DNA of 43,433 nt, taken from the NCBI GenBank assembly GCA_013388985.1, contig JACAEF010000026.1, forward strand, positions 1 through 43,433, in the 5' to 3' direction. The notes beneath the pieces were generated by a model that worked only from the letters and a program-made list of their open reading frames with translations, did no database searches and was not told the origin of the DNA. This document shows, piece after piece, positions 1 to 43,433 of this stretch; the first letter of the stretch is position 1, and each line of letters opens with the position of its first letter. Source of the stretch: Rhodocyclaceae bacterium (GTDB taxonomy: Bacteria; Pseudomonadota; Gammaproteobacteria; Burkholderiales; Rhodocyclaceae). The translations under genes and the position numbers were made by a program.

Positions 1-2043
1 CTGACGCAGGCGGCGAAGGAGGGCGAAGGTCAATGCCGCCGGTTCTTCGAAAGCGCCCAGGCGGCGATGCTGCTGATCGACCCCGCCGATGGCCGCATCG
101 TCGATGCCAATCCGGCCGCCTGCGGTTTGTACGGCTATGCGCGCGACGAGTTCATCACACTGAAAATCACCGACATCAACCTAAGCTCGCAGGAAGAAAT
201 CGGCACCGAGCTGGCCCGCTCGCTGGCGAGCGGGCGCGAGCAGACGCTCCAGCGCCATCGTCGGAAGGACGGCGAGCTGCGCAGCGTCGAGGTCTATGCC
301 AGCCCGGTGCGCCGCGACGGCCACCTGCTGATCTACGCGATCATCCATGACGTCAGCGAGCGGGTCGAGGCCGAATACCGGCTGCGCGAAGCAGCCGCGG
401 TATTCGAAGCCTCCAACGAGGCGATCATGATCACCGACGATGCCGGCGTGATCCGGCGCGTGAATCAGGCCTTCACCCGGATGACCGGCTACAGCGCCGC
501 CGAGGCGATCGGCCAGACGCCGCGCATCCTCAAGTCCGACCGTCACGACGAACGCTTCTTCGCCTCCATGTGGGAACGGCTGCGCGCCCAGGGGCGGTGG
601 GAAGGCGAGGTCTGGAACCGCCGCAAGAACGGCGAGGTCTTCCCCGTCTGGCAGATCATCTCGGCGGTCCCCGATGCGCAGGGCAAGGTCGCCGGCTATG
701 TCACCCTGGCGATCGACATCACGCAGAAAAAGCACGACGAAGACGAGATCGCCTTCCGCGCCAACTACGATCCGCTCACCGGCCTGCCGAACCGCAACCT
801 GCTCGCCGAACGGCTCAGCCAGGCCCTGAAGCAGGCGCGGCGCGAAGGTTCGCGCGTCGCCGTGATGTTCATCGATCTCGATTTCTTCAAGCAGGTCAAC
901 GACACGCTCGGCCATGCGGTCGGCGATCGCCTGCTGCAGCTGGTGGCCGAGCGCATGCGCCTGTGCGTGCGCGAAACCGACACCATCGCCCGCCTGGGCG
1001 GCGACGAATTCGTGGTCCTGCTGATGGACATCGAAGAAACCGCGCCCGCCGGCAACGTCGCCGAGAAGATCATCGCGCAGATGAACGAGCCCTTCGACAT
1101 CGAAGGCAACGAGATCCACATCGGCGCCTCGATCGGCATCACCTTCTTCCCCGACGATGGCCGCGACATCGACGCGCTGTTCCGCAACGCCGACCTGGCG
1201 ATGTACCGCGCCAAGGCGCTCGGCCGCAACAACGCGCAGTTCTTCGAGCCGGCGCTGACGACTGCGGCCGTCGACCGCCGCATGCTCGAAAACGACCTGC
1301 GCGGCGCGCTCACACGGCGCGAGATCCATCTCCATTTCCTGCCGCTCGTCGATCTGGCGAGCAACCGCATCATCGGCGCCGAGGCGCTGCTGCGCTGGCA
1401 GCACCCGCAACGCGGCCTGCTCGAACCGGCCAAGTTCGTGCCGCTGGCCGAGGAGACCGGCCTGATCCGCGAGATCGGCGCCTGGGCCTTCGACGAAGCC
1501 TGCCGGCAGCTCTCCGCCTGGGAGGCGGCCGGCCACTCCCTGATGCTGGCGATCAACGTCTCGATCCGCCAGCTGCCGGAGGCGCTGTCGGTGCAGCACA
1601 TTCTCGCGGTACTCGCCAAATACGGCCTCTCGCCCCGGCAGATCGTGCTCGAAATCACCGAACGCACGCTGCTGGCCGAAATGCCGGCGGTCCAGCAATG
1701 GTTCGCCGCCGCGGGCGAAGCCGGCCTGCATCTGGCGATCGACGACTTCGGCACCGGCTATTCCTCGCTCGCCTATCTGAAACGCTTTCCGGTGCGCCAC
1801 GTCAAGATCGACAAGACCTTCGTCCATGACATGGAAAGCGACGCCGGCCAGCGCGCCCTGGTCGAGGCGATCCTCGCGATGGCGCACAGCCTCGGTCTGT
1901 CGGTGGTCGCCGAAGGCGTCGAGGCGCCCAGCCAGGTCAACCTGCTGCGGGAGCACGCTTGCGAACTGGCCCAGGGCTTCCTCTACAGCCAGCCGCTGCC
2001 CGCCGAGGAATTCGCGACTTTGCTGAAGAGGCCGCAGCCGTGA
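1..2043 (+). CDS. PAS-PAS-GGDEF-EAL cyclic-di-GMP enzyme (5' partial)
   Basis: Cytoplasmic sensor enzyme that should make and/or degrade cyclic-di-GMP. The frame is open from base 1, and residues RFFESAQAAMLLIDP of the first PAS domain precede the first ATG at 67, so the true start lies upstream of the window. Domain order by nucleotide: PAS about 43-370, PAS about 395-735, GGDEF about 750-1255, EAL about 1285-2010. The GGDEF motif (997-1011) is intact, with an RETD inhibitory I-site five residues before it. The EAL side keeps EAL (1381-1389), an INVS asparagine, EITE, DDFGTGYSS, the KID lysine and AEGVE, so both activities look possible. It converges on a PilZ-like gene, a plausible receptor for the same messenger. 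The stop is 8 bp before a copy of the dispersed repeat. Which activity dominates cannot be told from sequence. Confidence 0.95.
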   Translation: MTQAAKEGEGQCRRFFESAQAAMLLIDPADGRIVDANPAACGLYGYARDEFITLKITDINLSSQEEIGTELARSLASGREQTLQRHRRKDGELRSVEVYASPVRRDGHLLIYAIIHDVSERVEAEYRLREAAAVFEASNEAIMITDDAGVIRRVNQAFTRMTGYSAAEAIGQTPRILKSDRHDERFFASMWERLRAQGRWEGEVWNRRKNGEVFPVWQIISAVPDAQGKVAGYVTLAIDITQKKHDEDEIAFRANYDPLTGLPNRNLLAERLSQALKQARREGSRVAVMFIDLDFFKQVNDTLGHAVGDRLLQLVAERMRLCVRETDTIARLGGDEFVVLLMDIEETAPAGNVAEKIIAQMNEPFDIEGNEIHIGASIGITFFPDDGRDIDALFRNADLAMYRAKALGRNNAQFFEPALTTAAVDRRMLENDLRGALTRREIHLHFLPLVDLASNRIIGAEALLRWQHPQRGLLEPAKFVPLAEETGLIREIGAWAFDEACRQLSAWEAAGHSLMLAINVSIRQLPEALSVQHILAVLAKYGLSPRQIVLEITERTLLAEMPAVQQWFAAAGEAGLHLAIDDFGTGYSSLAYLKRFPVRHVKIDKTFVHDMESDAGQRALVEAILAMAHSLGLSVVAEGVEAPSQVNLLREHACELAQGFLYSQPLPAEEFATLLKRPQP

Positions 2044-2051
2044 TCGGGAAA

Positions 2052-2079
2052 GGGTGCCGTTCCGTCAGCGCCGACTTTT
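2052..2079 (+). repeat. Dispersed palindromic element, core copy A
   Basis: Single core copy (GGGTGCCGTTCCGTCAGCGC followed by CGACTTTT) filling almost the whole 35-bp gap between two convergent genes. The minus-strand TGA of the PilZ-like gene (2079-2081) overlaps the T-rich end. It differs from the commonest form by C-to-T changes in the CCCGCC block. Confidence 0.8.
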
Positions 2080-3743
2080 CATTCAACCTCGACGCAGCGA
2101 ACGCGCTCGAAATCCGCACCGCGTTCGATCAGTTCCTCGAGCCGGAAGCGGCGGGCCACGGGCGGTGTCCTGACTTCCATGATGCGTCCCGCCTTGAAGC
2201 TGCCGAGCGGCAGGATCAGCGAAACGGGCTGCCGCGCCGCCTCTACTGCCGGCAGGATGAACCCTGGCCGGTACGGGTCCGGCGTCGCCATCACGCCGGT
2301 GCGCCGCACGGCCACGGCTTCCGGCCGTCCCGGCATCAGCTGGATGCCCGTGGCCAGATCGTTGCCCCGCTGCTGCGTCCAACGCACCACGCCGAGCAAG
2401 AAGCCGCCGCTGCTCGCCGGCTGCACCGCGACCAACTGGCCGATGGCGAGCCGCCCGCCTTCGCGTTCGATCGGGCGTGTCAGGCATAAGCCGGCCTCGG
2501 AGCGATCGAACATCCCCCAGTCCTCGGCGAGCGTCCAGCTTTCGGTCTGGAAGCCCAGCTCGCGGCTGGTTTCCTCCGCGAAGCCGGCAGGTCCGCCGTC
2601 GAACATCGCCATCGTTTCGCGCTGCCGCCGCAGCGCCTCGTCCGAAAGACTCCCGGACGGCCGAAACGGCTGGCGGCCCGAAACGTAATAGTGGATCGCA
2701 TCGACCCCGGCCACGAAGCGGCATTGGCCGCTCAGCGGATGGCGCGCATGGCGGCGCTGCACCCCGCCTTTGACCCAGCGCGGATAGAGCCCTCGCAGCA
2801 CCTCGGCGCAGGACGGCAGCGTGCAATCCTCGCCCAGTCCCAGACTGGCCGGCGTCACGGCCGGATCCTGCCGCGCCAGCAGCACGAGGCGCTTCATCAT
2901 GCTCTTTTGCAGTGCCCCGGTATCCAGCCAGCGCGCGCCCGGGCCCTCGTAAGGCAGGAAACGGGGCGGCGCATCGCCGGCGAGGTCGACGCACAGCGGT
3001 AGCGCGTCGCCCAAAGGCGGCGCAGCGGCCAGCACCTTCACCTTCGCCGACCAGCGTCGCGCCCAGCGCATCACCCAGCGCTGCTGCCGTGGCGCCAGCT
3101 CATGCAGGCTCGCCATCGCCAGTAACGCCAGCTCGACATAGGCCATCGCCGGAGAAACGGCCTGCGCACCGTTCTCCCCGCGCGCTGGATCGGCGACGGC
3201 TACCTGCGTCACACCCAAGGTTTCGGCGCTGGCATACACCCGATGCGCGAACCGCCATGTCTTGCTGTCCGCCTGCCAGCCACCGCGCATCAGATCGGCG
3301 AAATCGTCGGCCAGGATCGCCAGGGCGCGCTCGCAGACGAGGGCCGCCCTGGGTCGCAGATCCGCATCGCCCCCCGTCAGGCTTTGCAGGCAGCGCAGAT
3401 AGCCCATCAACAAAGCCTGCCAGAGCGCATGTGTCGTCTCGAGCGCCGCCTGTTCGATCGGGGCCAGCGGCATCGGCTTGCCGGCGAAGAGCGGCGCGTT
3501 TTCCTGCTGCACGAAGCGCACGGGCGTCTGCAGGGCTTCGAGCAGCTCCAGCCGGCGCGTGGCGGGAAGCGAATAGGCATCGAGCAGGCGCAACTCGTCG
3601 AGCAGCGCCTTTTGCGCCAGCGGCGGATTCATCATCGGCAAGCGGGCGATCCACTCACGGCAGGCCGCCGGGTCGATGCAATGCGGCGCGTGCACGGTAC
3701 CGGTCGGCGGCAGGCCGGACGCAGGGGGCTTGGTCGGACTCAT
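2079..3743 (-). CDS. PilZ-like c-di-GMP receptor candidate
   Basis: Protein of 554 residues with no clear signal peptide, so probably cytoplasmic. The N-terminal two-thirds is helical and unrecognised. The C-terminal part resembles a PilZ domain: RRHARHP near residue 330 fits the RxxxR arm, and DRSEAG near residue 415 fits the [D/N]xSxxG motif, with about 80 residues between them, longer than in a compact PilZ domain. The ATG at 3743 is chosen because it overlaps the HIT gene stop in an ATGA (3740-3743), indicating translational coupling; the open frame continues upstream but only through the HIT gene. It converges on a GGDEF-EAL gene, which fits a c-di-GMP effector role. The binding function is inferred; the motifs are seen. 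Confidence 0.7.
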   Translation of the reverse strand: MSPTKPPASGLPPTGTVHAPHCIDPAACREWIARLPMMNPPLAQKALLDELRLLDAYSLPATRRLELLEALQTPVRFVQQENAPLFAGKPMPLAPIEQAALETTHALWQALLMGYLRCLQSLTGGDADLRPRAALVCERALAILADDFADLMRGGWQADSKTWRFAHRVYASAETLGVTQVAVADPARGENGAQAVSPAMAYVELALLAMASLHELAPRQQRWVMRWARRWSAKVKVLAAAPPLGDALPLCVDLAGDAPPRFLPYEGPGARWLDTGALQKSMMKRLVLLARQDPAVTPASLGLGEDCTLPSCAEVLRGLYPRWVKGGVQRRHARHPLSGQCRFVAGVDAIHYYVSGRQPFRPSGSLSDEALRRQRETMAMFDGGPAGFAEETSRELGFQTESWTLAEDWGMFDRSEAGLCLTRPIEREGGRLAIGQLVAVQPASSGGFLLGVVRWTQQRGNDLATGIQLMPGRPEAVAVRRTGVMATPDPYRPGFILPAVEAARQPVSLILPLGSFKAGRIMEVRTPPVARRFRLEELIERGADFERVRCVEVE

Positions 3744-4165
3744 GCCGCGCTTTCCAGTGCCCGCAGCAGGGCGGCGGTCAGCGCCGCGCTCGAAGGTCGG
3801 GCCCTTTCGGGAACCGCCCGGCAAGCCGGCGCCCAGATCGGCGCGGGAAAATGGCTGTCGTCCCGCCAGCGCGGAATCACGTGCCAATGCAGATGCGGCA
3901 CGAGGTTGCCGAGACTGGCGAGATTGATCTTGTCTGGATGCATGACCACTCGCACCGCCGTTTCGACGGCATGCACCACGGAGAGCAGATGTCGGCGTTC
4001 CGCCACCGCCAGATCGCTCATCTCGGCGACATGGGCATGCCAGATGACGCGGCAGAAGCCAGGAAAGGCGCTGCCCTCCACCCCTCCGACTCGGATGACG
4101 CGGCAGCGCTCATCCTGCCACAGGAGTTCTCCGCCAGGGGTATCGCACAGTTCGCAGGCGCTCAT
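3740..4165 (-). CDS. HIT family nucleotide hydrolase/transferase
   Basis: Protein of 141 residues of the histidine triad superfamily, acting on the alpha-phosphate of nucleotides such as dinucleoside polyphosphates or AMP conjugates. The signature HLHWHVIPR at residues 91-99 gives the alternating histidines (H91, H93, H95). Two N-terminal cysteines (CELC) may bind zinc, as in some HIT proteins. The gene is the first of a two-gene unit, its stop overlapping the start of the PilZ-like gene by 4 bp. The physiological substrate is unknown. Confidence 0.85.
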   Translation of the reverse strand: MSACELCDTPGGELLWQDERCRVIRVGGVEGSAFPGFCRVIWHAHVAEMSDLAVAERRHLLSVVHAVETAVRVVMHPDKINLASLGNLVPHLHWHVIPRWRDDSHFPAPIWAPACRAVPERARPSSAALTAALLRALESAA

Positions 4166-4376
4166 GATGTCAATCCAGATTATCCGTCAGACCGGATGAC
4201 GAGGATGCGGGGTCGGAAAGCCGTCAACATTCCGGCTTACGCTCGTGTTCCGATGGCTGGCCCGGACTCAAGATAACACAGCTGCCTGCCGGGCCGGTCT
4301 CGTATTGCCCATACTGCTTCGAGTATGATCTTCCCGACATGCGTTTTCCTTCCCTTGATCCCTCACGGAGCGGGCA

Positions 4377-4814
4377 ATGAGCCTCGGTGGCGGGTTGCTC
4401 GTTCTCCTCGTCGTGCTCGCGCTGGGGGGAGCGATCGCCCTCCATCTGCGCCGCGTTCGCATCGCCAGGGAACGGGCGCGTCTCGAAACCTATGCCGCCG
4501 CGCCGACGAAAAAATATTGGGGGAAACGGCTCACCCTTCCCGCACAGGGTCACGTCTGCCTGGCGGCGCGGGAGATCGCCGACACGCGCTTCAAGTTCGA
4601 TGAAGCACCATCGCTGCCGCTCGCGGAATGCACCTGCAAGTTCGACTGCCGCTGCAGCTACACGCTGCTCGAAGACCGGCGCAGCGGCAAGGAGCGCCGC
4701 GAGGGCATCGACCGCCGGCCGGTGGTGCGCTACGACCCAGACAACCCGCCGCGCCGCAGCGGACGCGACCGGCGCAAAGGCAAGGATACGCCGTTCAACG
4801 ACTATGTGATCTGA
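4377..4814 (+). CDS. Small membrane-anchored cysteine-cluster protein, unknown function
   Basis: Protein of 145 residues with an N-terminal membrane segment (about residues 5-24), a basic stretch, then a soluble part facing the cytoplasm if the positive-inside rule holds. Mid-protein it has the tight cluster CTCKFDCRCSY (CxCxxxCxC), which could hold a metal, followed by highly charged RRSGKERR and RRSGRDRRKG segments. A GGAG ribosome-binding site sits about 8 bp before the ATG. It diverges from the HIT gene and converges on miaB with a 15-bp gap. I do not recognise a named family. Confidence 0.7.
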   Translation: MSLGGGLLVLLVVLALGGAIALHLRRVRIARERARLETYAAAPTKKYWGKRLTLPAQGHVCLAAREIADTRFKFDEAPSLPLAECTCKFDCRCSYTLLEDRRSGKERREGIDRRPVVRYDPDNPPRRSGRDRRKGKDTPFNDYVI

Positions 4815-4829
4815 GCTTCCGACTGCGGC

Positions 4830-6170
4830 TCAATCGCTGCGCGTCACCACTTCGCCGCGCAATGAATGCGGCAGGGCGGCGGTGATGTTCACGTCGATGA
4901 ACTGGCCGATCAGGCGGGCATTGCCCTTGAAGTTGACGACGCGATTGTTCGCGGTGCGGCCGGCGAGTTCCTGCTCATCCTTCTTCGCCCGGCCTTCGAC
5001 GAGCACGCGCTGCACCGTGCCGATCATCGCCTTTGAAATCGCGAACGCCTGCTCCTCGATGCGCTTTTGCAAGCGGGCGAGACGTTGCGACTTCACTTCC
5101 TGCGGCGTGTCGTCTTTCATCTCGGCCGCCGGCGTGCCGGGGCGCGGACTGAACAGGAACGAAAAGCTGGTGTCGAAGCCGATCTCGTCGATGAGCGCCA
5201 TCGTCTTTTCGAAATCCTCGTCGGTCTCGCCGGGAAAGCCGACGATGAAATCGGAGGAAATCGAAATGTCCGGCCGCACGGCGCGCAGCCGGCGGATGAT
5301 CGACTTGTATTCGAGCACCGTGTAGCCGCGCTTCATCGCCGCCAGCACGCGGTCCGAGCCGGCCTGCACCGGCAGGTGCAGATGCGAGACCAGCTTCGGC
5401 GTGGTCGCATAGACATCGATCAGCCGTTGCGTCATCTCGCGCGGATGCGAGGTGGTGTAGCGGATGCGTTCGATCTGGGGCATCGCGGCGAGCGTCTCGA
5501 TCAGGAAGGCGAGATCGACCGTATCGCCTTCCGCGGTCAGCCCCTGATAGGCATTGACGTTCTGGCCGAGCAGCGTGATTTCCTTGACGCCCTGATTGAT
5601 GAGCGCCTGCACCTCTTTGATCACGTCGTCGAGCGGCCGCGACACCTCCTGCCCGCGCGTGTAGGGCACGATGCAGAAGGTGCAGAATTTCGAGCAGCCT
5701 TCCATGATCGAGACGAAGGCGCTGGTCCCCGCCTCGCCCTCGACTCTTGCGGCAGGAAGGGTGTCGAACTTCTCGATCTCGGGGAACGAGACATCGACCT
5801 GCGCCTTGCCCGACGCGCGTCGCGCCGCGATCAGCTCGGGCAGGCGGTGCAGCGTCTGCGGGCCAAAGACGAGATCGACATAGGGCGCGCGCTCGACGAT
5901 CGCGCCGCCCTCCTGGCTCGCCACGCAGCCGCCGACGCCGATCAAGAGACCGGGGTTCTTTTCCTTGAGCTTCCTGATCCGCCCCAGCTCGTGGAACACC
6001 TTCTCCTGCGGCTTCTCGCGCACCGAGCAGGTGTTGAGCAGGATGATGTCCGCCTCCTCGGGCGTATCGACCTTGACGCCGCCCTCGCTGGCGAGCAGAT
6101 CGGCCATCTTGTCCGAGTCGTACTCGTTCATCTGGCAGCCGAAGGTGCGGATGAAGACTTTTTGCGTCAT
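4830..6170 (-). CDS. miaB: tRNA-2-methylthio-N6-dimethylallyladenosine synthase MiaB
   Basis: Radical-SAM methylthiotransferase that converts i6A37 to ms2i6A37 in tRNAs reading UNN codons. The 446 residues match the usual length. The N-terminal domain has three auxiliary-cluster cysteines (C12, C48, C82). The radical-SAM CxxxCxxC is at C159/C163/C166 within GCSKFCTFC, followed by [12 protein letters not shown]-terminal TRAM region occupies roughly the last 65 residues. It lies last in a minus-strand run after the amidotransferase gene with a 34-bp gap. No phoH/ybeY/ybeX partners follow, unlike many proteobacteria. Confidence 0.97.
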
Positions 6171-6204
6171 GGGGGGCTATTTGTCTGATGGGGCGCGGAT
6201 TGTA

Positions 6205-7995
6205 TCAGCGTGCCGAATCGACATTCCGCTGCAGCCAAAACTCCAGCAGCGCCAGATGCCAGAGCTTGCTGCCCTGGATGCGCGTCAGATGTTTCTCGGG
6301 CTCGGCGAGCAGCTTGTCGACATAGGCGCGCCGATAAACGCCGCGCTGGCGGCAGGCGCTTGAATCGAGGATGTCGCGCATGAAGTCGAGGAATTCGCCG
6401 CGCACGTATTTCAGGGCCGGCATCGGGAAGTAGCCCTTCGGCCGGTCGATCACGCTATCGGGCAAGAGGCCGCGCGCGATCGTCTTCAATACATGCTTGC
6501 CGCCCGAGCCGAGCTTGAGTTCCGGCGGCATCTGCGCGGCGAGCTCGACGAGCGGATGATCGAGGAAGGGCACGCGCGCCTCCAGCCCCCAGGCCATCGT
6601 CATGTTATCGACGCGCTTGACCGGATCGTCGGTGATCAGGAGCGTCGCCTCGGCGCGCAAGAGCTGGTCGATGAAGGTGTCGGCAAAGGGCTCGGCGAGC
6701 TTCGCGGCGAGCAGTTCCGAGGTCACGTCGCCGACCTGATATTTCGCCAACAGCATCTCTGCGAACTCGGCATGGTCGCGGTCGAAGTAATGGCGCTGGA
6801 GACGCTCGATATAAGGAACAGTGGGCCCGGATTCGGCGGCCATCTTCGCATGCCACGAGTAACCGGCGAACACCTCGTCTGCGCCCTGGCCGCTTTGCAC
6901 CACCTTGACCGTGCGGCTCACCTGCTCGGCAAGGAGATAGAAGGACACCGCATCCTGGCTCACCATCGGCTCGGCCATCGCGCAGACGGCTTCGGGCAGG
7001 CGTTTCAATACCTCGCTGTTGGGAATCGCATACTTGTGGTGACGCGTGGCGAAATGATCGGCCACCGCATCCGAGTATTCGAACTCGTTGCCGCGCTCTT
7101 CCGGCGCATCCTCGAAGCCGACCGAAAAGGTCATCAGGTCCGGCACGCCCTGCTCGGCCAGCAGTGCGACGAGCAGCGAGGAATCGAGCCCGCCGGAGAG
7201 CAACACGCCGACCTTCACATCGGCGATGTCGAGGTGCGTCTTCACCGCGTGGCGCAGCGCGTCATGGATCGCCTCGGTCCATTCCGCCTCGCGCTTCGCC
7301 ACCGCCGGCCGCTGTGCGGTGAGTGTCCAGTAGCGCCGCTCGAAGGTGCGCCCTGCTGCGTCGATCGTCAGCGTCGTGCCCTGTTCGAGCTTGCGGATGC
7401 CCTTCAGCACCGTGAAGGGCGCCGGCACCGAAGCGTGCAGCATGAACTGGTGATGCAGCGCCACGGGGTCGAGATGCGTGTCGATGCCGCCGGCTGCCAG
7501 CAGCGCCTGGGTATTCGAGGCAAAGCGCAGGAATTTCGTCGTGCGCGCGAAGTAGAGCGGCTTGATACCGATGCGGTCGCGCGCGAGGAAGAGCTGCTGG
7601 CGCTGCATGTCCCAGATCGCGAAGGCGAACATGCCCGTCAGGCGTTCCACACAGGCCTCGCCCCATTCGGCGTAGGCGCGCAGGATCACCTCGGTGTCGC
7701 CGTCGGAGAAGAAGCTGTGTCCTCGCGTGATCAGCTCATGGCGCAGCTCGGGATAGTTGTAGATCGTGCCGTTGAAGACCAGCGCGAGTCCCGCCGCGGC
7801 ATCGACCATCGGCTGGCGCGATCGCTCGGAGAGATCGATGATCGCCAGCCGGCGGTGGCCGAAGGCGACCGGGCCGGACGACCAGAAGCCCTCGCCATCG
7901 GGCCCGCGCCGCGTGAGAAGCGCGTTCATCCGTTCGATCGTTTCGCGCTCGGGCGCGGCGCCGTCGAATCTCAGCTCACCGGCGATGCCGCACAT
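6205..7995 (-). CDS. Asparagine synthase-like amidotransferase (N-acetylglutaminylglutamine amide type)
   Basis: Class II glutamine amidotransferase of 596 residues. After removal of Met1, Cys2 of MCGIAGEL is the nucleophile of the glutaminase domain (about 1-220); the synthetase domain has the PP-loop SGGLDSS at 267-273 and QGADEVFAGY later. Several segments (DPVALHHQF, VPAPFTVLKGIRKL, RRYWTL) resemble the amidotransferase that makes the osmolyte N-acetylglutaminylglutamine amide, more than ordinary AsnB. In that pathway it normally sits beside an acetyltransferase/ATP-grasp ligase and a peptidase; none is present here. It follows yjbQ by 3 bp, so it is probably co-transcribed. General asparagine synthetase activity is the main alternative. 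Confidence 0.85.
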   Translation of the reverse strand: MCGIAGELRFDGAAPERETIERMNALLTRRGPDGEGFWSSGPVAFGHRRLAIIDLSERSRQPMVDAAAGLALVFNGTIYNYPELRHELITRGHSFFSDGDTEVILRAYAEWGEACVERLTGMFAFAIWDMQRQQLFLARDRIGIKPLYFARTTKFLRFASNTQALLAAGGIDTHLDPVALHHQFMLHASVPAPFTVLKGIRKLEQGTTLTIDAAGRTFERRYWTLTAQRPAVAKREAEWTEAIHDALRHAVKTHLDIADVKVGVLLSGGLDSSLLVALLAEQGVPDLMTFSVGFEDAPEERGNEFEYSDAVADHFATRHHKYAIPNSEVLKRLPEAVCAMAEPMVSQDAVSFYLLAEQVSRTVKVVQSGQGADEVFAGYSWHAKMAAESGPTVPYIERLQRHYFDRDHAEFAEMLLAKYQVGDVTSELLAAKLAEPFADTFIDQLLRAEATLLITDDPVKRVDNMTMAWGLEARVPFLDHPLVELAAQMPPELKLGSGGKHVLKTIARGLLPDSVIDRPKGYFPMPALKYVRGEFLDFMRDILDSSACRQRGVYRRAYVDKLLAEPEKHLTRIQGSKLWHLALLEFWLQRNVDSAR

Positions 7996-7998
7996 CGC

Positions 7999-8418
7999 TC
8001 ATTCACCGATCAGGTGCAGCACCACTTCGCGCCGATGCGCGCGGGTGCGGTGCTCCCAGAGATAGACGCCCTGCCAGGTACCGAGCGCGAGCTCGCCGCC
8101 GACGAGCGGGATGGAAACCGAAGTCTGGGTCAGCGCGCTGCGGATGTGGCCCGACATGTCGTCCGGCCCCTCGTTGTTGTGACGCCAGCCAGGTTGGCCG
8201 TCGGGCGAGAGCTTCGCGAAGAAGGCCTCCAGATCGTGGCGCACGTCGGGATCGGCGTTTTCCTGGATCAAGAGCGAAGCCGAGGTGTGGCGGCAAAACA
8301 CCGTGAGCAGGCCGTCGCGGAGGCCGCTCTCGCGCACGAAGGCACGTAGCTCGTGGGTGAATTCGAACAGCCCGCGGCCGCTGCTGCGGATCTCGATCGT
8401 GCGGCTGGCCTGCCTCAT
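7999..8418 (-). CDS. yjbQ: YjbQ family protein (UPF0047, secondary thiamine-phosphate synthase-like)
   Basis: Compact 139-residue protein of the YjbQ/UPF0047 family, for which weak thiamine-phosphate synthase activity has been described in other bacteria while the true role is unsettled. Family hallmarks are CRHTSASL, the histidine-rich HNNEGPDDMSGHI loop and the C-terminal GTWQGVYLWEHR. The ATG at 8418 overlaps the upstream exporter's TGA in an ATGA (8415-8418), which fixes the start. The stop is 3 bp before the amidotransferase ATG. Confidence 0.9.
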   Translation of the reverse strand: MRQASRTIEIRSSGRGLFEFTHELRAFVRESGLRDGLLTVFCRHTSASLLIQENADPDVRHDLEAFFAKLSPDGQPGWRHNNEGPDDMSGHIRSALTQTSVSIPLVGGELALGTWQGVYLWEHRTRAHRREVVLHLIGE

Positions 8419-9050
8419 GTGCGCGACTCCATCGCCAGCCGCAATCCCAGGCCGACGAAAAGAACGCCGGTGGCCTGATCGAGCCGGCGGCCGTAGCGCA
8501 CGAGCCCGGTGCCGATCGCGCCGGCGAACCAGCCTAAGAGGCCGAACACGACGACGGTCTGCGCGGCGAACAGGAGTCCCAGCAGCGCGGAATCGGCGGC
8601 AGCGTGTTCGCTTCCCGCCGGCACGAACTGGGGCAGGAAGGCGAGGAAGAACAGCGCCACCTTCGGGTTGATCGCGTTGGCGACGAACCCGCGGCGCAGA
8701 TAGACGGGAAGCGGTGTCGCGTCGGCGACATGCGCACTGGCCGAGAACTTCGCGCCTGGGCTCTTCAGCGCCTGCCAGCCGAGCCAGACGAGATAGGCGG
8801 CGCCGGCGAGCTTCAGCGCCGTGAAGGCGGTTTCCGAGGCAGCGAGCACGGCCGAGATGCCGAGGCTCGCCCACAGCGTATGCGTGAAGCAGCCCAGCGC
8901 ACAACCGAGACCGAAGCCGATGCCGGCGCGGCGGCCGCGCGAGAGGCCGAGGCTCAGCACGGCGAGGTTGTCCGGCCCCGGCGCCAATGTGACGAGGAAG
9001 GCGGCGAGCAGGAAGCCGAGGGTCTGGGCAAGGGTCAGGTCGAAGATCAT
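8415..9050 (-). CDS. LysE/RhtB family amino-acid exporter
   Basis: Inner-membrane efflux protein of 211 residues with about six hydrophobic segments. The family signature LAPGPDNLAVLSLGLSRGRR lies in the first loop and FVANAINPKVALFFLAFLPQFV in the middle. Substrates of the family are amino acids such as homoserine, threonine or lysine; specificity cannot be read here. The ATG at 9050 gives the usual family length; an in-frame ATG 12 bp upstream is possible and neither has a strong ribosome-binding site. It is first in the run exporter > yjbQ > amidotransferase > miaB and diverges from an Old Yellow Enzyme gene by 53 bp. Confidence 0.9.
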   Translation of the reverse strand: MIFDLTLAQTLGFLLAAFLVTLAPGPDNLAVLSLGLSRGRRAGIGFGLGCALGCFTHTLWASLGISAVLAASETAFTALKLAGAAYLVWLGWQALKSPGAKFSASAHVADATPLPVYLRRGFVANAINPKVALFFLAFLPQFVPAGSEHAAADSALLGLLFAAQTVVVFGLLGWFAGAIGTGLVRYGRRLDQATGVLFVGLGLRLAMESRT

Positions 9051-9103
9051 GATGGGTGGCATTATCGGGCAAAATGGACGCATCGCTTTCACGAGGTCGC
9101 ACC

Positions 9104-10186
9104 ATGCCCCACCTGTTCGAACCCCTCCAGCTGCGTAACATCACCCTGCCCCACCGCATCGGCATTCCGCCGATGTGTCAGTATTCGGCGCGCGACGGCC
9201 TGGCCAACGACTGGCATTTCGTCCATTACGGCAGTCGCGCGATCGGCGGTGCGGCGCTGTTGATCGTCGAAGCCACCGGCGTTTTGCCCGAAGGCCGCAT
9301 CAGCTTCGGCGACCTTGGGCTGTGGAATGATGCGCAGATCGAGCCGCTCGCGCGCATCGCGCGCTTCGCCAAGGAACACGGTTGCGTGCCGGCGATCCAG
9401 CTCGCCCATGCCGGCCGCAAGGGCGGCGTGGGCTTAGGCTGGCAGAAGCAGGCGACGCTGCCGTCCCACGAAGGCGGCTGGATTCCGGTCGCGCCCTCGC
9501 CGATCGCCTTCGGCGACGGTTACGCGATACCAACCGCGCTCGATGAGGCCGGCATCCGCCATGTGATCGACGGCTTCGCCGCCGCGGCGAAACGCGCGCT
9601 GGCCGCCGGTTTCGATGCCGTCGAAGTGCATGCCGCGCATGGCTATCTGCTGCATCAGTTCCTCTCGCCGCTCTCCAACCATCGTACCGACGCCTGGGGC
9701 GGCAGCTTCGAGAACCGCACCCGGCTGGCGCGCGAGGTGGTCGCCACGGTGCGTGCGGTCTGGCCGGAGCATCTGCCGCTCTTGGTGCGCCTGTCGGCGA
9801 CCGACTGGGTCGAGGGCGGCTGGAACTGCGACGAGACGGTCGAACTGTGCCGGATTCTCAAGACCCTCGGCGTCGATCTCGTCGATGTCTCGTCCGCCGG
9901 CCTCGTACCTTGGGCGCAGATTCCGGTCGGCGCGGGCTTCCAGACCGGATTCGCCGCGCGCATCCGCCGCGAAGCCGATATTCCCACTGCCGCCGTCGGC
10001 CTGATCACCTCGCCACAGCAAGCCGATCACATCGTCCGCACCGGCCAGGCCGACCTGGTGCTGCTCGGCCGCGAGCTGCTGCGCGATCCCTACTGGCCGC
10101 TGCATGCGGCACAGGCGCTCGGCCCGCCGCGCGCCTGGCCGAAGCAATACCTGCGCGCCGCGCCGCCGGGTGCGCCCGCGCGCTGA
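9104..10186 (+). CDS. Old Yellow Enzyme, YqjM/NamA-like (class III) ene-reductase
   Basis: FMN-dependent NADPH oxidoreductase of 360 residues that reduces activated C=C bonds of electrophiles such as enones. The TIM-barrel family features are all seen: PPMCQYSA with the regulatory cysteine C25, QLAHAGRKG around 99-107, the substrate-binding HAAH at 176-179, then DAWGGSFENRTR, and the phosphate-binding LLGRELLRDPYWP near the end. ATG 9104 has a GAGG-type site upstream and begins the conserved MPHLFEPLQL. Its TGA overlaps the next ATG (TGATG at 10184-10188). Confidence 0.93.
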   Translation: MPHLFEPLQLRNITLPHRIGIPPMCQYSARDGLANDWHFVHYGSRAIGGAALLIVEATGVLPEGRISFGDLGLWNDAQIEPLARIARFAKEHGCVPAIQLAHAGRKGGVGLGWQKQATLPSHEGGWIPVAPSPIAFGDGYAIPTALDEAGIRHVIDGFAAAAKRALAAGFDAVEVHAAHGYLLHQFLSPLSNHRTDAWGGSFENRTRLAREVVATVRAVWPEHLPLLVRLSATDWVEGGWNCDETVELCRILKTLGVDLVDVSSAGLVPWAQIPVGAGFQTGFAARIRREADIPTAAVGLITSPQQADHIVRTGQADLVLLGRELLRDPYWPLHAAQALGPPRAWPKQYLRAAPPGAPAR

Positions 10187-10533
10187 TGCGCCTGCCCGAA
10201 TCCCTGCGCGCCTGGGGCACGGCGGACTTCGCCGCCGTGCTCAAGCGCGAACTTTCGCAGCATGCCGACGAGCTGCCGCTGCAGCGGGCGCTCGTCGGCA
10301 CGAGCAGCGTCGCCGATGAGCCGGTCACGGTCGTGCTGCTCGCCGCGCAGGCGGACGCGGCCTGCATTCACGTCAAGGTGGGCATCTTCTTTTCCGGTAT
10401 CCTCGGCGGCTGTTCCTGCGCCGACGATCCGACACCGGTGGAGCCGCAGACCGAATACTGCGAGCTGGTGATCGAGATCGACCGCGAAAGCGGCGAAGTC
10501 AACTTTCTGACGCCGGCGGACGTTGGCGAGTGA
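10186..10533 (+). CDS. Conserved-looking small protein with GGCSCADDP motif, unknown function
   Basis: Protein of 115 residues, start fixed by TGATG overlap with the Old Yellow Enzyme gene. No signal peptide or membrane span. A hydrophobic core (VTVVLLAAQ, IHVKVGIFFSGILGG) leads into a CSC pair and an acidic tail with YCELVIEIDRESGEV, which looks like a small beta-rich fold. The CxC could bind a metal or be redox-active. I do not recognise the family. Its stop precedes the next start by 19 bp. Confidence 0.75.
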   Translation: MRLPESLRAWGTADFAAVLKRELSQHADELPLQRALVGTSSVADEPVTVVLLAAQADAACIHVKVGIFFSGILGGCSCADDPTPVEPQTEYCELVIEIDRESGEVNFLTPADVGE

Positions 10534-10552
10534 ACTCACCGAGGAGGATCTC

Positions 10553-11044
10553 ATGAAACGAACCCGTTCCACTGCCGCATGGCTGCTCGCCGGCCTGCTC
10601 GTCGCAAGCACGCCCGTCTTCGCCGACAAGCCCGACTGGGCCGGCGGCGGCAAGCATGGCAACAAGCACGAAAAGCACGACGACCGCAAGTATCGCGATG
10701 ACCACGATGACGATCGGCGCGGCGGAGCCTACGCATACCGCTTCAGCGACGATTCGCGCCGCATCCTGATCGACTACTACAGCGCGCAGGCGCATGCCGG
10801 CCACTGTCCGCCGGGCTTGAAGAAAAAACACAATGGCTGCGTGCCTCCCGGCCATGCCAAGAAGTGGCGCATCGGTTATGTGCTGCCGGCCGACGTGCGC
10901 TACTACCCGCTGCCGGCCGAGGTGCTCGTGCGTCTGCCGCCTCCACCGCCGCGGCACCGCTATGTGCAGGTGGCCGGCGACATCCTGCTGATCGCCGTCG
11001 GCACCAGCATGGTGGTCGACGCCGTCGAGGATATCCTGCGCTAG
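10553..11044 (+). CDS. Secreted RcnB/CigR-like periplasmic protein
   Basis: Protein of 163 residues with a classic Sec signal peptide (MKRTRSTAAWLLAGLLVAS, cleavage probably after VFA). The mature part starts with a His/Asp/Lys-rich stretch (GNKHEKHDDRKYRDDHDDD), which could bind metal, then PPGLKKKHNGCVPPGHAKKW and LPAEVLVRLPPPPP, and ends with a hydrophobic GDILLIAVGTSMVVDAVEDIL. This layout is that of the CigR/RcnB-type family, linked elsewhere to metal homeostasis or virulence regulation. ATG 10553 is preceded by a strong GAGGAGG site. Its stop is 5 bp from the convergent oxidoreductase gene. Confidence 0.8.
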   Translation: MKRTRSTAAWLLAGLLVASTPVFADKPDWAGGGKHGNKHEKHDDRKYRDDHDDDRRGGAYAYRFSDDSRRILIDYYSAQAHAGHCPPGLKKKHNGCVPPGHAKKWRIGYVLPADVRYYPLPAEVLVRLPPPPPRHRYVQVAGDILLIAVGTSMVVDAVEDILR

Positions 11045-11048
11045 GTTC

Positions 11049-14000
11049 TTACAGGAGCACCCGCTCGATGCCGCCCGCGTTGGCGGCATCGACGTAGCGT
11101 TCGAGCCAGTCCGCGCCGAGGATGTGGCGCGCGAGCTCGACGACGATGTAGTCGGCCTCGAGCGGCGCATCCTCGCGATAGCGCGCCAGTCCCTGCAGGC
11201 AGCTCGGGCAGCTGGTGAGGATCTTCGTCGTCGCCGGTGCCGTCTCACCAGCGCCGAGTTTCGCGATGCCGGCGATGATCTCTTCCTGCTTGCGGAAACG
11301 CACCTGCGTCGCCACGTCGGGGCGCGTCACGGCCAGCGTGCCGGATTCGCCGCAACAGCGGTCGTTGAGATCGACGCGCTGGCCGAGCAGCCGGTTGGCT
11401 ACCTGCGTGCCGTTGTAGATCTTCATCGGCGTGTGGCAGGGCTCGTGATACATGTAGCGCGTGCCAGGCACGCCTTCGAGCCGCACCCCTTTCTCCATCA
11501 GATACTCGTGGATGTCGATCAGCCGGCAGCCGGGGAAGATCTTGTCGAACTGGTAGGTTTCGAGCTGGTCGAGACAGGTGCCGCAGCTGACGATCACGGT
11601 CCTGATGTCGAGGTAGTTGAGCGTGTTGGCGACGCGATGGAACAGCACGCGGTTTTGCGTCGTGATCATCGTGCCCTTGTCTTCTTCGCCGGCCGAGGTC
11701 TGCGGATAGCCGCAGCACAGATAGCCCGGCGGCAGCACGATCGTCGCCCCGACATGCCAGAGCATCGCCTGCGTCGCGAGCCCGACCTGGGAAAACAAAC
11801 GCTCCGAGCCGCAGCCCGGGAAGTAGAACACCGCCTCGCCATCCTCGGCCGCCCGCTGCGGATCGCGGATCACCGGAATGATCCTCGCATCCTCGATGTC
11901 GAGCAGGGCGCGCGCCGTGCGGCGCGGCACGTTCGCCGGCAGCGGCTTGTTGAGGAAATGGATCACCTGCGCCTTGACCTCCGGCCGGCCGAGCGAGGCG
12001 GGCGGGTGACGCACCGTCTCCTGCGTCAGACCGAACATCTTCGCCACGGCATGTCCCAGCCGCTGGGCCTTGTAACCGAGATCGATCATGCCGCTCTTGA
12101 GCAGCCGGATGCGCGCCGGATCGGTGGCGGAGAGGAACGCCATCGCCAGTTTCGTGCCGGGCGAGGTCTTCTTCTTGCCGGCGCGGCGCAGGAAATTGCG
12201 CATCGCGATCGAGACGTCGCCGAAGTCGATATCGACCGGGCAGGGCTTCAGACAGCGATGACAGACCGTGCAGTGGTCGGCGACATCGCCGAATTCCTCG
12301 AAGTGCTTGAGCGAAATGCCGCGCCGCGTCTGTTCCTCGTAGAGAAAGGCCTCGACCAGCAGGCCGACGCCGAGGATCTTGTTACGCGGGCTGTAGAGCA
12401 GGTTGGCGCGCGGCACGTGGGTCGAACACACGGGCTTGCACTTGCCGCAGCGCAGGCAGTCCTTGACCATGTCCGCGATCCGCCCGATCTCGGACTGCTC
12501 CATGATCAGCGATTCGACGCCGAGCAGCGCGAACGACGGCGTATAGGCGTTGGCGAGGTTCGCGCCGGGCATGAGCTTGCCCTTGTTGAAATGTCCCTGT
12601 GGATCGATGCGGTGCTTGTAAGCGCGGAAGGGCGCAAGTTCCGCGTCGGAAAGGTAATCGAGCTTGGTGATGCCGATGCCATGCTCGCCGGAAATCACCC
12701 CGCCGAGACTCTTCGCCAGCGCCATGATGCGGTCGACGGTCTGGTAGGCCGTCTGCAGCATCGCGTAATTGTCGGAGTTGACCGGGATGTTGGTATGCAC
12801 GTTGCCGTCGCCGGCATGCATGTGCAGGGCGATGAACAGGCGGCCGCGCAGCACTTCCTGGTGGATCGCCTCGATGCGCGCGCGCGTCGGCCCGTAGGCG
12901 TCGCCGGCGAAGATTTCCTCGAGCAGCGGCTTGAGCTCGCTCTTCCAGGAGACGCGCAGGTGGTGATCCTGCAGCGCCGGGAAATGCGTGTCGAGATCGT
13001 CGAGCAATCCCTGCCAGCGCGCCCGCACCTCGGCCACCGCGGCGAGCGCCAGCTCGCGCCGCTCGCCGATCAGCGCACGGCCGGAAAGCCCCGCGTCGCC
13101 GACATGCAGCGGCAGATCGCCGCGGAGGAATTCGCTCAGCGCGTCGCACAGCGCGAGCTTGTTGGCGATCGACAGCTCGATGTTCAGCCGGTCGATGCCG
13201 TCGCAATAATCGCCCATGCGCGGCAGGGGAATGACGACGTCCTCGTTGATCTTGAAGGCGTTGGTATGACGCGAGATCGCCGCGGTGCGCGCGCGGTCGA
13301 GCCAGAACTGCTTGCGTGCTTCCGCCGTCACCGCGATGAAGCCTTCGCCGCCGCGCCGGTTGGCCATCTTCACCACTTCCGAGGTGGCGCGCATCACGGC
13401 CGCCTCGTCTTCGCCGACGATGTCGCCGATCAGCACCATCTTCGGCCGGCCGTGACGCTTCGCCTTGGTCGCATAGCCGACCGCCTTCACATAACGTTCG
13501 TCCAGATGCTCGAGGCCGGCCAGCTGCACCCCGGCCGCGAGCCCCGCGCCGCCGGGCTTGAAATAGTCGGTGATCTCGACGATGGCAGGCACCGCGTCCG
13601 CGACCCGCCCGAAGAATTCGAGGCAGACGGTGCGCTGCACGGGTGGCATCTTGTGCAGGATCCATACCGCCGAGGTGATCAGCCCGTCGCAGCCTTCTTT
13701 CTGCACCCCCGGCAGCCCGGCGAGGAACTTGTCGGTGACGTCCTTGCCGAGTCCCGTCTTGCGGAAGCTGGCACCCGGAATCTCCAGCATCTCCTCGCGC
13801 ACGACGCTGCCGTCGTCGGCGAAATGGCGGACGCGGAAGGTCGCCGTCTGCTGGTCGTGGATCTTGCCCAGATTGTGGTTGAGGCGCTCGACCTCGAGCC
13901 AGCGACCCTCGGTATCCACCATGCGCCACGAGGCGAGGTTGTCGAGCGCCGTGCCCCAGAGCACGGCCTTCTTGCCGCCGGCGTTCATCGCGATGTTGCC

Positions 14001-14819
14001 GCCGATGCAGGACGCATCGGCCGAGGTCGGATCGCAGGCGAACACCAGGCCGGCCTCCTCGGCGCGTTCCATGACGCGGCGCGTGACCACGCCGGCGCCG
14101 GTGCGGATCGTCGCATAGGGGCGGTCGAGCCCCGGCAGCACCGTCTCGACCACCTCACCAATGTCGATCAGCTTTTCGGTGTTGATCACCGCCGAGCGCG
14201 GATCGAGCGGGATCGCCCCGCCGGTGTAGCCCGTGCCGCCGCCACGCGGAATGATGGTCAGCCCCAGCTCGATGCAGCCGCGCACCAGCGGGGCGATTTC
14301 TTCCTCGCTGTCGGGCGTGAGCACGACGAACGGATATTCGACGCGCCAGTCGGTCGCGTCGGTGACGTGCGAGACGCGCGAGAGACCGTCGAAACAGATG
14401 TTGTCGCGGCGCGTGTGACGGGAGAGCCGCTCTCTGACCTTCTTGCGCAACGCCGCCGTTTCGTCGAACCACTGGGCGAAATCCGCCACCGCCTTTTCGG
14501 CCGCGGCCAGCAGCCGCGCCACGGCCGCGTTGCCCTGGCGGCGTTTCTCGATCTCGGCGAGACGGTGCCGGAGCGCGCCGATCAAGGCCGCGCGCCGCTC
14601 GCGGCTCGCCAGCAGATCGTCTTCGAGATAGGGATTGCGCCGCACCACCCAGATGTCACCGAGCACCTCGTAGAGCATGCGCGCGGAACGGCCGGTGACG
14701 CGCTGGCTGCGCAGCTCGTCGAGGATCGCCCACATGTCCGCGCCGAGCAGGCGGATGACGATCTCGCGGTCGGAAAACGAGGTGGTGTTGTAGGGAATTT
14801 CCCGGAGGCGGGCGGTCAT
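11049..14819 (-). CDS. DUF3683-FAD oxidase-ferredoxin-CCG fusion oxidoreductase
   Basis: Very large protein of 1256 residues combining the parts of a D-lactate/glycolate dehydrogenase. An N-terminal DUF3683-like domain (about 1-130) precedes a PCMH-type FAD-binding domain with [11 protein letters not shown] at 191-201 and an FAD-oxidase C domain to about 740. Two 4Fe-4S motifs follow ([11 protein letters not shown] near 787, [12 protein letters not shown] near 849). Two cysteine-rich CCG regions follow (GCGSERLF near 1000; CHEP-like and RCCGESG near 1125-1165). It probably oxidises a 2-hydroxyacid and passes electrons to quinone or another carrier; the substrate is unknown. Near residue 1190 the peptide KLGAGETAP is encoded by a repeat core (11236-11261) in a linker before LTSCPSC. 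It follows yqaA by 42 bp. Confidence 0.92.
11236..11261 (+). repeat. Dispersed element, core copy D inside the DUF3683 oxidoreductase
   Basis: Core copy GGTGCCGTCTCACCAGCGCC then GAGTTT. On the minus strand it is read in frame as KLGAGETAP, the same reading frame used in yqaA, mltA and birA. The more diverged CTCACC block suggests an old or coding-adapted copy. Confidence 0.6.
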
Positions 14820-14861
14820 GGCATCGAGGTTCGCTGCAAGGCAGCAAATTCTAACCGATCG

Positions 14862-15338
14862 TCAACTGCTCGCCGCCCACAGCAGCACGGCATAACGCGC
14901 GCCCTTGCCGAACGCCATCCAGAACATCGAAGACAACCAGGGGAGGCGCAGCCAGCCGGCGGCGCCGCAGAGCACGTCGCCAACCAGCGGTGCCCAGGCG
15001 AACAGCAGCAGCGGCGCGCCGTGGCGCTCCAGCCAGGCGATCGCCCGTGCCGTCCCGCCAGCGCCGACTTTTCGAGACGAGACGGCGCCCGGCGGGACGA
15101 CCTCGTTCCCGCCAGCGCCGACTTTTGCCGGCAGCCAGCGCCCCAAGGCATAGGTGGTCATGCCCCCCAGCGTGTTGCCCAGCGTCGCCAGTATCAGCGC
15201 CGCTGTGGCTTGTTCGGGACGAGCGAGCACGACGGCGAGGAACGCCGCTTCGGAGCCGCCCGGCAACAGCGTCGCGGCCAGGAAACTGGCGAGCAGCAGG
15301 CCGGCGAGGCTCGCCTCGGGAGTGAAGAGAAACGCCAT
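14862..15338 (-). CDS. yqaA: YqaA family membrane protein carrying an in-frame repeat insertion
   Basis: Small DedA-like inner-membrane protein of 158 residues related to E. coli YqaA (about 142 residues, unknown function). Shared landmarks are ATLLPGGSE, LGNTLGGMTTYALGR, the hydrophobic WAPLVGDVLCGAAGW and the C-terminal GKGARYAVLL. Between LGRWLP and IAWLERHG, residues 72-97 (KVGAGGNEVVPP.. to ..KVGAGGTA) are encoded wholly by the dispersed repeat. As I recall E. coli YqaA, about 10 residues occupy this loop against about 29 here, so the excess of 18-19 residues matches one 54-bp unit. Reading frame and downstream membrane segments are preserved. It diverges from ilvA by 46 bp; an upstream in-frame ATG at 15362 is less likely. 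Confidence 0.85.
   Translation of the reverse strand: MAFLFTPEASLAGLLLASFLAATLLPGGSEAAFLAVVLARPEQATAALILATLGNTLGGMTTYALGRWLPAKVGAGGNEVVPPGAVSSRKVGAGGTARAIAWLERHGAPLLLFAWAPLVGDVLCGAAGWLRLPWLSSMFWMAFGKGARYAVLLWAASS
15047..15126 (+). repeat. Dispersed element, full 54-bp unit plus core (copy B) inside yqaA
   Basis: Two cores 54 bp apart (CCAG at 15058 and 15112). The arms CGTCCCGCC (15051-15059) and GGCGGGACG (15091-15099) can form a 9-bp stem. Minus-strand reading gives KVGAGGNEVVPPGAVSSR followed by KVGAGGTA. Confidence 0.9.
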
Positions 15339-15384
15339 GCCCCATGTTACCCTTGCGGGCACTCATCATTTCCCCGCACGCATC

Positions 15385-16890
15385 ATGGATTACCTGGAAA
15401 GAATCCTCAACGCCCGCGTCTATGACGTGGCCATCGAGTCGCCGCTGGAATTCGCGCCGAACCTCTCCGCCCGCAGCGGCAACCGCATGCTGCTCAAGCG
15501 CGAGGACATGCAGCCGGTGTTCAGCTTCAAGCTGCGCGGTGCCTACAACAAGATCGCCCATCTGACGCCGCAGCAAAGGAAGCGCGGCGTGATCTGCGCC
15601 TCGGCCGGCAATCACGCCCAGGGTGTCGCGCTCGCCGCGCAGAAACTGGGCATCCGCGCGGTGATCGTGATGCCGGTCACCACGCCGCAGATCAAGATCG
15701 ATGCGGTGAACAAGCGCGGCGCCGAGGTGGTGCTCCACGGTGACAGTTACGACGCCGCCTATGCCCACGCGCGCGAGCTGGAAAAGCGCGAGAAGCTCAG
15801 CTTCGTGCATCCCTTCGACGACCCGGACGTGATCGCCGGCCAGGGCACGATCGGCATGGAGATCCTGCGCCAGCATCCCGACCCGATCGATGCGGTGTTC
15901 TGCTGCGTCGGCGGCGGCGGCCTGATCTCCGGCGTGGCCGCCTACATCAAGCGCCTGCGGCCGCAGACGAAGATCGTCGGCGTCGAGGCCGTCGATGCCG
16001 ACGCGATGGCGAAGTCGCTTGCGGCCGGCAAGCGCGTGCGCCTCGAGCAGGTCGGCCTGTTTGCCGATGGTGCGGCGGTGAAGATGGTCGGCGAGGAAAC
16101 CTTCCGGCTGTGCCGCGACTATGTCGATGAAATGGTGCTGGTCGACACCGACGCGATCTGCGCCGCGATCAAGGATGTCTTCGAGGATACGCGCTCGATC
16201 CTCGAGCCCGCCGGCGCACTGGCGGTGGCCGGCGCCAAGGCCTGGGCCGCGCGGCACAAGGCGCATGGCAGAACCCTGGTCGCCGTCGCTTCCGGCGCCA
16301 ACATGAATTTCGACCGCCTGCGCTTCGTCGCCGAACGCGCCGAGGTCGGCGAGCAGCGCGAGGCGGTGTTCGCCGTCACGCTGCCGGAAAAACCCGGCAG
16401 CTACCGGAAGTTCGTCTCGCTGATCGGCAACCGCAACATCACGGAGTTCAACTACCGCTATCACGATCCGCGCGAAGCGCACGTTTTCGTCGGCATCCAG
16501 GTGCATCACCGCGGCGAGGCGACCAAGCTCGCCGAACTGCTGCGCCGCCACGGCTACGCCACGCTCGACCTCACCGACGACGAAATGGCCAAGCTGCACA
16601 TCCGTCATCTGGTCGGCGGCCATGCTCCGCAGGTGCGGGACGAAATCCTCTACCGCTTCGAGTTTCCGGAGCGCCCCGGCGCGCTGATGAATTTCCTCGA
16701 CAAGATGAGCGCCGGCTGGAACATCAGCCTGTTCCACTACCGCAACCACGGCGCCGACACCGGGCGCGTGCTGGTCGGCATGCAGGTGCCGCAACGGGAG
16801 ATGCGCGAATTTCGCACCTTCCTGAGGAACCTCGGCTATCGCTACTGGGACGAGTCCCACAATCCGGCTTACCGGCTGTTTCTTGGCTGA
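15385..16890 (+). CDS. ilvA: Threonine ammonia-lyase, biosynthetic
   Basis: PLP enzyme of 501 residues deaminating threonine to 2-oxobutanoate, the first step of isoleucine synthesis. Catalytic lysine K49 lies in FSFKLRGAYNK; SAGNHAQG (73-80) and the glycine-rich CCVGGGGLISG bind the cofactor phosphate. From about residue 325 there are two ACT-like regulatory domains (EKPGSYRKFVSLIG and ERPGALMNFLDKM), as in the long isoleucine-inhibited form. ATG 15385 begins MDYLERIL, the usual family start; an upstream in-frame ATG would overlap yqaA. No clear ribosome-binding site is visible. Confidence 0.96.
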   Translation: MDYLERILNARVYDVAIESPLEFAPNLSARSGNRMLLKREDMQPVFSFKLRGAYNKIAHLTPQQRKRGVICASAGNHAQGVALAAQKLGIRAVIVMPVTTPQIKIDAVNKRGAEVVLHGDSYDAAYAHARELEKREKLSFVHPFDDPDVIAGQGTIGMEILRQHPDPIDAVFCCVGGGGLISGVAAYIKRLRPQTKIVGVEAVDADAMAKSLAAGKRVRLEQVGLFADGAAVKMVGEETFRLCRDYVDEMVLVDTDAICAAIKDVFEDTRSILEPAGALAVAGAKAWAARHKAHGRTLVAVASGANMNFDRLRFVAERAEVGEQREAVFAVTLPEKPGSYRKFVSLIGNRNITEFNYRYHDPREAHVFVGIQVHHRGEATKLAELLRRHGYATLDLTDDEMAKLHIRHLVGGHAPQVRDEILYRFEFPERPGALMNFLDKMSAGWNISLFHYRNHGADTGRVLVGMQVPQREMREFRTFLRNLGYRYWDESHNPAYRLFLG

Positions 16891-16934
16891 CGAGAACGGC
16901 CGGCCGCCGGCGCAATCATCCTTGACGCGTCGCC

Positions 16935-18332
16935 ATGTTTTCTTCCAGCCTGATTCCTTCGCCGTCTGCGCATGGACTGATGGTGGCGCTCTCCTTGCTC
17001 ATTTACGTCGTCGCCAGTCACGTCCTGCAGCAGCGCCGGCACCCTTCTGCCGCCATCGGCTGGGTGCTGTTCATCTTGCTGATGCCTTATGCGGCGCTTC
17101 CGCTTTATCTGGTTTTCGGCACGCGCAAGCGCGTCCGTCCCGGCCGGCTCCCGCCGTTGCCCAGGGCCGCGGAAACGACGGAACGCGATTGGCCGGCCGT
17201 GATGGCGGCGGCGTTGCGGATTCCCGCGCCCGTTTGTTACCGCGAGTTGAGGATTCATGCCGATGGCGCCGATGCGTTGCGCGCGTTGCTGCAGGTGATC
17301 GACGCTGCGGAACATACGCTGGATGTCTGCACCTTCGCGTTCGCGCGCGACGAGGTCGGGACGGTGATCGCTGCGCATCTGGCCGAGCGGGCCCGCGCCG
17401 GTGTGCGGGTCAGGCTGTTGCTCGACGGCGTGGGTTGCCGGCTCCACAGCCGTCCCGACTTGCCGGCGCTGCAGGCGGCGGGCGTGGCGGTCGTGCTGTT
17501 CGTCCCCCTCCTGCATTCGCCGCTCAGGGGCCGTGTCAATCTGCGCAACCACCGCAAACTCGTGGTCGCCGACGCAGGCCATGCCACGGAACGGCTCTGG
17601 TGCGGAGGGCGCAATCTGGCCGCGGAATACTTTACGGGACATGCAGGACAGATGCCCTGGCGCGATCTGAGCTTCGATCTGCGCGGCGAGTTCGTCCGCC
17701 AGGCGGCCCGGCTGTTCGAAAGCGACTGGTCGTTTGCCCGCGGCAACGGCGGGGCGTCTGGCGCCCCCGCGCATGTTGCCGTGGAGCCGGCTTGCGACCC
17801 TTGCGCCCAGCTGGTGGCTTCCGGGCCCGACCGGGCCGAAGATACGGTGCATGAACTCTTGATGGCCGCCGCCTATCGGGCGCGCGCGCGGATCGCACTG
17901 GCATCGCCTTACGTGGTGCTGGACGAGTCTCTGTCGTCAGCGCTCGCGCTGGCGGCCCGCCGCGGTGTGCGCGTGGATCTGCTGCTGCCCGCCCGATCCA
18001 ATCACCGCCTCGCCGACATCGCGCGCCATCGTTCCCTGCGCATCCTCGCCGATGCCGGCGTCAGGCTGTGGCTGGCGCCAGGAATGCTGCACGCCAAGCT
18101 GGTGGTCGTCGATGATGTGCTCGCCCTCGCCGGCAGCGCGAACCTGGACAGTCGCAGCCTGTTTCTCAATTACGAGCTGATGTGCGCTTTTCACGACGCC
18201 GCCGATGTCGGCCGCTTCATGGCCTGGTTCGAGCGCGAATTGGAAACCGCGCACCCCTATGTGGCCCATCCGCCGGGGCTGTGGCGCGATCTCGGCGAGG
18301 GTCTCGTCTTGTGGCTCGGTTTCCAGGTCTGA
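16935..18332 (+). CDS. cls: Cardiolipin synthase-like phospholipase D family protein
   Basis: Protein of 465 residues with two N-terminal membrane segments (about 15-32 and 42-62) and two phospholipase-D HKD motifs: NHRKLVVAD near 205 and HAKLVVVDD near 386, the latter followed by GSANLDSRS. This is the standard cardiolipin synthase layout: two phosphatidylglycerol molecules, or PG plus PE, are joined at the inner membrane. Spacing HxKxxxxD is intact in both motifs. It lies 44 bp after ilvA and may be transcribed with it, and ends 13 bp from the convergent channel gene. Another phosphatidyl-transferase specificity is possible. Confidence 0.9.
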   Translation: MFSSSLIPSPSAHGLMVALSLLIYVVASHVLQQRRHPSAAIGWVLFILLMPYAALPLYLVFGTRKRVRPGRLPPLPRAAETTERDWPAVMAAALRIPAPVCYRELRIHADGADALRALLQVIDAAEHTLDVCTFAFARDEVGTVIAAHLAERARAGVRVRLLLDGVGCRLHSRPDLPALQAAGVAVVLFVPLLHSPLRGRVNLRNHRKLVVADAGHATERLWCGGRNLAAEYFTGHAGQMPWRDLSFDLRGEFVRQAARLFESDWSFARGNGGASGAPAHVAVEPACDPCAQLVASGPDRAEDTVHELLMAAAYRARARIALASPYVVLDESLSSALALAARRGVRVDLLLPARSNHRLADIARHRSLRILADAGVRLWLAPGMLHAKLVVVDDVLALAGSANLDSRSLFLNYELMCAFHDAADVGRFMAWFERELETAHPYVAHPPGLWRDLGEGLVLWLGFQV

Positions 18333-18345
18333 AGAACGGCAATCC

Positions 18346-18849
18346 TCAGCGGAGATTGATGTCGTCATTGACAGCGGCCGGAGCCGCAGTGATTGCCGCC
18401 TGCTTGGCACTGCCGTCGGCATCGTCGTCGCGCCAGAAGCGTTCCATGTTCACAAAGGTGAATGATGCGGACCAGCCGATCAACAGCAGGCCATTGAGCG
18501 CTTCGATTCCGCAGACCATGCGCAAGGGGCCGGTGGGGAAGATGTCGCCCAGCCCCACGGAAGTGAAGGTTTCAGCGGAGAAATAAAGGAAGGTGGAAAA
18601 GGTGTTGGAAAAATTCCCGCCAAAATTTCCCATCCCGAACTCGTCCCGGAGCAGGTAATAAGCGATGGCGTACAACGCTATCTCCAGCATGTGGGCGGCG
18701 AATATCGCGAACATGCTGAAAAGGACGCGCAACCGGCCGTGACTAGTGACGCGCTGGATCACGGCCGAGATGATGCGTAACGACTCGTAATGCATGAGTG
18801 TCGTGGCGATGACAAGCGTAGCGCAGACGAAGACCGGCATCAACGGCAT
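18346..18849 (-). CDS. Two-TM ion channel family protein
   Basis: Protein of 167 residues with an N-terminal hydrophobic segment, a second segment (VLFSMFAIFAAHMLEIALYA), a pore-loop region and a last membrane helix (IEALNGLLLIGWSASFTF). The putative selectivity filter reads TSVGLGD, a variant of the potassium TVGYGD, with Leu in place of the conserved Tyr. The acidic tail (RDDDADG) is cytoplasmic. It is third in the run Sel1 > DUF599 > channel with a 23-bp gap. Potassium conduction is inferred from the family. Confidence 0.82.
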   Translation of the reverse strand: MPLMPVFVCATLVIATTLMHYESLRIISAVIQRVTSHGRLRVLFSMFAIFAAHMLEIALYAIAYYLLRDEFGMGNFGGNFSNTFSTFLYFSAETFTSVGLGDIFPTGPLRMVCGIEALNGLLLIGWSASFTFVNMERFWRDDDADGSAKQAAITAAPAAVNDDINLR

Positions 18850-18872
18850 GGCGGATCCGGAGGCAAGCGATG

Positions 18873-19562
18873 CTAAATGCCTTGCCTGTGACGGTCGAGG
18901 CGGGAGAGGATGATCACGGTTCCGATCGTCGCCACGAGCATGTAGATCGGGCCGAAGAGCCAGAACACCAGCGGAATGGCAAAGAAATAGGCGCGTGTGC
19001 CGATGGCGACGAATTGACCGGCGCGGTTCAGGCGCAGCGCCACCGCCTCGGGCGACAAGGCCTGTTGCTGGCCATAGACTTCCCGCGGCACGTTGACCAT
19101 GAACAGGACATGATTGGCCAGCCGGATCGACATGACGTAACTGAAGAACGCGACGAGAAAATCCGCCAGCAGGCACATGATCTTGACGATCCACAGCTCT
19201 GCGGAATGCGAACCGCCCAGGCTGATGACATGCCAGCTGCGCGCAATGTTTTCGGTTTGCCCCGACAAGGTGAGCGTGCCGACGATCAGCAGCGAGGTGG
19301 TGGAAACCATCAGGATGCCGTTCATGATGAAGTTGCGCAGCGTCTGAACTGCCATGACGTCCTTGCCCGGATTGCGCATGACGTGCTCGACCCACGCGCG
19401 GCGCACGACGCCATTCACGAAATGGATCGAATAGGAGGCATCCTTCTTCACTCGTATGGCATGGAGAATATAGTAGGCTGCCACGATGAGCAGGCTCAGC
19501 ACGAAGCAGGCGATGTCGGTTTGGAATTCGAGGATGATGCGGAGTAGGGCAGCGGGGTCCAT
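18873..19562 (-). CDS. DUF599 family membrane protein
   Basis: Inner-membrane protein of 229 residues with about four hydrophobic segments (FVLSLLIVAAYYILHAI; LMVSTTSLLIVGTL; LADFLVAFFSYVMSI; TRAYFFAIPLVFWLFGP). DUF599-like hallmarks are RNPGKDVMAVQTLRNFIMN after the first helix and RAGQFVAIGTRAYF before the last. Function is unknown. ATG 19562 is preferred; a TTG at 19589 that would overlap the upstream stop is an alternative. Neither has an obvious ribosome-binding site. Confidence 0.85.
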   Translation of the reverse strand: MDPAALLRIILEFQTDIACFVLSLLIVAAYYILHAIRVKKDASYSIHFVNGVVRRAWVEHVMRNPGKDVMAVQTLRNFIMNGILMVSTTSLLIVGTLTLSGQTENIARSWHVISLGGSHSAELWIVKIMCLLADFLVAFFSYVMSIRLANHVLFMVNVPREVYGQQQALSPEAVALRLNRAGQFVAIGTRAYFFAIPLVFWLFGPIYMLVATIGTVIILSRLDRHRQGI

Positions 19563-19589
19563 CTGTCGTAGCTGGGTGAATGAAGGCAA

Positions 19590-20486
19590 TCAACGGCCCG
19601 GGGCACGTGGTTTCGCCGCGTCGGCGCGCTCGGCCCATGCTTTGGCCTTGGCGGCATCGACCGCCACGCCATTGCCACTGGCGTAGAGATGGCTCAAGGC
19701 AAGCATGGCCATGCGGTTGCCATGTTCCGCGGCACGCTCATACCAGCGTACGGCCTCGCCGATGTTCTGGGCGACGCCACCGGTGCCATGCTCGTATCTG
19801 ATCGCCAGCTGATATTCGGCTTCGGGATCGCCATCCTCGGCAAGTTTCCGGATATCGGGAAGACGCCGGTGCCAGCTCTCCTCGGCGCCGTAACCGAGAC
19901 TTTCGATTTCGTTGAGCAGCATGATTGCTTTGTCATAACCTTGCTTGGCGGCCCTCTCCAGCCAAGTACGGGCCTGGAGCCTTCCCGAGCGATCGGCAGC
20001 GGCGGCATGATCCATCTTGCCCAGCAGATACTGGGCTTCGGCGCTGCCTTCGACGGCGGCACGCTCGAGCCAGAAACGTGCTTTTTCCGGATCGCTCGCG
20101 GTGCCCGTCCCCTGTTGATACATTTGCGCGAGCTTGACCTGCGCACGCAGGTTGCCTCTTTCGGCTGACTTCAGCATCCAATCGAAAGCCAGGCGCGGGT
20201 CCTGCCTGACTCCGGTACCCGCCAGGTAGAGATCGGCAATTCTCTCTTGCGCAAAGCTGTTGCCCTGCAAAGCGGCGAGCTCATACCAGTGCGCAGCGAG
20301 TACCGGGTCCTTGGCCAGACCACCATCCCCATCGAGGTACGCCGTGGCGAGAAGCACCTGTGAGGCATCATCGCCACGTTGTGCATTCCGGGCGATCAGG
20401 GGGATGTCGGCCGGGCTCAATGCCGCCGCATCCAAGGCAACGAGGCACAAGGCAAGATATGCAAGATAGATTCTGGGCTGGTGCAT
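19590..20486 (-). CDS. Secreted Sel1-repeat protein
   Basis: Protein of 298 residues with a signal peptide (MHQPRIYLAYLALCLVALDA) and a chain of about 36-residue Sel1/TPR-like repeats: AAHWYELAALQGNSFAQ, AFDWMLKSAERGNLRAQ, ARFWLERAAVEGSAEAQ, ARTWLERAAKQGYDKA and AVRWYERAAEHGNRMA. One linker before LPDIRKLAEDG breaks the periodicity. Such proteins are adaptor scaffolds in the periplasm or outer envelope; the partner is unknown. It starts the run with DUF599 and the channel. Earlier in-frame ATGs exist, but 20486 gives the clean signal sequence. Confidence 0.88.
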   Translation of the reverse strand: MHQPRIYLAYLALCLVALDAAALSPADIPLIARNAQRGDDASQVLLATAYLDGDGGLAKDPVLAAHWYELAALQGNSFAQERIADLYLAGTGVRQDPRLAFDWMLKSAERGNLRAQVKLAQMYQQGTGTASDPEKARFWLERAAVEGSAEAQYLLGKMDHAAAADRSGRLQARTWLERAAKQGYDKAIMLLNEIESLGYGAEESWHRRLPDIRKLAEDGDPEAEYQLAIRYEHGTGGVAQNIGEAVRWYERAAEHGNRMAMLALSHLYASGNGVAVDAAKAKAWAERADAAKPRAPGR

Positions 20487-20601
20487 GATGGCAATCGCAG
20501 GTTTTGTAGGCTGCCAGCTTCCCCCTGACAGCATCTGCTTCATATGGTAAAGCATCCGCGACCATCGCATTGGCGAGAAAAATCTCGTTACAAAAAGCTT
20601 T

Positions 20602-20629
20602 TGAACTCGGTCTGGTCCGCATCATCTCA
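20602..20629 (+). promoter_or_regulatory. Possible sigma-E type promoter for the Do protease
   Basis: TGAACTC then 16 bp then TCTCA resembles the envelope-stress GGAACTT / TCTGA pattern, and the downstream gene belongs to a family often under sigma-E control. The match is partial; start-site mapping would decide. Confidence 0.3.
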
Positions 20630-20725
20630 AGAGCATTCTTCGACGACACATGCAGCAGCGCAATGAATCACCAGACTCGCCACTGTTCTCGTCCGTCGCG
20701 GGCAATATCCTTGCCGGAGTTTCTT

Positions 20726-20788
20726 CGGGAAATGGAAACCCCCTGCCATTTCCCGGGAGGATCGGATGCCGCCTCCCTCATCCGATCC
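20726..20788 (+). promoter_or_regulatory. Twin hairpins in the Do protease leader
   Basis: First hairpin 20726-20755: stem CGGGAAATGG / CCATTTCCCG, 10-nt loop. Second hairpin 20759-20788: stem GGATCGGATG / CATCCGATCC, 10-nt loop. Both stems are perfect and only 3 bp apart, ending 50 bp before the start codon. No T-tract follows, so they are not ordinary terminators. Confidence 0.6.
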
Positions 20789-20837
20789 TCCACCTTACCC
20801 CGACCCACCACCACTCGACAGCTCTCACGAGGATGAA

Positions 20838-22301
20838 ATGAAGACCATCGCTACGCGGAAAACCGCGCTCCTGATCGCCTTGCTGGCCACCTTTTCGACA
20901 GGCTATGCCGTTCATGACCACATCGGCCTGCCGGGCGCCCATGCCAGCTCGCAAACCTTGCCCCCGGTCACTGCGGCCCCCTCCCGTGGCGCGGCCAGCA
21001 TTCCGGATTTCTCCGACATCGTCGCCGCCAATGGTCCCGCGGTCGTCAATATCAGCGTATCGGGAACGATGAAGGTGGCGCAGCCAGAGCTTCCCGATTT
21101 CGGCGACGATTCGCCATTTCCGGATTTCTTCAAACGCTTTGCCATTCCAACCCCGCACGGCAACGGCAGGATCCCCAAGCAAGGCCAAGGTTCGGGCTTC
21201 ATCGTCAGCCCCGACGGAGTCATCCTTACCAATGCGCATGTCGTCGCGGATGCGGACGAAGTCATCGTAAAACTCACCGACAAACGCGAATTCAAGGCCA
21301 AAGTCGTCGGCGCGGACAGGATCACCGATGTCGCCGTGCTGCGCATCGATGCCAAGAACCTGCCAACAGTGAAAATCGGCAATCCCCAGGAAGCCCGGGT
21401 TGGCGAATGGGTGCTGGCCATCGGTTCCCCATTCGGGTTCGAGAACAGCGTCACTGCCGGCATCATTTCGGCCAAGTCACGCACTCTACCGGATGAAGGC
21501 TATGTGCCTTTCATGCAGACCGATGTGGCCATCAACCCGGGCAACTCGGGCGGGCCATTGTTCAACGGCAAAGGCGAAGTGATCGGCATCAATTCGCAAA
21601 TCTATAGCCGCTCGGGAGGCTATCAGGGATTGTCGTTCGCCATCCCCATCGATGTAGCGATGAACATCGAACAGCAGCTCCTCAGCAAAGGCAAGATAAG
21701 CCGCGGCAAGCTCGGTGTGACGATCCAGGAGGTCAATCAGGGCCTGGCCGAGTCGTTCGGCCTCGATAAGCCGCAAGGCGCCCTGGTTTCGTCGGTCGAA
21801 CCCAATAGCCCAGCAGCCAAAGCTGGCATAGAAGCGGGCGACGTGATCCTGAAATTCAATGGCCAAACCATCGACCGTTCTTCCACCCTGCCCGCATTGG
21901 TCGCCGCCACCCAGCCCGGAAGCGAATCCCATCTCGAAATCTGGCGTCACGGCAAAACGAAGATGATTACCGTCACGACGGGCGAACTCACGGATCTGGC
22001 CAGTGCCGCTGACAAGAGCCTCACCGCTCGAGGTGGAAAACTCGGACTGGCAGTGCGTCCGTTGTCCCCATCCGAAAAACGCGCGGCGGAAACCGAGCAT
22101 GGCCTGGTCGTCGAGGAGGTGGCTGATGGCCCTGCCGCGCGTGCCGGCATCCGGCCAGGCGACATCATCGTCTCGGTCGATGGCCACCCGGTCGACGGCT
22201 TCGACCAGTTGCGCAGCCGGATCGAACACGCCGGAAAGAACATGGCGTTGCTCATCCAGCGCGACGGACAGCGTCTTTTCGTACCCATCAAAATCGGCTG
22301 A
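20838..22301 (+). CDS. degP: Do family (DegP/MucD) periplasmic serine protease
   Basis: Protein of 487 residues with an N-terminal export signal (hydrophobic TALLIALLATFSTGYAV). Catalytic triad: H134 in TNAHVVA, D164 in TDVAVL, S237 in PGNSGGP. Two PDZ domains follow (about 275-365 and 385-480), with GVTIQEV and GLVVEEV starts. The family degrades or refolds misfolded envelope proteins as a caged oligomer. ATG 20838 is preceded by ACGAGG. It stands alone with its own structured leader, consistent with stress control. DegQ/MucD-type naming is equally possible. Confidence 0.95.
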   Translation: MKTIATRKTALLIALLATFSTGYAVHDHIGLPGAHASSQTLPPVTAAPSRGAASIPDFSDIVAANGPAVVNISVSGTMKVAQPELPDFGDDSPFPDFFKRFAIPTPHGNGRIPKQGQGSGFIVSPDGVILTNAHVVADADEVIVKLTDKREFKAKVVGADRITDVAVLRIDAKNLPTVKIGNPQEARVGEWVLAIGSPFGFENSVTAGIISAKSRTLPDEGYVPFMQTDVAINPGNSGGPLFNGKGEVIGINSQIYSRSGGYQGLSFAIPIDVAMNIEQQLLSKGKISRGKLGVTIQEVNQGLAESFGLDKPQGALVSSVEPNSPAAKAGIEAGDVILKFNGQTIDRSSTLPALVAATQPGSESHLEIWRHGKTKMITVTTGELTDLASAADKSLTARGGKLGLAVRPLSPSEKRAAETEHGLVVEEVADGPAARAGIRPGDIIVSVDGHPVDGFDQLRSRIEHAGKNMALLIQRDGQRLFVPIKIG

Positions 22302-22342
22302 ACGCTGGCCGGATGACTGCGCGCCTACCGCCATCGGGAACG

Positions 22343-22368
22343 AAAACGGCCCTCCGAGTGGAGGGCCG
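22343..22368 (-). terminator. Rho-independent terminator of tRNA-Met
   Basis: Perfect 9-bp stem CGGCCCTCC / GGAGGGCCG with loop GAGT (22347-22368). On the minus strand it is followed by TTTT (22343-22346), ten bases downstream of the tRNA 3' end. Confidence 0.85.
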
Positions 22369-22377
22369 CATGAATAC

Positions 22378-22454
22378 TGGTGGTGATGGGGGGACTTGAA
22401 CCCTCGACCTACGGATTATGAATCCGTCGCTCTAACCAGCTGAGCTACATCACC
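22378..22454 (-). tRNA. tRNA-Met (CAU anticodon)
   Basis: Folds as a 77-nt cloverleaf on the minus strand with encoded CCA (22378-22380). Acceptor GGTGATG pairs with CATCACC; the anticodon stem ACGGA/TCCGT encloses loop TTCATAA; the T arm contains GGTTCAAGTCC. The paired first base argues for an elongator rather than initiator tRNA. tRNA-Ile2 with lysidine-modified CAU cannot be fully excluded. Confidence 0.93.
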
Positions 22455-22525
22455 ACGAAGGGGCGGAATTATCCCGGGCGGCTGCCGGCCTTGTCAAGTT
22501 CGGCGCGGGACGCGACAATGCGCGC

Positions 22526-23680
22526 ATGGATTACGACCTGATCATCGTCGGCGGGGGGCTCGCCGGGCTGGCCTTGGCGGTGGCGCTGCGCAAGAGCCGC
22601 CTGAAAATCGCCGTCGTCGAAGCACAGCCGCCCATGCGGCCGACGGGCTGGGATACGCGCGTGTATGCGATCAGCCCAGCCAACACGCGTTTCCTCGATG
22701 AGATCGGCATCTGGCGACACCTCGATTTGACACGCTGTCAGAGGGTTGCGCGGATGTCGGTGCACGGCGACCGTGGCGGTGCGCTGGAGTTTTCGGCTTA
22801 TGCCAGCGGGGTGGAGGCGCTGGCGTGGATCATGGAAGCCTCGCTGCTGCAGGGCGAGCTGTGGGAAACCGCGAAGCGTCAGGGCAATGTCGATCTGCTC
22901 TGCCCGGCCACGCCCGCGCTGCTCGACATCGGCGATACCGAGGCGATGCTGGAGCTGACCGATCACCGCACACTGAGCGCCAGGCTGATCGTCGCGGCCG
23001 ATGGCGCGGATTCCTGGACGCGCGCGGCCGCCGGCATCGAGGTCGAATTCCAGCCTTACGACCAGATGGGCGTGGTGGCGAATTTCCGCACCAGCCAGCC
23101 GCATCTTGACACTGCCTGGCAATGGTTCCGCAGCGATGGCATCCTCGCCTACCTGCCCCTGCCCGGCGATCTGATCTCGATCGTCTGGTCGACGCCGACC
23201 GCGCACGCGCAGGAGTTGCTGGCGCTCGACCCCACGTCGTTCTGCGAGCGGGTCGCCGCAGCGGGCTTCTACCAGCTCGGCGCGCTGGAGCTGGTGACGC
23301 CACCGGCGGCATTTCCGCTGCGGCTGATGCGCGCGCCGCAGACCGTAGCACCCAGGCTGGCGCTGATCGGCGATGCGGCGCACACGATCCATCCGCTCTC
23401 CGGCCACGGCATCAACCTCGGTTTCCAGGATGCGAAGAGCCTCGCGGAGATACTCGCCGCCTGCCCGGAGCACGTCGATTGCGGTGATCTCGCCTGGCTG
23501 CGCCGCCATGAGCGCGCCCGGCGCGAGGAAGTCGTCGCGCTACAATCCGTCACTCACGGCCTGCAGCGCCTGTTCGCCGCGCCGCAACTGCCCATCGCCG
23601 CGTTGCGCAACCTGGGCATGAACCTTTTCGACCGCCTGCCGGTCATAAAGGACGCGCTCGCCCGCTATGCGATGGGCTGA
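22526..23680 (+). CDS. UbiH/UbiF/COQ6 family FAD-dependent hydroxylase
   Basis: Flavoprotein monooxygenase of 384 residues, probably one of the ring hydroxylases of ubiquinone synthesis. The N-terminal dinucleotide fold has VGGGLAGLALA, the mid-protein DG motif is VAADGADSWTR, and the FAD ribityl-binding region reads IGDAAHTIHPLSGHGINLGFQDA. The family includes UbiH, UbiI, UbiF, UbiL and UbiM, which differ in the ring position attacked; sequence alone does not settle which. ATG 22526 begins the canonical MDYDLIIVGGG. It lies 28 bp before dsbC. Confidence 0.92.
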   Translation: MDYDLIIVGGGLAGLALAVALRKSRLKIAVVEAQPPMRPTGWDTRVYAISPANTRFLDEIGIWRHLDLTRCQRVARMSVHGDRGGALEFSAYASGVEALAWIMEASLLQGELWETAKRQGNVDLLCPATPALLDIGDTEAMLELTDHRTLSARLIVAADGADSWTRAAAGIEVEFQPYDQMGVVANFRTSQPHLDTAWQWFRSDGILAYLPLPGDLISIVWSTPTAHAQELLALDPTSFCERVAAAGFYQLGALELVTPPAAFPLRLMRAPQTVAPRLALIGDAAHTIHPLSGHGINLGFQDAKSLAEILAACPEHVDCGDLAWLRRHERARREEVVALQSVTHGLQRLFAAPQLPIAALRNLGMNLFDRLPVIKDALARYAMG

Positions 23681-23708
23681 ATGTCGTTACCCCAACTTCG
23701 GAGATTCC

Positions 23709-24437
23709 ATGAAGATAAAAGCAATCGTCGGCAGCCTCGCTGCCTTGGTTCTCGCCCAGGCTGCGCTGGCCGGCGAAGCGGAAGTCAAGAAGGCCGTCGA
23801 TCCGGTGCTCACTGAGTTGTTCGGCCCCGGCATCAAGGCCGACGCGGTGCGCAAGCTCGACAAATTCAATCTCTATGAAATCCAGATCGGCGGCGATCTG
23901 CTCTACACCGACGAGAAGGTCGGCTTCCTGATCAACGGCGACGTGCTCGACGTGCAGGCGAAGAAGAACCTCACCGAGGAGCGCAAGCAGAAGCTCTCGC
24001 AGGTCAAGTTCTCCGAGCTGCCGCTTGATCTGGCGATCAAGCAGGTCAAGGGCAACGGCAAGCGGGTGCTGGTCACCTTCGAAGACCCGAACTGCACCTA
24101 CTGCCGCAAGCTGGCCAAGGAGCTGCAAAGCGTCAGCGACGTGACGATCTATACCTTCCTCTATCCGATCCTCTCACCGGACTCGGCCGAGAAATCGAAG
24201 AACGTCTGGTGCGCCAGCGATCGCGCCAAGGCCTGGAACGAGCTGATGCTCGATGGCAAGCAGCCGGCTTCCGCCAATTGCAGCCACCCGATCGACAAGG
24301 TCGTCGCGCTGGGCCGCAAGCTGAACGTCCGCGGCACGCCGGCGATGATCTTCGCCGACGGGACGCGCATTCCGGGCTACATGCCGGCGGCGATGCTCGA
24401 AAAAGCGCTCGACAAGGGTAGCGCGAACGTCAAATAG
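23709..24437 (+). CDS. dsbC: Thiol:disulfide interchange protein DsbC
   Basis: Periplasmic disulfide isomerase of 242 residues with a cleavable signal (MKIKAIVGSLAALVLAQAAL, cut after ALA). It has an N-terminal dimerisation domain (about 22-80) and a thioredoxin domain with active-site CTYC (129-132), cis-proline in GTPAM, and a second cysteine pair (about 168 and 191) matching the structural disulfide of DsbC. A GGAG site lies 6 bp before ATG 23709. DsbD, needed to keep it reduced, is not in the window. Confidence 0.95.
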   Translation: MKIKAIVGSLAALVLAQAALAGEAEVKKAVDPVLTELFGPGIKADAVRKLDKFNLYEIQIGGDLLYTDEKVGFLINGDVLDVQAKKNLTEERKQKLSQVKFSELPLDLAIKQVKGNGKRVLVTFEDPNCTYCRKLAKELQSVSDVTIYTFLYPILSPDSAEKSKNVWCASDRAKAWNELMLDGKQPASANCSHPIDKVVALGRKLNVRGTPAMIFADGTRIPGYMPAAMLEKALDKGSANVK

Positions 24438-24453
24438 GCGGCGGGACATGCGG

Positions 24454-24587
24454 GGGTGCCGTCCCGCCAGCGCCGACTTTCCGAGGTGAGGCGGCGCCCG
24501 GCGGGACGCTCTCATTTCCGCCAGCGCCGACTTTCCGAGGTGAGGCGGCGCCCGGCGGGACGCTCTCATTTCCGCCAGCGCCGATTT
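24454..24587 (+). repeat. Dispersed element, tandem array (copy C) after amtB
   Basis: Three cores in two perfect tandem 54-bp units fill the gap between dsbC and amtB. Palindromic arms CGTCCCGCC (24460-24468) and GGCGGGACG (24500-24508) can pair. The last core (CGATTTT) abuts the minus-strand TGA of amtB (24588-24590). In the minus frame used by other copies it would read KVGAGGNESVPPGAASPR repeats, but that frame is not amtB's. Confidence 0.92.
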
Positions 24588-25793
24588 TCACCACAGCGTC
24601 TCGCGCTCGGCGCTGGCCGATACCTTGTGGATGGTCAGATCGGCGCCGTTGAACTCTTCTTCGGCATCGAGTCGGATGCCGACCGTGGCCTTCAATCCGC
24701 CATAGACGGCAAGTCCGCCGACGAACGCGATCAGCACGCCCAGCAGCGTGCCGACGAGCTGGCTCATGAAGGCCACGCCGCCTAGGCCGCCGAGCGCCTC
24801 GCTGCCAAAGATTCCCGCGGCGATGCCGCCCCACGCGCCGCATAGTCCGTGCAGCGGCCAGACGCCGAGCACGTCGTCGATCTTCCAGCGGTTCTGGGTG
24901 ATCGTGAACATCACGACGAACAAGCCGCCGGCGAGGCCGCCCGTCACCAGCGCGCCGAGCGGATGCATCAGGTCCGAGCCTGCACAGACGGCCACCAGCC
25001 CGGCGAGCGGGCCGTTGTGCGCGAAGCCTGGGTCGTTCTTGCCCATCACGAGGGCGACGAGGGTGCCGCCGACCATCGCCAGCAACGAATTCATTGCCAC
25101 CAGGCCGGAAATCTTTTCCAAGGTCTGTGCGCTCATCACGTTGAAGCCGAACCAGCCGACGATCAGGATCCAGGCGCCCAGCGCCAGAAACGGGATCGAC
25201 GACGGCGGATGCCCGCCGGCGATGCCGCCGTCCTTGTGGTAACGGCCGCGCCGCGCGCCGAGCATCAACACCGCCGCAAGGCCGATCCAGCCACCGACGG
25301 CATGCACCACCACCGAGCCGGCGAAGTCGTGGAATTCCGCGCCGAAGGTAGCCGCAAGCCAGGCCTGGATGCCGAAGGCCTGGTTCCAGGCGATGCCTTC
25401 GAAGAACGGATAGACGAAGCCGACGAGCAGGAAGGTGGCGGCGAGCTGCGGATGGAATTTCGCCCGTTCGGCGATGCCGCCGGAGACGATGGCCGGGATC
25501 GCGGCGGCAAAAGTGAGCAGGAAGAAGAACTTGACGAGGTCATAGCCGTTTTTCGCCATCAACGTCCCGGCGCCGGAAAAGAAATGCACGCCATAGGCGA
25601 TGCCATAGCCGATGAAGAAGTAAGCGAGGGTGGAGACCGAAAAATCGGCCAGGATCTTGACCAGCGCATTGACCTGGTTCTTGCGACGCACGGTGCCGAG
25701 CTCCAGAAAGGCGAAGCCCGCGTGCATCGCCAGGATCATGATCGCGCCGAGCAGGATGAACAGCACGTCGGCGGAAGTCTTGAATTGCTCCAT
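24588..25793 (-). CDS. amtB: Ammonium transporter AmtB
   Basis: Inner-membrane ammonium channel of 401 residues with eleven or so hydrophobic segments. Family landmarks: N-terminal MHAGFAFLELG without a signal peptide, FHDFAGSVVVHAVGG carrying the conserved Asp and first pore His, WFGFNVMSA, and PLHGLCGAWGG with the second pore His. Usually glnK precedes amtB; here the upstream same-strand gene is a diguanylate cyclase and no PII gene is seen. A sigma54-type promoter and one NtrC-like box precede it, predicting induction in nitrogen limitation. Its TGA is immediately followed by a repeat array. Confidence 0.96.
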   Translation of the reverse strand: MEQFKTSADVLFILLGAIMILAMHAGFAFLELGTVRRKNQVNALVKILADFSVSTLAYFFIGYGIAYGVHFFSGAGTLMAKNGYDLVKFFFLLTFAAAIPAIVSGGIAERAKFHPQLAATFLLVGFVYPFFEGIAWNQAFGIQAWLAATFGAEFHDFAGSVVVHAVGGWIGLAAVLMLGARRGRYHKDGGIAGGHPPSSIPFLALGAWILIVGWFGFNVMSAQTLEKISGLVAMNSLLAMVGGTLVALVMGKNDPGFAHNGPLAGLVAVCAGSDLMHPLGALVTGGLAGGLFVVMFTITQNRWKIDDVLGVWPLHGLCGAWGGIAAGIFGSEALGGLGGVAFMSQLVGTLLGVLIAFVGGLAVYGGLKATVGIRLDAEEEFNGADLTIHKVSASAERETLW

Positions 25794-25828
25794 TTGGGTG
25801 CCCCGAAATCACAAATGAGCACACATGA

Positions 25829-25844
25829 AGCAACAAGCATTCCA
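25829..25844 (-). promoter_or_regulatory. Sigma54-type promoter of amtB
   Basis: On the minus strand TGGAATGCTTGTTGCT matches the -24/-12 form (GG, 10 bp, GC; TTGCT at -12). It lies 35 bp before the amtB ATG. Confidence 0.65.
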
Positions 25845-25894
25845 GAATCGAACCGCTTGCCAATCAATGCCTTGACAAAACCCGAGCAACGCGC

Positions 25895-25911
25895 CGCACC
25901 ATCCGCGTGCA
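25895..25911. promoter_or_regulatory. NtrC-box-like palindrome upstream of amtB
   Basis: CGCACC, 5 bp, CGTGCA fits the TGCACC-N5-GGTGCA dyad at 10 of 12 positions, centred about 86 bp before the predicted transcription start. Confidence 0.5.
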
Positions 25912-25937
25912 AGGCTCGCACGAAAATGGTGCGTTTT

Positions 25938-27767
25938 TCAGTAATGAGATTCCGGATCCCACATGTCGGGCGTAAAGCGCACCACCTTGTTGCGGCCGGT
26001 GGACTTGGCCTTGTAGAGCGCCACGTCGGCGAATTTGACCACCTGCCAGAAGCTGTCCGAATCGCCCGGGAACTCGGCCACGCCGATCGAGAGGGTCTTT
26101 TGCAGCATGCCGCCCGGCAGCGGAATCTTGGTGGCTTCCACCTCGGCGCGGATCTTCTCGGCCACCTTCAGGGCGCCTTCCGCGCCGGTGTCCGTCAGCA
26201 GGATCAGGAATTCCTCGCCGCCGTAGCGCACCGCCATGTCGGAGGCGCGCACGTTGCGCAGCAGGATGTCGGCGAGCGTCTTGATCACCTTGTCGCCGGC
26301 CTCGTGGCCGTGCGTGTCGTTGACCTGCTTGAAGAAATCGAGATCGAGCATCAGCACCGAGAACGGGCTCTTCCTGCGCTGGCTGCCGGCCACCAGCGCG
26401 CTCACGTATTCCTCCAGGAAGCGGCGGTTGTAGAGGCCGGTCATCGCGTCGCGCAGCGCGTTCTCGCGCAAATGCTCCATCAGGCGCTTGGCTTCCAGCA
26501 CCGGGCCGGCCTCGCGCAGATAGACGGAAACGAATGGCGCCATCAGGCGGGTGAGCGCCGCTTCTTCGGCCGAGACGACGATCTGCGTCACGCAGCCGGC
26601 CATGCCGGACTGGATGATCGGCAGGCAGATATGGGTATCGCCCGCCGATCCGGGGCGGAACATCGTGCATAGCCCCGGGTAATCGATCGCATTCACCTCG
26701 TGGCCGGTGCGCTTGGCACGGCAGAAGCTCGCGTCGACCAGCACCTGCGGGTCGCACCAGCGGCAGTTCGCCCCCATTTCGCCGTCGACCAGCATCGGCG
26801 TCATGCGGTTCTTGCTGTTGGCGATCTCGTAGATCGAATAGCGGCTGAAGTTGAATTTCTTTTCGAGGACATCGCCCAGACGCCGGTAGATGTCGTGCTT
26901 GGACTGATCTTCCTCGATCGCCTGCTTGAATTGCGATGCCTCGACGAGACTCTCGACCATCTCGGCGGTGAGCACCAACTGATTGCCGCTCGTCCCTGTG
27001 TGCTGCCCCATCAGCTGGCCGACACGCGCGCGGATGGTGGCGATCTCGCGATCGAGGAAGCTCATCAGCTTGTTGATGTTCTCGGCGATCGCGCCGACCT
27101 CGTCGGTGCTGGTCTGGCGGATGCGGCCGGAGAAATTGCCGCCGACGGCCTGCGAGGTGACTTCGCGCACCGCCTGGGCGGTTTCCGACAGCGGATTGAG
27201 CATCCGCCGCAGCAGGAAGAGGGAAAGCAACGCGGCCACCAGCACGGCGAAGCTGACGGTGGCGACGGAGAAAACACCTTCCTGACGGACTTCCCTGAGA
27301 GAGATGTCGATGATCACCGCGCCCAGCACCGTTCCGTTCGTCACGGCATGGCATTGCAGGCAGTTGGGCACGCCCTGATCGTTGGCGACATAGGGAATGA
27401 TGGCGCGAAATACCGGTTCGCCATCGAGCTCGATGATCTCGAACTGCTCCTTGCCGCCGGCGAGCACCTTGTCGACGCCATTCGTCGCTTTTTCGTGCGA
27501 CAAACCAGGGCCGAACTGATTGACGACGGCGGGGCCGCGGATGACCTGCACCCGCAGGACGCCGGGAACGCCCGCGAGACGGGCGAGGAATTGCTGGCGC
27601 TTGTCGATCGTGCCGTTGATCATGCTCTCGGTGAGCCCCACCTTGACGGTTTCGGCCACCGAGCGTGCATGACGCTCGGCCGTGTAGAGCGAGAAGCGAC
27701 GGTAGCTCAGCGCGGACAACGCCGTCAGCACCACCATGAGCATGGTGACGATGCCGACGAAGAACAC
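25938..27767 (-). CDS. Membrane diguanylate cyclase with periplasmic c-heme motif
   Basis: Protein of about 609 residues: membrane helix (about 2-22), periplasmic sensor (about 25-163) with the c-type heme motif CLQCH at 136-140, second helix (165-188), HAMP linker, then a cysteine-rich GAF-like region (NCRWC, SFC and LC between about 332 and 367) and a C-terminal GGDEF domain. The active motif is RYGGEEF near 515 with RASD as the I-site, so c-di-GMP synthesis with product inhibition is expected. The sensor resembles the DUF3365/Tll0287-type heme domains, suggesting redox, gas or ligand sensing. The GTG at 27767 is uncertain: the frame continues upstream through LNKLKYKAL to a CTG (27794) that has a well-spaced GGGAG. 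Confidence 0.88.
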   Translation of the reverse strand: MFFVGIVTMLMVVLTALSALSYRRFSLYTAERHARSVAETVKVGLTESMINGTIDKRQQFLARLAGVPGVLRVQVIRGPAVVNQFGPGLSHEKATNGVDKVLAGGKEQFEIIELDGEPVFRAIIPYVANDQGVPNCLQCHAVTNGTVLGAVIIDISLREVRQEGVFSVATVSFAVLVAALLSLFLLRRMLNPLSETAQAVREVTSQAVGGNFSGRIRQTSTDEVGAIAENINKLMSFLDREIATIRARVGQLMGQHTGTSGNQLVLTAEMVESLVEASQFKQAIEEDQSKHDIYRRLGDVLEKKFNFSRYSIYEIANSKNRMTPMLVDGEMGANCRWCDPQVLVDASFCRAKRTGHEVNAIDYPGLCTMFRPGSAGDTHICLPIIQSGMAGCVTQIVVSAEEAALTRLMAPFVSVYLREAGPVLEAKRLMEHLRENALRDAMTGLYNRRFLEEYVSALVAGSQRRKSPFSVLMLDLDFFKQVNDTHGHEAGDKVIKTLADILLRNVRASDMAVRYGGEEFLILLTDTGAEGALKVAEKIRAEVEATKIPLPGGMLQKTLSIGVAEFPGDSDSFWQVVKFADVALYKAKSTGRNKVVRFTPDMWDPESHY

Positions 27768-27854
27768 TAGCGCCTTATACTTTAGTTTATTCAGGACCGC
27801 GCTCCCTTCGGCGCGCTATCCTAGCAAATATCCGGGTTTCGCGCGCGATCCGGC

Positions 27855-29069
27855 TCAAGGCGTGTGCCAGCGGGGCAACAGCACCCACAGGCTTCCCTGC
27901 TGCCGCATCCTCCCAGCGAACTCCCCTGCTTCGGCGCCGCTGCCCCAGTAAAAGTCGGCCCTCACCGGGCCCCGGATCGCCCCGCCGGTATCCTGTGCGA
28001 GCATCAGCCGGGTGAGCGCCTCTCCGCCGTTCGGCCGGGTCGTCGCGAGCCAGACCGGCGCGCCCAGCGGAATGAAACGCGGATCGACGGCGAGACTGCG
28101 CTGCGGCGTCAGCGGCACGCCCAAGGCCCCGGGAGGGCCGCTGCCTTCCACCGGCAGCTCCCGAAAGAAGACCAGGCTCGGATTGACGTCGAGCAGTTCT
28201 TTCAGCCGCTGTGGATTGCGTTCGGCCCAGGCGCGGATGCCCTGCATCGAGGCTTCGTGCACCTGCAGTTCGCCGCGCTCGATCAGCCACTTGCCGATCG
28301 AACGGTACGGATGGCCATTCTGGTCGGCATAGCCGATGCGGATGCGGCGGCCATCGTCCAGTTCGACCTGGCCGGAGCCCTGGATCTGCAGGAAGAAGAA
28401 TGCGATCGGATCGTCCGTCCACAGCAACGCCCGATCGGCGCGGCGCGCTTCTTCGGCGGCCCATTCGGCGCGGCTATAGTAGGGCACCAGCCGCCGGCCT
28501 TCGAGACGGCCGCGCAACCGCAGGTTCTTGAGTTCGGGATAGAGGCCGGCGAGATCGACGACGATCAGATCGTCCGGCGGACCGAACACCGGAGTCAGAT
28601 ACGGTGGCTTTCGCGTGCGGCTGCCGCGGATCACGGGTTCGTAATAGCCGGTGACGAGCCCTTCACGCTGCCCGTCTGGATTGACGAGCTGCCAGGGGCG
28701 GAAATTTTCCTCGAACCATGCTTTCGCGGCGCCGGGTGCCGTCCCACCAGCGCCGACTTTCCGCAACGAGTCGACGCCCGGTGGGACGCTCTCATTGTCA
28801 CCAGCGCCGACTTTCTGGGCCGACTCACAGGTCGACAGCCACAAGGGCCGTTTGGCGAGCAGGGCGCATTGCGCCTTGAAGAGCTCCAGCACGCTGGCAT
28901 GATCCTCGTTATCCCAGCCCGGCAGATCGGCCCAGCTCGCCGGCTGGAGCGGCTTGACGGCCGGCCTGGGCGCTTCGACCGAAGGACAGGGCGGACAGGC
29001 GGGCGGCACCGCCGCGCAGCCGGCCAGGGCGAGAATCAAGGCAGAGAGTGCTAAATTGCGTTTCTTCAT
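27855..29069 (-). CDS. mltA: Membrane-bound lytic murein transglycosylase A with in-frame repeat insertion
   Basis: Outer-membrane lipoprotein of 404 residues cleaving peptidoglycan with formation of 1,6-anhydro ends. The lipobox LALAGC gives the lipidated C18. MltA landmarks include LVTGYYEPVIRGS, FFLQIQGSGQV and the 3D-like end LMLAQDTGGAIRGPVRADFYWG with the catalytic Asp. Residues 86-112 (KVGAGDNESVPP.. to ..KVGAGGTAP) are encoded by a full repeat unit inserted between CESAQ and AAKAWFEENF, before the catalytic core. Frame is kept and the rest of the protein looks normal, so the insertion seems tolerated. The gene diverges from the DUF815 ATPase with only 17 bp between starts. Confidence 0.93.
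   Translation of the reverse strand: MKKRNLALSALILALAGCAAVPPACPPCPSVEAPRPAVKPLQPASWADLPGWDNEDHASVLELFKAQCALLAKRPLWLSTCESAQKVGAGDNESVPPGVDSLRKVGAGGTAPGAAKAWFEENFRPWQLVNPDGQREGLVTGYYEPVIRGSRTRKPPYLTPVFGPPDDLIVVDLAGLYPELKNLRLRGRLEGRRLVPYYSRAEWAAEEARRADRALLWTDDPIAFFFLQIQGSGQVELDDGRRIRIGYADQNGHPYRSIGKWLIERGELQVHEASMQGIRAWAERNPQRLKELLDVNPSLVFFRELPVEGSGPPGALGVPLTPQRSLAVDPRFIPLGAPVWLATTRPNGGEALTRLMLAQDTGGAIRGPVRADFYWGSGAEAGEFAGRMRQQGSLWVLLPRWHTP
28734..28814 (+). repeat. Dispersed element, full 54-bp unit plus core (copy E) inside mltA
   Basis: Cores at 28747 and 28801 are 54 bp apart. Left arm CGTCCCACC (28740-28748) and right arm GGTGGGACG (28780-28788) both differ from copies B and C at the position that pairs, keeping the 9-bp stem. 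Confidence 0.9.
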
Positions 29070-29086
29070 TGCCGGAAGCTTACCCG

Positions 29087-29932
29087 ATGCAAGGTCTCGA
29101 ATCGTTGATCACCCGCCTCGAAGCGCTCGTCGCGCGCGCCGAGGCGCTGCTGCCCACCCCGCCCGCGCCGCCCGACTGGAGCGCCATCGCCTACCGCTGG
29201 CGCGGCCGTCTGGAGCCGGTGCATCATCCGCACCGCATCCGGCTCGCCGACCTGAAAGGCGTCGATGAACAGAAGGCGGCGATCGAACGCAACACGCGCC
29301 AGTTCGTCGCCGGCCGGCCCGCCAACAACGTGCTGCTCACCGGCGCGCGCGGCACCGGCAAGTCCTCGCTGGTCAAAGGCGTGCTCGACAAGTTCGCGAA
29401 AAAGGGCCTGCGCCTGATCGAGGTCGACCGCGACGACCTCGTCGATCTGCCGCAGATCATCGACCTCGTCGCCGACCGGCCCGAGCGCTTCATCGTGTTT
29501 TGCGACGATCTCTCCTTCGAGGCGTCCGAACCCGGCTACAAGGCGCTCAAAAGCGCGCTGGACGGCTCGATCGCCGGCGCGCCGGAGAACCTCTTGATCT
29601 ACGCGACCTCGAACCGCCGCCACCTGATGCCCGAGCGGATGAGCGAGAACCTCGAAGTCACGCGCGGCGCGGAAGGCGAAATCCACCCCGGCGAGACCAC
29701 CGAGGAAAAGATCTCGCTCTCCGAGCGCTTCGGCCTGTGGCTGTCGTTCTATCCGTTCGACCAGGATCACTATCTCGACATCTGCGTGCACTGGCTGCGA
29801 CAGTTCGGCGTCGATGAAAACTCGGCGCTCGCGGCACGGCAGGAGGCGCTGCAATGGGCCCTGCAACGCGGCTCGCGCTCCGGCCGGGTGGCCTGGCAGT
29901 TCGCGCGGGATTACGCGGGCCGGCTGAAGTGA
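29087..29932 (+). CDS. DUF815-type AAA ATPase
   Basis: Cytoplasmic P-loop ATPase of 281 residues. Walker A is GARGTGKSS (86-94) and Walker B FIVFCDDLSFE (about 130-140); sensor-like YATSNRRHLMPERM follows. This order matches the DUF815 family of small AAA proteins, whose role is not defined. ATG 29087 has GGAAG upstream and gives MQGLESL, a helical N-terminus. The stop overlaps the next gene's GTG start (29929-29932), so it is coupled to the Nudix-ThiE gene. Confidence 0.9.
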   Translation: MQGLESLITRLEALVARAEALLPTPPAPPDWSAIAYRWRGRLEPVHHPHRIRLADLKGVDEQKAAIERNTRQFVAGRPANNVLLTGARGTGKSSLVKGVLDKFAKKGLRLIEVDRDDLVDLPQIIDLVADRPERFIVFCDDLSFEASEPGYKALKSALDGSIAGAPENLLIYATSNRRHLMPERMSENLEVTRGAEGEIHPGETTEEKISLSERFGLWLSFYPFDQDHYLDICVHWLRQFGVDENSALAARQEALQWALQRGSRSGRVAWQFARDYAGRLK

Positions 29933-30876
29933 AAATCGTCGGGGTCGCAGCAGCCATCATCTTCCGCGATGACGGGTGCTTCCTGCTCGGCCGGCGTGCG
30001 CCCGGCACCTTCTACCCCGGCTACTGGGAATTCCCGGGCGGCAAGGTCGAGGCGGGTGAGTCGCCGCGCGACGCGCTGGTGCGCGAGCTGCATGAAGAAC
30101 TCGGCATCGAGGTGGTCGCCTTCACGCCGTGGATCGTGCGCGAGCACGTCTATGAACACGCGCACGTGCGGCTGCATTTCTTTCGCGTCACGGCCTGGCA
30201 CGGCGAGATCGCCGACCACGTCCATGACGCACTCGCCTGGCAGAAGCCCGGTGCATTGAACGTCGCGCCGATGCTGCCCGCCAACGCGCCGGTGCTCGCC
30301 GCGCTCACGCTCCCCGATGTCTATGGCATCACCCATGCCTGGCAGATAGGAGTTGGCGAACAACTCGCCCTGCTCGACGCGGCGCTGGCGCGTGGCCTCA
30401 AGCTCGTGCAGCTGCGCGAAGCCGCCCTGCCCGAAATGCAGCGCGAATCCTTCGCCGCCGCGGCGCTCGCGCGCTGCCGGCAACACGGTGCACGCGTGCT
30501 GGTCAATGGCGACGCGCAGCTCGCCCGTGCGATCGGCGCCGACGGCCTGCACCTGCCGGCGCGGCAGCTGCTGGCGCTCGACCGGCGTCCGCCCTTCCCG
30601 CTCGTCGCCGCCTCCTGCCACGAGCGGCACGAGCTGGAACACGCCGCCCGCCTGGGTCTGGACTTCGCCGTGATGGGGCCGGTCAAGCCGACGGCGAGCC
30701 ATCCGGATGATGCCGGCATCGGCTGGGAGCGCTTCGCGGAACTGATCAGTGATCTGCCGCTGCCGGTGTATGCGATCGGCGGCCTGTCGTCTGCCGATCT
30801 GCCGGTCGCCATGGCCGCCGGCGCGCAGGGCATCGCCGCTATCCGCGCGGCGTGGCGTCCGGATCCGGCGCGCTGA
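29929..30876 (+). CDS. Nudix hydrolase fused to a ThiE-like domain
   Basis: Protein of 315 residues, start GTG 29929 within a GTGA overlap. Residues 1-135 form a MutT-type Nudix domain with the complete box [19 protein letters not shown], expected to hydrolyse oxidised nucleotides such as 8-oxo-dGTP. Residues about 150-315 resemble a thiamine-phosphate synthase barrel ([74 protein letters not shown]). Such fusions are known in proteobacteria; whether the barrel is active for thiamine is unclear. Its 3' end overlaps the convergent yacG by 38 bp. Confidence 0.9.
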
Positions 30877-31042
30877 AGTCGTCGGGCGGCGCCGCACCCG
30901 GAATGCGGTATTCGTCGTTCGCCCAGGCGCCGAGGTCGATCTTCTTGCAGCGCTCCGAGCAGAAGGGCCGAAACGGGCTCTGCGGCCCCCATTCGACCGG
31001 CTTGCCGCAATGCGGGCACTGGACGATGCGCGGCGCTTTCAC
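30839..31042 (-). CDS. yacG: YacG, small zinc-finger DNA gyrase inhibitor
   Basis: Protein of 67 residues with the YacG zinc motif CPHC..FCSERC (CxxC, 15 residues, CxxxC). In E. coli it binds GyrB and inhibits gyrase. The start is a GTG (31042) overlapping the zapD TGA (31039-31041), fixing the reading. The tail is acidic and proline-rich. Its last 38 bp are shared, on the other strand, with the end of the Nudix-ThiE gene. Confidence 0.92.
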
Positions 31043-31794
31043 AGATTGCAGAAGGTCAGCTCGAAATGGATGTCGGTTTCGGTCTGACGGGGACGCATTT
31101 CCGTGTCCGGCACGGTGAAGCGGATGTTGAGCGCATACTTGTTGGCGCTGATCTCCGGCACGGCGGCCTGACTCCTGGGCACGCGCAGGCGGATCAGCTG
31201 GGCGGTGCGCCCCGAGAGCATCAACTGGAAGACACCGTGCGCCGCGCACTGCTGCTCCGGATGACCCGAGGCGCGCAGCAGACGCAGCACGATGCCCAGG
31301 CCCTCGCGGATCGGCAGCAGCGGCCCGATCCAGCCCTCCAGGTCACCGCGACGCTGGCCCGGATCGCGGTTGAGCCAATAGTGATAGGCGGGCAGATCGA
31401 ATTCGCAGACGCCGCCGGGAATGCCGGTGCGGTTCTTGATGCTCATCAGCCATTCGTTCTCGCGCAGGTGCTGGCCGGTCTTGCCCTGCATCGCCAGCAA
31501 TGCCGCGGAGGCCTGCTCGATTTCGTAGAGGGCGCCATTCAACGCCTCTTCGGAAATGTCGGGATTGTTGCGGAAGGTGAGCAGCGTCTGGCGCTGACGT
31601 TCGAGCTCCTGGACCAGGTCGATCTTCAGGTCCGCTCGGCTGACCACCTCGAAAATGTCGAACAGCGTGACCAGCGCGACATGGTGCGATTCCGGATCGT
31701 CCGAGCGCACGAAATGGGTGGCGCGGTCGAACAGATCCTCGAGCCGCAACAAGGTGCGGATGCGCTCGTTTAGAGGGTAATCGTAAGTGATCAC
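31039..31794 (-). CDS. zapD: Cell division protein ZapD
   Basis: Cytoplasmic FtsZ-bundling protein of 251 residues, the usual size. Typical features are the start [21 protein letters not shown], mid-protein [12 protein letters not shown], and the C-terminal beta region [14 protein letters not shown]. The start codon is GTG 31794, directly preceding [10 protein letters not shown]. It sits in coaE > zapD > yacG, the arrangement common in beta- and gammaproteobacteria, with 83 bp after coaE. Confidence 0.95.
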
Positions 31795-31877
31795 GCGGCG
31801 GCTCGTGGGTCAATTGATGAATTCTGACCGAAATATCCCCGAATCTCAACCGGATTTCGCATGGAAACCTACCGCAA

Positions 31878-32507
31878 TCATGGGGTTCGCGCCGATTCCT
31901 CACGAAGTTTCGCCAGGGTGCGGTATTTTTCGTGCAGGTGGGCGACCTGGGCGTCGAGTTCGGCCAGCCCCTGCGAGTTGTCGATCACGTCATCCGCGGC
32001 GGCGAGACGCTGGGCCCGGCTCGCCTGCGCGGCGAGGATCGCCAGCACCTCGTCGCGCGACAGGCCGCTCCTGGCCATCACCCGGGCGAGCTGGAGTGCT
32101 TCGGGGCAATCGACGACGCAGACGCGGTCGACACGCGAGCGGTAGTCACCCGTTTCGACCAGCAGCGGCACGACGAGGACCGCATAGTCGGCGCTGGCGA
32201 GACGGCACAACCGCGCCTCGCTCTCGGCGCGGATCAGCGGATGCAAGATGGCTTCGAGCCGCTCTCGCGCCGCCGCATCGGCGAAGACGAGGCGGCGCAT
32301 CGCGGCCCGGTCGAGCGCACTCTCGGCGGTCAGCAGCGCATCACCGAAAGCCAAGCGGATCGGTTCGATCGCCGCGCCACCCGGCGCGGTCAGTTCGTGC
32401 GCGATCGCATCGGTATCGACGATCGCGGCGCCGCGCGCCGCGAAACGCTCGGCGGCCGCGCTCTTGCCGCTGCCGATGCCGCCCGTCAGGCCGACGACGA
32501 AGGGCAT
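31878..32507 (-). CDS. coaE: Dephospho-CoA kinase
   Basis: Last enzyme of coenzyme A synthesis, phosphorylating the ribose 3'-OH of dephospho-CoA. The 209 residues open with the P-loop GLTGGIGSGKS, then DTDAIAHELTAPGG, and keep VVPLLVETG and the lid-type RSGLSRDEV. A stretch inside CRLASADYAVLVVPLL (32186-32208) is nearly identical to the dispersed-repeat core, though the protein needs no insertion there. Notably coaX, earlier in the same run, encodes the first pathway step. Confidence 0.95.
   Translation of the reverse strand: MPFVVGLTGGIGSGKSAAAERFAARGAAIVDTDAIAHELTAPGGAAIEPIRLAFGDALLTAESALDRAAMRRLVFADAAARERLEAILHPLIRAESEARLCRLASADYAVLVVPLLVETGDYRSRVDRVCVVDCPEALQLARVMARSGLSRDEVLAILAAQASRAQRLAAADDVIDNSQGLAELDAQVAHLHEKYRTLAKLREESARTP
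32186..32208 (-). repeat. Borderline repeat-core match inside coaE
   Basis: AGTCGGCGCTGGCGAGACGG then CAC differs from the core complement at one base. The encoded CRLASADY aligns with the normal CoaE family sequence, so this may be chance, an ancestor of the core, or a fully adapted copy. Confidence 0.35.
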
Positions 32508-32511
32508 GCGG

Positions 32512-32664
32512 TTATTTGGCCTTCACGACGTGCAGCTTCTCCGGCGCGAGCTGCTGCTCAAGGCGCGCCGGCTCGCGCCCCGCCTGCTGCTGGCCGAGAT
32601 AGCCCTGTCCCCAGAACAGGAGCAGGATGTTGGCGATGAGCAGGACGAGGAATGCAAGCCGCAT
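32512..32664 (-). CDS. Small single-pass membrane protein, unknown function
   Basis: Open frame of 50 residues between trpB2 and coaE: MRLAFLVLLIANILLLFWGQ forms a single hydrophobic helix, followed by a polar tail rich in Gln, Glu and Ala ending KLHVVKAK. A GGGGTGAG sequence about 9 bases upstream can serve as ribosome-binding site; the gaps are 9 bp to trpB2 and 4 bp to coaE, the spacing expected of an operon member. I do not recognise a family. Confidence 0.6.
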   Translation of the reverse strand: MRLAFLVLLIANILLLFWGQGYLGQQQAGREPARLEQQLAPEKLHVVKAK

Positions 32665-32673
32665 GCGCTGGAC

Positions 32674-34038
32674 TCACCCCACTTTCGGCAGATGCGCGAG
32701 CGAGGCCTGGATCGCCTCGTCCGGATATTCGAAGTCCTCGAGCTTGCCGGCGAAGTAGCTTTCATAGGCCGTCATGTCGAAGTGGCCGTGGCCGGAGAGA
32801 TTGAAGAACAGCACCTTCGGTTCGCCGCTTTGCTTGCAGCGCAGCGCCTCGTCGATCGCGGCGCGGATGCCGTGACAGGATTCGGGCGCCGGGATGATGC
32901 CCTCGGCACGCGCGAACATCACGCCCGCTTCGAAGGTCGCCACCTGCGGCACGGCGACCGCTTCGATGAGCTTCTCGTGGTAGAGCTGCGAGACGAGCGG
33001 GGAATCGCCGTGATAGCGCAGGCCGCCGGCGTGGATGCCCGGCGGCATGAAGTCGTGGCCGAGCGTATACATCTTCATCAGCGGCGTATAGCCGGTCGCA
33101 TCGCCATAGTCGTAGGCATAGACGCCCTTGGTCAGCGTCGGGCACGAGGCCGGCTCGACGGCGACGCAGCGCAGCTTCTCGGCACGCTTGTCGCCCGCCG
33201 CCTTGTCGGCGAGGAAGGGAAAGGCCGCGCCGCCGAAGTTCGAGCCGCCGCCGCAGGGCGCGAACACCATGTCGGGATACAGGCCGAGCTTCTCGAACTG
33301 CTTCTTGGCTTCCAGCCCGATGACGGTCTGGTGCAGGATCACGTGATTGAGCACCGAACCCAGCGCATACTTGGTGCCGGGCACCGTCACCGCCTCCTCG
33401 ACGGCTTCCGAGATCGCGATGCCGAGGCTGCCGGGATTCTCCGGGTCCTTCGCCAGCACGTCGCGGCCGGCCTGGGTCTGGTTGGTCGGGCTGGCCAGCA
33501 CCTCGCCGCCCCAGGTCTGCATCATCAGGCGCCGGTAAGGCTTCTGCTCGTAGCTCACCTTGACCATGTAGATGCGCACCGGCAGACCGAACATCTGGCC
33601 GGCGAGCGCGAGCGACGAGCCCCACTGGCCGGCGCCGGTCTCGGTCACCAGCCGCTGCGTGCCGGCGATCTTGTTCAAGTAAGCCTGCGGCACGGCGGAA
33701 TTGGGCTTGTGCGAACCGGCCGGCGAGACGCCCTCGTACTTGTAGAAGATCTTCGCCGGCGTGCCGAGCATCTGCTCCAGCCGCGCGGCGCGGCACAGGG
33801 GACTTGGTCGCCACAGGGCATAGACCTGGCGTACTTCCTCGGGGATCGGAATCCAGCGCTGTGCGCTCATCTCCTGTTCGAGGATCGGGCCGGGAAAGAT
33901 CGCGAGCATCTTGTCGGGCGAAACCGGCTGGCCGTCGGGGCCGAGCGGCGGCGCCGGCGGGCTCGGCAAGTCGGCGGCGATGTTGTACCAGTGCGTCGGA
34001 ATTTCGGATTCGTCGAGGATGACGCGCGTCTGAGTCAT
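32674..34038 (-). CDS. TrpB2-type tryptophan synthase beta-like protein
   Basis: PLP enzyme of 454 residues of the TrpB2 branch, longer than standard TrpB (about 400). The PLP lysine K111 lies in PAGSHKPNSA, ETGAGQWGSS is the glycine loop, CGGGSNFGG binds phosphate, and FNLSGHGHFD is near the C-terminus. TrpB2 proteins convert indole and serine to tryptophan without TrpA, or may have other beta-replacement roles. No trpA or other trp gene is adjacent; it lies between coaX and a coaE run. ATG 34038 has a strong GGGAGGGAG site. Confidence 0.92.
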   Translation of the reverse strand: MTQTRVILDESEIPTHWYNIAADLPSPPAPPLGPDGQPVSPDKMLAIFPGPILEQEMSAQRWIPIPEEVRQVYALWRPSPLCRAARLEQMLGTPAKIFYKYEGVSPAGSHKPNSAVPQAYLNKIAGTQRLVTETGAGQWGSSLALAGQMFGLPVRIYMVKVSYEQKPYRRLMMQTWGGEVLASPTNQTQAGRDVLAKDPENPGSLGIAISEAVEEAVTVPGTKYALGSVLNHVILHQTVIGLEAKKQFEKLGLYPDMVFAPCGGGSNFGGAAFPFLADKAAGDKRAEKLRCVAVEPASCPTLTKGVYAYDYGDATGYTPLMKMYTLGHDFMPPGIHAGGLRYHGDSPLVSQLYHEKLIEAVAVPQVATFEAGVMFARAEGIIPAPESCHGIRAAIDEALRCKQSGEPKVLFFNLSGHGHFDMTAYESYFAGKLEDFEYPDEAIQASLAHLPKVG

Positions 34039-34085
34039 GGTTCTCCCTCCCTTGTGAACGTTTCGTTGCTCGCGAAACAGAAATG

Positions 34086-34802
34086 CTAGCAAAACATCGT
34101 GCGCGCGAGTCCTTCGAGCACGAGATTGTCGATGCGCATGAGCGGCAGCTCGATGTGGGGTGCGAGCAAATCGGCGGCGCCGCCCGAAAGCAGCACGCAA
34201 AAGTCGGCGCTGACGGGACGGCACGCCCGCGCCGCCATGCGCTCGATCGCGCCGAGCGTCGCCATCAGGATGCCGCTCTCGATCGCATCGTCGGTATTGG
34301 TCGGCAGGTCGCGATAGGTGCCGCTCGCTTGGGGCAGCCCCGCCGTGTTGCGGGCGAGCGCCTGGCGCATCAGATCGAGTCCGGGCAGGATCAGCCCGCC
34401 ACGGAAACGGCCTGCGGCATCGAGCACGTCGATCGTCGTCGCGGTACCGGCCATCACGACCAGCGCGGGACCGGCATGCCAGCCCCGCGCGCCGATCAGC
34501 GCCGCCCAGCGGTCGGCGCCAAGCCGCGCCGGATCATCGTAGGCATTGATCACGCCACAACACGCTGCGGTGCTCCTGAACCATTCGAGCGGCACGCCGA
34601 GCTTGGCCGCGAGCGTTTCGATCCGCTGCGCCATCACGCTGCCGGCGACGTTGCAGGCGAGGATGCGCTCGATGCCTGCCGGCAATCTCCCGGCCAGGCC
34701 CACGCATTCGGCATGGGCGCAGGCGCCCTGCGCGCGCCAGGCCGCGCCTTCCCTCACGCCCCACTTCAAGCGCGTGTTGCCGGCGTCGAGACAGAGGATC
34801 AT
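34086..34802 (-). CDS. coaX: Type III pantothenate kinase
   Basis: Cytoplasmic ATP-dependent kinase for the first step of CoA synthesis, of the ASKHA fold and 238 residues. Motifs: LDAGNTRLKWG (phosphate loop with D6), GADRWAALIGARG, VVMAGTATTIDVLD and the C-terminal LLSGGAADLL. Residues CRPVSADF just before LLSGG are encoded by a repeat core (34199-34224) read on the opposite strand of the element from birA and mltA. It overlaps birA by ATGA (34799-34802), a common betaproteobacterial pairing. Confidence 0.95.
   Translation of the reverse strand: MILCLDAGNTRLKWGVREGAAWRAQGACAHAECVGLAGRLPAGIERILACNVAGSVMAQRIETLAAKLGVPLEWFRSTAACCGVINAYDDPARLGADRWAALIGARGWHAGPALVVMAGTATTIDVLDAAGRFRGGLILPGLDLMRQALARNTAGLPQASGTYRDLPTNTDDAIESGILMATLGAIERMAARACRPVSADFCVLLSGGAADLLAPHIELPLMRIDNLVLEGLARTMFC
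34199..34224 (-). repeat. Dispersed element, core copy F inside coaX
   Basis: Core in reverse orientation (AAAAGTCGGCGCTGACGGGA then CGGCAC). It is translated in coaX as CRPVSADF, showing that either strand of the element can be read through in frame. Confidence 0.8.
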
Positions 34803-35575
34803 GCCGCGCCTCGCAGGGAGACTTCGCCGGAGAGGATGCGCTCGATATCGCCGGCCGTTTCCAGCAGCAAGGCGCCCGTTTCATCGACGCCGCGGCAGAT
34901 GCCTTCGCGCGGCGGCGCGAAGTCCGACAGCAGCCGCACCGGCGCATCCTGAAACGCATGTCGGGCCAGCCACGCCTCGCGCAAGGCACGAAAACCCTGC
35001 GTGCCGAAGATTTCCAGCGTCGCCCGCAGCTCCACGAGGAGCGCGGCGAGCAGGACATTGGGATCGATCGCGGCATCGAGCGCGGCGCTGTGCGCGCGCA
35101 CTTCGTCCGGCAGCGCGGCGGGCAGGCGGAGATTCAGGCCGATGCCGATCACCGCGGCATGCGGCGCGCCCGGCACCAGCTCGACGAGGATGCCGGCGAG
35201 CTTCCTGCCGCCTTTCAGCACGTCGTTCGGCCATTTCAATTCGACGGGTGCCGTCCCGTCAGCGCCGACTTTCACCAACGCCTCGCTCACCGCCACGCCG
35301 GCGGCGAGCGAGAGGCCGAGCGGCAGCGTCCCGGGAGCGAAGCGCCACAGCAGCGAAAACGTCAGGCTGTCGCCGGGTGCCGAGTGCCAGGTGCGGCCAC
35401 GACGGCCGCGGCCGGCCGTCTGCGTCTCGGCGATCAGCACCGAGCCCGACGGCGCGCCGTTTTCGGCGCGGGCGAGCAACAGCGCGTTGGTCGAGGCGCA
35501 TTCCGGCAGCAGCTCGGCATCGAAGCGGCAGGCGTCGGCGCCCAGGGCCTGGGCGATGGCGGTCAAATCGAACAT
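34799..35575 (-). CDS. birA: Biotin-[acetyl-CoA-carboxylase] ligase (no DNA-binding domain)
   Basis: Biotin protein ligase of 258 residues that activates biotin with ATP and attaches it to acetyl-CoA carboxylase. Motifs: CASTNALLLARA, the biotinyl-AMP loop GRGRRGRTWHSAPGDSL, KWPNDVL and GRKLAGILVEL. The N-terminal repressor HTH of E. coli BirA is absent, so it is probably not a transcriptional regulator. Residues 102-110 (KVGADGTAP), just before VELKWPND, are encoded by a repeat core. It begins the run birA > coaX > trpB2 > coaE > zapD > yacG. Confidence 0.94.
   Translation of the reverse strand: MFDLTAIAQALGADACRFDAELLPECASTNALLLARAENGAPSGSVLIAETQTAGRGRRGRTWHSAPGDSLTFSLLWRFAPGTLPLGLSLAAGVAVSEALVKVGADGTAPVELKWPNDVLKGGRKLAGILVELVPGAPHAAVIGIGLNLRLPAALPDEVRAHSAALDAAIDPNVLLAALLVELRATLEIFGTQGFRALREAWLARHAFQDAPVRLLSDFAPPREGICRGVDETGALLLETAGDIERILSGEVSLRGAA
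35246..35272 (+). repeat. Dispersed element, core copy G inside birA
   Basis: Core GGGTGCCGTCCCGTCAGCGC then CGACTTT, read on the minus strand as KVGADGTAP. E. coli BirA has KLGAD at the equivalent site, so part of the encoded peptide coincides with the ancestral sequence and only a few residues are extra. Confidence 0.75.
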
Positions 35576-35700
35576 GGCGCGACTATACCGCCACGACCGC
35601 CCGCCACCGTGCAATTGCAAGTCTTTGTAACAAAGCGCTATCCAGCGCGGCCCCGCTGCGTTATCGTGATCATCGATCTGCCTTGAGCGGGGGAAGAGAA

Positions 35701-36375
35701 ATGAAACGCACGCTGATGATGACGATTCTGGCCGCAACGACGCTTGCCGGTTGCGCCGTCTATCCCGAACGCGACCCCTATTACGACCCGCCGATCGTGC
35801 GCGTCGCCCCGCCGCCGCCGCTGGTCGAAGTCGTCGGCCCGCCGCCGGTGGTCGGCTATGTCTGGATCGGCGGCTACTGGAACTGGGTGGGCACCCGCTA
35901 CGTCTGGGTGCCGGGCCGCTGGGAGGCGCCCCGTCCGGGTTACATCTGGGTGCCGCATCGCTGGGAACGGCATGGCGAAGGCTGGCGGATTTCCGGCGGC
36001 CGCTGGGAACGCGCGGAGGCGCCCAGAATCGTCGTCCCGCCCGCGCCGCCGCCCCATATCGAACATCGCCCGCCGCCAGCACCCGTGCCGCCCCCGCCGC
36101 GCGTCGAGCCCCGGCCGTTCCCCGGCGCCATGCCTCCCCCTCCGGAGCGTCGGGAACCGCCGCGCATCGAGCCTGAGAGCCGCCGGCCGATGGACGTCGA
36201 TCCCGCCCGCTTTCCGGAACGCCGCGCCGAGCCGCCCCGCGCCGAGCCGCCCCGCGCCGAGCCACCACGCGGGGAGCGCGACAGCCGCGGCCGCGAGGAC
36301 AGACGGGACGAGCGGCGCGACGATCGCCGCTGGCGCGACCGCGATGGCGACGGGCGCCCGGACGCCCCGCGGTGA
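35701..36375 (+). CDS. YXWGXW-repeat lipoprotein with Pro/Arg-rich tail
   Basis: Predicted lipoprotein of 224 residues: signal MKRTLMMTILAATTLAGC with lipobox LAGC (C18). Aromatic repeats of the YXWGXW type follow (YVWIGGYWNWVG, YVWVPGRWEAP, YIWVPHRWERH, WRISGGRWERA). The remainder is proline- and arginine-rich, including a threefold RAEPP repeat (about 36220-36264) and a highly charged end (RRDERRDDRRWRDRDGDG). Function is unknown; likely envelope surface or periplasmic structure. A GGGGGAAGAG site precedes ATG 35701. Its TGA directly abuts the convergent ntrC stop with no gap. Confidence 0.88.
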   Translation: MKRTLMMTILAATTLAGCAVYPERDPYYDPPIVRVAPPPPLVEVVGPPPVVGYVWIGGYWNWVGTRYVWVPGRWEAPRPGYIWVPHRWERHGEGWRISGGRWERAEAPRIVVPPAPPPHIEHRPPPAPVPPPPRVEPRPFPGAMPPPPERREPPRIEPESRRPMDVDPARFPERRAEPPRAEPPRAEPPRGERDSRGREDRRDERRDDRRWRDRDGDGRPDAPR

Positions 36376-37776
36376 TCAGCCGTTCTGGCCGTCTTCCAGC
36401 CCGAGTTCGTCGATCTTGCGCGTCAGCGTATTGCGGCCGATGCCGAGCAGCTGCGCCGCCTCGGCGCGTCGCCCGCCGCTCGCCGCCAGGGCGCGCCGGA
36501 TCAGCGTCGCCTCGAAGGCCTGATTGAGCATTTCCCAGACGGCGCCTGGCTCCCTGGCCAGGCAATCATCCGCCGCCGCCGCCAGCTGCGCCAGCCAGTC
36601 CGTGCTCGCAGGCGTTTGCGGCACGGCGCGCATTTCGGGTGGCAGATCGTCGATCTCGATCGTCTGGCCCGGCGCCATCACCGTCAGCCAGTGGCAGAGG
36701 TTTTCGAGCTGGCGCACGTTGCCCGGCCAGGGGGCGCCTTGCAGGAACTTCAGCGCCGCTTCCGACAGCCGCTTGGGCTCGACGCCGAGCTCCCGGGCGC
36801 TCGCGGCGAGGAAATGACGCGCGAGGAGCGGGATGTCCTCGCGCCGCTCGCGCAAGGGCGGCAGGCGCAGCCGGATCACGTTCAGGCGGTGGAACAGGTC
36901 TTCGCGGAACAGGCCGTCCTTGACGCGCGCTTCGAGGTCCTGGTGGGTGGCGGCGATGATGCGCACGTTGGCGCGCAAGGGCTCGCGGCCGCCGACGCGG
37001 TAGAACTGGCCGTCGGAGAGCACGCGCAACAGCCGCGTCTGCAGCTCGGCCGGCATGTCGCCGATCTCGTCCAGAAACAGCGTGCCGCCGGCGGCTTCCT
37101 CGAAACGGCCGCGGCGTAAGCTCGTCGCGCCCGTGAAGGCACCCTTTTCGTGGCCAAAGAGCTCGGATTCGAGCAGCTCGCGCGGGATCGCCGCGGTGTT
37201 GATCGCCACGAACGGCCCGTCGCGGCGCGGGCTGTGGCGGTGCAGGGCACGCGCGACGAGTTCCTTGCCGGTGCCCGACTCGCCGTTGATCAGCACGGTG
37301 GCGTTCGACTGGCTGAGCCGGCCGATGGCGCGGAACACTTCCTGCATCGCCGGCGCCTGACCGAGGATTTCCGGCGCCAGCGCCGCACCCGTGCCCTCGT
37401 TGCTGCGCGGCTCGCCCTGGGCCAGCGCCCGTCTGACCAGCGTCACGGCCTGGTCCACGTCGAAGGGCTTGGGCAGATACTCGAAGGCGCCGCCCTGGAA
37501 CGCCGCGACGGCCGAATCGAGATCGGAATAGGCCGTCATGATGATCACCGGCAGCTCGGGATGCTTCTCTCGCACCAGTCGCAGCAGATCGAGGCCCGAG
37601 GTGCCGGGCATGCGGATATCGGAGATCAGCACGCGCGGCGCTTCGCCGGCGGAAAGCTTCGCCAGCGCCTCGTCGGCCGAGCCGAAGCTGGCGCTGGCGA
37701 TGTCTTCGCGTGCCAGCGCCTTTTCCAGCACCCAACGGATCGAACGGTCGTCATCGACGATCCAGACGGCATTCAT
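36376..37776 (-). CDS. ntrC: Nitrogen regulation response regulator NtrC
   Basis: Sigma54 activator of 466 residues. The receiver domain has phospho-acceptor D53 (ISDIRMPG). The AAA+ domain shows GESGTGKE and the sigma54-contact motif GAFTGA, then Walker [12 protein letters not shown]. The C-terminal Fis-type helix-turn-helix reads [20 protein letters not shown]. It is co-transcribed with ntrB, overlapping by ATGA (37773-37776). Likely targets in this window are glnA and amtB, both of which have matching upstream boxes. Confidence 0.97.
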
Positions 37777-38852
37777 GTCGAACCCCTTTCTTCATGGCCG
37801 AGCGGCAGGCGCAAGGCGAAACAGGTGCGTCCCGGCCGTGAGCTGACCTCGATGCTGCCATGATGCTGTTGGACGAAAGCCTGTGCCAGCGCCAGACCCA
37901 GGCCGGTGCCGCCAGCGCGACCCGAGACCAGCGGATAGAAGATGCGCTCGCGGATCTCTTCCGGGATGCCCGGGCCATTGTCGATGATCTCGACTTCGAG
38001 CGCGAGCCGATGGCGCTTCCTGGCGAACGTCGCCTGGCGCAAGGCGCGGGTGCGGACCAGGATCTCCCCCCTGCCCTCCATCGCCTGGGCGGCATTCCTG
38101 GCGATGTTGAGGATCGCCTGGATCAGCTGTTCGCGATCGCCGGTGATCTCGGGCAGTGAGGTGTCATAGTCGCGCCGCACCTGCACGCCGGGAAATTCTG
38201 CGCTGATCAGACGCCGCACGTGCTCGAGGATCTCGTGGATATTGAGCGGCGTCGGCTGCATCGCGCGATGGGAAGAGAGCAGCCGCTGCATCAGCGCCTG
38301 CAGGCGATCGGCCTCGTGGATGATGACATTCGTATATTCATTGAGCGCCGCCGCGTTGTCCATCATCGCGAGCTCGCGTGCCAGGAGTTGCGCCGCGCCG
38401 CGGATGCCGCCGAGCGGATTCTTGATCTCGTGGGCGAGATTGCGGATCAGCTCCTGGTTGGCGCGCTGCTGCACGGCCTCGCGCGCCTCGCGCGCCGCCT
38501 TGAGCTGCTGGTCGATCGGCCGGAATTCGAGCAGCAGCTTCACTCCCGGCAAATCGACCGGCGTCACGGTGCAGTCGAGATGGAGCGGTTCTGCATGCGT
38601 GCGCGCGACGAGGATGTCGTGGCCGGTATAGCTCCAGCGATTGGCGAGCGCGTTGTCGAGCGCCTTCATCAGGGCCGGCGGGCTGCCCAAAAGTTGCGCC
38701 AGCGGTTGCCCCAGACAGGTGCGCTGGCTGACGGCGAAGAGGTTTTCTGCCGCGGGATTGCAATGGCGGATGCGCAAGCATCCATCGAGCAGGATCACCG
38801 CGGAGGACAGCAGGTCCAGGCCCGCCAAATCGGTTCGGCTTTGCTCAGTCAT
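37773..38852 (-). CDS. ntrB: Nitrogen regulation sensor kinase NtrB
   Basis: Cytoplasmic histidine kinase of 359 residues that phosphorylates NtrC under nitrogen limitation and is normally controlled by PII. A PAS domain (about 10-110) precedes the H-box LAHEIKNPLGGIRGAAQLL with H141. The ATP-binding domain has an asparagine N-box (QAILNIARNAAQAM), DNGPGIP and GRAGGTGLGLALA. There is no membrane segment. ATG 38852 has a GAGG site upstream. No PII gene is visible here. Confidence 0.96.
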   Translation of the reverse strand: MTEQSRTDLAGLDLLSSAVILLDGCLRIRHCNPAAENLFAVSQRTCLGQPLAQLLGSPPALMKALDNALANRWSYTGHDILVARTHAEPLHLDCTVTPVDLPGVKLLLEFRPIDQQLKAAREAREAVQQRANQELIRNLAHEIKNPLGGIRGAAQLLARELAMMDNAAALNEYTNVIIHEADRLQALMQRLLSSHRAMQPTPLNIHEILEHVRRLISAEFPGVQVRRDYDTSLPEITGDREQLIQAILNIARNAAQAMEGRGEILVRTRALRQATFARKRHRLALEVEIIDNGPGIPEEIRERIFYPLVSGRAGGTGLGLALAQAFVQQHHGSIEVSSRPGRTCFALRLPLGHEERGST

Positions 38853-39033
38853 GAGCGAAACCTCAGCAAGAAACGCGCCTACGGAACCCCAGAATAACCT
38901 GCTGCGCGTCCCGTTCGCTGTGTCGCATGTTCGCCCGCTCCCCGCCCATCTTCTCGCTACGTCTCGTCGCGCGCTGCGCGGCGCCTTGCGTTCGGGGCTG
39001 CTCGCGACGGTTCTTCAGGGATTCCCGAGCGGC

Positions 39034-39513
39034 TTACTTCAGGTTGGCGAGTTCCCGCCGCAACGACTCGATGTTGCGCTCGTGCAGCTGCACCTTGTCG
39101 CGGTAAGTCTGGATGCGCGCCTCGCGTTTCCCTCCCTGGATGCCGCCGCCGACGATGCGCTCCTCCGGGAGGATGAGGTTTTCCTGTTCCGCCAGCTCCT
39201 TTTTCGCCGCTTCGAGGTTCTTTTGCTCGTTGGCGAGCTCCTGTTCAAGGATCGCGCGCCGGTCGTTGTCGCGCGCCTTCTGCTGATCGCCATTGACGCG
39301 CGGGAAATCGCCCGGCGTCGCCTGGCGCTCCTTGCGCGCCGGCGGAGAGAAAGTGGACACGGGCTTGTCCTGCGAAATCACCTCGCAGCTCTTGCCGGTC
39401 TTCTGGTTCGTGTAGGTGATGCGGCCGTCCGGCCCCTGGCACTTGTAGAGCGTGTCGGCCCATGCCGACGGCAGCATGGCGATCAGGCAAAACATCAGCA
39501 GTCGATTCGTCAT
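39034..39513 (-). CDS. Secreted DUF4124 protein with coiled-coil tail
   Basis: Protein of 159 residues with a signal peptide (MTNRLLMFCLIAMLPSAWA). It has a short DUF4124-type domain LYKCQGPDGRITYTNQKTGKSC with two cysteines that could form a disulfide, then a long charged helix (about 80-159, many Lys/Glu/Gln) likely to be a coiled coil. Such proteins commonly sit between glnA and ntrB in betaproteobacteria, but no role in nitrogen control is known to me. It is separated from glnA by a strong terminator and from ntrB by 181 bp with no recognised feature. Confidence 0.88.
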   Translation of the reverse strand: MTNRLLMFCLIAMLPSAWADTLYKCQGPDGRITYTNQKTGKSCEVISQDKPVSTFSPPARKERQATPGDFPRVNGDQQKARDNDRRAILEQELANEQKNLEAAKKELAEQENLILPEERIVGGGIQGGKREARIQTYRDKVQLHERNIESLRRELANLK

Positions 39514-39536
39514 ATGCGCAAGTGTATGCCAAAACG

Positions 39537-39566
39537 AAAAAGGACGGGCAAAAGCCCGTCCTTTTT
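39537..39566. terminator. Bidirectional rho-independent terminator after glnA
   Basis: Perfect stem GGACGGGC / GCCCGTCC with AAAA loop (39542-39561), flanked by A5 on the left and T5 on the right, so it can work in both directions. On the minus strand it ends the glnA transcript 23 bp after its stop. Confidence 0.93.
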
Positions 39567-39589
39567 CAACGCCCGAAGCCGCGCGCGGC

Positions 39590-40999
39590 TTACAGCGAGT
39601 AATACATCTCGTACTCGACCGGATGCGTGGTCATGCGGAACTTCTGCACCTCTTCCATCTTGAGCTCGATGAAGGCGTCGATGAACTCGTTGCTGAACAC
39701 GCCGCCGCGGGTGAGGAACTCGCGGTCCTTGTCGAGATAGTCGAGCGCCTGGTCGAGCGAGGAGCAGACGGTCGGGATCTTCGCATCCTCTTCCGGCGGC
39801 AGGTCGTAGAGGTTCTTGTCGGCGGGCTCGCCCGGATGGATCTTGTTCTGCACGCCATCGAGGCCGGCCATCATCAGCGCGGCGAAGGCCAGATACGGGT
39901 TCGCGGTCGGATCCGGGAAGCGCGTCTCGATGCGGCGCGCCTTGTCGGAATGCACGAACGGGATGCGGATCGAAGCGGAGCGGTTGCGGGCCGAGTAGGC
40001 GAGCTTCACGGGCGCTTCGAAACCAGGCACGAGGCGTTTGTAGCTGTTGGTGCCGGGGTTGGTGATCGCGTTCAACGCACGCGCATGCTTGATGATGCCG
40101 CCGATGTAGTAGAGCGCGAACTCGGACAGGCCCGCGTAGCCGTTGCCGGCGAACAGGTTCTTGCCGTCCTTCCAGATCGACTGATGCACGTGCATGCCGG
40201 AGCCGTTGTCGCCGACAATGGGTTTCGGCATGAAGGTCGCGGTCTTGCCGTAGCTGTGCGCGACGTTATGGACGATGTACTTCAACACCTGCGTCCAGTC
40301 GGCACGCTTGACCAGCGTCGCGAACTTGGTGCCGATCTCGCACTGGCCGGCGGTGGCGACTTCGTGGTGATGCACCTCGACCGGCACGCCGCAGGCTTCC
40401 AGCGCCAGCACCATCGCGGCGCGGATGTCGTTGAGGCTATCGACCGGCGGCACCGGGAAGTAACCGCCCTTGACGGCCGGACGGTGGCCGGTGTTGCCGG
40501 AGTCGAACTTCTCGCCCGAGGCCCAGGCGGCCTCTTCCGAGAACACCTTGCAGTAGGAACCGGACATGTCCACCTTCCATTCGACGGAATCGAAGATGAA
40601 GAATTCGGGCTCGGGGCCGAAATAGGCGGTATCGCCCAGGCCGGTGCTCTTCAGGTAGGCCTCGGCGCGCTTGGCGATCGAGCGCGGGTCGCGGTCATAG
40701 CCTTTGCCGTCGGCGGGCTCGACCACGTCGCACGAGAGCACCAGCGTGGTCTCGTCCATGAACGGGTCGATGTAGGCGGTCGAAGGATCGGGCATCAGCT
40801 GCATGTCGGAGGCCTGGATGCCCTTCCAGCCGGCGATCGAGCTGCCGTCGAAGGCATGGCCGTCCTCGAACTTCTCGATGCCGAAGGCAGAGACCGGCAC
40901 GCTGACGTGCTGCTCTTTGCCGCGAATGTCGGTGAAGCGGAAATCGACGAACTTGACTTCCTTTTCTTCCACCATCTTGATGACGTCTTGGGGGGTCAT
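39590..40999 (-). CDS. glnA: Glutamine synthetase type I
   Basis: Dodecameric ATP-dependent enzyme of 469 residues converting glutamate and ammonia to glutamine. Landmarks: FDGSSIAGW, the metal-binding [44 protein letters not shown], and the adenylylation site NLYDLPPEE (Tyr near 398), so it should be controlled by GlnE. An AGGAG site precedes ATG 40999. The upstream region has a sigma54-type promoter and two NtrC-like boxes, so transcription should rise in nitrogen limitation. Confidence 0.98.
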
Positions 41000-41050
41000 G
41001 AGAAACGCTCCTGGGAAAATGATCTGGGAAAAAAGCGACGGGTCGGATTA

Positions 41051-41066
41051 AGCAGCTAGCGTGCCA
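41051..41066 (-). promoter_or_regulatory. Sigma54-type promoter of glnA
   Basis: On the minus strand TGGCACGCTAGCTGCT has a perfect -24 element (TGGCACG) and GC at -12 with correct GG-N10-GC spacing. Predicted start of transcription is near 41040, giving a 40-base leader. Confidence 0.75.
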
Positions 41067-41129
41067 AGCGGCAACCGAGGACAAGGGATTGTGCCACAAA
41101 GGCTTTGGCCTGAGATGATCGGATCGTGG

Positions 41130-41146
41130 CGCACCAATCTGGGGCA
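41130..41146. promoter_or_regulatory. NtrC-box-like site 1 upstream of glnA
   Basis: CGCACC, 5 bp, GGGGCA; 10 of 12 positions match the TGCACC-N5-GGTGCA dyad. Centre about 98 bp upstream of the predicted start. Confidence 0.6.
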
Positions 41147-41159
41147 ATATGAAGTTTTT

Positions 41160-41176
41160 TGCACCATTCTGGTGCG
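41160..41176. promoter_or_regulatory. NtrC-box-like site 2 upstream of glnA
   Basis: TGCACC, 5 bp, GGTGCG; 11 of 12 positions match. It lies 30 bp (about three helix turns) from site 1 and ends 2 bp before the CDF gene's stop, resembling the paired enhancers of E. coli glnA. Confidence 0.75.
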
Positions 41177-41177
41177 A

Positions 41178-42098
41178 TCATAGACTCATGCTGTCGTTTT
41201 CCGGATCGAGGTGGATCAGGACCTCGACGACTTCCGGATGGGCCGCGAGGACGCGCTTGCGGGCCGCCTCGCCGATCGCGTGGCCTTCGCGCACGCTGAT
41301 GTCGCCATCGACCTGCAGATGCACATCGACGAAGACGCGATGCGCCATGCGCCGTGTGCGCAGCTCATGGAGATCCTCGACGCCCGGCGTCGACAGCAGC
41401 GTGGCGCGGATCGCCGCGACCTCCTCGGCCGGCAGGCCGGTGTCGATCAGCTCCTGCATCGCTTCCCAGGCGAAGCCGAGGCCGGCCTTGACGATCATCG
41501 CGCCGACGACGATCGCGGCCACCGCGTCGGCAAAGGTAAAACCGAGCAGCGCCCCGCCCACCCCGGCGGCGACCACCAGCGAGGAGAGCGCGTCGGCGCG
41601 CGCATGCCAGGCATTGGCGATCAGCATCGGCGAGCGCAGCCGCTCGGCCACCTTGAGCATGTAGCGGAACAGCCCTTCCTTGCCGATCAGCGTGATGATC
41701 GCCGCCCACATCGCGGCGATTCCCACCGGCGGCAGCGCACCGAGGTTCTGCAGCCGCCCGGCCGCCGAGACGAGGATGCCGGCGCCGGTGATCGTCAGCA
41801 ACAGGCCCAGCACCAATGAGGCGGCCGTCTCGAAGCGGCCGTGGCCATACGGGTGCTCTTCGTCGGCGCCCTGCGATCCTTTGTGGTTGGCCCACAGCAC
41901 GAAGGCGTCCGAGACGATGTCGGAGAGCGTGTGCATCGCGTCGGCGACCAGCGCCATCGAATGCGCGGCGAAGCCGACGATCACCTGCATCACCGTCAGC
42001 ACGACATTGACGACGACGCTGACCCAGGTGATGCGCTGGCCGGCCTGGTAGCGCTCGGGGTCGACCGGCCCGTTGGAAGTAGGTGTCGGGGCAGCCAA
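41178..42098 (-). CDS. Cation diffusion facilitator family metal transporter
   Basis: Inner-membrane divalent-cation/proton antiporter of 306 residues with about six membrane segments and a C-terminal cytoplasmic metal-binding domain (about 215-306). Metal-site motifs are DAMHTLSD in helix II and HARADALSS in helix V, the HxxxD pair typical of zinc-type CDF proteins; the loop HPYGHGRFE is also characteristic. The start is probably TTG 42098, since an in-frame TAA lies two codons upstream and no ATG or GTG precedes the first helix. It is divergent from nadA, 45 bp away. Confidence 0.88.
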   Translation of the reverse strand: MAAPTPTSNGPVDPERYQAGQRITWVSVVVNVVLTVMQVIVGFAAHSMALVADAMHTLSDIVSDAFVLWANHKGSQGADEEHPYGHGRFETAASLVLGLLLTITGAGILVSAAGRLQNLGALPPVGIAAMWAAIITLIGKEGLFRYMLKVAERLRSPMLIANAWHARADALSSLVVAAGVGGALLGFTFADAVAAIVVGAMIVKAGLGFAWEAMQELIDTGLPAEEVAAIRATLLSTPGVEDLHELRTRRMAHRVFVDVHLQVDGDISVREGHAIGEAARKRVLAAHPEVVEVLIHLDPENDSMSL

Positions 42099-42143
42099 AC
42101 GTTATACTCGGCAAGTAAGGAAACGCTCCCGATTCTACCTTTC
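42099..42143 (+). promoter_or_regulatory. Possible nadA promoter region
   Basis: TATACT at 42103-42108 could be a -10 box 36 bp before the nadA ATG. No convincing -35 element is seen at 17 bp, so this is tentative. A TAAGGAAA purine run follows at 42117-42124. Confidence 0.25.
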
Positions 42144-43241
42144 ATGCAAACCGCCCCGATCGACTTCGCAGCCTTCAACGCGCTCTCCGACCGCGACGCG
42201 CAGGCGCGCATCTCCGCCGCGCGCGAGCGGCTCGGCTCCCGCGCCGTGATCCTCTGCCATCACTACCAGCGCGCCGACGTCTATGCCCATGCCGATCTCA
42301 CCGGCGATTCCCTGAAGCTCTCGCGGCTGGCTTCCCAGTCCGACGCCGAGTTCATCGTCTTCTGCGGCGTGCATTTCATGGCCGAGGTGGCCGACATCCT
42401 CTCGCGGCCGGAACAGATCTCGATCCTGCCCGATCTCGCCGCCGGCTGCTCGATGGCCGACATGGCCAACCGCGCGAAGGTGGAACGCTGCTGGCGCGAG
42501 CTCTCGACCGTCTTCGACCCCGACGCGACGATCACGCCCGTCACCTACATCAACTCCTCGGCCGATCTGAAGGCCTTCTGCGGCGAGCACGGCGGCATCG
42601 TGTGCACCTCTTCGAACGCGCCGAAGATCCTCGATTGGTCGTTCGCGCGCCGCGAGAAGGTGCTGTTCTTCCCCGACCAGCACCTCGGCCGCTGGAGCGG
42701 TTACAAGATGGGCATTCCGCTCGAACGCATGGTGCTGTGGAACCCCGACCTGCCGCTGGGCGGGCTCACCCCCGAAGAGATCCGTGAGGCAAAGATCATT
42801 CTCTGGCACGGCTACTGCTCGGTGCATCAGATGTTCAATCCCGGCCAGATCAAGCGCTTCCGCGAGAAACATCCGGACGGCAAGGTGATCTCCCACCCGG
42901 AATGCAGCTTCGAGGTCTGCGCCCAGTCCGACGCGGTCGGCTCGACGGAAACCATCATCCGCGTCGTCAAGGAATCGCCGCCGGGCACGCGCTGGCTGGT
43001 CGGCACCGAGCTCAACCTCGTCGAGCGGCTGGCGGAAGAAGTGAAGGCGGAAAGCAAGATCGTCCAGTTCATGGCCGACATGGTCTGCATGTGCTCGACG
43101 ATGCAGCGCATCGACCCGCAGCATCTGGCCTGGACGCTGGAAAACCTCGCCGCCGGCAACGTCGTCAATCCGATCAAGGTGCCGGAGCACGAGGCGAAGC
43201 TGGCGAAAATCGCCCTGGAGCGAATGCTCGACGCCTCCTGA
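42144..43241 (+). CDS. nadA: Quinolinate synthase A
   Basis: 4Fe-4S enzyme of 365 residues condensing iminoaspartate with dihydroxyacetone phosphate to quinolinate in NAD synthesis. Expected features are seen: ILCHHYQRADVYAHADLTGDSL, the first cluster cysteine in FCGVHFMAEVADIL, the second in SHPECSFEVCAQSD, the third in VCMCSTMQRI. ATG 42144 begins MQTAPIDFAAF; the frame runs further upstream but only antisense to the CDF gene. nadB and nadC are not in the window. Confidence 0.96.
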   Translation: MQTAPIDFAAFNALSDRDAQARISAARERLGSRAVILCHHYQRADVYAHADLTGDSLKLSRLASQSDAEFIVFCGVHFMAEVADILSRPEQISILPDLAAGCSMADMANRAKVERCWRELSTVFDPDATITPVTYINSSADLKAFCGEHGGIVCTSSNAPKILDWSFARREKVLFFPDQHLGRWSGYKMGIPLERMVLWNPDLPLGGLTPEEIREAKIILWHGYCSVHQMFNPGQIKRFREKHPDGKVISHPECSFEVCAQSDAVGSTETIIRVVKESPPGTRWLVGTELNLVERLAEEVKAESKIVQFMADMVCMCSTMQRIDPQHLAWTLENLAAGNVVNPIKVPEHEAKLAKIALERMLDAS

Positions 43242-43433
43242 CCCACCCTCCCCCAGCCCCTCCCTCGCGGGAGGGGAGACTGATTGCGCGCAAGCGCGCC
43301 AGTAACGAAACTCGGCGCTGGCGGGACGGCACCTAGGGCCTGTTCTCAATCATCCGGCGGATGGCGTTGCTGGCCGGAAAGGGATGGATGCAAGGCGGAG
43401 GGCGAAGCCAAGGGCGCCTCCCCTTGGCAAGCC
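43242..43433. other. Window-end intergenic DNA with palindromes
   Basis: No gene is recognised. Contents: palindrome CCCCTCCC-TCGC-GGGAGGGG (43257-43276) without a T-tract, a GCGCGC-AA-GCGCGC dyad near 43286-43299, repeat core H, CATCCG-G-CGGATG (43351-43363), and hairpin GCCAAGGG-CGCCTC-CCCTTGGC (43407-43428). The cluster of palindromes may be the edge of an insertion element beyond the window. Confidence 0.5.
43308..43333 (-). repeat. Dispersed element, core copy H after nadA
   Basis: Reverse-orientation core AAACTCGGCGCTGGCGGGAC then GGCACC, 67 bp after the nadA stop. It shares the CTC variant with copy D. Confidence 0.8.

Follow-up and report, generated by a model that had tools for sequence, protein, structure and literature searches.

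A short sequence recurs along a 43,433-nt stretch of Rhodocyclaceae DNA (hereafter, the window), and it raises the question of whether the repeat is a palindromic element that resides in frame inside conserved proteins, as an earlier note made from the letters alone had proposed, or a DNA site of another kind. The eight copies that the earlier note listed and its borderline ninth are all present, each within 1-4 bases of the start given for it, but the list was incomplete, as it left out the minus-strand copy in the DUF815 ATPase gene (Table 1). The borderline copy, at 32186, lies in coaE (Pfam).

Table 1. Copies of the repeat in the window, with the host or neighboring gene and the basis of its identification.
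Feature	Positions	Strand	Basis or remark
Core copy	2054..2078	+	Matches the degenerate 25-bp consensus without mismatch
Core copy in DUF3683/FAD-oxidase gene (11049-14819, -)	11237..11261	+	Pfam; antisense reading KLGAGETA
Composite in frame within yqaA-like gene (14862-15362, -)	15047..15125	+	Weak VTT match
Composite, two 54-bp units	24456..24588	+	Between dsbC-like gene and convergent amt
Composite, one 54-bp unit, in frame within mltA (27855-29069, -)	28736..28814	+	Pfam
Core copy in DUF815 ATPase gene	29818..29842	-	2 mismatches to the degenerate consensus; Pfam
Core copy in coaE	32184..32208	-	1 mismatch; Pfam; sense reading LCRLASADY
Core copy in coaX	34200..34224	-	Pfam (Pan_kinase); sense reading CRPVSADF
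Core copy in birA	35248..35272	+	Pfam; antisense reading KVGADGTA
Core copy downstream of nadA	43308..43332	-	Consensus scan; nadA by Pfam

Copies in the window and extent of the core

With up to 3 mismatches allowed, a 20-mer search of the window gives 11 matches, compared with 0.06 expected in shuffles; two of these, with 3 mismatches apiece at 3854 and 42988, are left out of the copy count here. An Rfam scan of the window returned tRNA only. Of the five host genes that had been proposed, Pfam confirms DUF3683, MltA, CoaX (Pan_kinase), and BirA, but the VTT match for yqaA is weak and falls below the cut-off. The amt gene beside the composite at 24456 was identified by Pfam, and its dsbC-like neighbor was named by eye. 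The core at 2054 occupies a short gap between convergent reading frames that end at 2043 (+) and 2079 (-). All six frames had been described as open, which holds for 5 of the 10 window copies but not for those at 2054, 11237, 32208, 34224, and 35248, each of which has a stop in one antisense frame; where there is a host gene, this is never the gene's own frame.

The repeat is real, and its abundant form is a single core, GTGCCGTNYCRYCAGCGCCGANTTT, which is 25 bp long, sharp-edged, and non-palindromic. This core is strongly over-represented genome-wide: at up to 3 mismatches, it occurs at 510 places (242 + 268) in the 2.9-Mb genome, where the reversed control gives 0 + 0, and its density is approximately 1 per 4-6 kb. 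At 0 through 5 mismatches, the counts are 59, 19, 12, 3, 8, and 10 for the core and 0, 0, 0, 1, 0, and 1 for the reversed consensus, and the two become equal at 6 mismatches. A boundary profile of 88 single copies, chosen at up to 4 mismatches, assigns approximately 42 bits to the 25 bp of the core and no more than 0.35 bit per position to the flanks. A 443-kb sample contains 92 single and 4 paired cores, and no two cores at most 150 bp apart, inverted or direct, were found among 93 cores. A single core folds at -0.5 and -1.0 kcal/mol, which is no better than shuffles, and it forms no hairpin. These genome counts, together with the host genes, bear out the description of a dispersed, very abundant repeat in frame within conserved genes, and the proposed search of the genome and its close relatives finds the core very abundant and dispersed, within genes and gaps. 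We found no named family for the repeat in open-licence PMC papers, and the earlier note knew of none.

Composites and the host proteins of relatives

The term palindromic suits a longer unit, which folds, but not the core itself. This 54-bp unit is found at approximately 12 loci genome-wide, three of them in the window. Its proposed length of exactly 54 bp is correct at 15047, 24456 (twice), and 28736; genome-wide, the spacing is 54 bp at 9 loci, but 57/56 at C101 and 57 at C117, and one locus is cut by a contig end. In the composite at 15047, a full core is followed by a hairpin spacer and then by a second, partial core 54 bp on. The composites fold at -22.5, -22.0, and -17.8 kcal/mol (z -2.6 to -2.7), the hairpin at 15047 being the centroid fold and not the minimum-energy fold, and the stem of the hairpin starts at CGTC. 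The composite is a minor derivative of the core and a genuine in-frame insert, for example in mltA, where MltA of the window's genome has 18 residues adjoining the core that are missing from MltA of genome G002. In G007 and G008, the core site in BirA is occupied by larger in-frame arrays. Composites may have arisen secondarily, as hairpin inserts that include the core or target it and that persist in frame.

Such composites and in-frame inserts are what would be expected if the repeat were a mobile palindromic element (REP-, MITE-, or Rickettsia-palindromic-element-like) whose single cores are worn remnants of a 79-bp composite. We compared the lengths of host proteins with those of orthologues that lack the motif. 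This comparison used 65 of 76 cores, the other 11 having no spanning orthologue, and its 278 comparisons are not independent because many of the 65 cores repeat one site across several species. The length difference is at most 4 residues in 178 of the 278 comparisons and zero in 51; against genomes without any motif, it is at most 4 residues in 94 of 106 comparisons, most of them at birA and coaX. Gains of 8-9 residues occur in only 3 of 278. The core-bearing protein is at least 11 residues longer in 64 of 278; these cases stem from 10 cores, mostly at sites with arrays, and indicate that inserts accompany some cores. Indels also cluster at cores, where 51 of 278 comparisons are gap-free as opposed to 2776 of 3105 at control positions, and this clustering, like the longer gains, is in keeping with a mobile repeat.

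Orthologues at the coaX site form a graded series of 1 to 13 mismatches, several of them gap-free, which speaks against insertion. At the birA site, the motif (up to 4 mismatches) is present in 11 of 18 spanning orthologues, and the 7 without it include G005 and the five outgroups, whose segment there is unrelated but about as long. For the most part, then, single cores are not insertions. The likeness to Rickettsia palindromic elements thus survives for composites and arrays inserted in frame, as in mltA, but not for single cores, which are mostly length-neutral and non-palindromic; that reading fits composites only. Given also the preponderance of single cores, with their flat flanks and lack of a hairpin, we regard a mobile repeat as quite improbable.

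Orientation, constraint, spacing, and distribution

The 56 in-gene copies are divided evenly between 28 sense and 28 antisense orientations, and all six frames are used, yielding peptides that include KVGAGGTA, CRPASADF, and KSALAGR. Intergenic cores make up 32 of 93, compared with 4.6% expected. The in-gene fraction is approximate because genes were called with a home-made codon-usage program (coding fraction 0.941). The core is in excess at intergenic and indel-tolerant places. Thirty of the 32 intergenic copies are flanked by two called genes, convergent for 12, co-directional for 15, and divergent for 3, a distribution that would suit a motif acting at the RNA or protein level, as a processing or terminator signal or as a conserved peptide. 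Such a role is nevertheless very hard to credit in view of the equal orientations, the six frames with their several peptides, and the absence of a fold in the core alone.

Constraint at the motif is visible at synonymous positions. Between G000 and G017, with motif sites chosen in G000 only, fourfold sites are identical at 82 of 91 positions within the motif (90%) and at 2788 of 4023 elsewhere (69%); over five genes in the genus, the corresponding figures are 694 of 968 and 18525 of 33131. Overall 25-bp identity is about equal at motif sites (0.824) and in control windows (0.808). All 8 genus genomes that span the orthologous position have the motif (up to 4 mismatches) at the DUF815 site, which by itself shows no synonymous excess (0.55 versus 0.62, with several rows in wrong frames). 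In-gene sites are kept between G000 and G017 in 17 of 20 testable cases; of the 56 in-gene G000 cores, 30 have no orthologue in 400 kb of G017 and 6 have matches that do not span the site. The core consensus also shifts genome-wide between species, with dialects that read NCACCGT... in G004, GCGCCGC... in G016, and ...AGCGTCGACTTT in G078; the G078 form has 89 exact places in G078 and 0-2 in 19 other genomes searched. Neither dialects nor synonymous constraint would be expected of dead inserts. Taken together, a non-palindromic core read in several frames, with synonymous constraint and a species-specific consensus, suggests DNA that is read by a protein and not a mobile insert.

In the best-sampled genomes, the spacing of cores is over-even. 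The coefficient of variation (CV) is 0.616 in G017, compared with 0.984 for random placement, with 2 gaps below 600 bp where 12.4 are expected; it is 0.772 versus 0.981 in G000 and 0.85 versus 0.99 in G002. A mobile repeat would not be expected to give the even, unclustered spacing of G017 and G000. Spacing in G102 is not significantly even (CV 0.787, P 0.09), and that in G179 is clumped (CV 2.05) because of one large gap. Over-even spacing also fits a chromosome-structuring site, and the main rival explanation is that the core is bound by a putative intracellular chromosome-organizing or segregation protein that is needed every few kb and whose changes in specificity give rise to the dialects. 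The DNA-level constraint, the positional conservation, and the species-wide shifts in consensus would all be consistent with such a protein. However, the G002 chromosome shows no clear polarity over its first 1.77 Mb, where plus and minus copies are intermixed (79 runs versus 88.1 ± 6.5 expected), and orientation within genes is equal; among known organizers such as matS, parS, and KOPS, asymmetry of the site in the absence of polarity is unusual. Plus-strand positions in G002 depart mildly from uniform (KS P 0.04), the analysis covering 97 and 100 positions on the two strands, which reach 1.77 and 2.20 Mb into the 2.56-Mb contig. If the core did organize the chromosome, its density and length would be unusual for such a site.

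Presence of the motif is patchy, in that 6 of the 68 genera sampled within the family reach 100 copies or more, which would be odd for an essential organizer, and we consider a chromosome-organizing site unlikely. Among 291 genomes from the order's other families, none has more than 4 copies. Within the genus, 18 of 19 genomes have the motif, the exception being G005, in which no strongly over-represented 12-mer was present in 182 kb, partly masked, and thus no alternative dialect was found. A 16S search of the window's own assembly gave no match at the threshold, and the placement near Sulfuritalea therefore relies on a relative, a Sulfuritalea sp. MAG (JAGXSN010000207.1), which encodes a BirA that is 73% identical and has the core inside birA. 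Among the 80 loci listed of 590, which may leave out the window's own genome, the motif occurs at up to 2 mismatches in three, L118, L119, and L124 (L124 at 2 mismatches). The motif is also present in at least 120 IMG/VR stretches, some copies lying in reading frames judged phage-like by eye; host DNA is thus not its only location. G179 has an 82-kb motif-free stretch with a prophage and a defence island, in which phage structural genes, JetA/JetC/JetD, and a type III restriction enzyme are found.

An uptake-signal-like reading and known systems

We give somewhat better than even chances to the interpretation that the core is an uptake-signal-like sequence in betaproteobacteria near Sulfuritalea, a lineage that is apparently environmental. 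Motif-bearing DNA would be preferred by a sequence-specific receptor on the uptake apparatus, for which neisserial ComP, a type IV minor pilin, is the model; preferential uptake of such DNA would cause the motif to accumulate across the chromosome, and homologous recombination of the imported DNA would spread and repair copies. In favor of this reading are the copy number, the crisp edges, the balanced orientations over several frames, the synonymous constraint, the mostly length-neutral presence in genes, the sites kept between two species, the over-even spacing, the surplus at intergenic and indel-tolerant places, the motif-free stretch of G179, and the dialects. In G000, 17 prepilin-motif matches (15 over the cut-off) were found, none of which could be assigned as the receptor. 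ComEC (PF03772) is present in 35 of 35 genomes and, being equally common in non-carriers, does not discriminate the motif carriers. Counting against an uptake signal are the lack of close core pairs, a density lower than that of DUS, and the motif in viral stretches; inverted pairs are common for DUS and USS.

It is an even chance, in our estimation, that the core represents a third independent self-DNA uptake code, with an unusually long 25-bp signal and several dialects, in six or more genera of a single betaproteobacterial family. If so, this third lineage would make it possible to ask independently whether drive, mate recognition, or genome-repair selection gives rise to uptake codes, and how dialects and receptors co-evolve. 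Under either explanation, uptake signal or chromosome-organizing site, the 56 in-gene copies among 93 sampled extrapolate to some hundreds of genes in each genome with a stretch shaped by DNA-level constraint, a point of importance to annotation and to the study of protein evolution.

Rickettsia palindromic elements (PMC3733652) resemble the 54-bp composites in residing in frame in conserved proteins. In-frame insertion is found for composites and arrays only and not for single cores, and unlike those elements, the abundant core is mostly not an insert, is non-palindromic, and has species dialects. CGTC-REPs (neisserial dRS3, Rickettsia RPE-4/RPE-6) are likewise short and dispersed, with some in frame within ORFs, and the composite hairpin stem also begins at CGTC. 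As described in PMC3733652, CGTC-REPs are palindromes that have 8-9 bp stems, loops of 4-5 nt (some other), and an unpaired CGTC tag, and are mostly head-to-head dimers and mostly intergenic. We do not place the core among them, given that it is not palindromic and that CGTC is paired in the composite fold.

The DUS 10-mer GCCGTCTGAA and the USS 9-mers AAGTGCGGT and ACAAGCGGT are present in 0 of 128 consensus expansions on either strand, and the core is therefore not filed as DUS or USS; the TGCCGTC common to the core and AT-DUS may be due to chance. Unlike DUS and USS, the core is 25 bp with sharp edges, has a lower density and no close pairs, and belongs to a different lineage. Published values put uptake-sequence cores at approximately 9-12 nt (PMC12616744), the extended H. 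influenzae consensus at 29 bp (PMC1939737), and DUS at intervals of ~1.1-1.5 kb (PMC2397512). At 25 bp and ~42 bits, the core is longer and more constrained than cores of 9-12 nt, which would make its build-up by point mutation harder. PMC1939737 places 65% of uptake sequences in H. influenzae and 35% in N. gonorrhoeae inside ORFs, with a non-coding excess, and PMC6776037 places USS in Pasteurellaceae phages as well. DUS and USS are further described, in PMC1939737, PMC2397512, PMC3630211, PMC6776037, and PMC12616744, as poor in recently acquired DNA, divided into dialects, and located at permissive sites. Like DUS of the Neisseriaceae and USS of the Pasteurellaceae, the core is abundant and asymmetric, lacks an orientation bias, lies in genes with intergenic enrichment, occupies permissive locations at which the motif is conserved, varies in lineage dialects, and is present in phages.

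Copies of the core and their distribution among genomes

Each core position listed in the earlier note was confirmed in the window, which also holds an additional copy, and a 20-mer search there, with up to 3 mismatches allowed, gives 11 matches versus 0.06 expected. We searched the whole assembly (2,896,965 bases, 156 contigs) with the 25-mer at up to 3 mismatches, a check that the earlier note had proposed, and found copies to be abundant rather than few, at 242 forward and 268 reverse places; the reversed 25-mer, our control for chance matches, occurs at none. The consensus, GTGCCGTNYCRYCAGCGCCGANTTT, was derived from 88 single copies (up to 4 mismatches) in a 443-kb sample of the window's genome. 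Summing the values listed for these copies gives about 42 bits over 25 bp, and the flanking positions carry at most 0.35 bit each. The degenerate consensus has 59, 19, 12, 3, 8 and 10 matches at 0 to 5 mismatches, as compared with 0, 0, 0, 1, 0 and 1 for its reversed control, and at 6 mismatches each has 14. The core is a maintained motif rather than a smoothly decaying family.

Copy number within the genus runs from 53 to 564 places in 18 of 19 genomes. The single exception, G005, has none; it is assigned to the same genus, yet its BirA is just 53% identical to that of the window, and it may be a more distant or a secondarily motif-free lineage. When 199 genomes of the family were scanned with a 23-mer at up to 1 mismatch, counts of 126 to 587 places were confined to 21 genomes from six genera, the remainder having at most 16, and the reversed control matched once in total. 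The few copies in low-copy family genomes are sometimes clustered (for example in G115, G160 and G088; also G089), and such clusters are possibly segments acquired from carriers. Across the order, where 300 genomes were searched, each of the 291 from other families has at most 4 places. The core is also found within birA of a Sulfuritalea sp. MAG, so the window's host is probably a bacterium close to Sulfuritalea, a genus that NCBI assigns to Sterolibacteriaceae.

Orthologue comparisons and the 54-bp composite

The earlier note had taken the main element to be an in-frame inserted repeat. We compared the birA neighbourhood of the window with that of 14 genus genomes, G005 and five outgroups, counting an orthologue with at least 7 mismatches as lacking the motif; a spanning orthologue was available for 65 of the 76 cores in these stretches. 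That reading was not borne out, as 178 of 278 comparisons with motif-lacking orthologues differ in length by at most 4 residues. A gain of 8-9 residues was seen in 3 comparisons, a loss of at least 5 in 26, and a gain of at least 11 in 64, the last from 10 cores that include array or other-insert sites in the genus members G008, G010 and G012. At least one motif-lacking orthologue exists for 52 cores, a gap-free one for 22 and one within a residue for 24, and only 2 of the 52 have the appearance of a pure 8-9 residue gain. Against genomes that are entirely motif-free, 94 of 106 comparisons, mostly at the birA and coaX sites, fall within 4 residues. Outgroup BirA has an unrelated segment of near-equal length where most carriers show KVGAGxTA, and at the coaX site the mismatch count of orthologues varies between 1 and 13, several of them being gap-free. 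The core is thus mostly not an insertion. Gap-free comparisons number 51 of 278 at core sites versus 2776 of 3105 at control positions; core sites are indel-rich and lie in permissive stretches. In-frame inserts, composites included, occur at core sites in BirA of G004, G007 and G008 and in MltA. CoaX of G012 (L108) has extra in-frame residues immediately upstream of the core.

Two distinct things are present, namely single cores, which make up most copies, and a hairpin composite (92 single versus 4 paired in the 443-kb sample). The 54-bp unit of the earlier note does exist as this composite, which is a minority form with about 12 loci genome-wide. A full core is followed by a spacer and then by a second, partial core, and the spacer arm GGCGGGACG pairs with CGTCCCGCC of the core. 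Searched at up to 1 mismatch in the window's genome, the arm pattern matches 24 times, versus 5 for its reversed control; arm matches judged by eye in context place 3 of the approximately 12 loci inside the window, where the composite is therefore over-represented. The spacing is 54 bp at 9 of 11 measurable loci. Fold prediction gave z of -2.6 to -2.7 for composites and found no fold for the core alone. Relatives carry a different unit at core sites (peptide QADASPPVGGSEPGLRAWG and variants), in birA of G007 and G008 and in mltA of G007, G009 and G015 (L103, L104, L105, L111), so the composite differs between lineages.

Features located in the window, on contigs of its genome with composite loci of other or unmeasurable spacing, and in the family genome G179
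Feature	Location	Detail
Additional core copy	window 29818-29842	beyond the earlier list
Tandem repeat	window 36222-36277	15-bp unit, short, three copies
Composite locus	C101	spacing 57/56
Composite locus	C117	spacing 57
Composite locus	C25	truncated at contig end, spacing not measurable
Motif-free stretch	G179 C1:60429-142293 (L284-L288)	82 kb

Genes, synonymous sites, dialects and spacing

The earlier statement that copies lie inside genes held when genes and gaps were counted. Of the 93 cores in the gene-called 443-kb sample, 56 fall in genes, 32 between them and 5 at edges, with expected shares of 92.3%, 4.6% and 3.0%. Those in genes divide into 28 sense and 28 antisense, and into 22, 15, 10, 3, 3 and 3 over the six frames; some frame is interrupted by a stop codon in 5 of the 10 window copies. 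With motif sites picked from the window's genome only, fourfold-degenerate sites agree between it and the genus member G017 at 82 of 91 positions within motif sites versus 2788 of 4023 elsewhere. For five genes in other genus-member pairs, the figures are 694 of 968 versus 18525 of 33131, with an excess in four genes and none in the DUF815 gene, whose alignment has wrong frames in several rows. Of 20 in-gene sites that could be compared with the orthologous place in G017, 17 are kept and 2 missing there, with 1 intermediate. Identity over the whole 25 bp is 0.824 at motif sites versus 0.808 in controls. It is the synonymous positions that carry the conservation excess, as expected for a DNA constraint in a permissive stretch.

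Dialects were examined in copies gathered at up to 5 mismatches to the consensus of the window's genome, from part of each genome. The genus members G004 and G016 have A at the third position (89% of 18 copies) and C at the seventh (88% of 26), respectively, and the family genome G078 has T in AGCGTCGACTTT (88% of 16). A genome-wide search for the G078 form found 89 exact places in G078 itself; of the other 19 genomes searched, only G071 (2 places) and G056 (1 place) have any. A reader protein changing specificity explains these dialects, and dead inserts do not.

The gaps in 400 kb of G017 have a coefficient of variation (CV) of 0.616 versus 0.984 for random placement, with 0 of 5000 simulations as low. 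CV is 0.772 in the window's genome (P 0.002), where 5 gaps are under 600 bp versus 13.2 expected, 4 of them the 54-bp composite gaps, and where the smallest gap in a stricter set of 93 cores is 646 bp. In the first 1.77 Mb of the genus member G002 the strands are intermixed (CV 0.85, P 0.014), and plus-strand positions deviate slightly from a uniform distribution (P 0.04). Among wider family genomes, CV is 0.787 in G102 (P 0.09) and 2.05 in G179, the latter because of a single 82-kb gap. This stretch carries phage structural genes (terminase, portal, tape measure, tail) as well as a defence island in which JetA, JetC and JetD accompany a type III restriction enzyme, and the ends of the stretch have genes of ordinary appearance. 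The main rival to an uptake signal is that the core is the site of a chromosome-organising protein, for which over-even spacing counts as much as it does for uptake. The frame stops in 5 of 10 copies, the nine 54-bp loci and the 64 long-gain comparisons have no bearing on this choice.

Comparison with known uptake sequences

Passages of PMC1939737 describe the DNA uptake sequences of Neisseriaceae (DUS) and uptake signal sequences of Pasteurellaceae (USS) as non-palindromic, with many copies in ORFs, a non-coding excess and no orientation bias. Parts of PMC2397512 report permissive core-genome positions, a conserved motif, spacing tied to conversion fragments, and absence from recent acquisitions, and excerpts of PMC3630211 and PMC6776037 describe dialects and copies in phages of the hosts, respectively. 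At least 120 IMG/VR viral-contig stretches have the exact motif (among them L301-L380), and some copies lie inside reading frames resembling phage genes, as named by eye. One stretch, L323, has five copies, four at regular 316-bp steps. With DUS and USS the core shares a non-palindromic sequence, ORF copies with a non-coding excess, lack of orientation bias, permissive positions, dialects and copies in viral DNA. From this match of properties we infer that it is probably an uptake signal, which a pilus-tip receptor would read on DNA during uptake. ComEC is present in 35 of 35 genomes tested, non-carriers included, which permits uptake without supporting it.

Identity with DUS or USS is ruled out by sequence, and the core fails the definition of the CGTC-REP class of short dispersed repeats in PMC3733652. 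We found no report of this motif, or of uptake sequences in this lineage, in the open-licence PMC literature. PMC12616744 gives the two named uptake-sequence families as the only ones known, and the core, if it does act in uptake, would add another form to this class of motif. It differs from DUS in having no close pairs (93 cores). It is also longer than the motifs of about 9-12 nt in PMC12616744, but the extended H. influenzae consensus spans 29 bp in the PMC1939737 passages.
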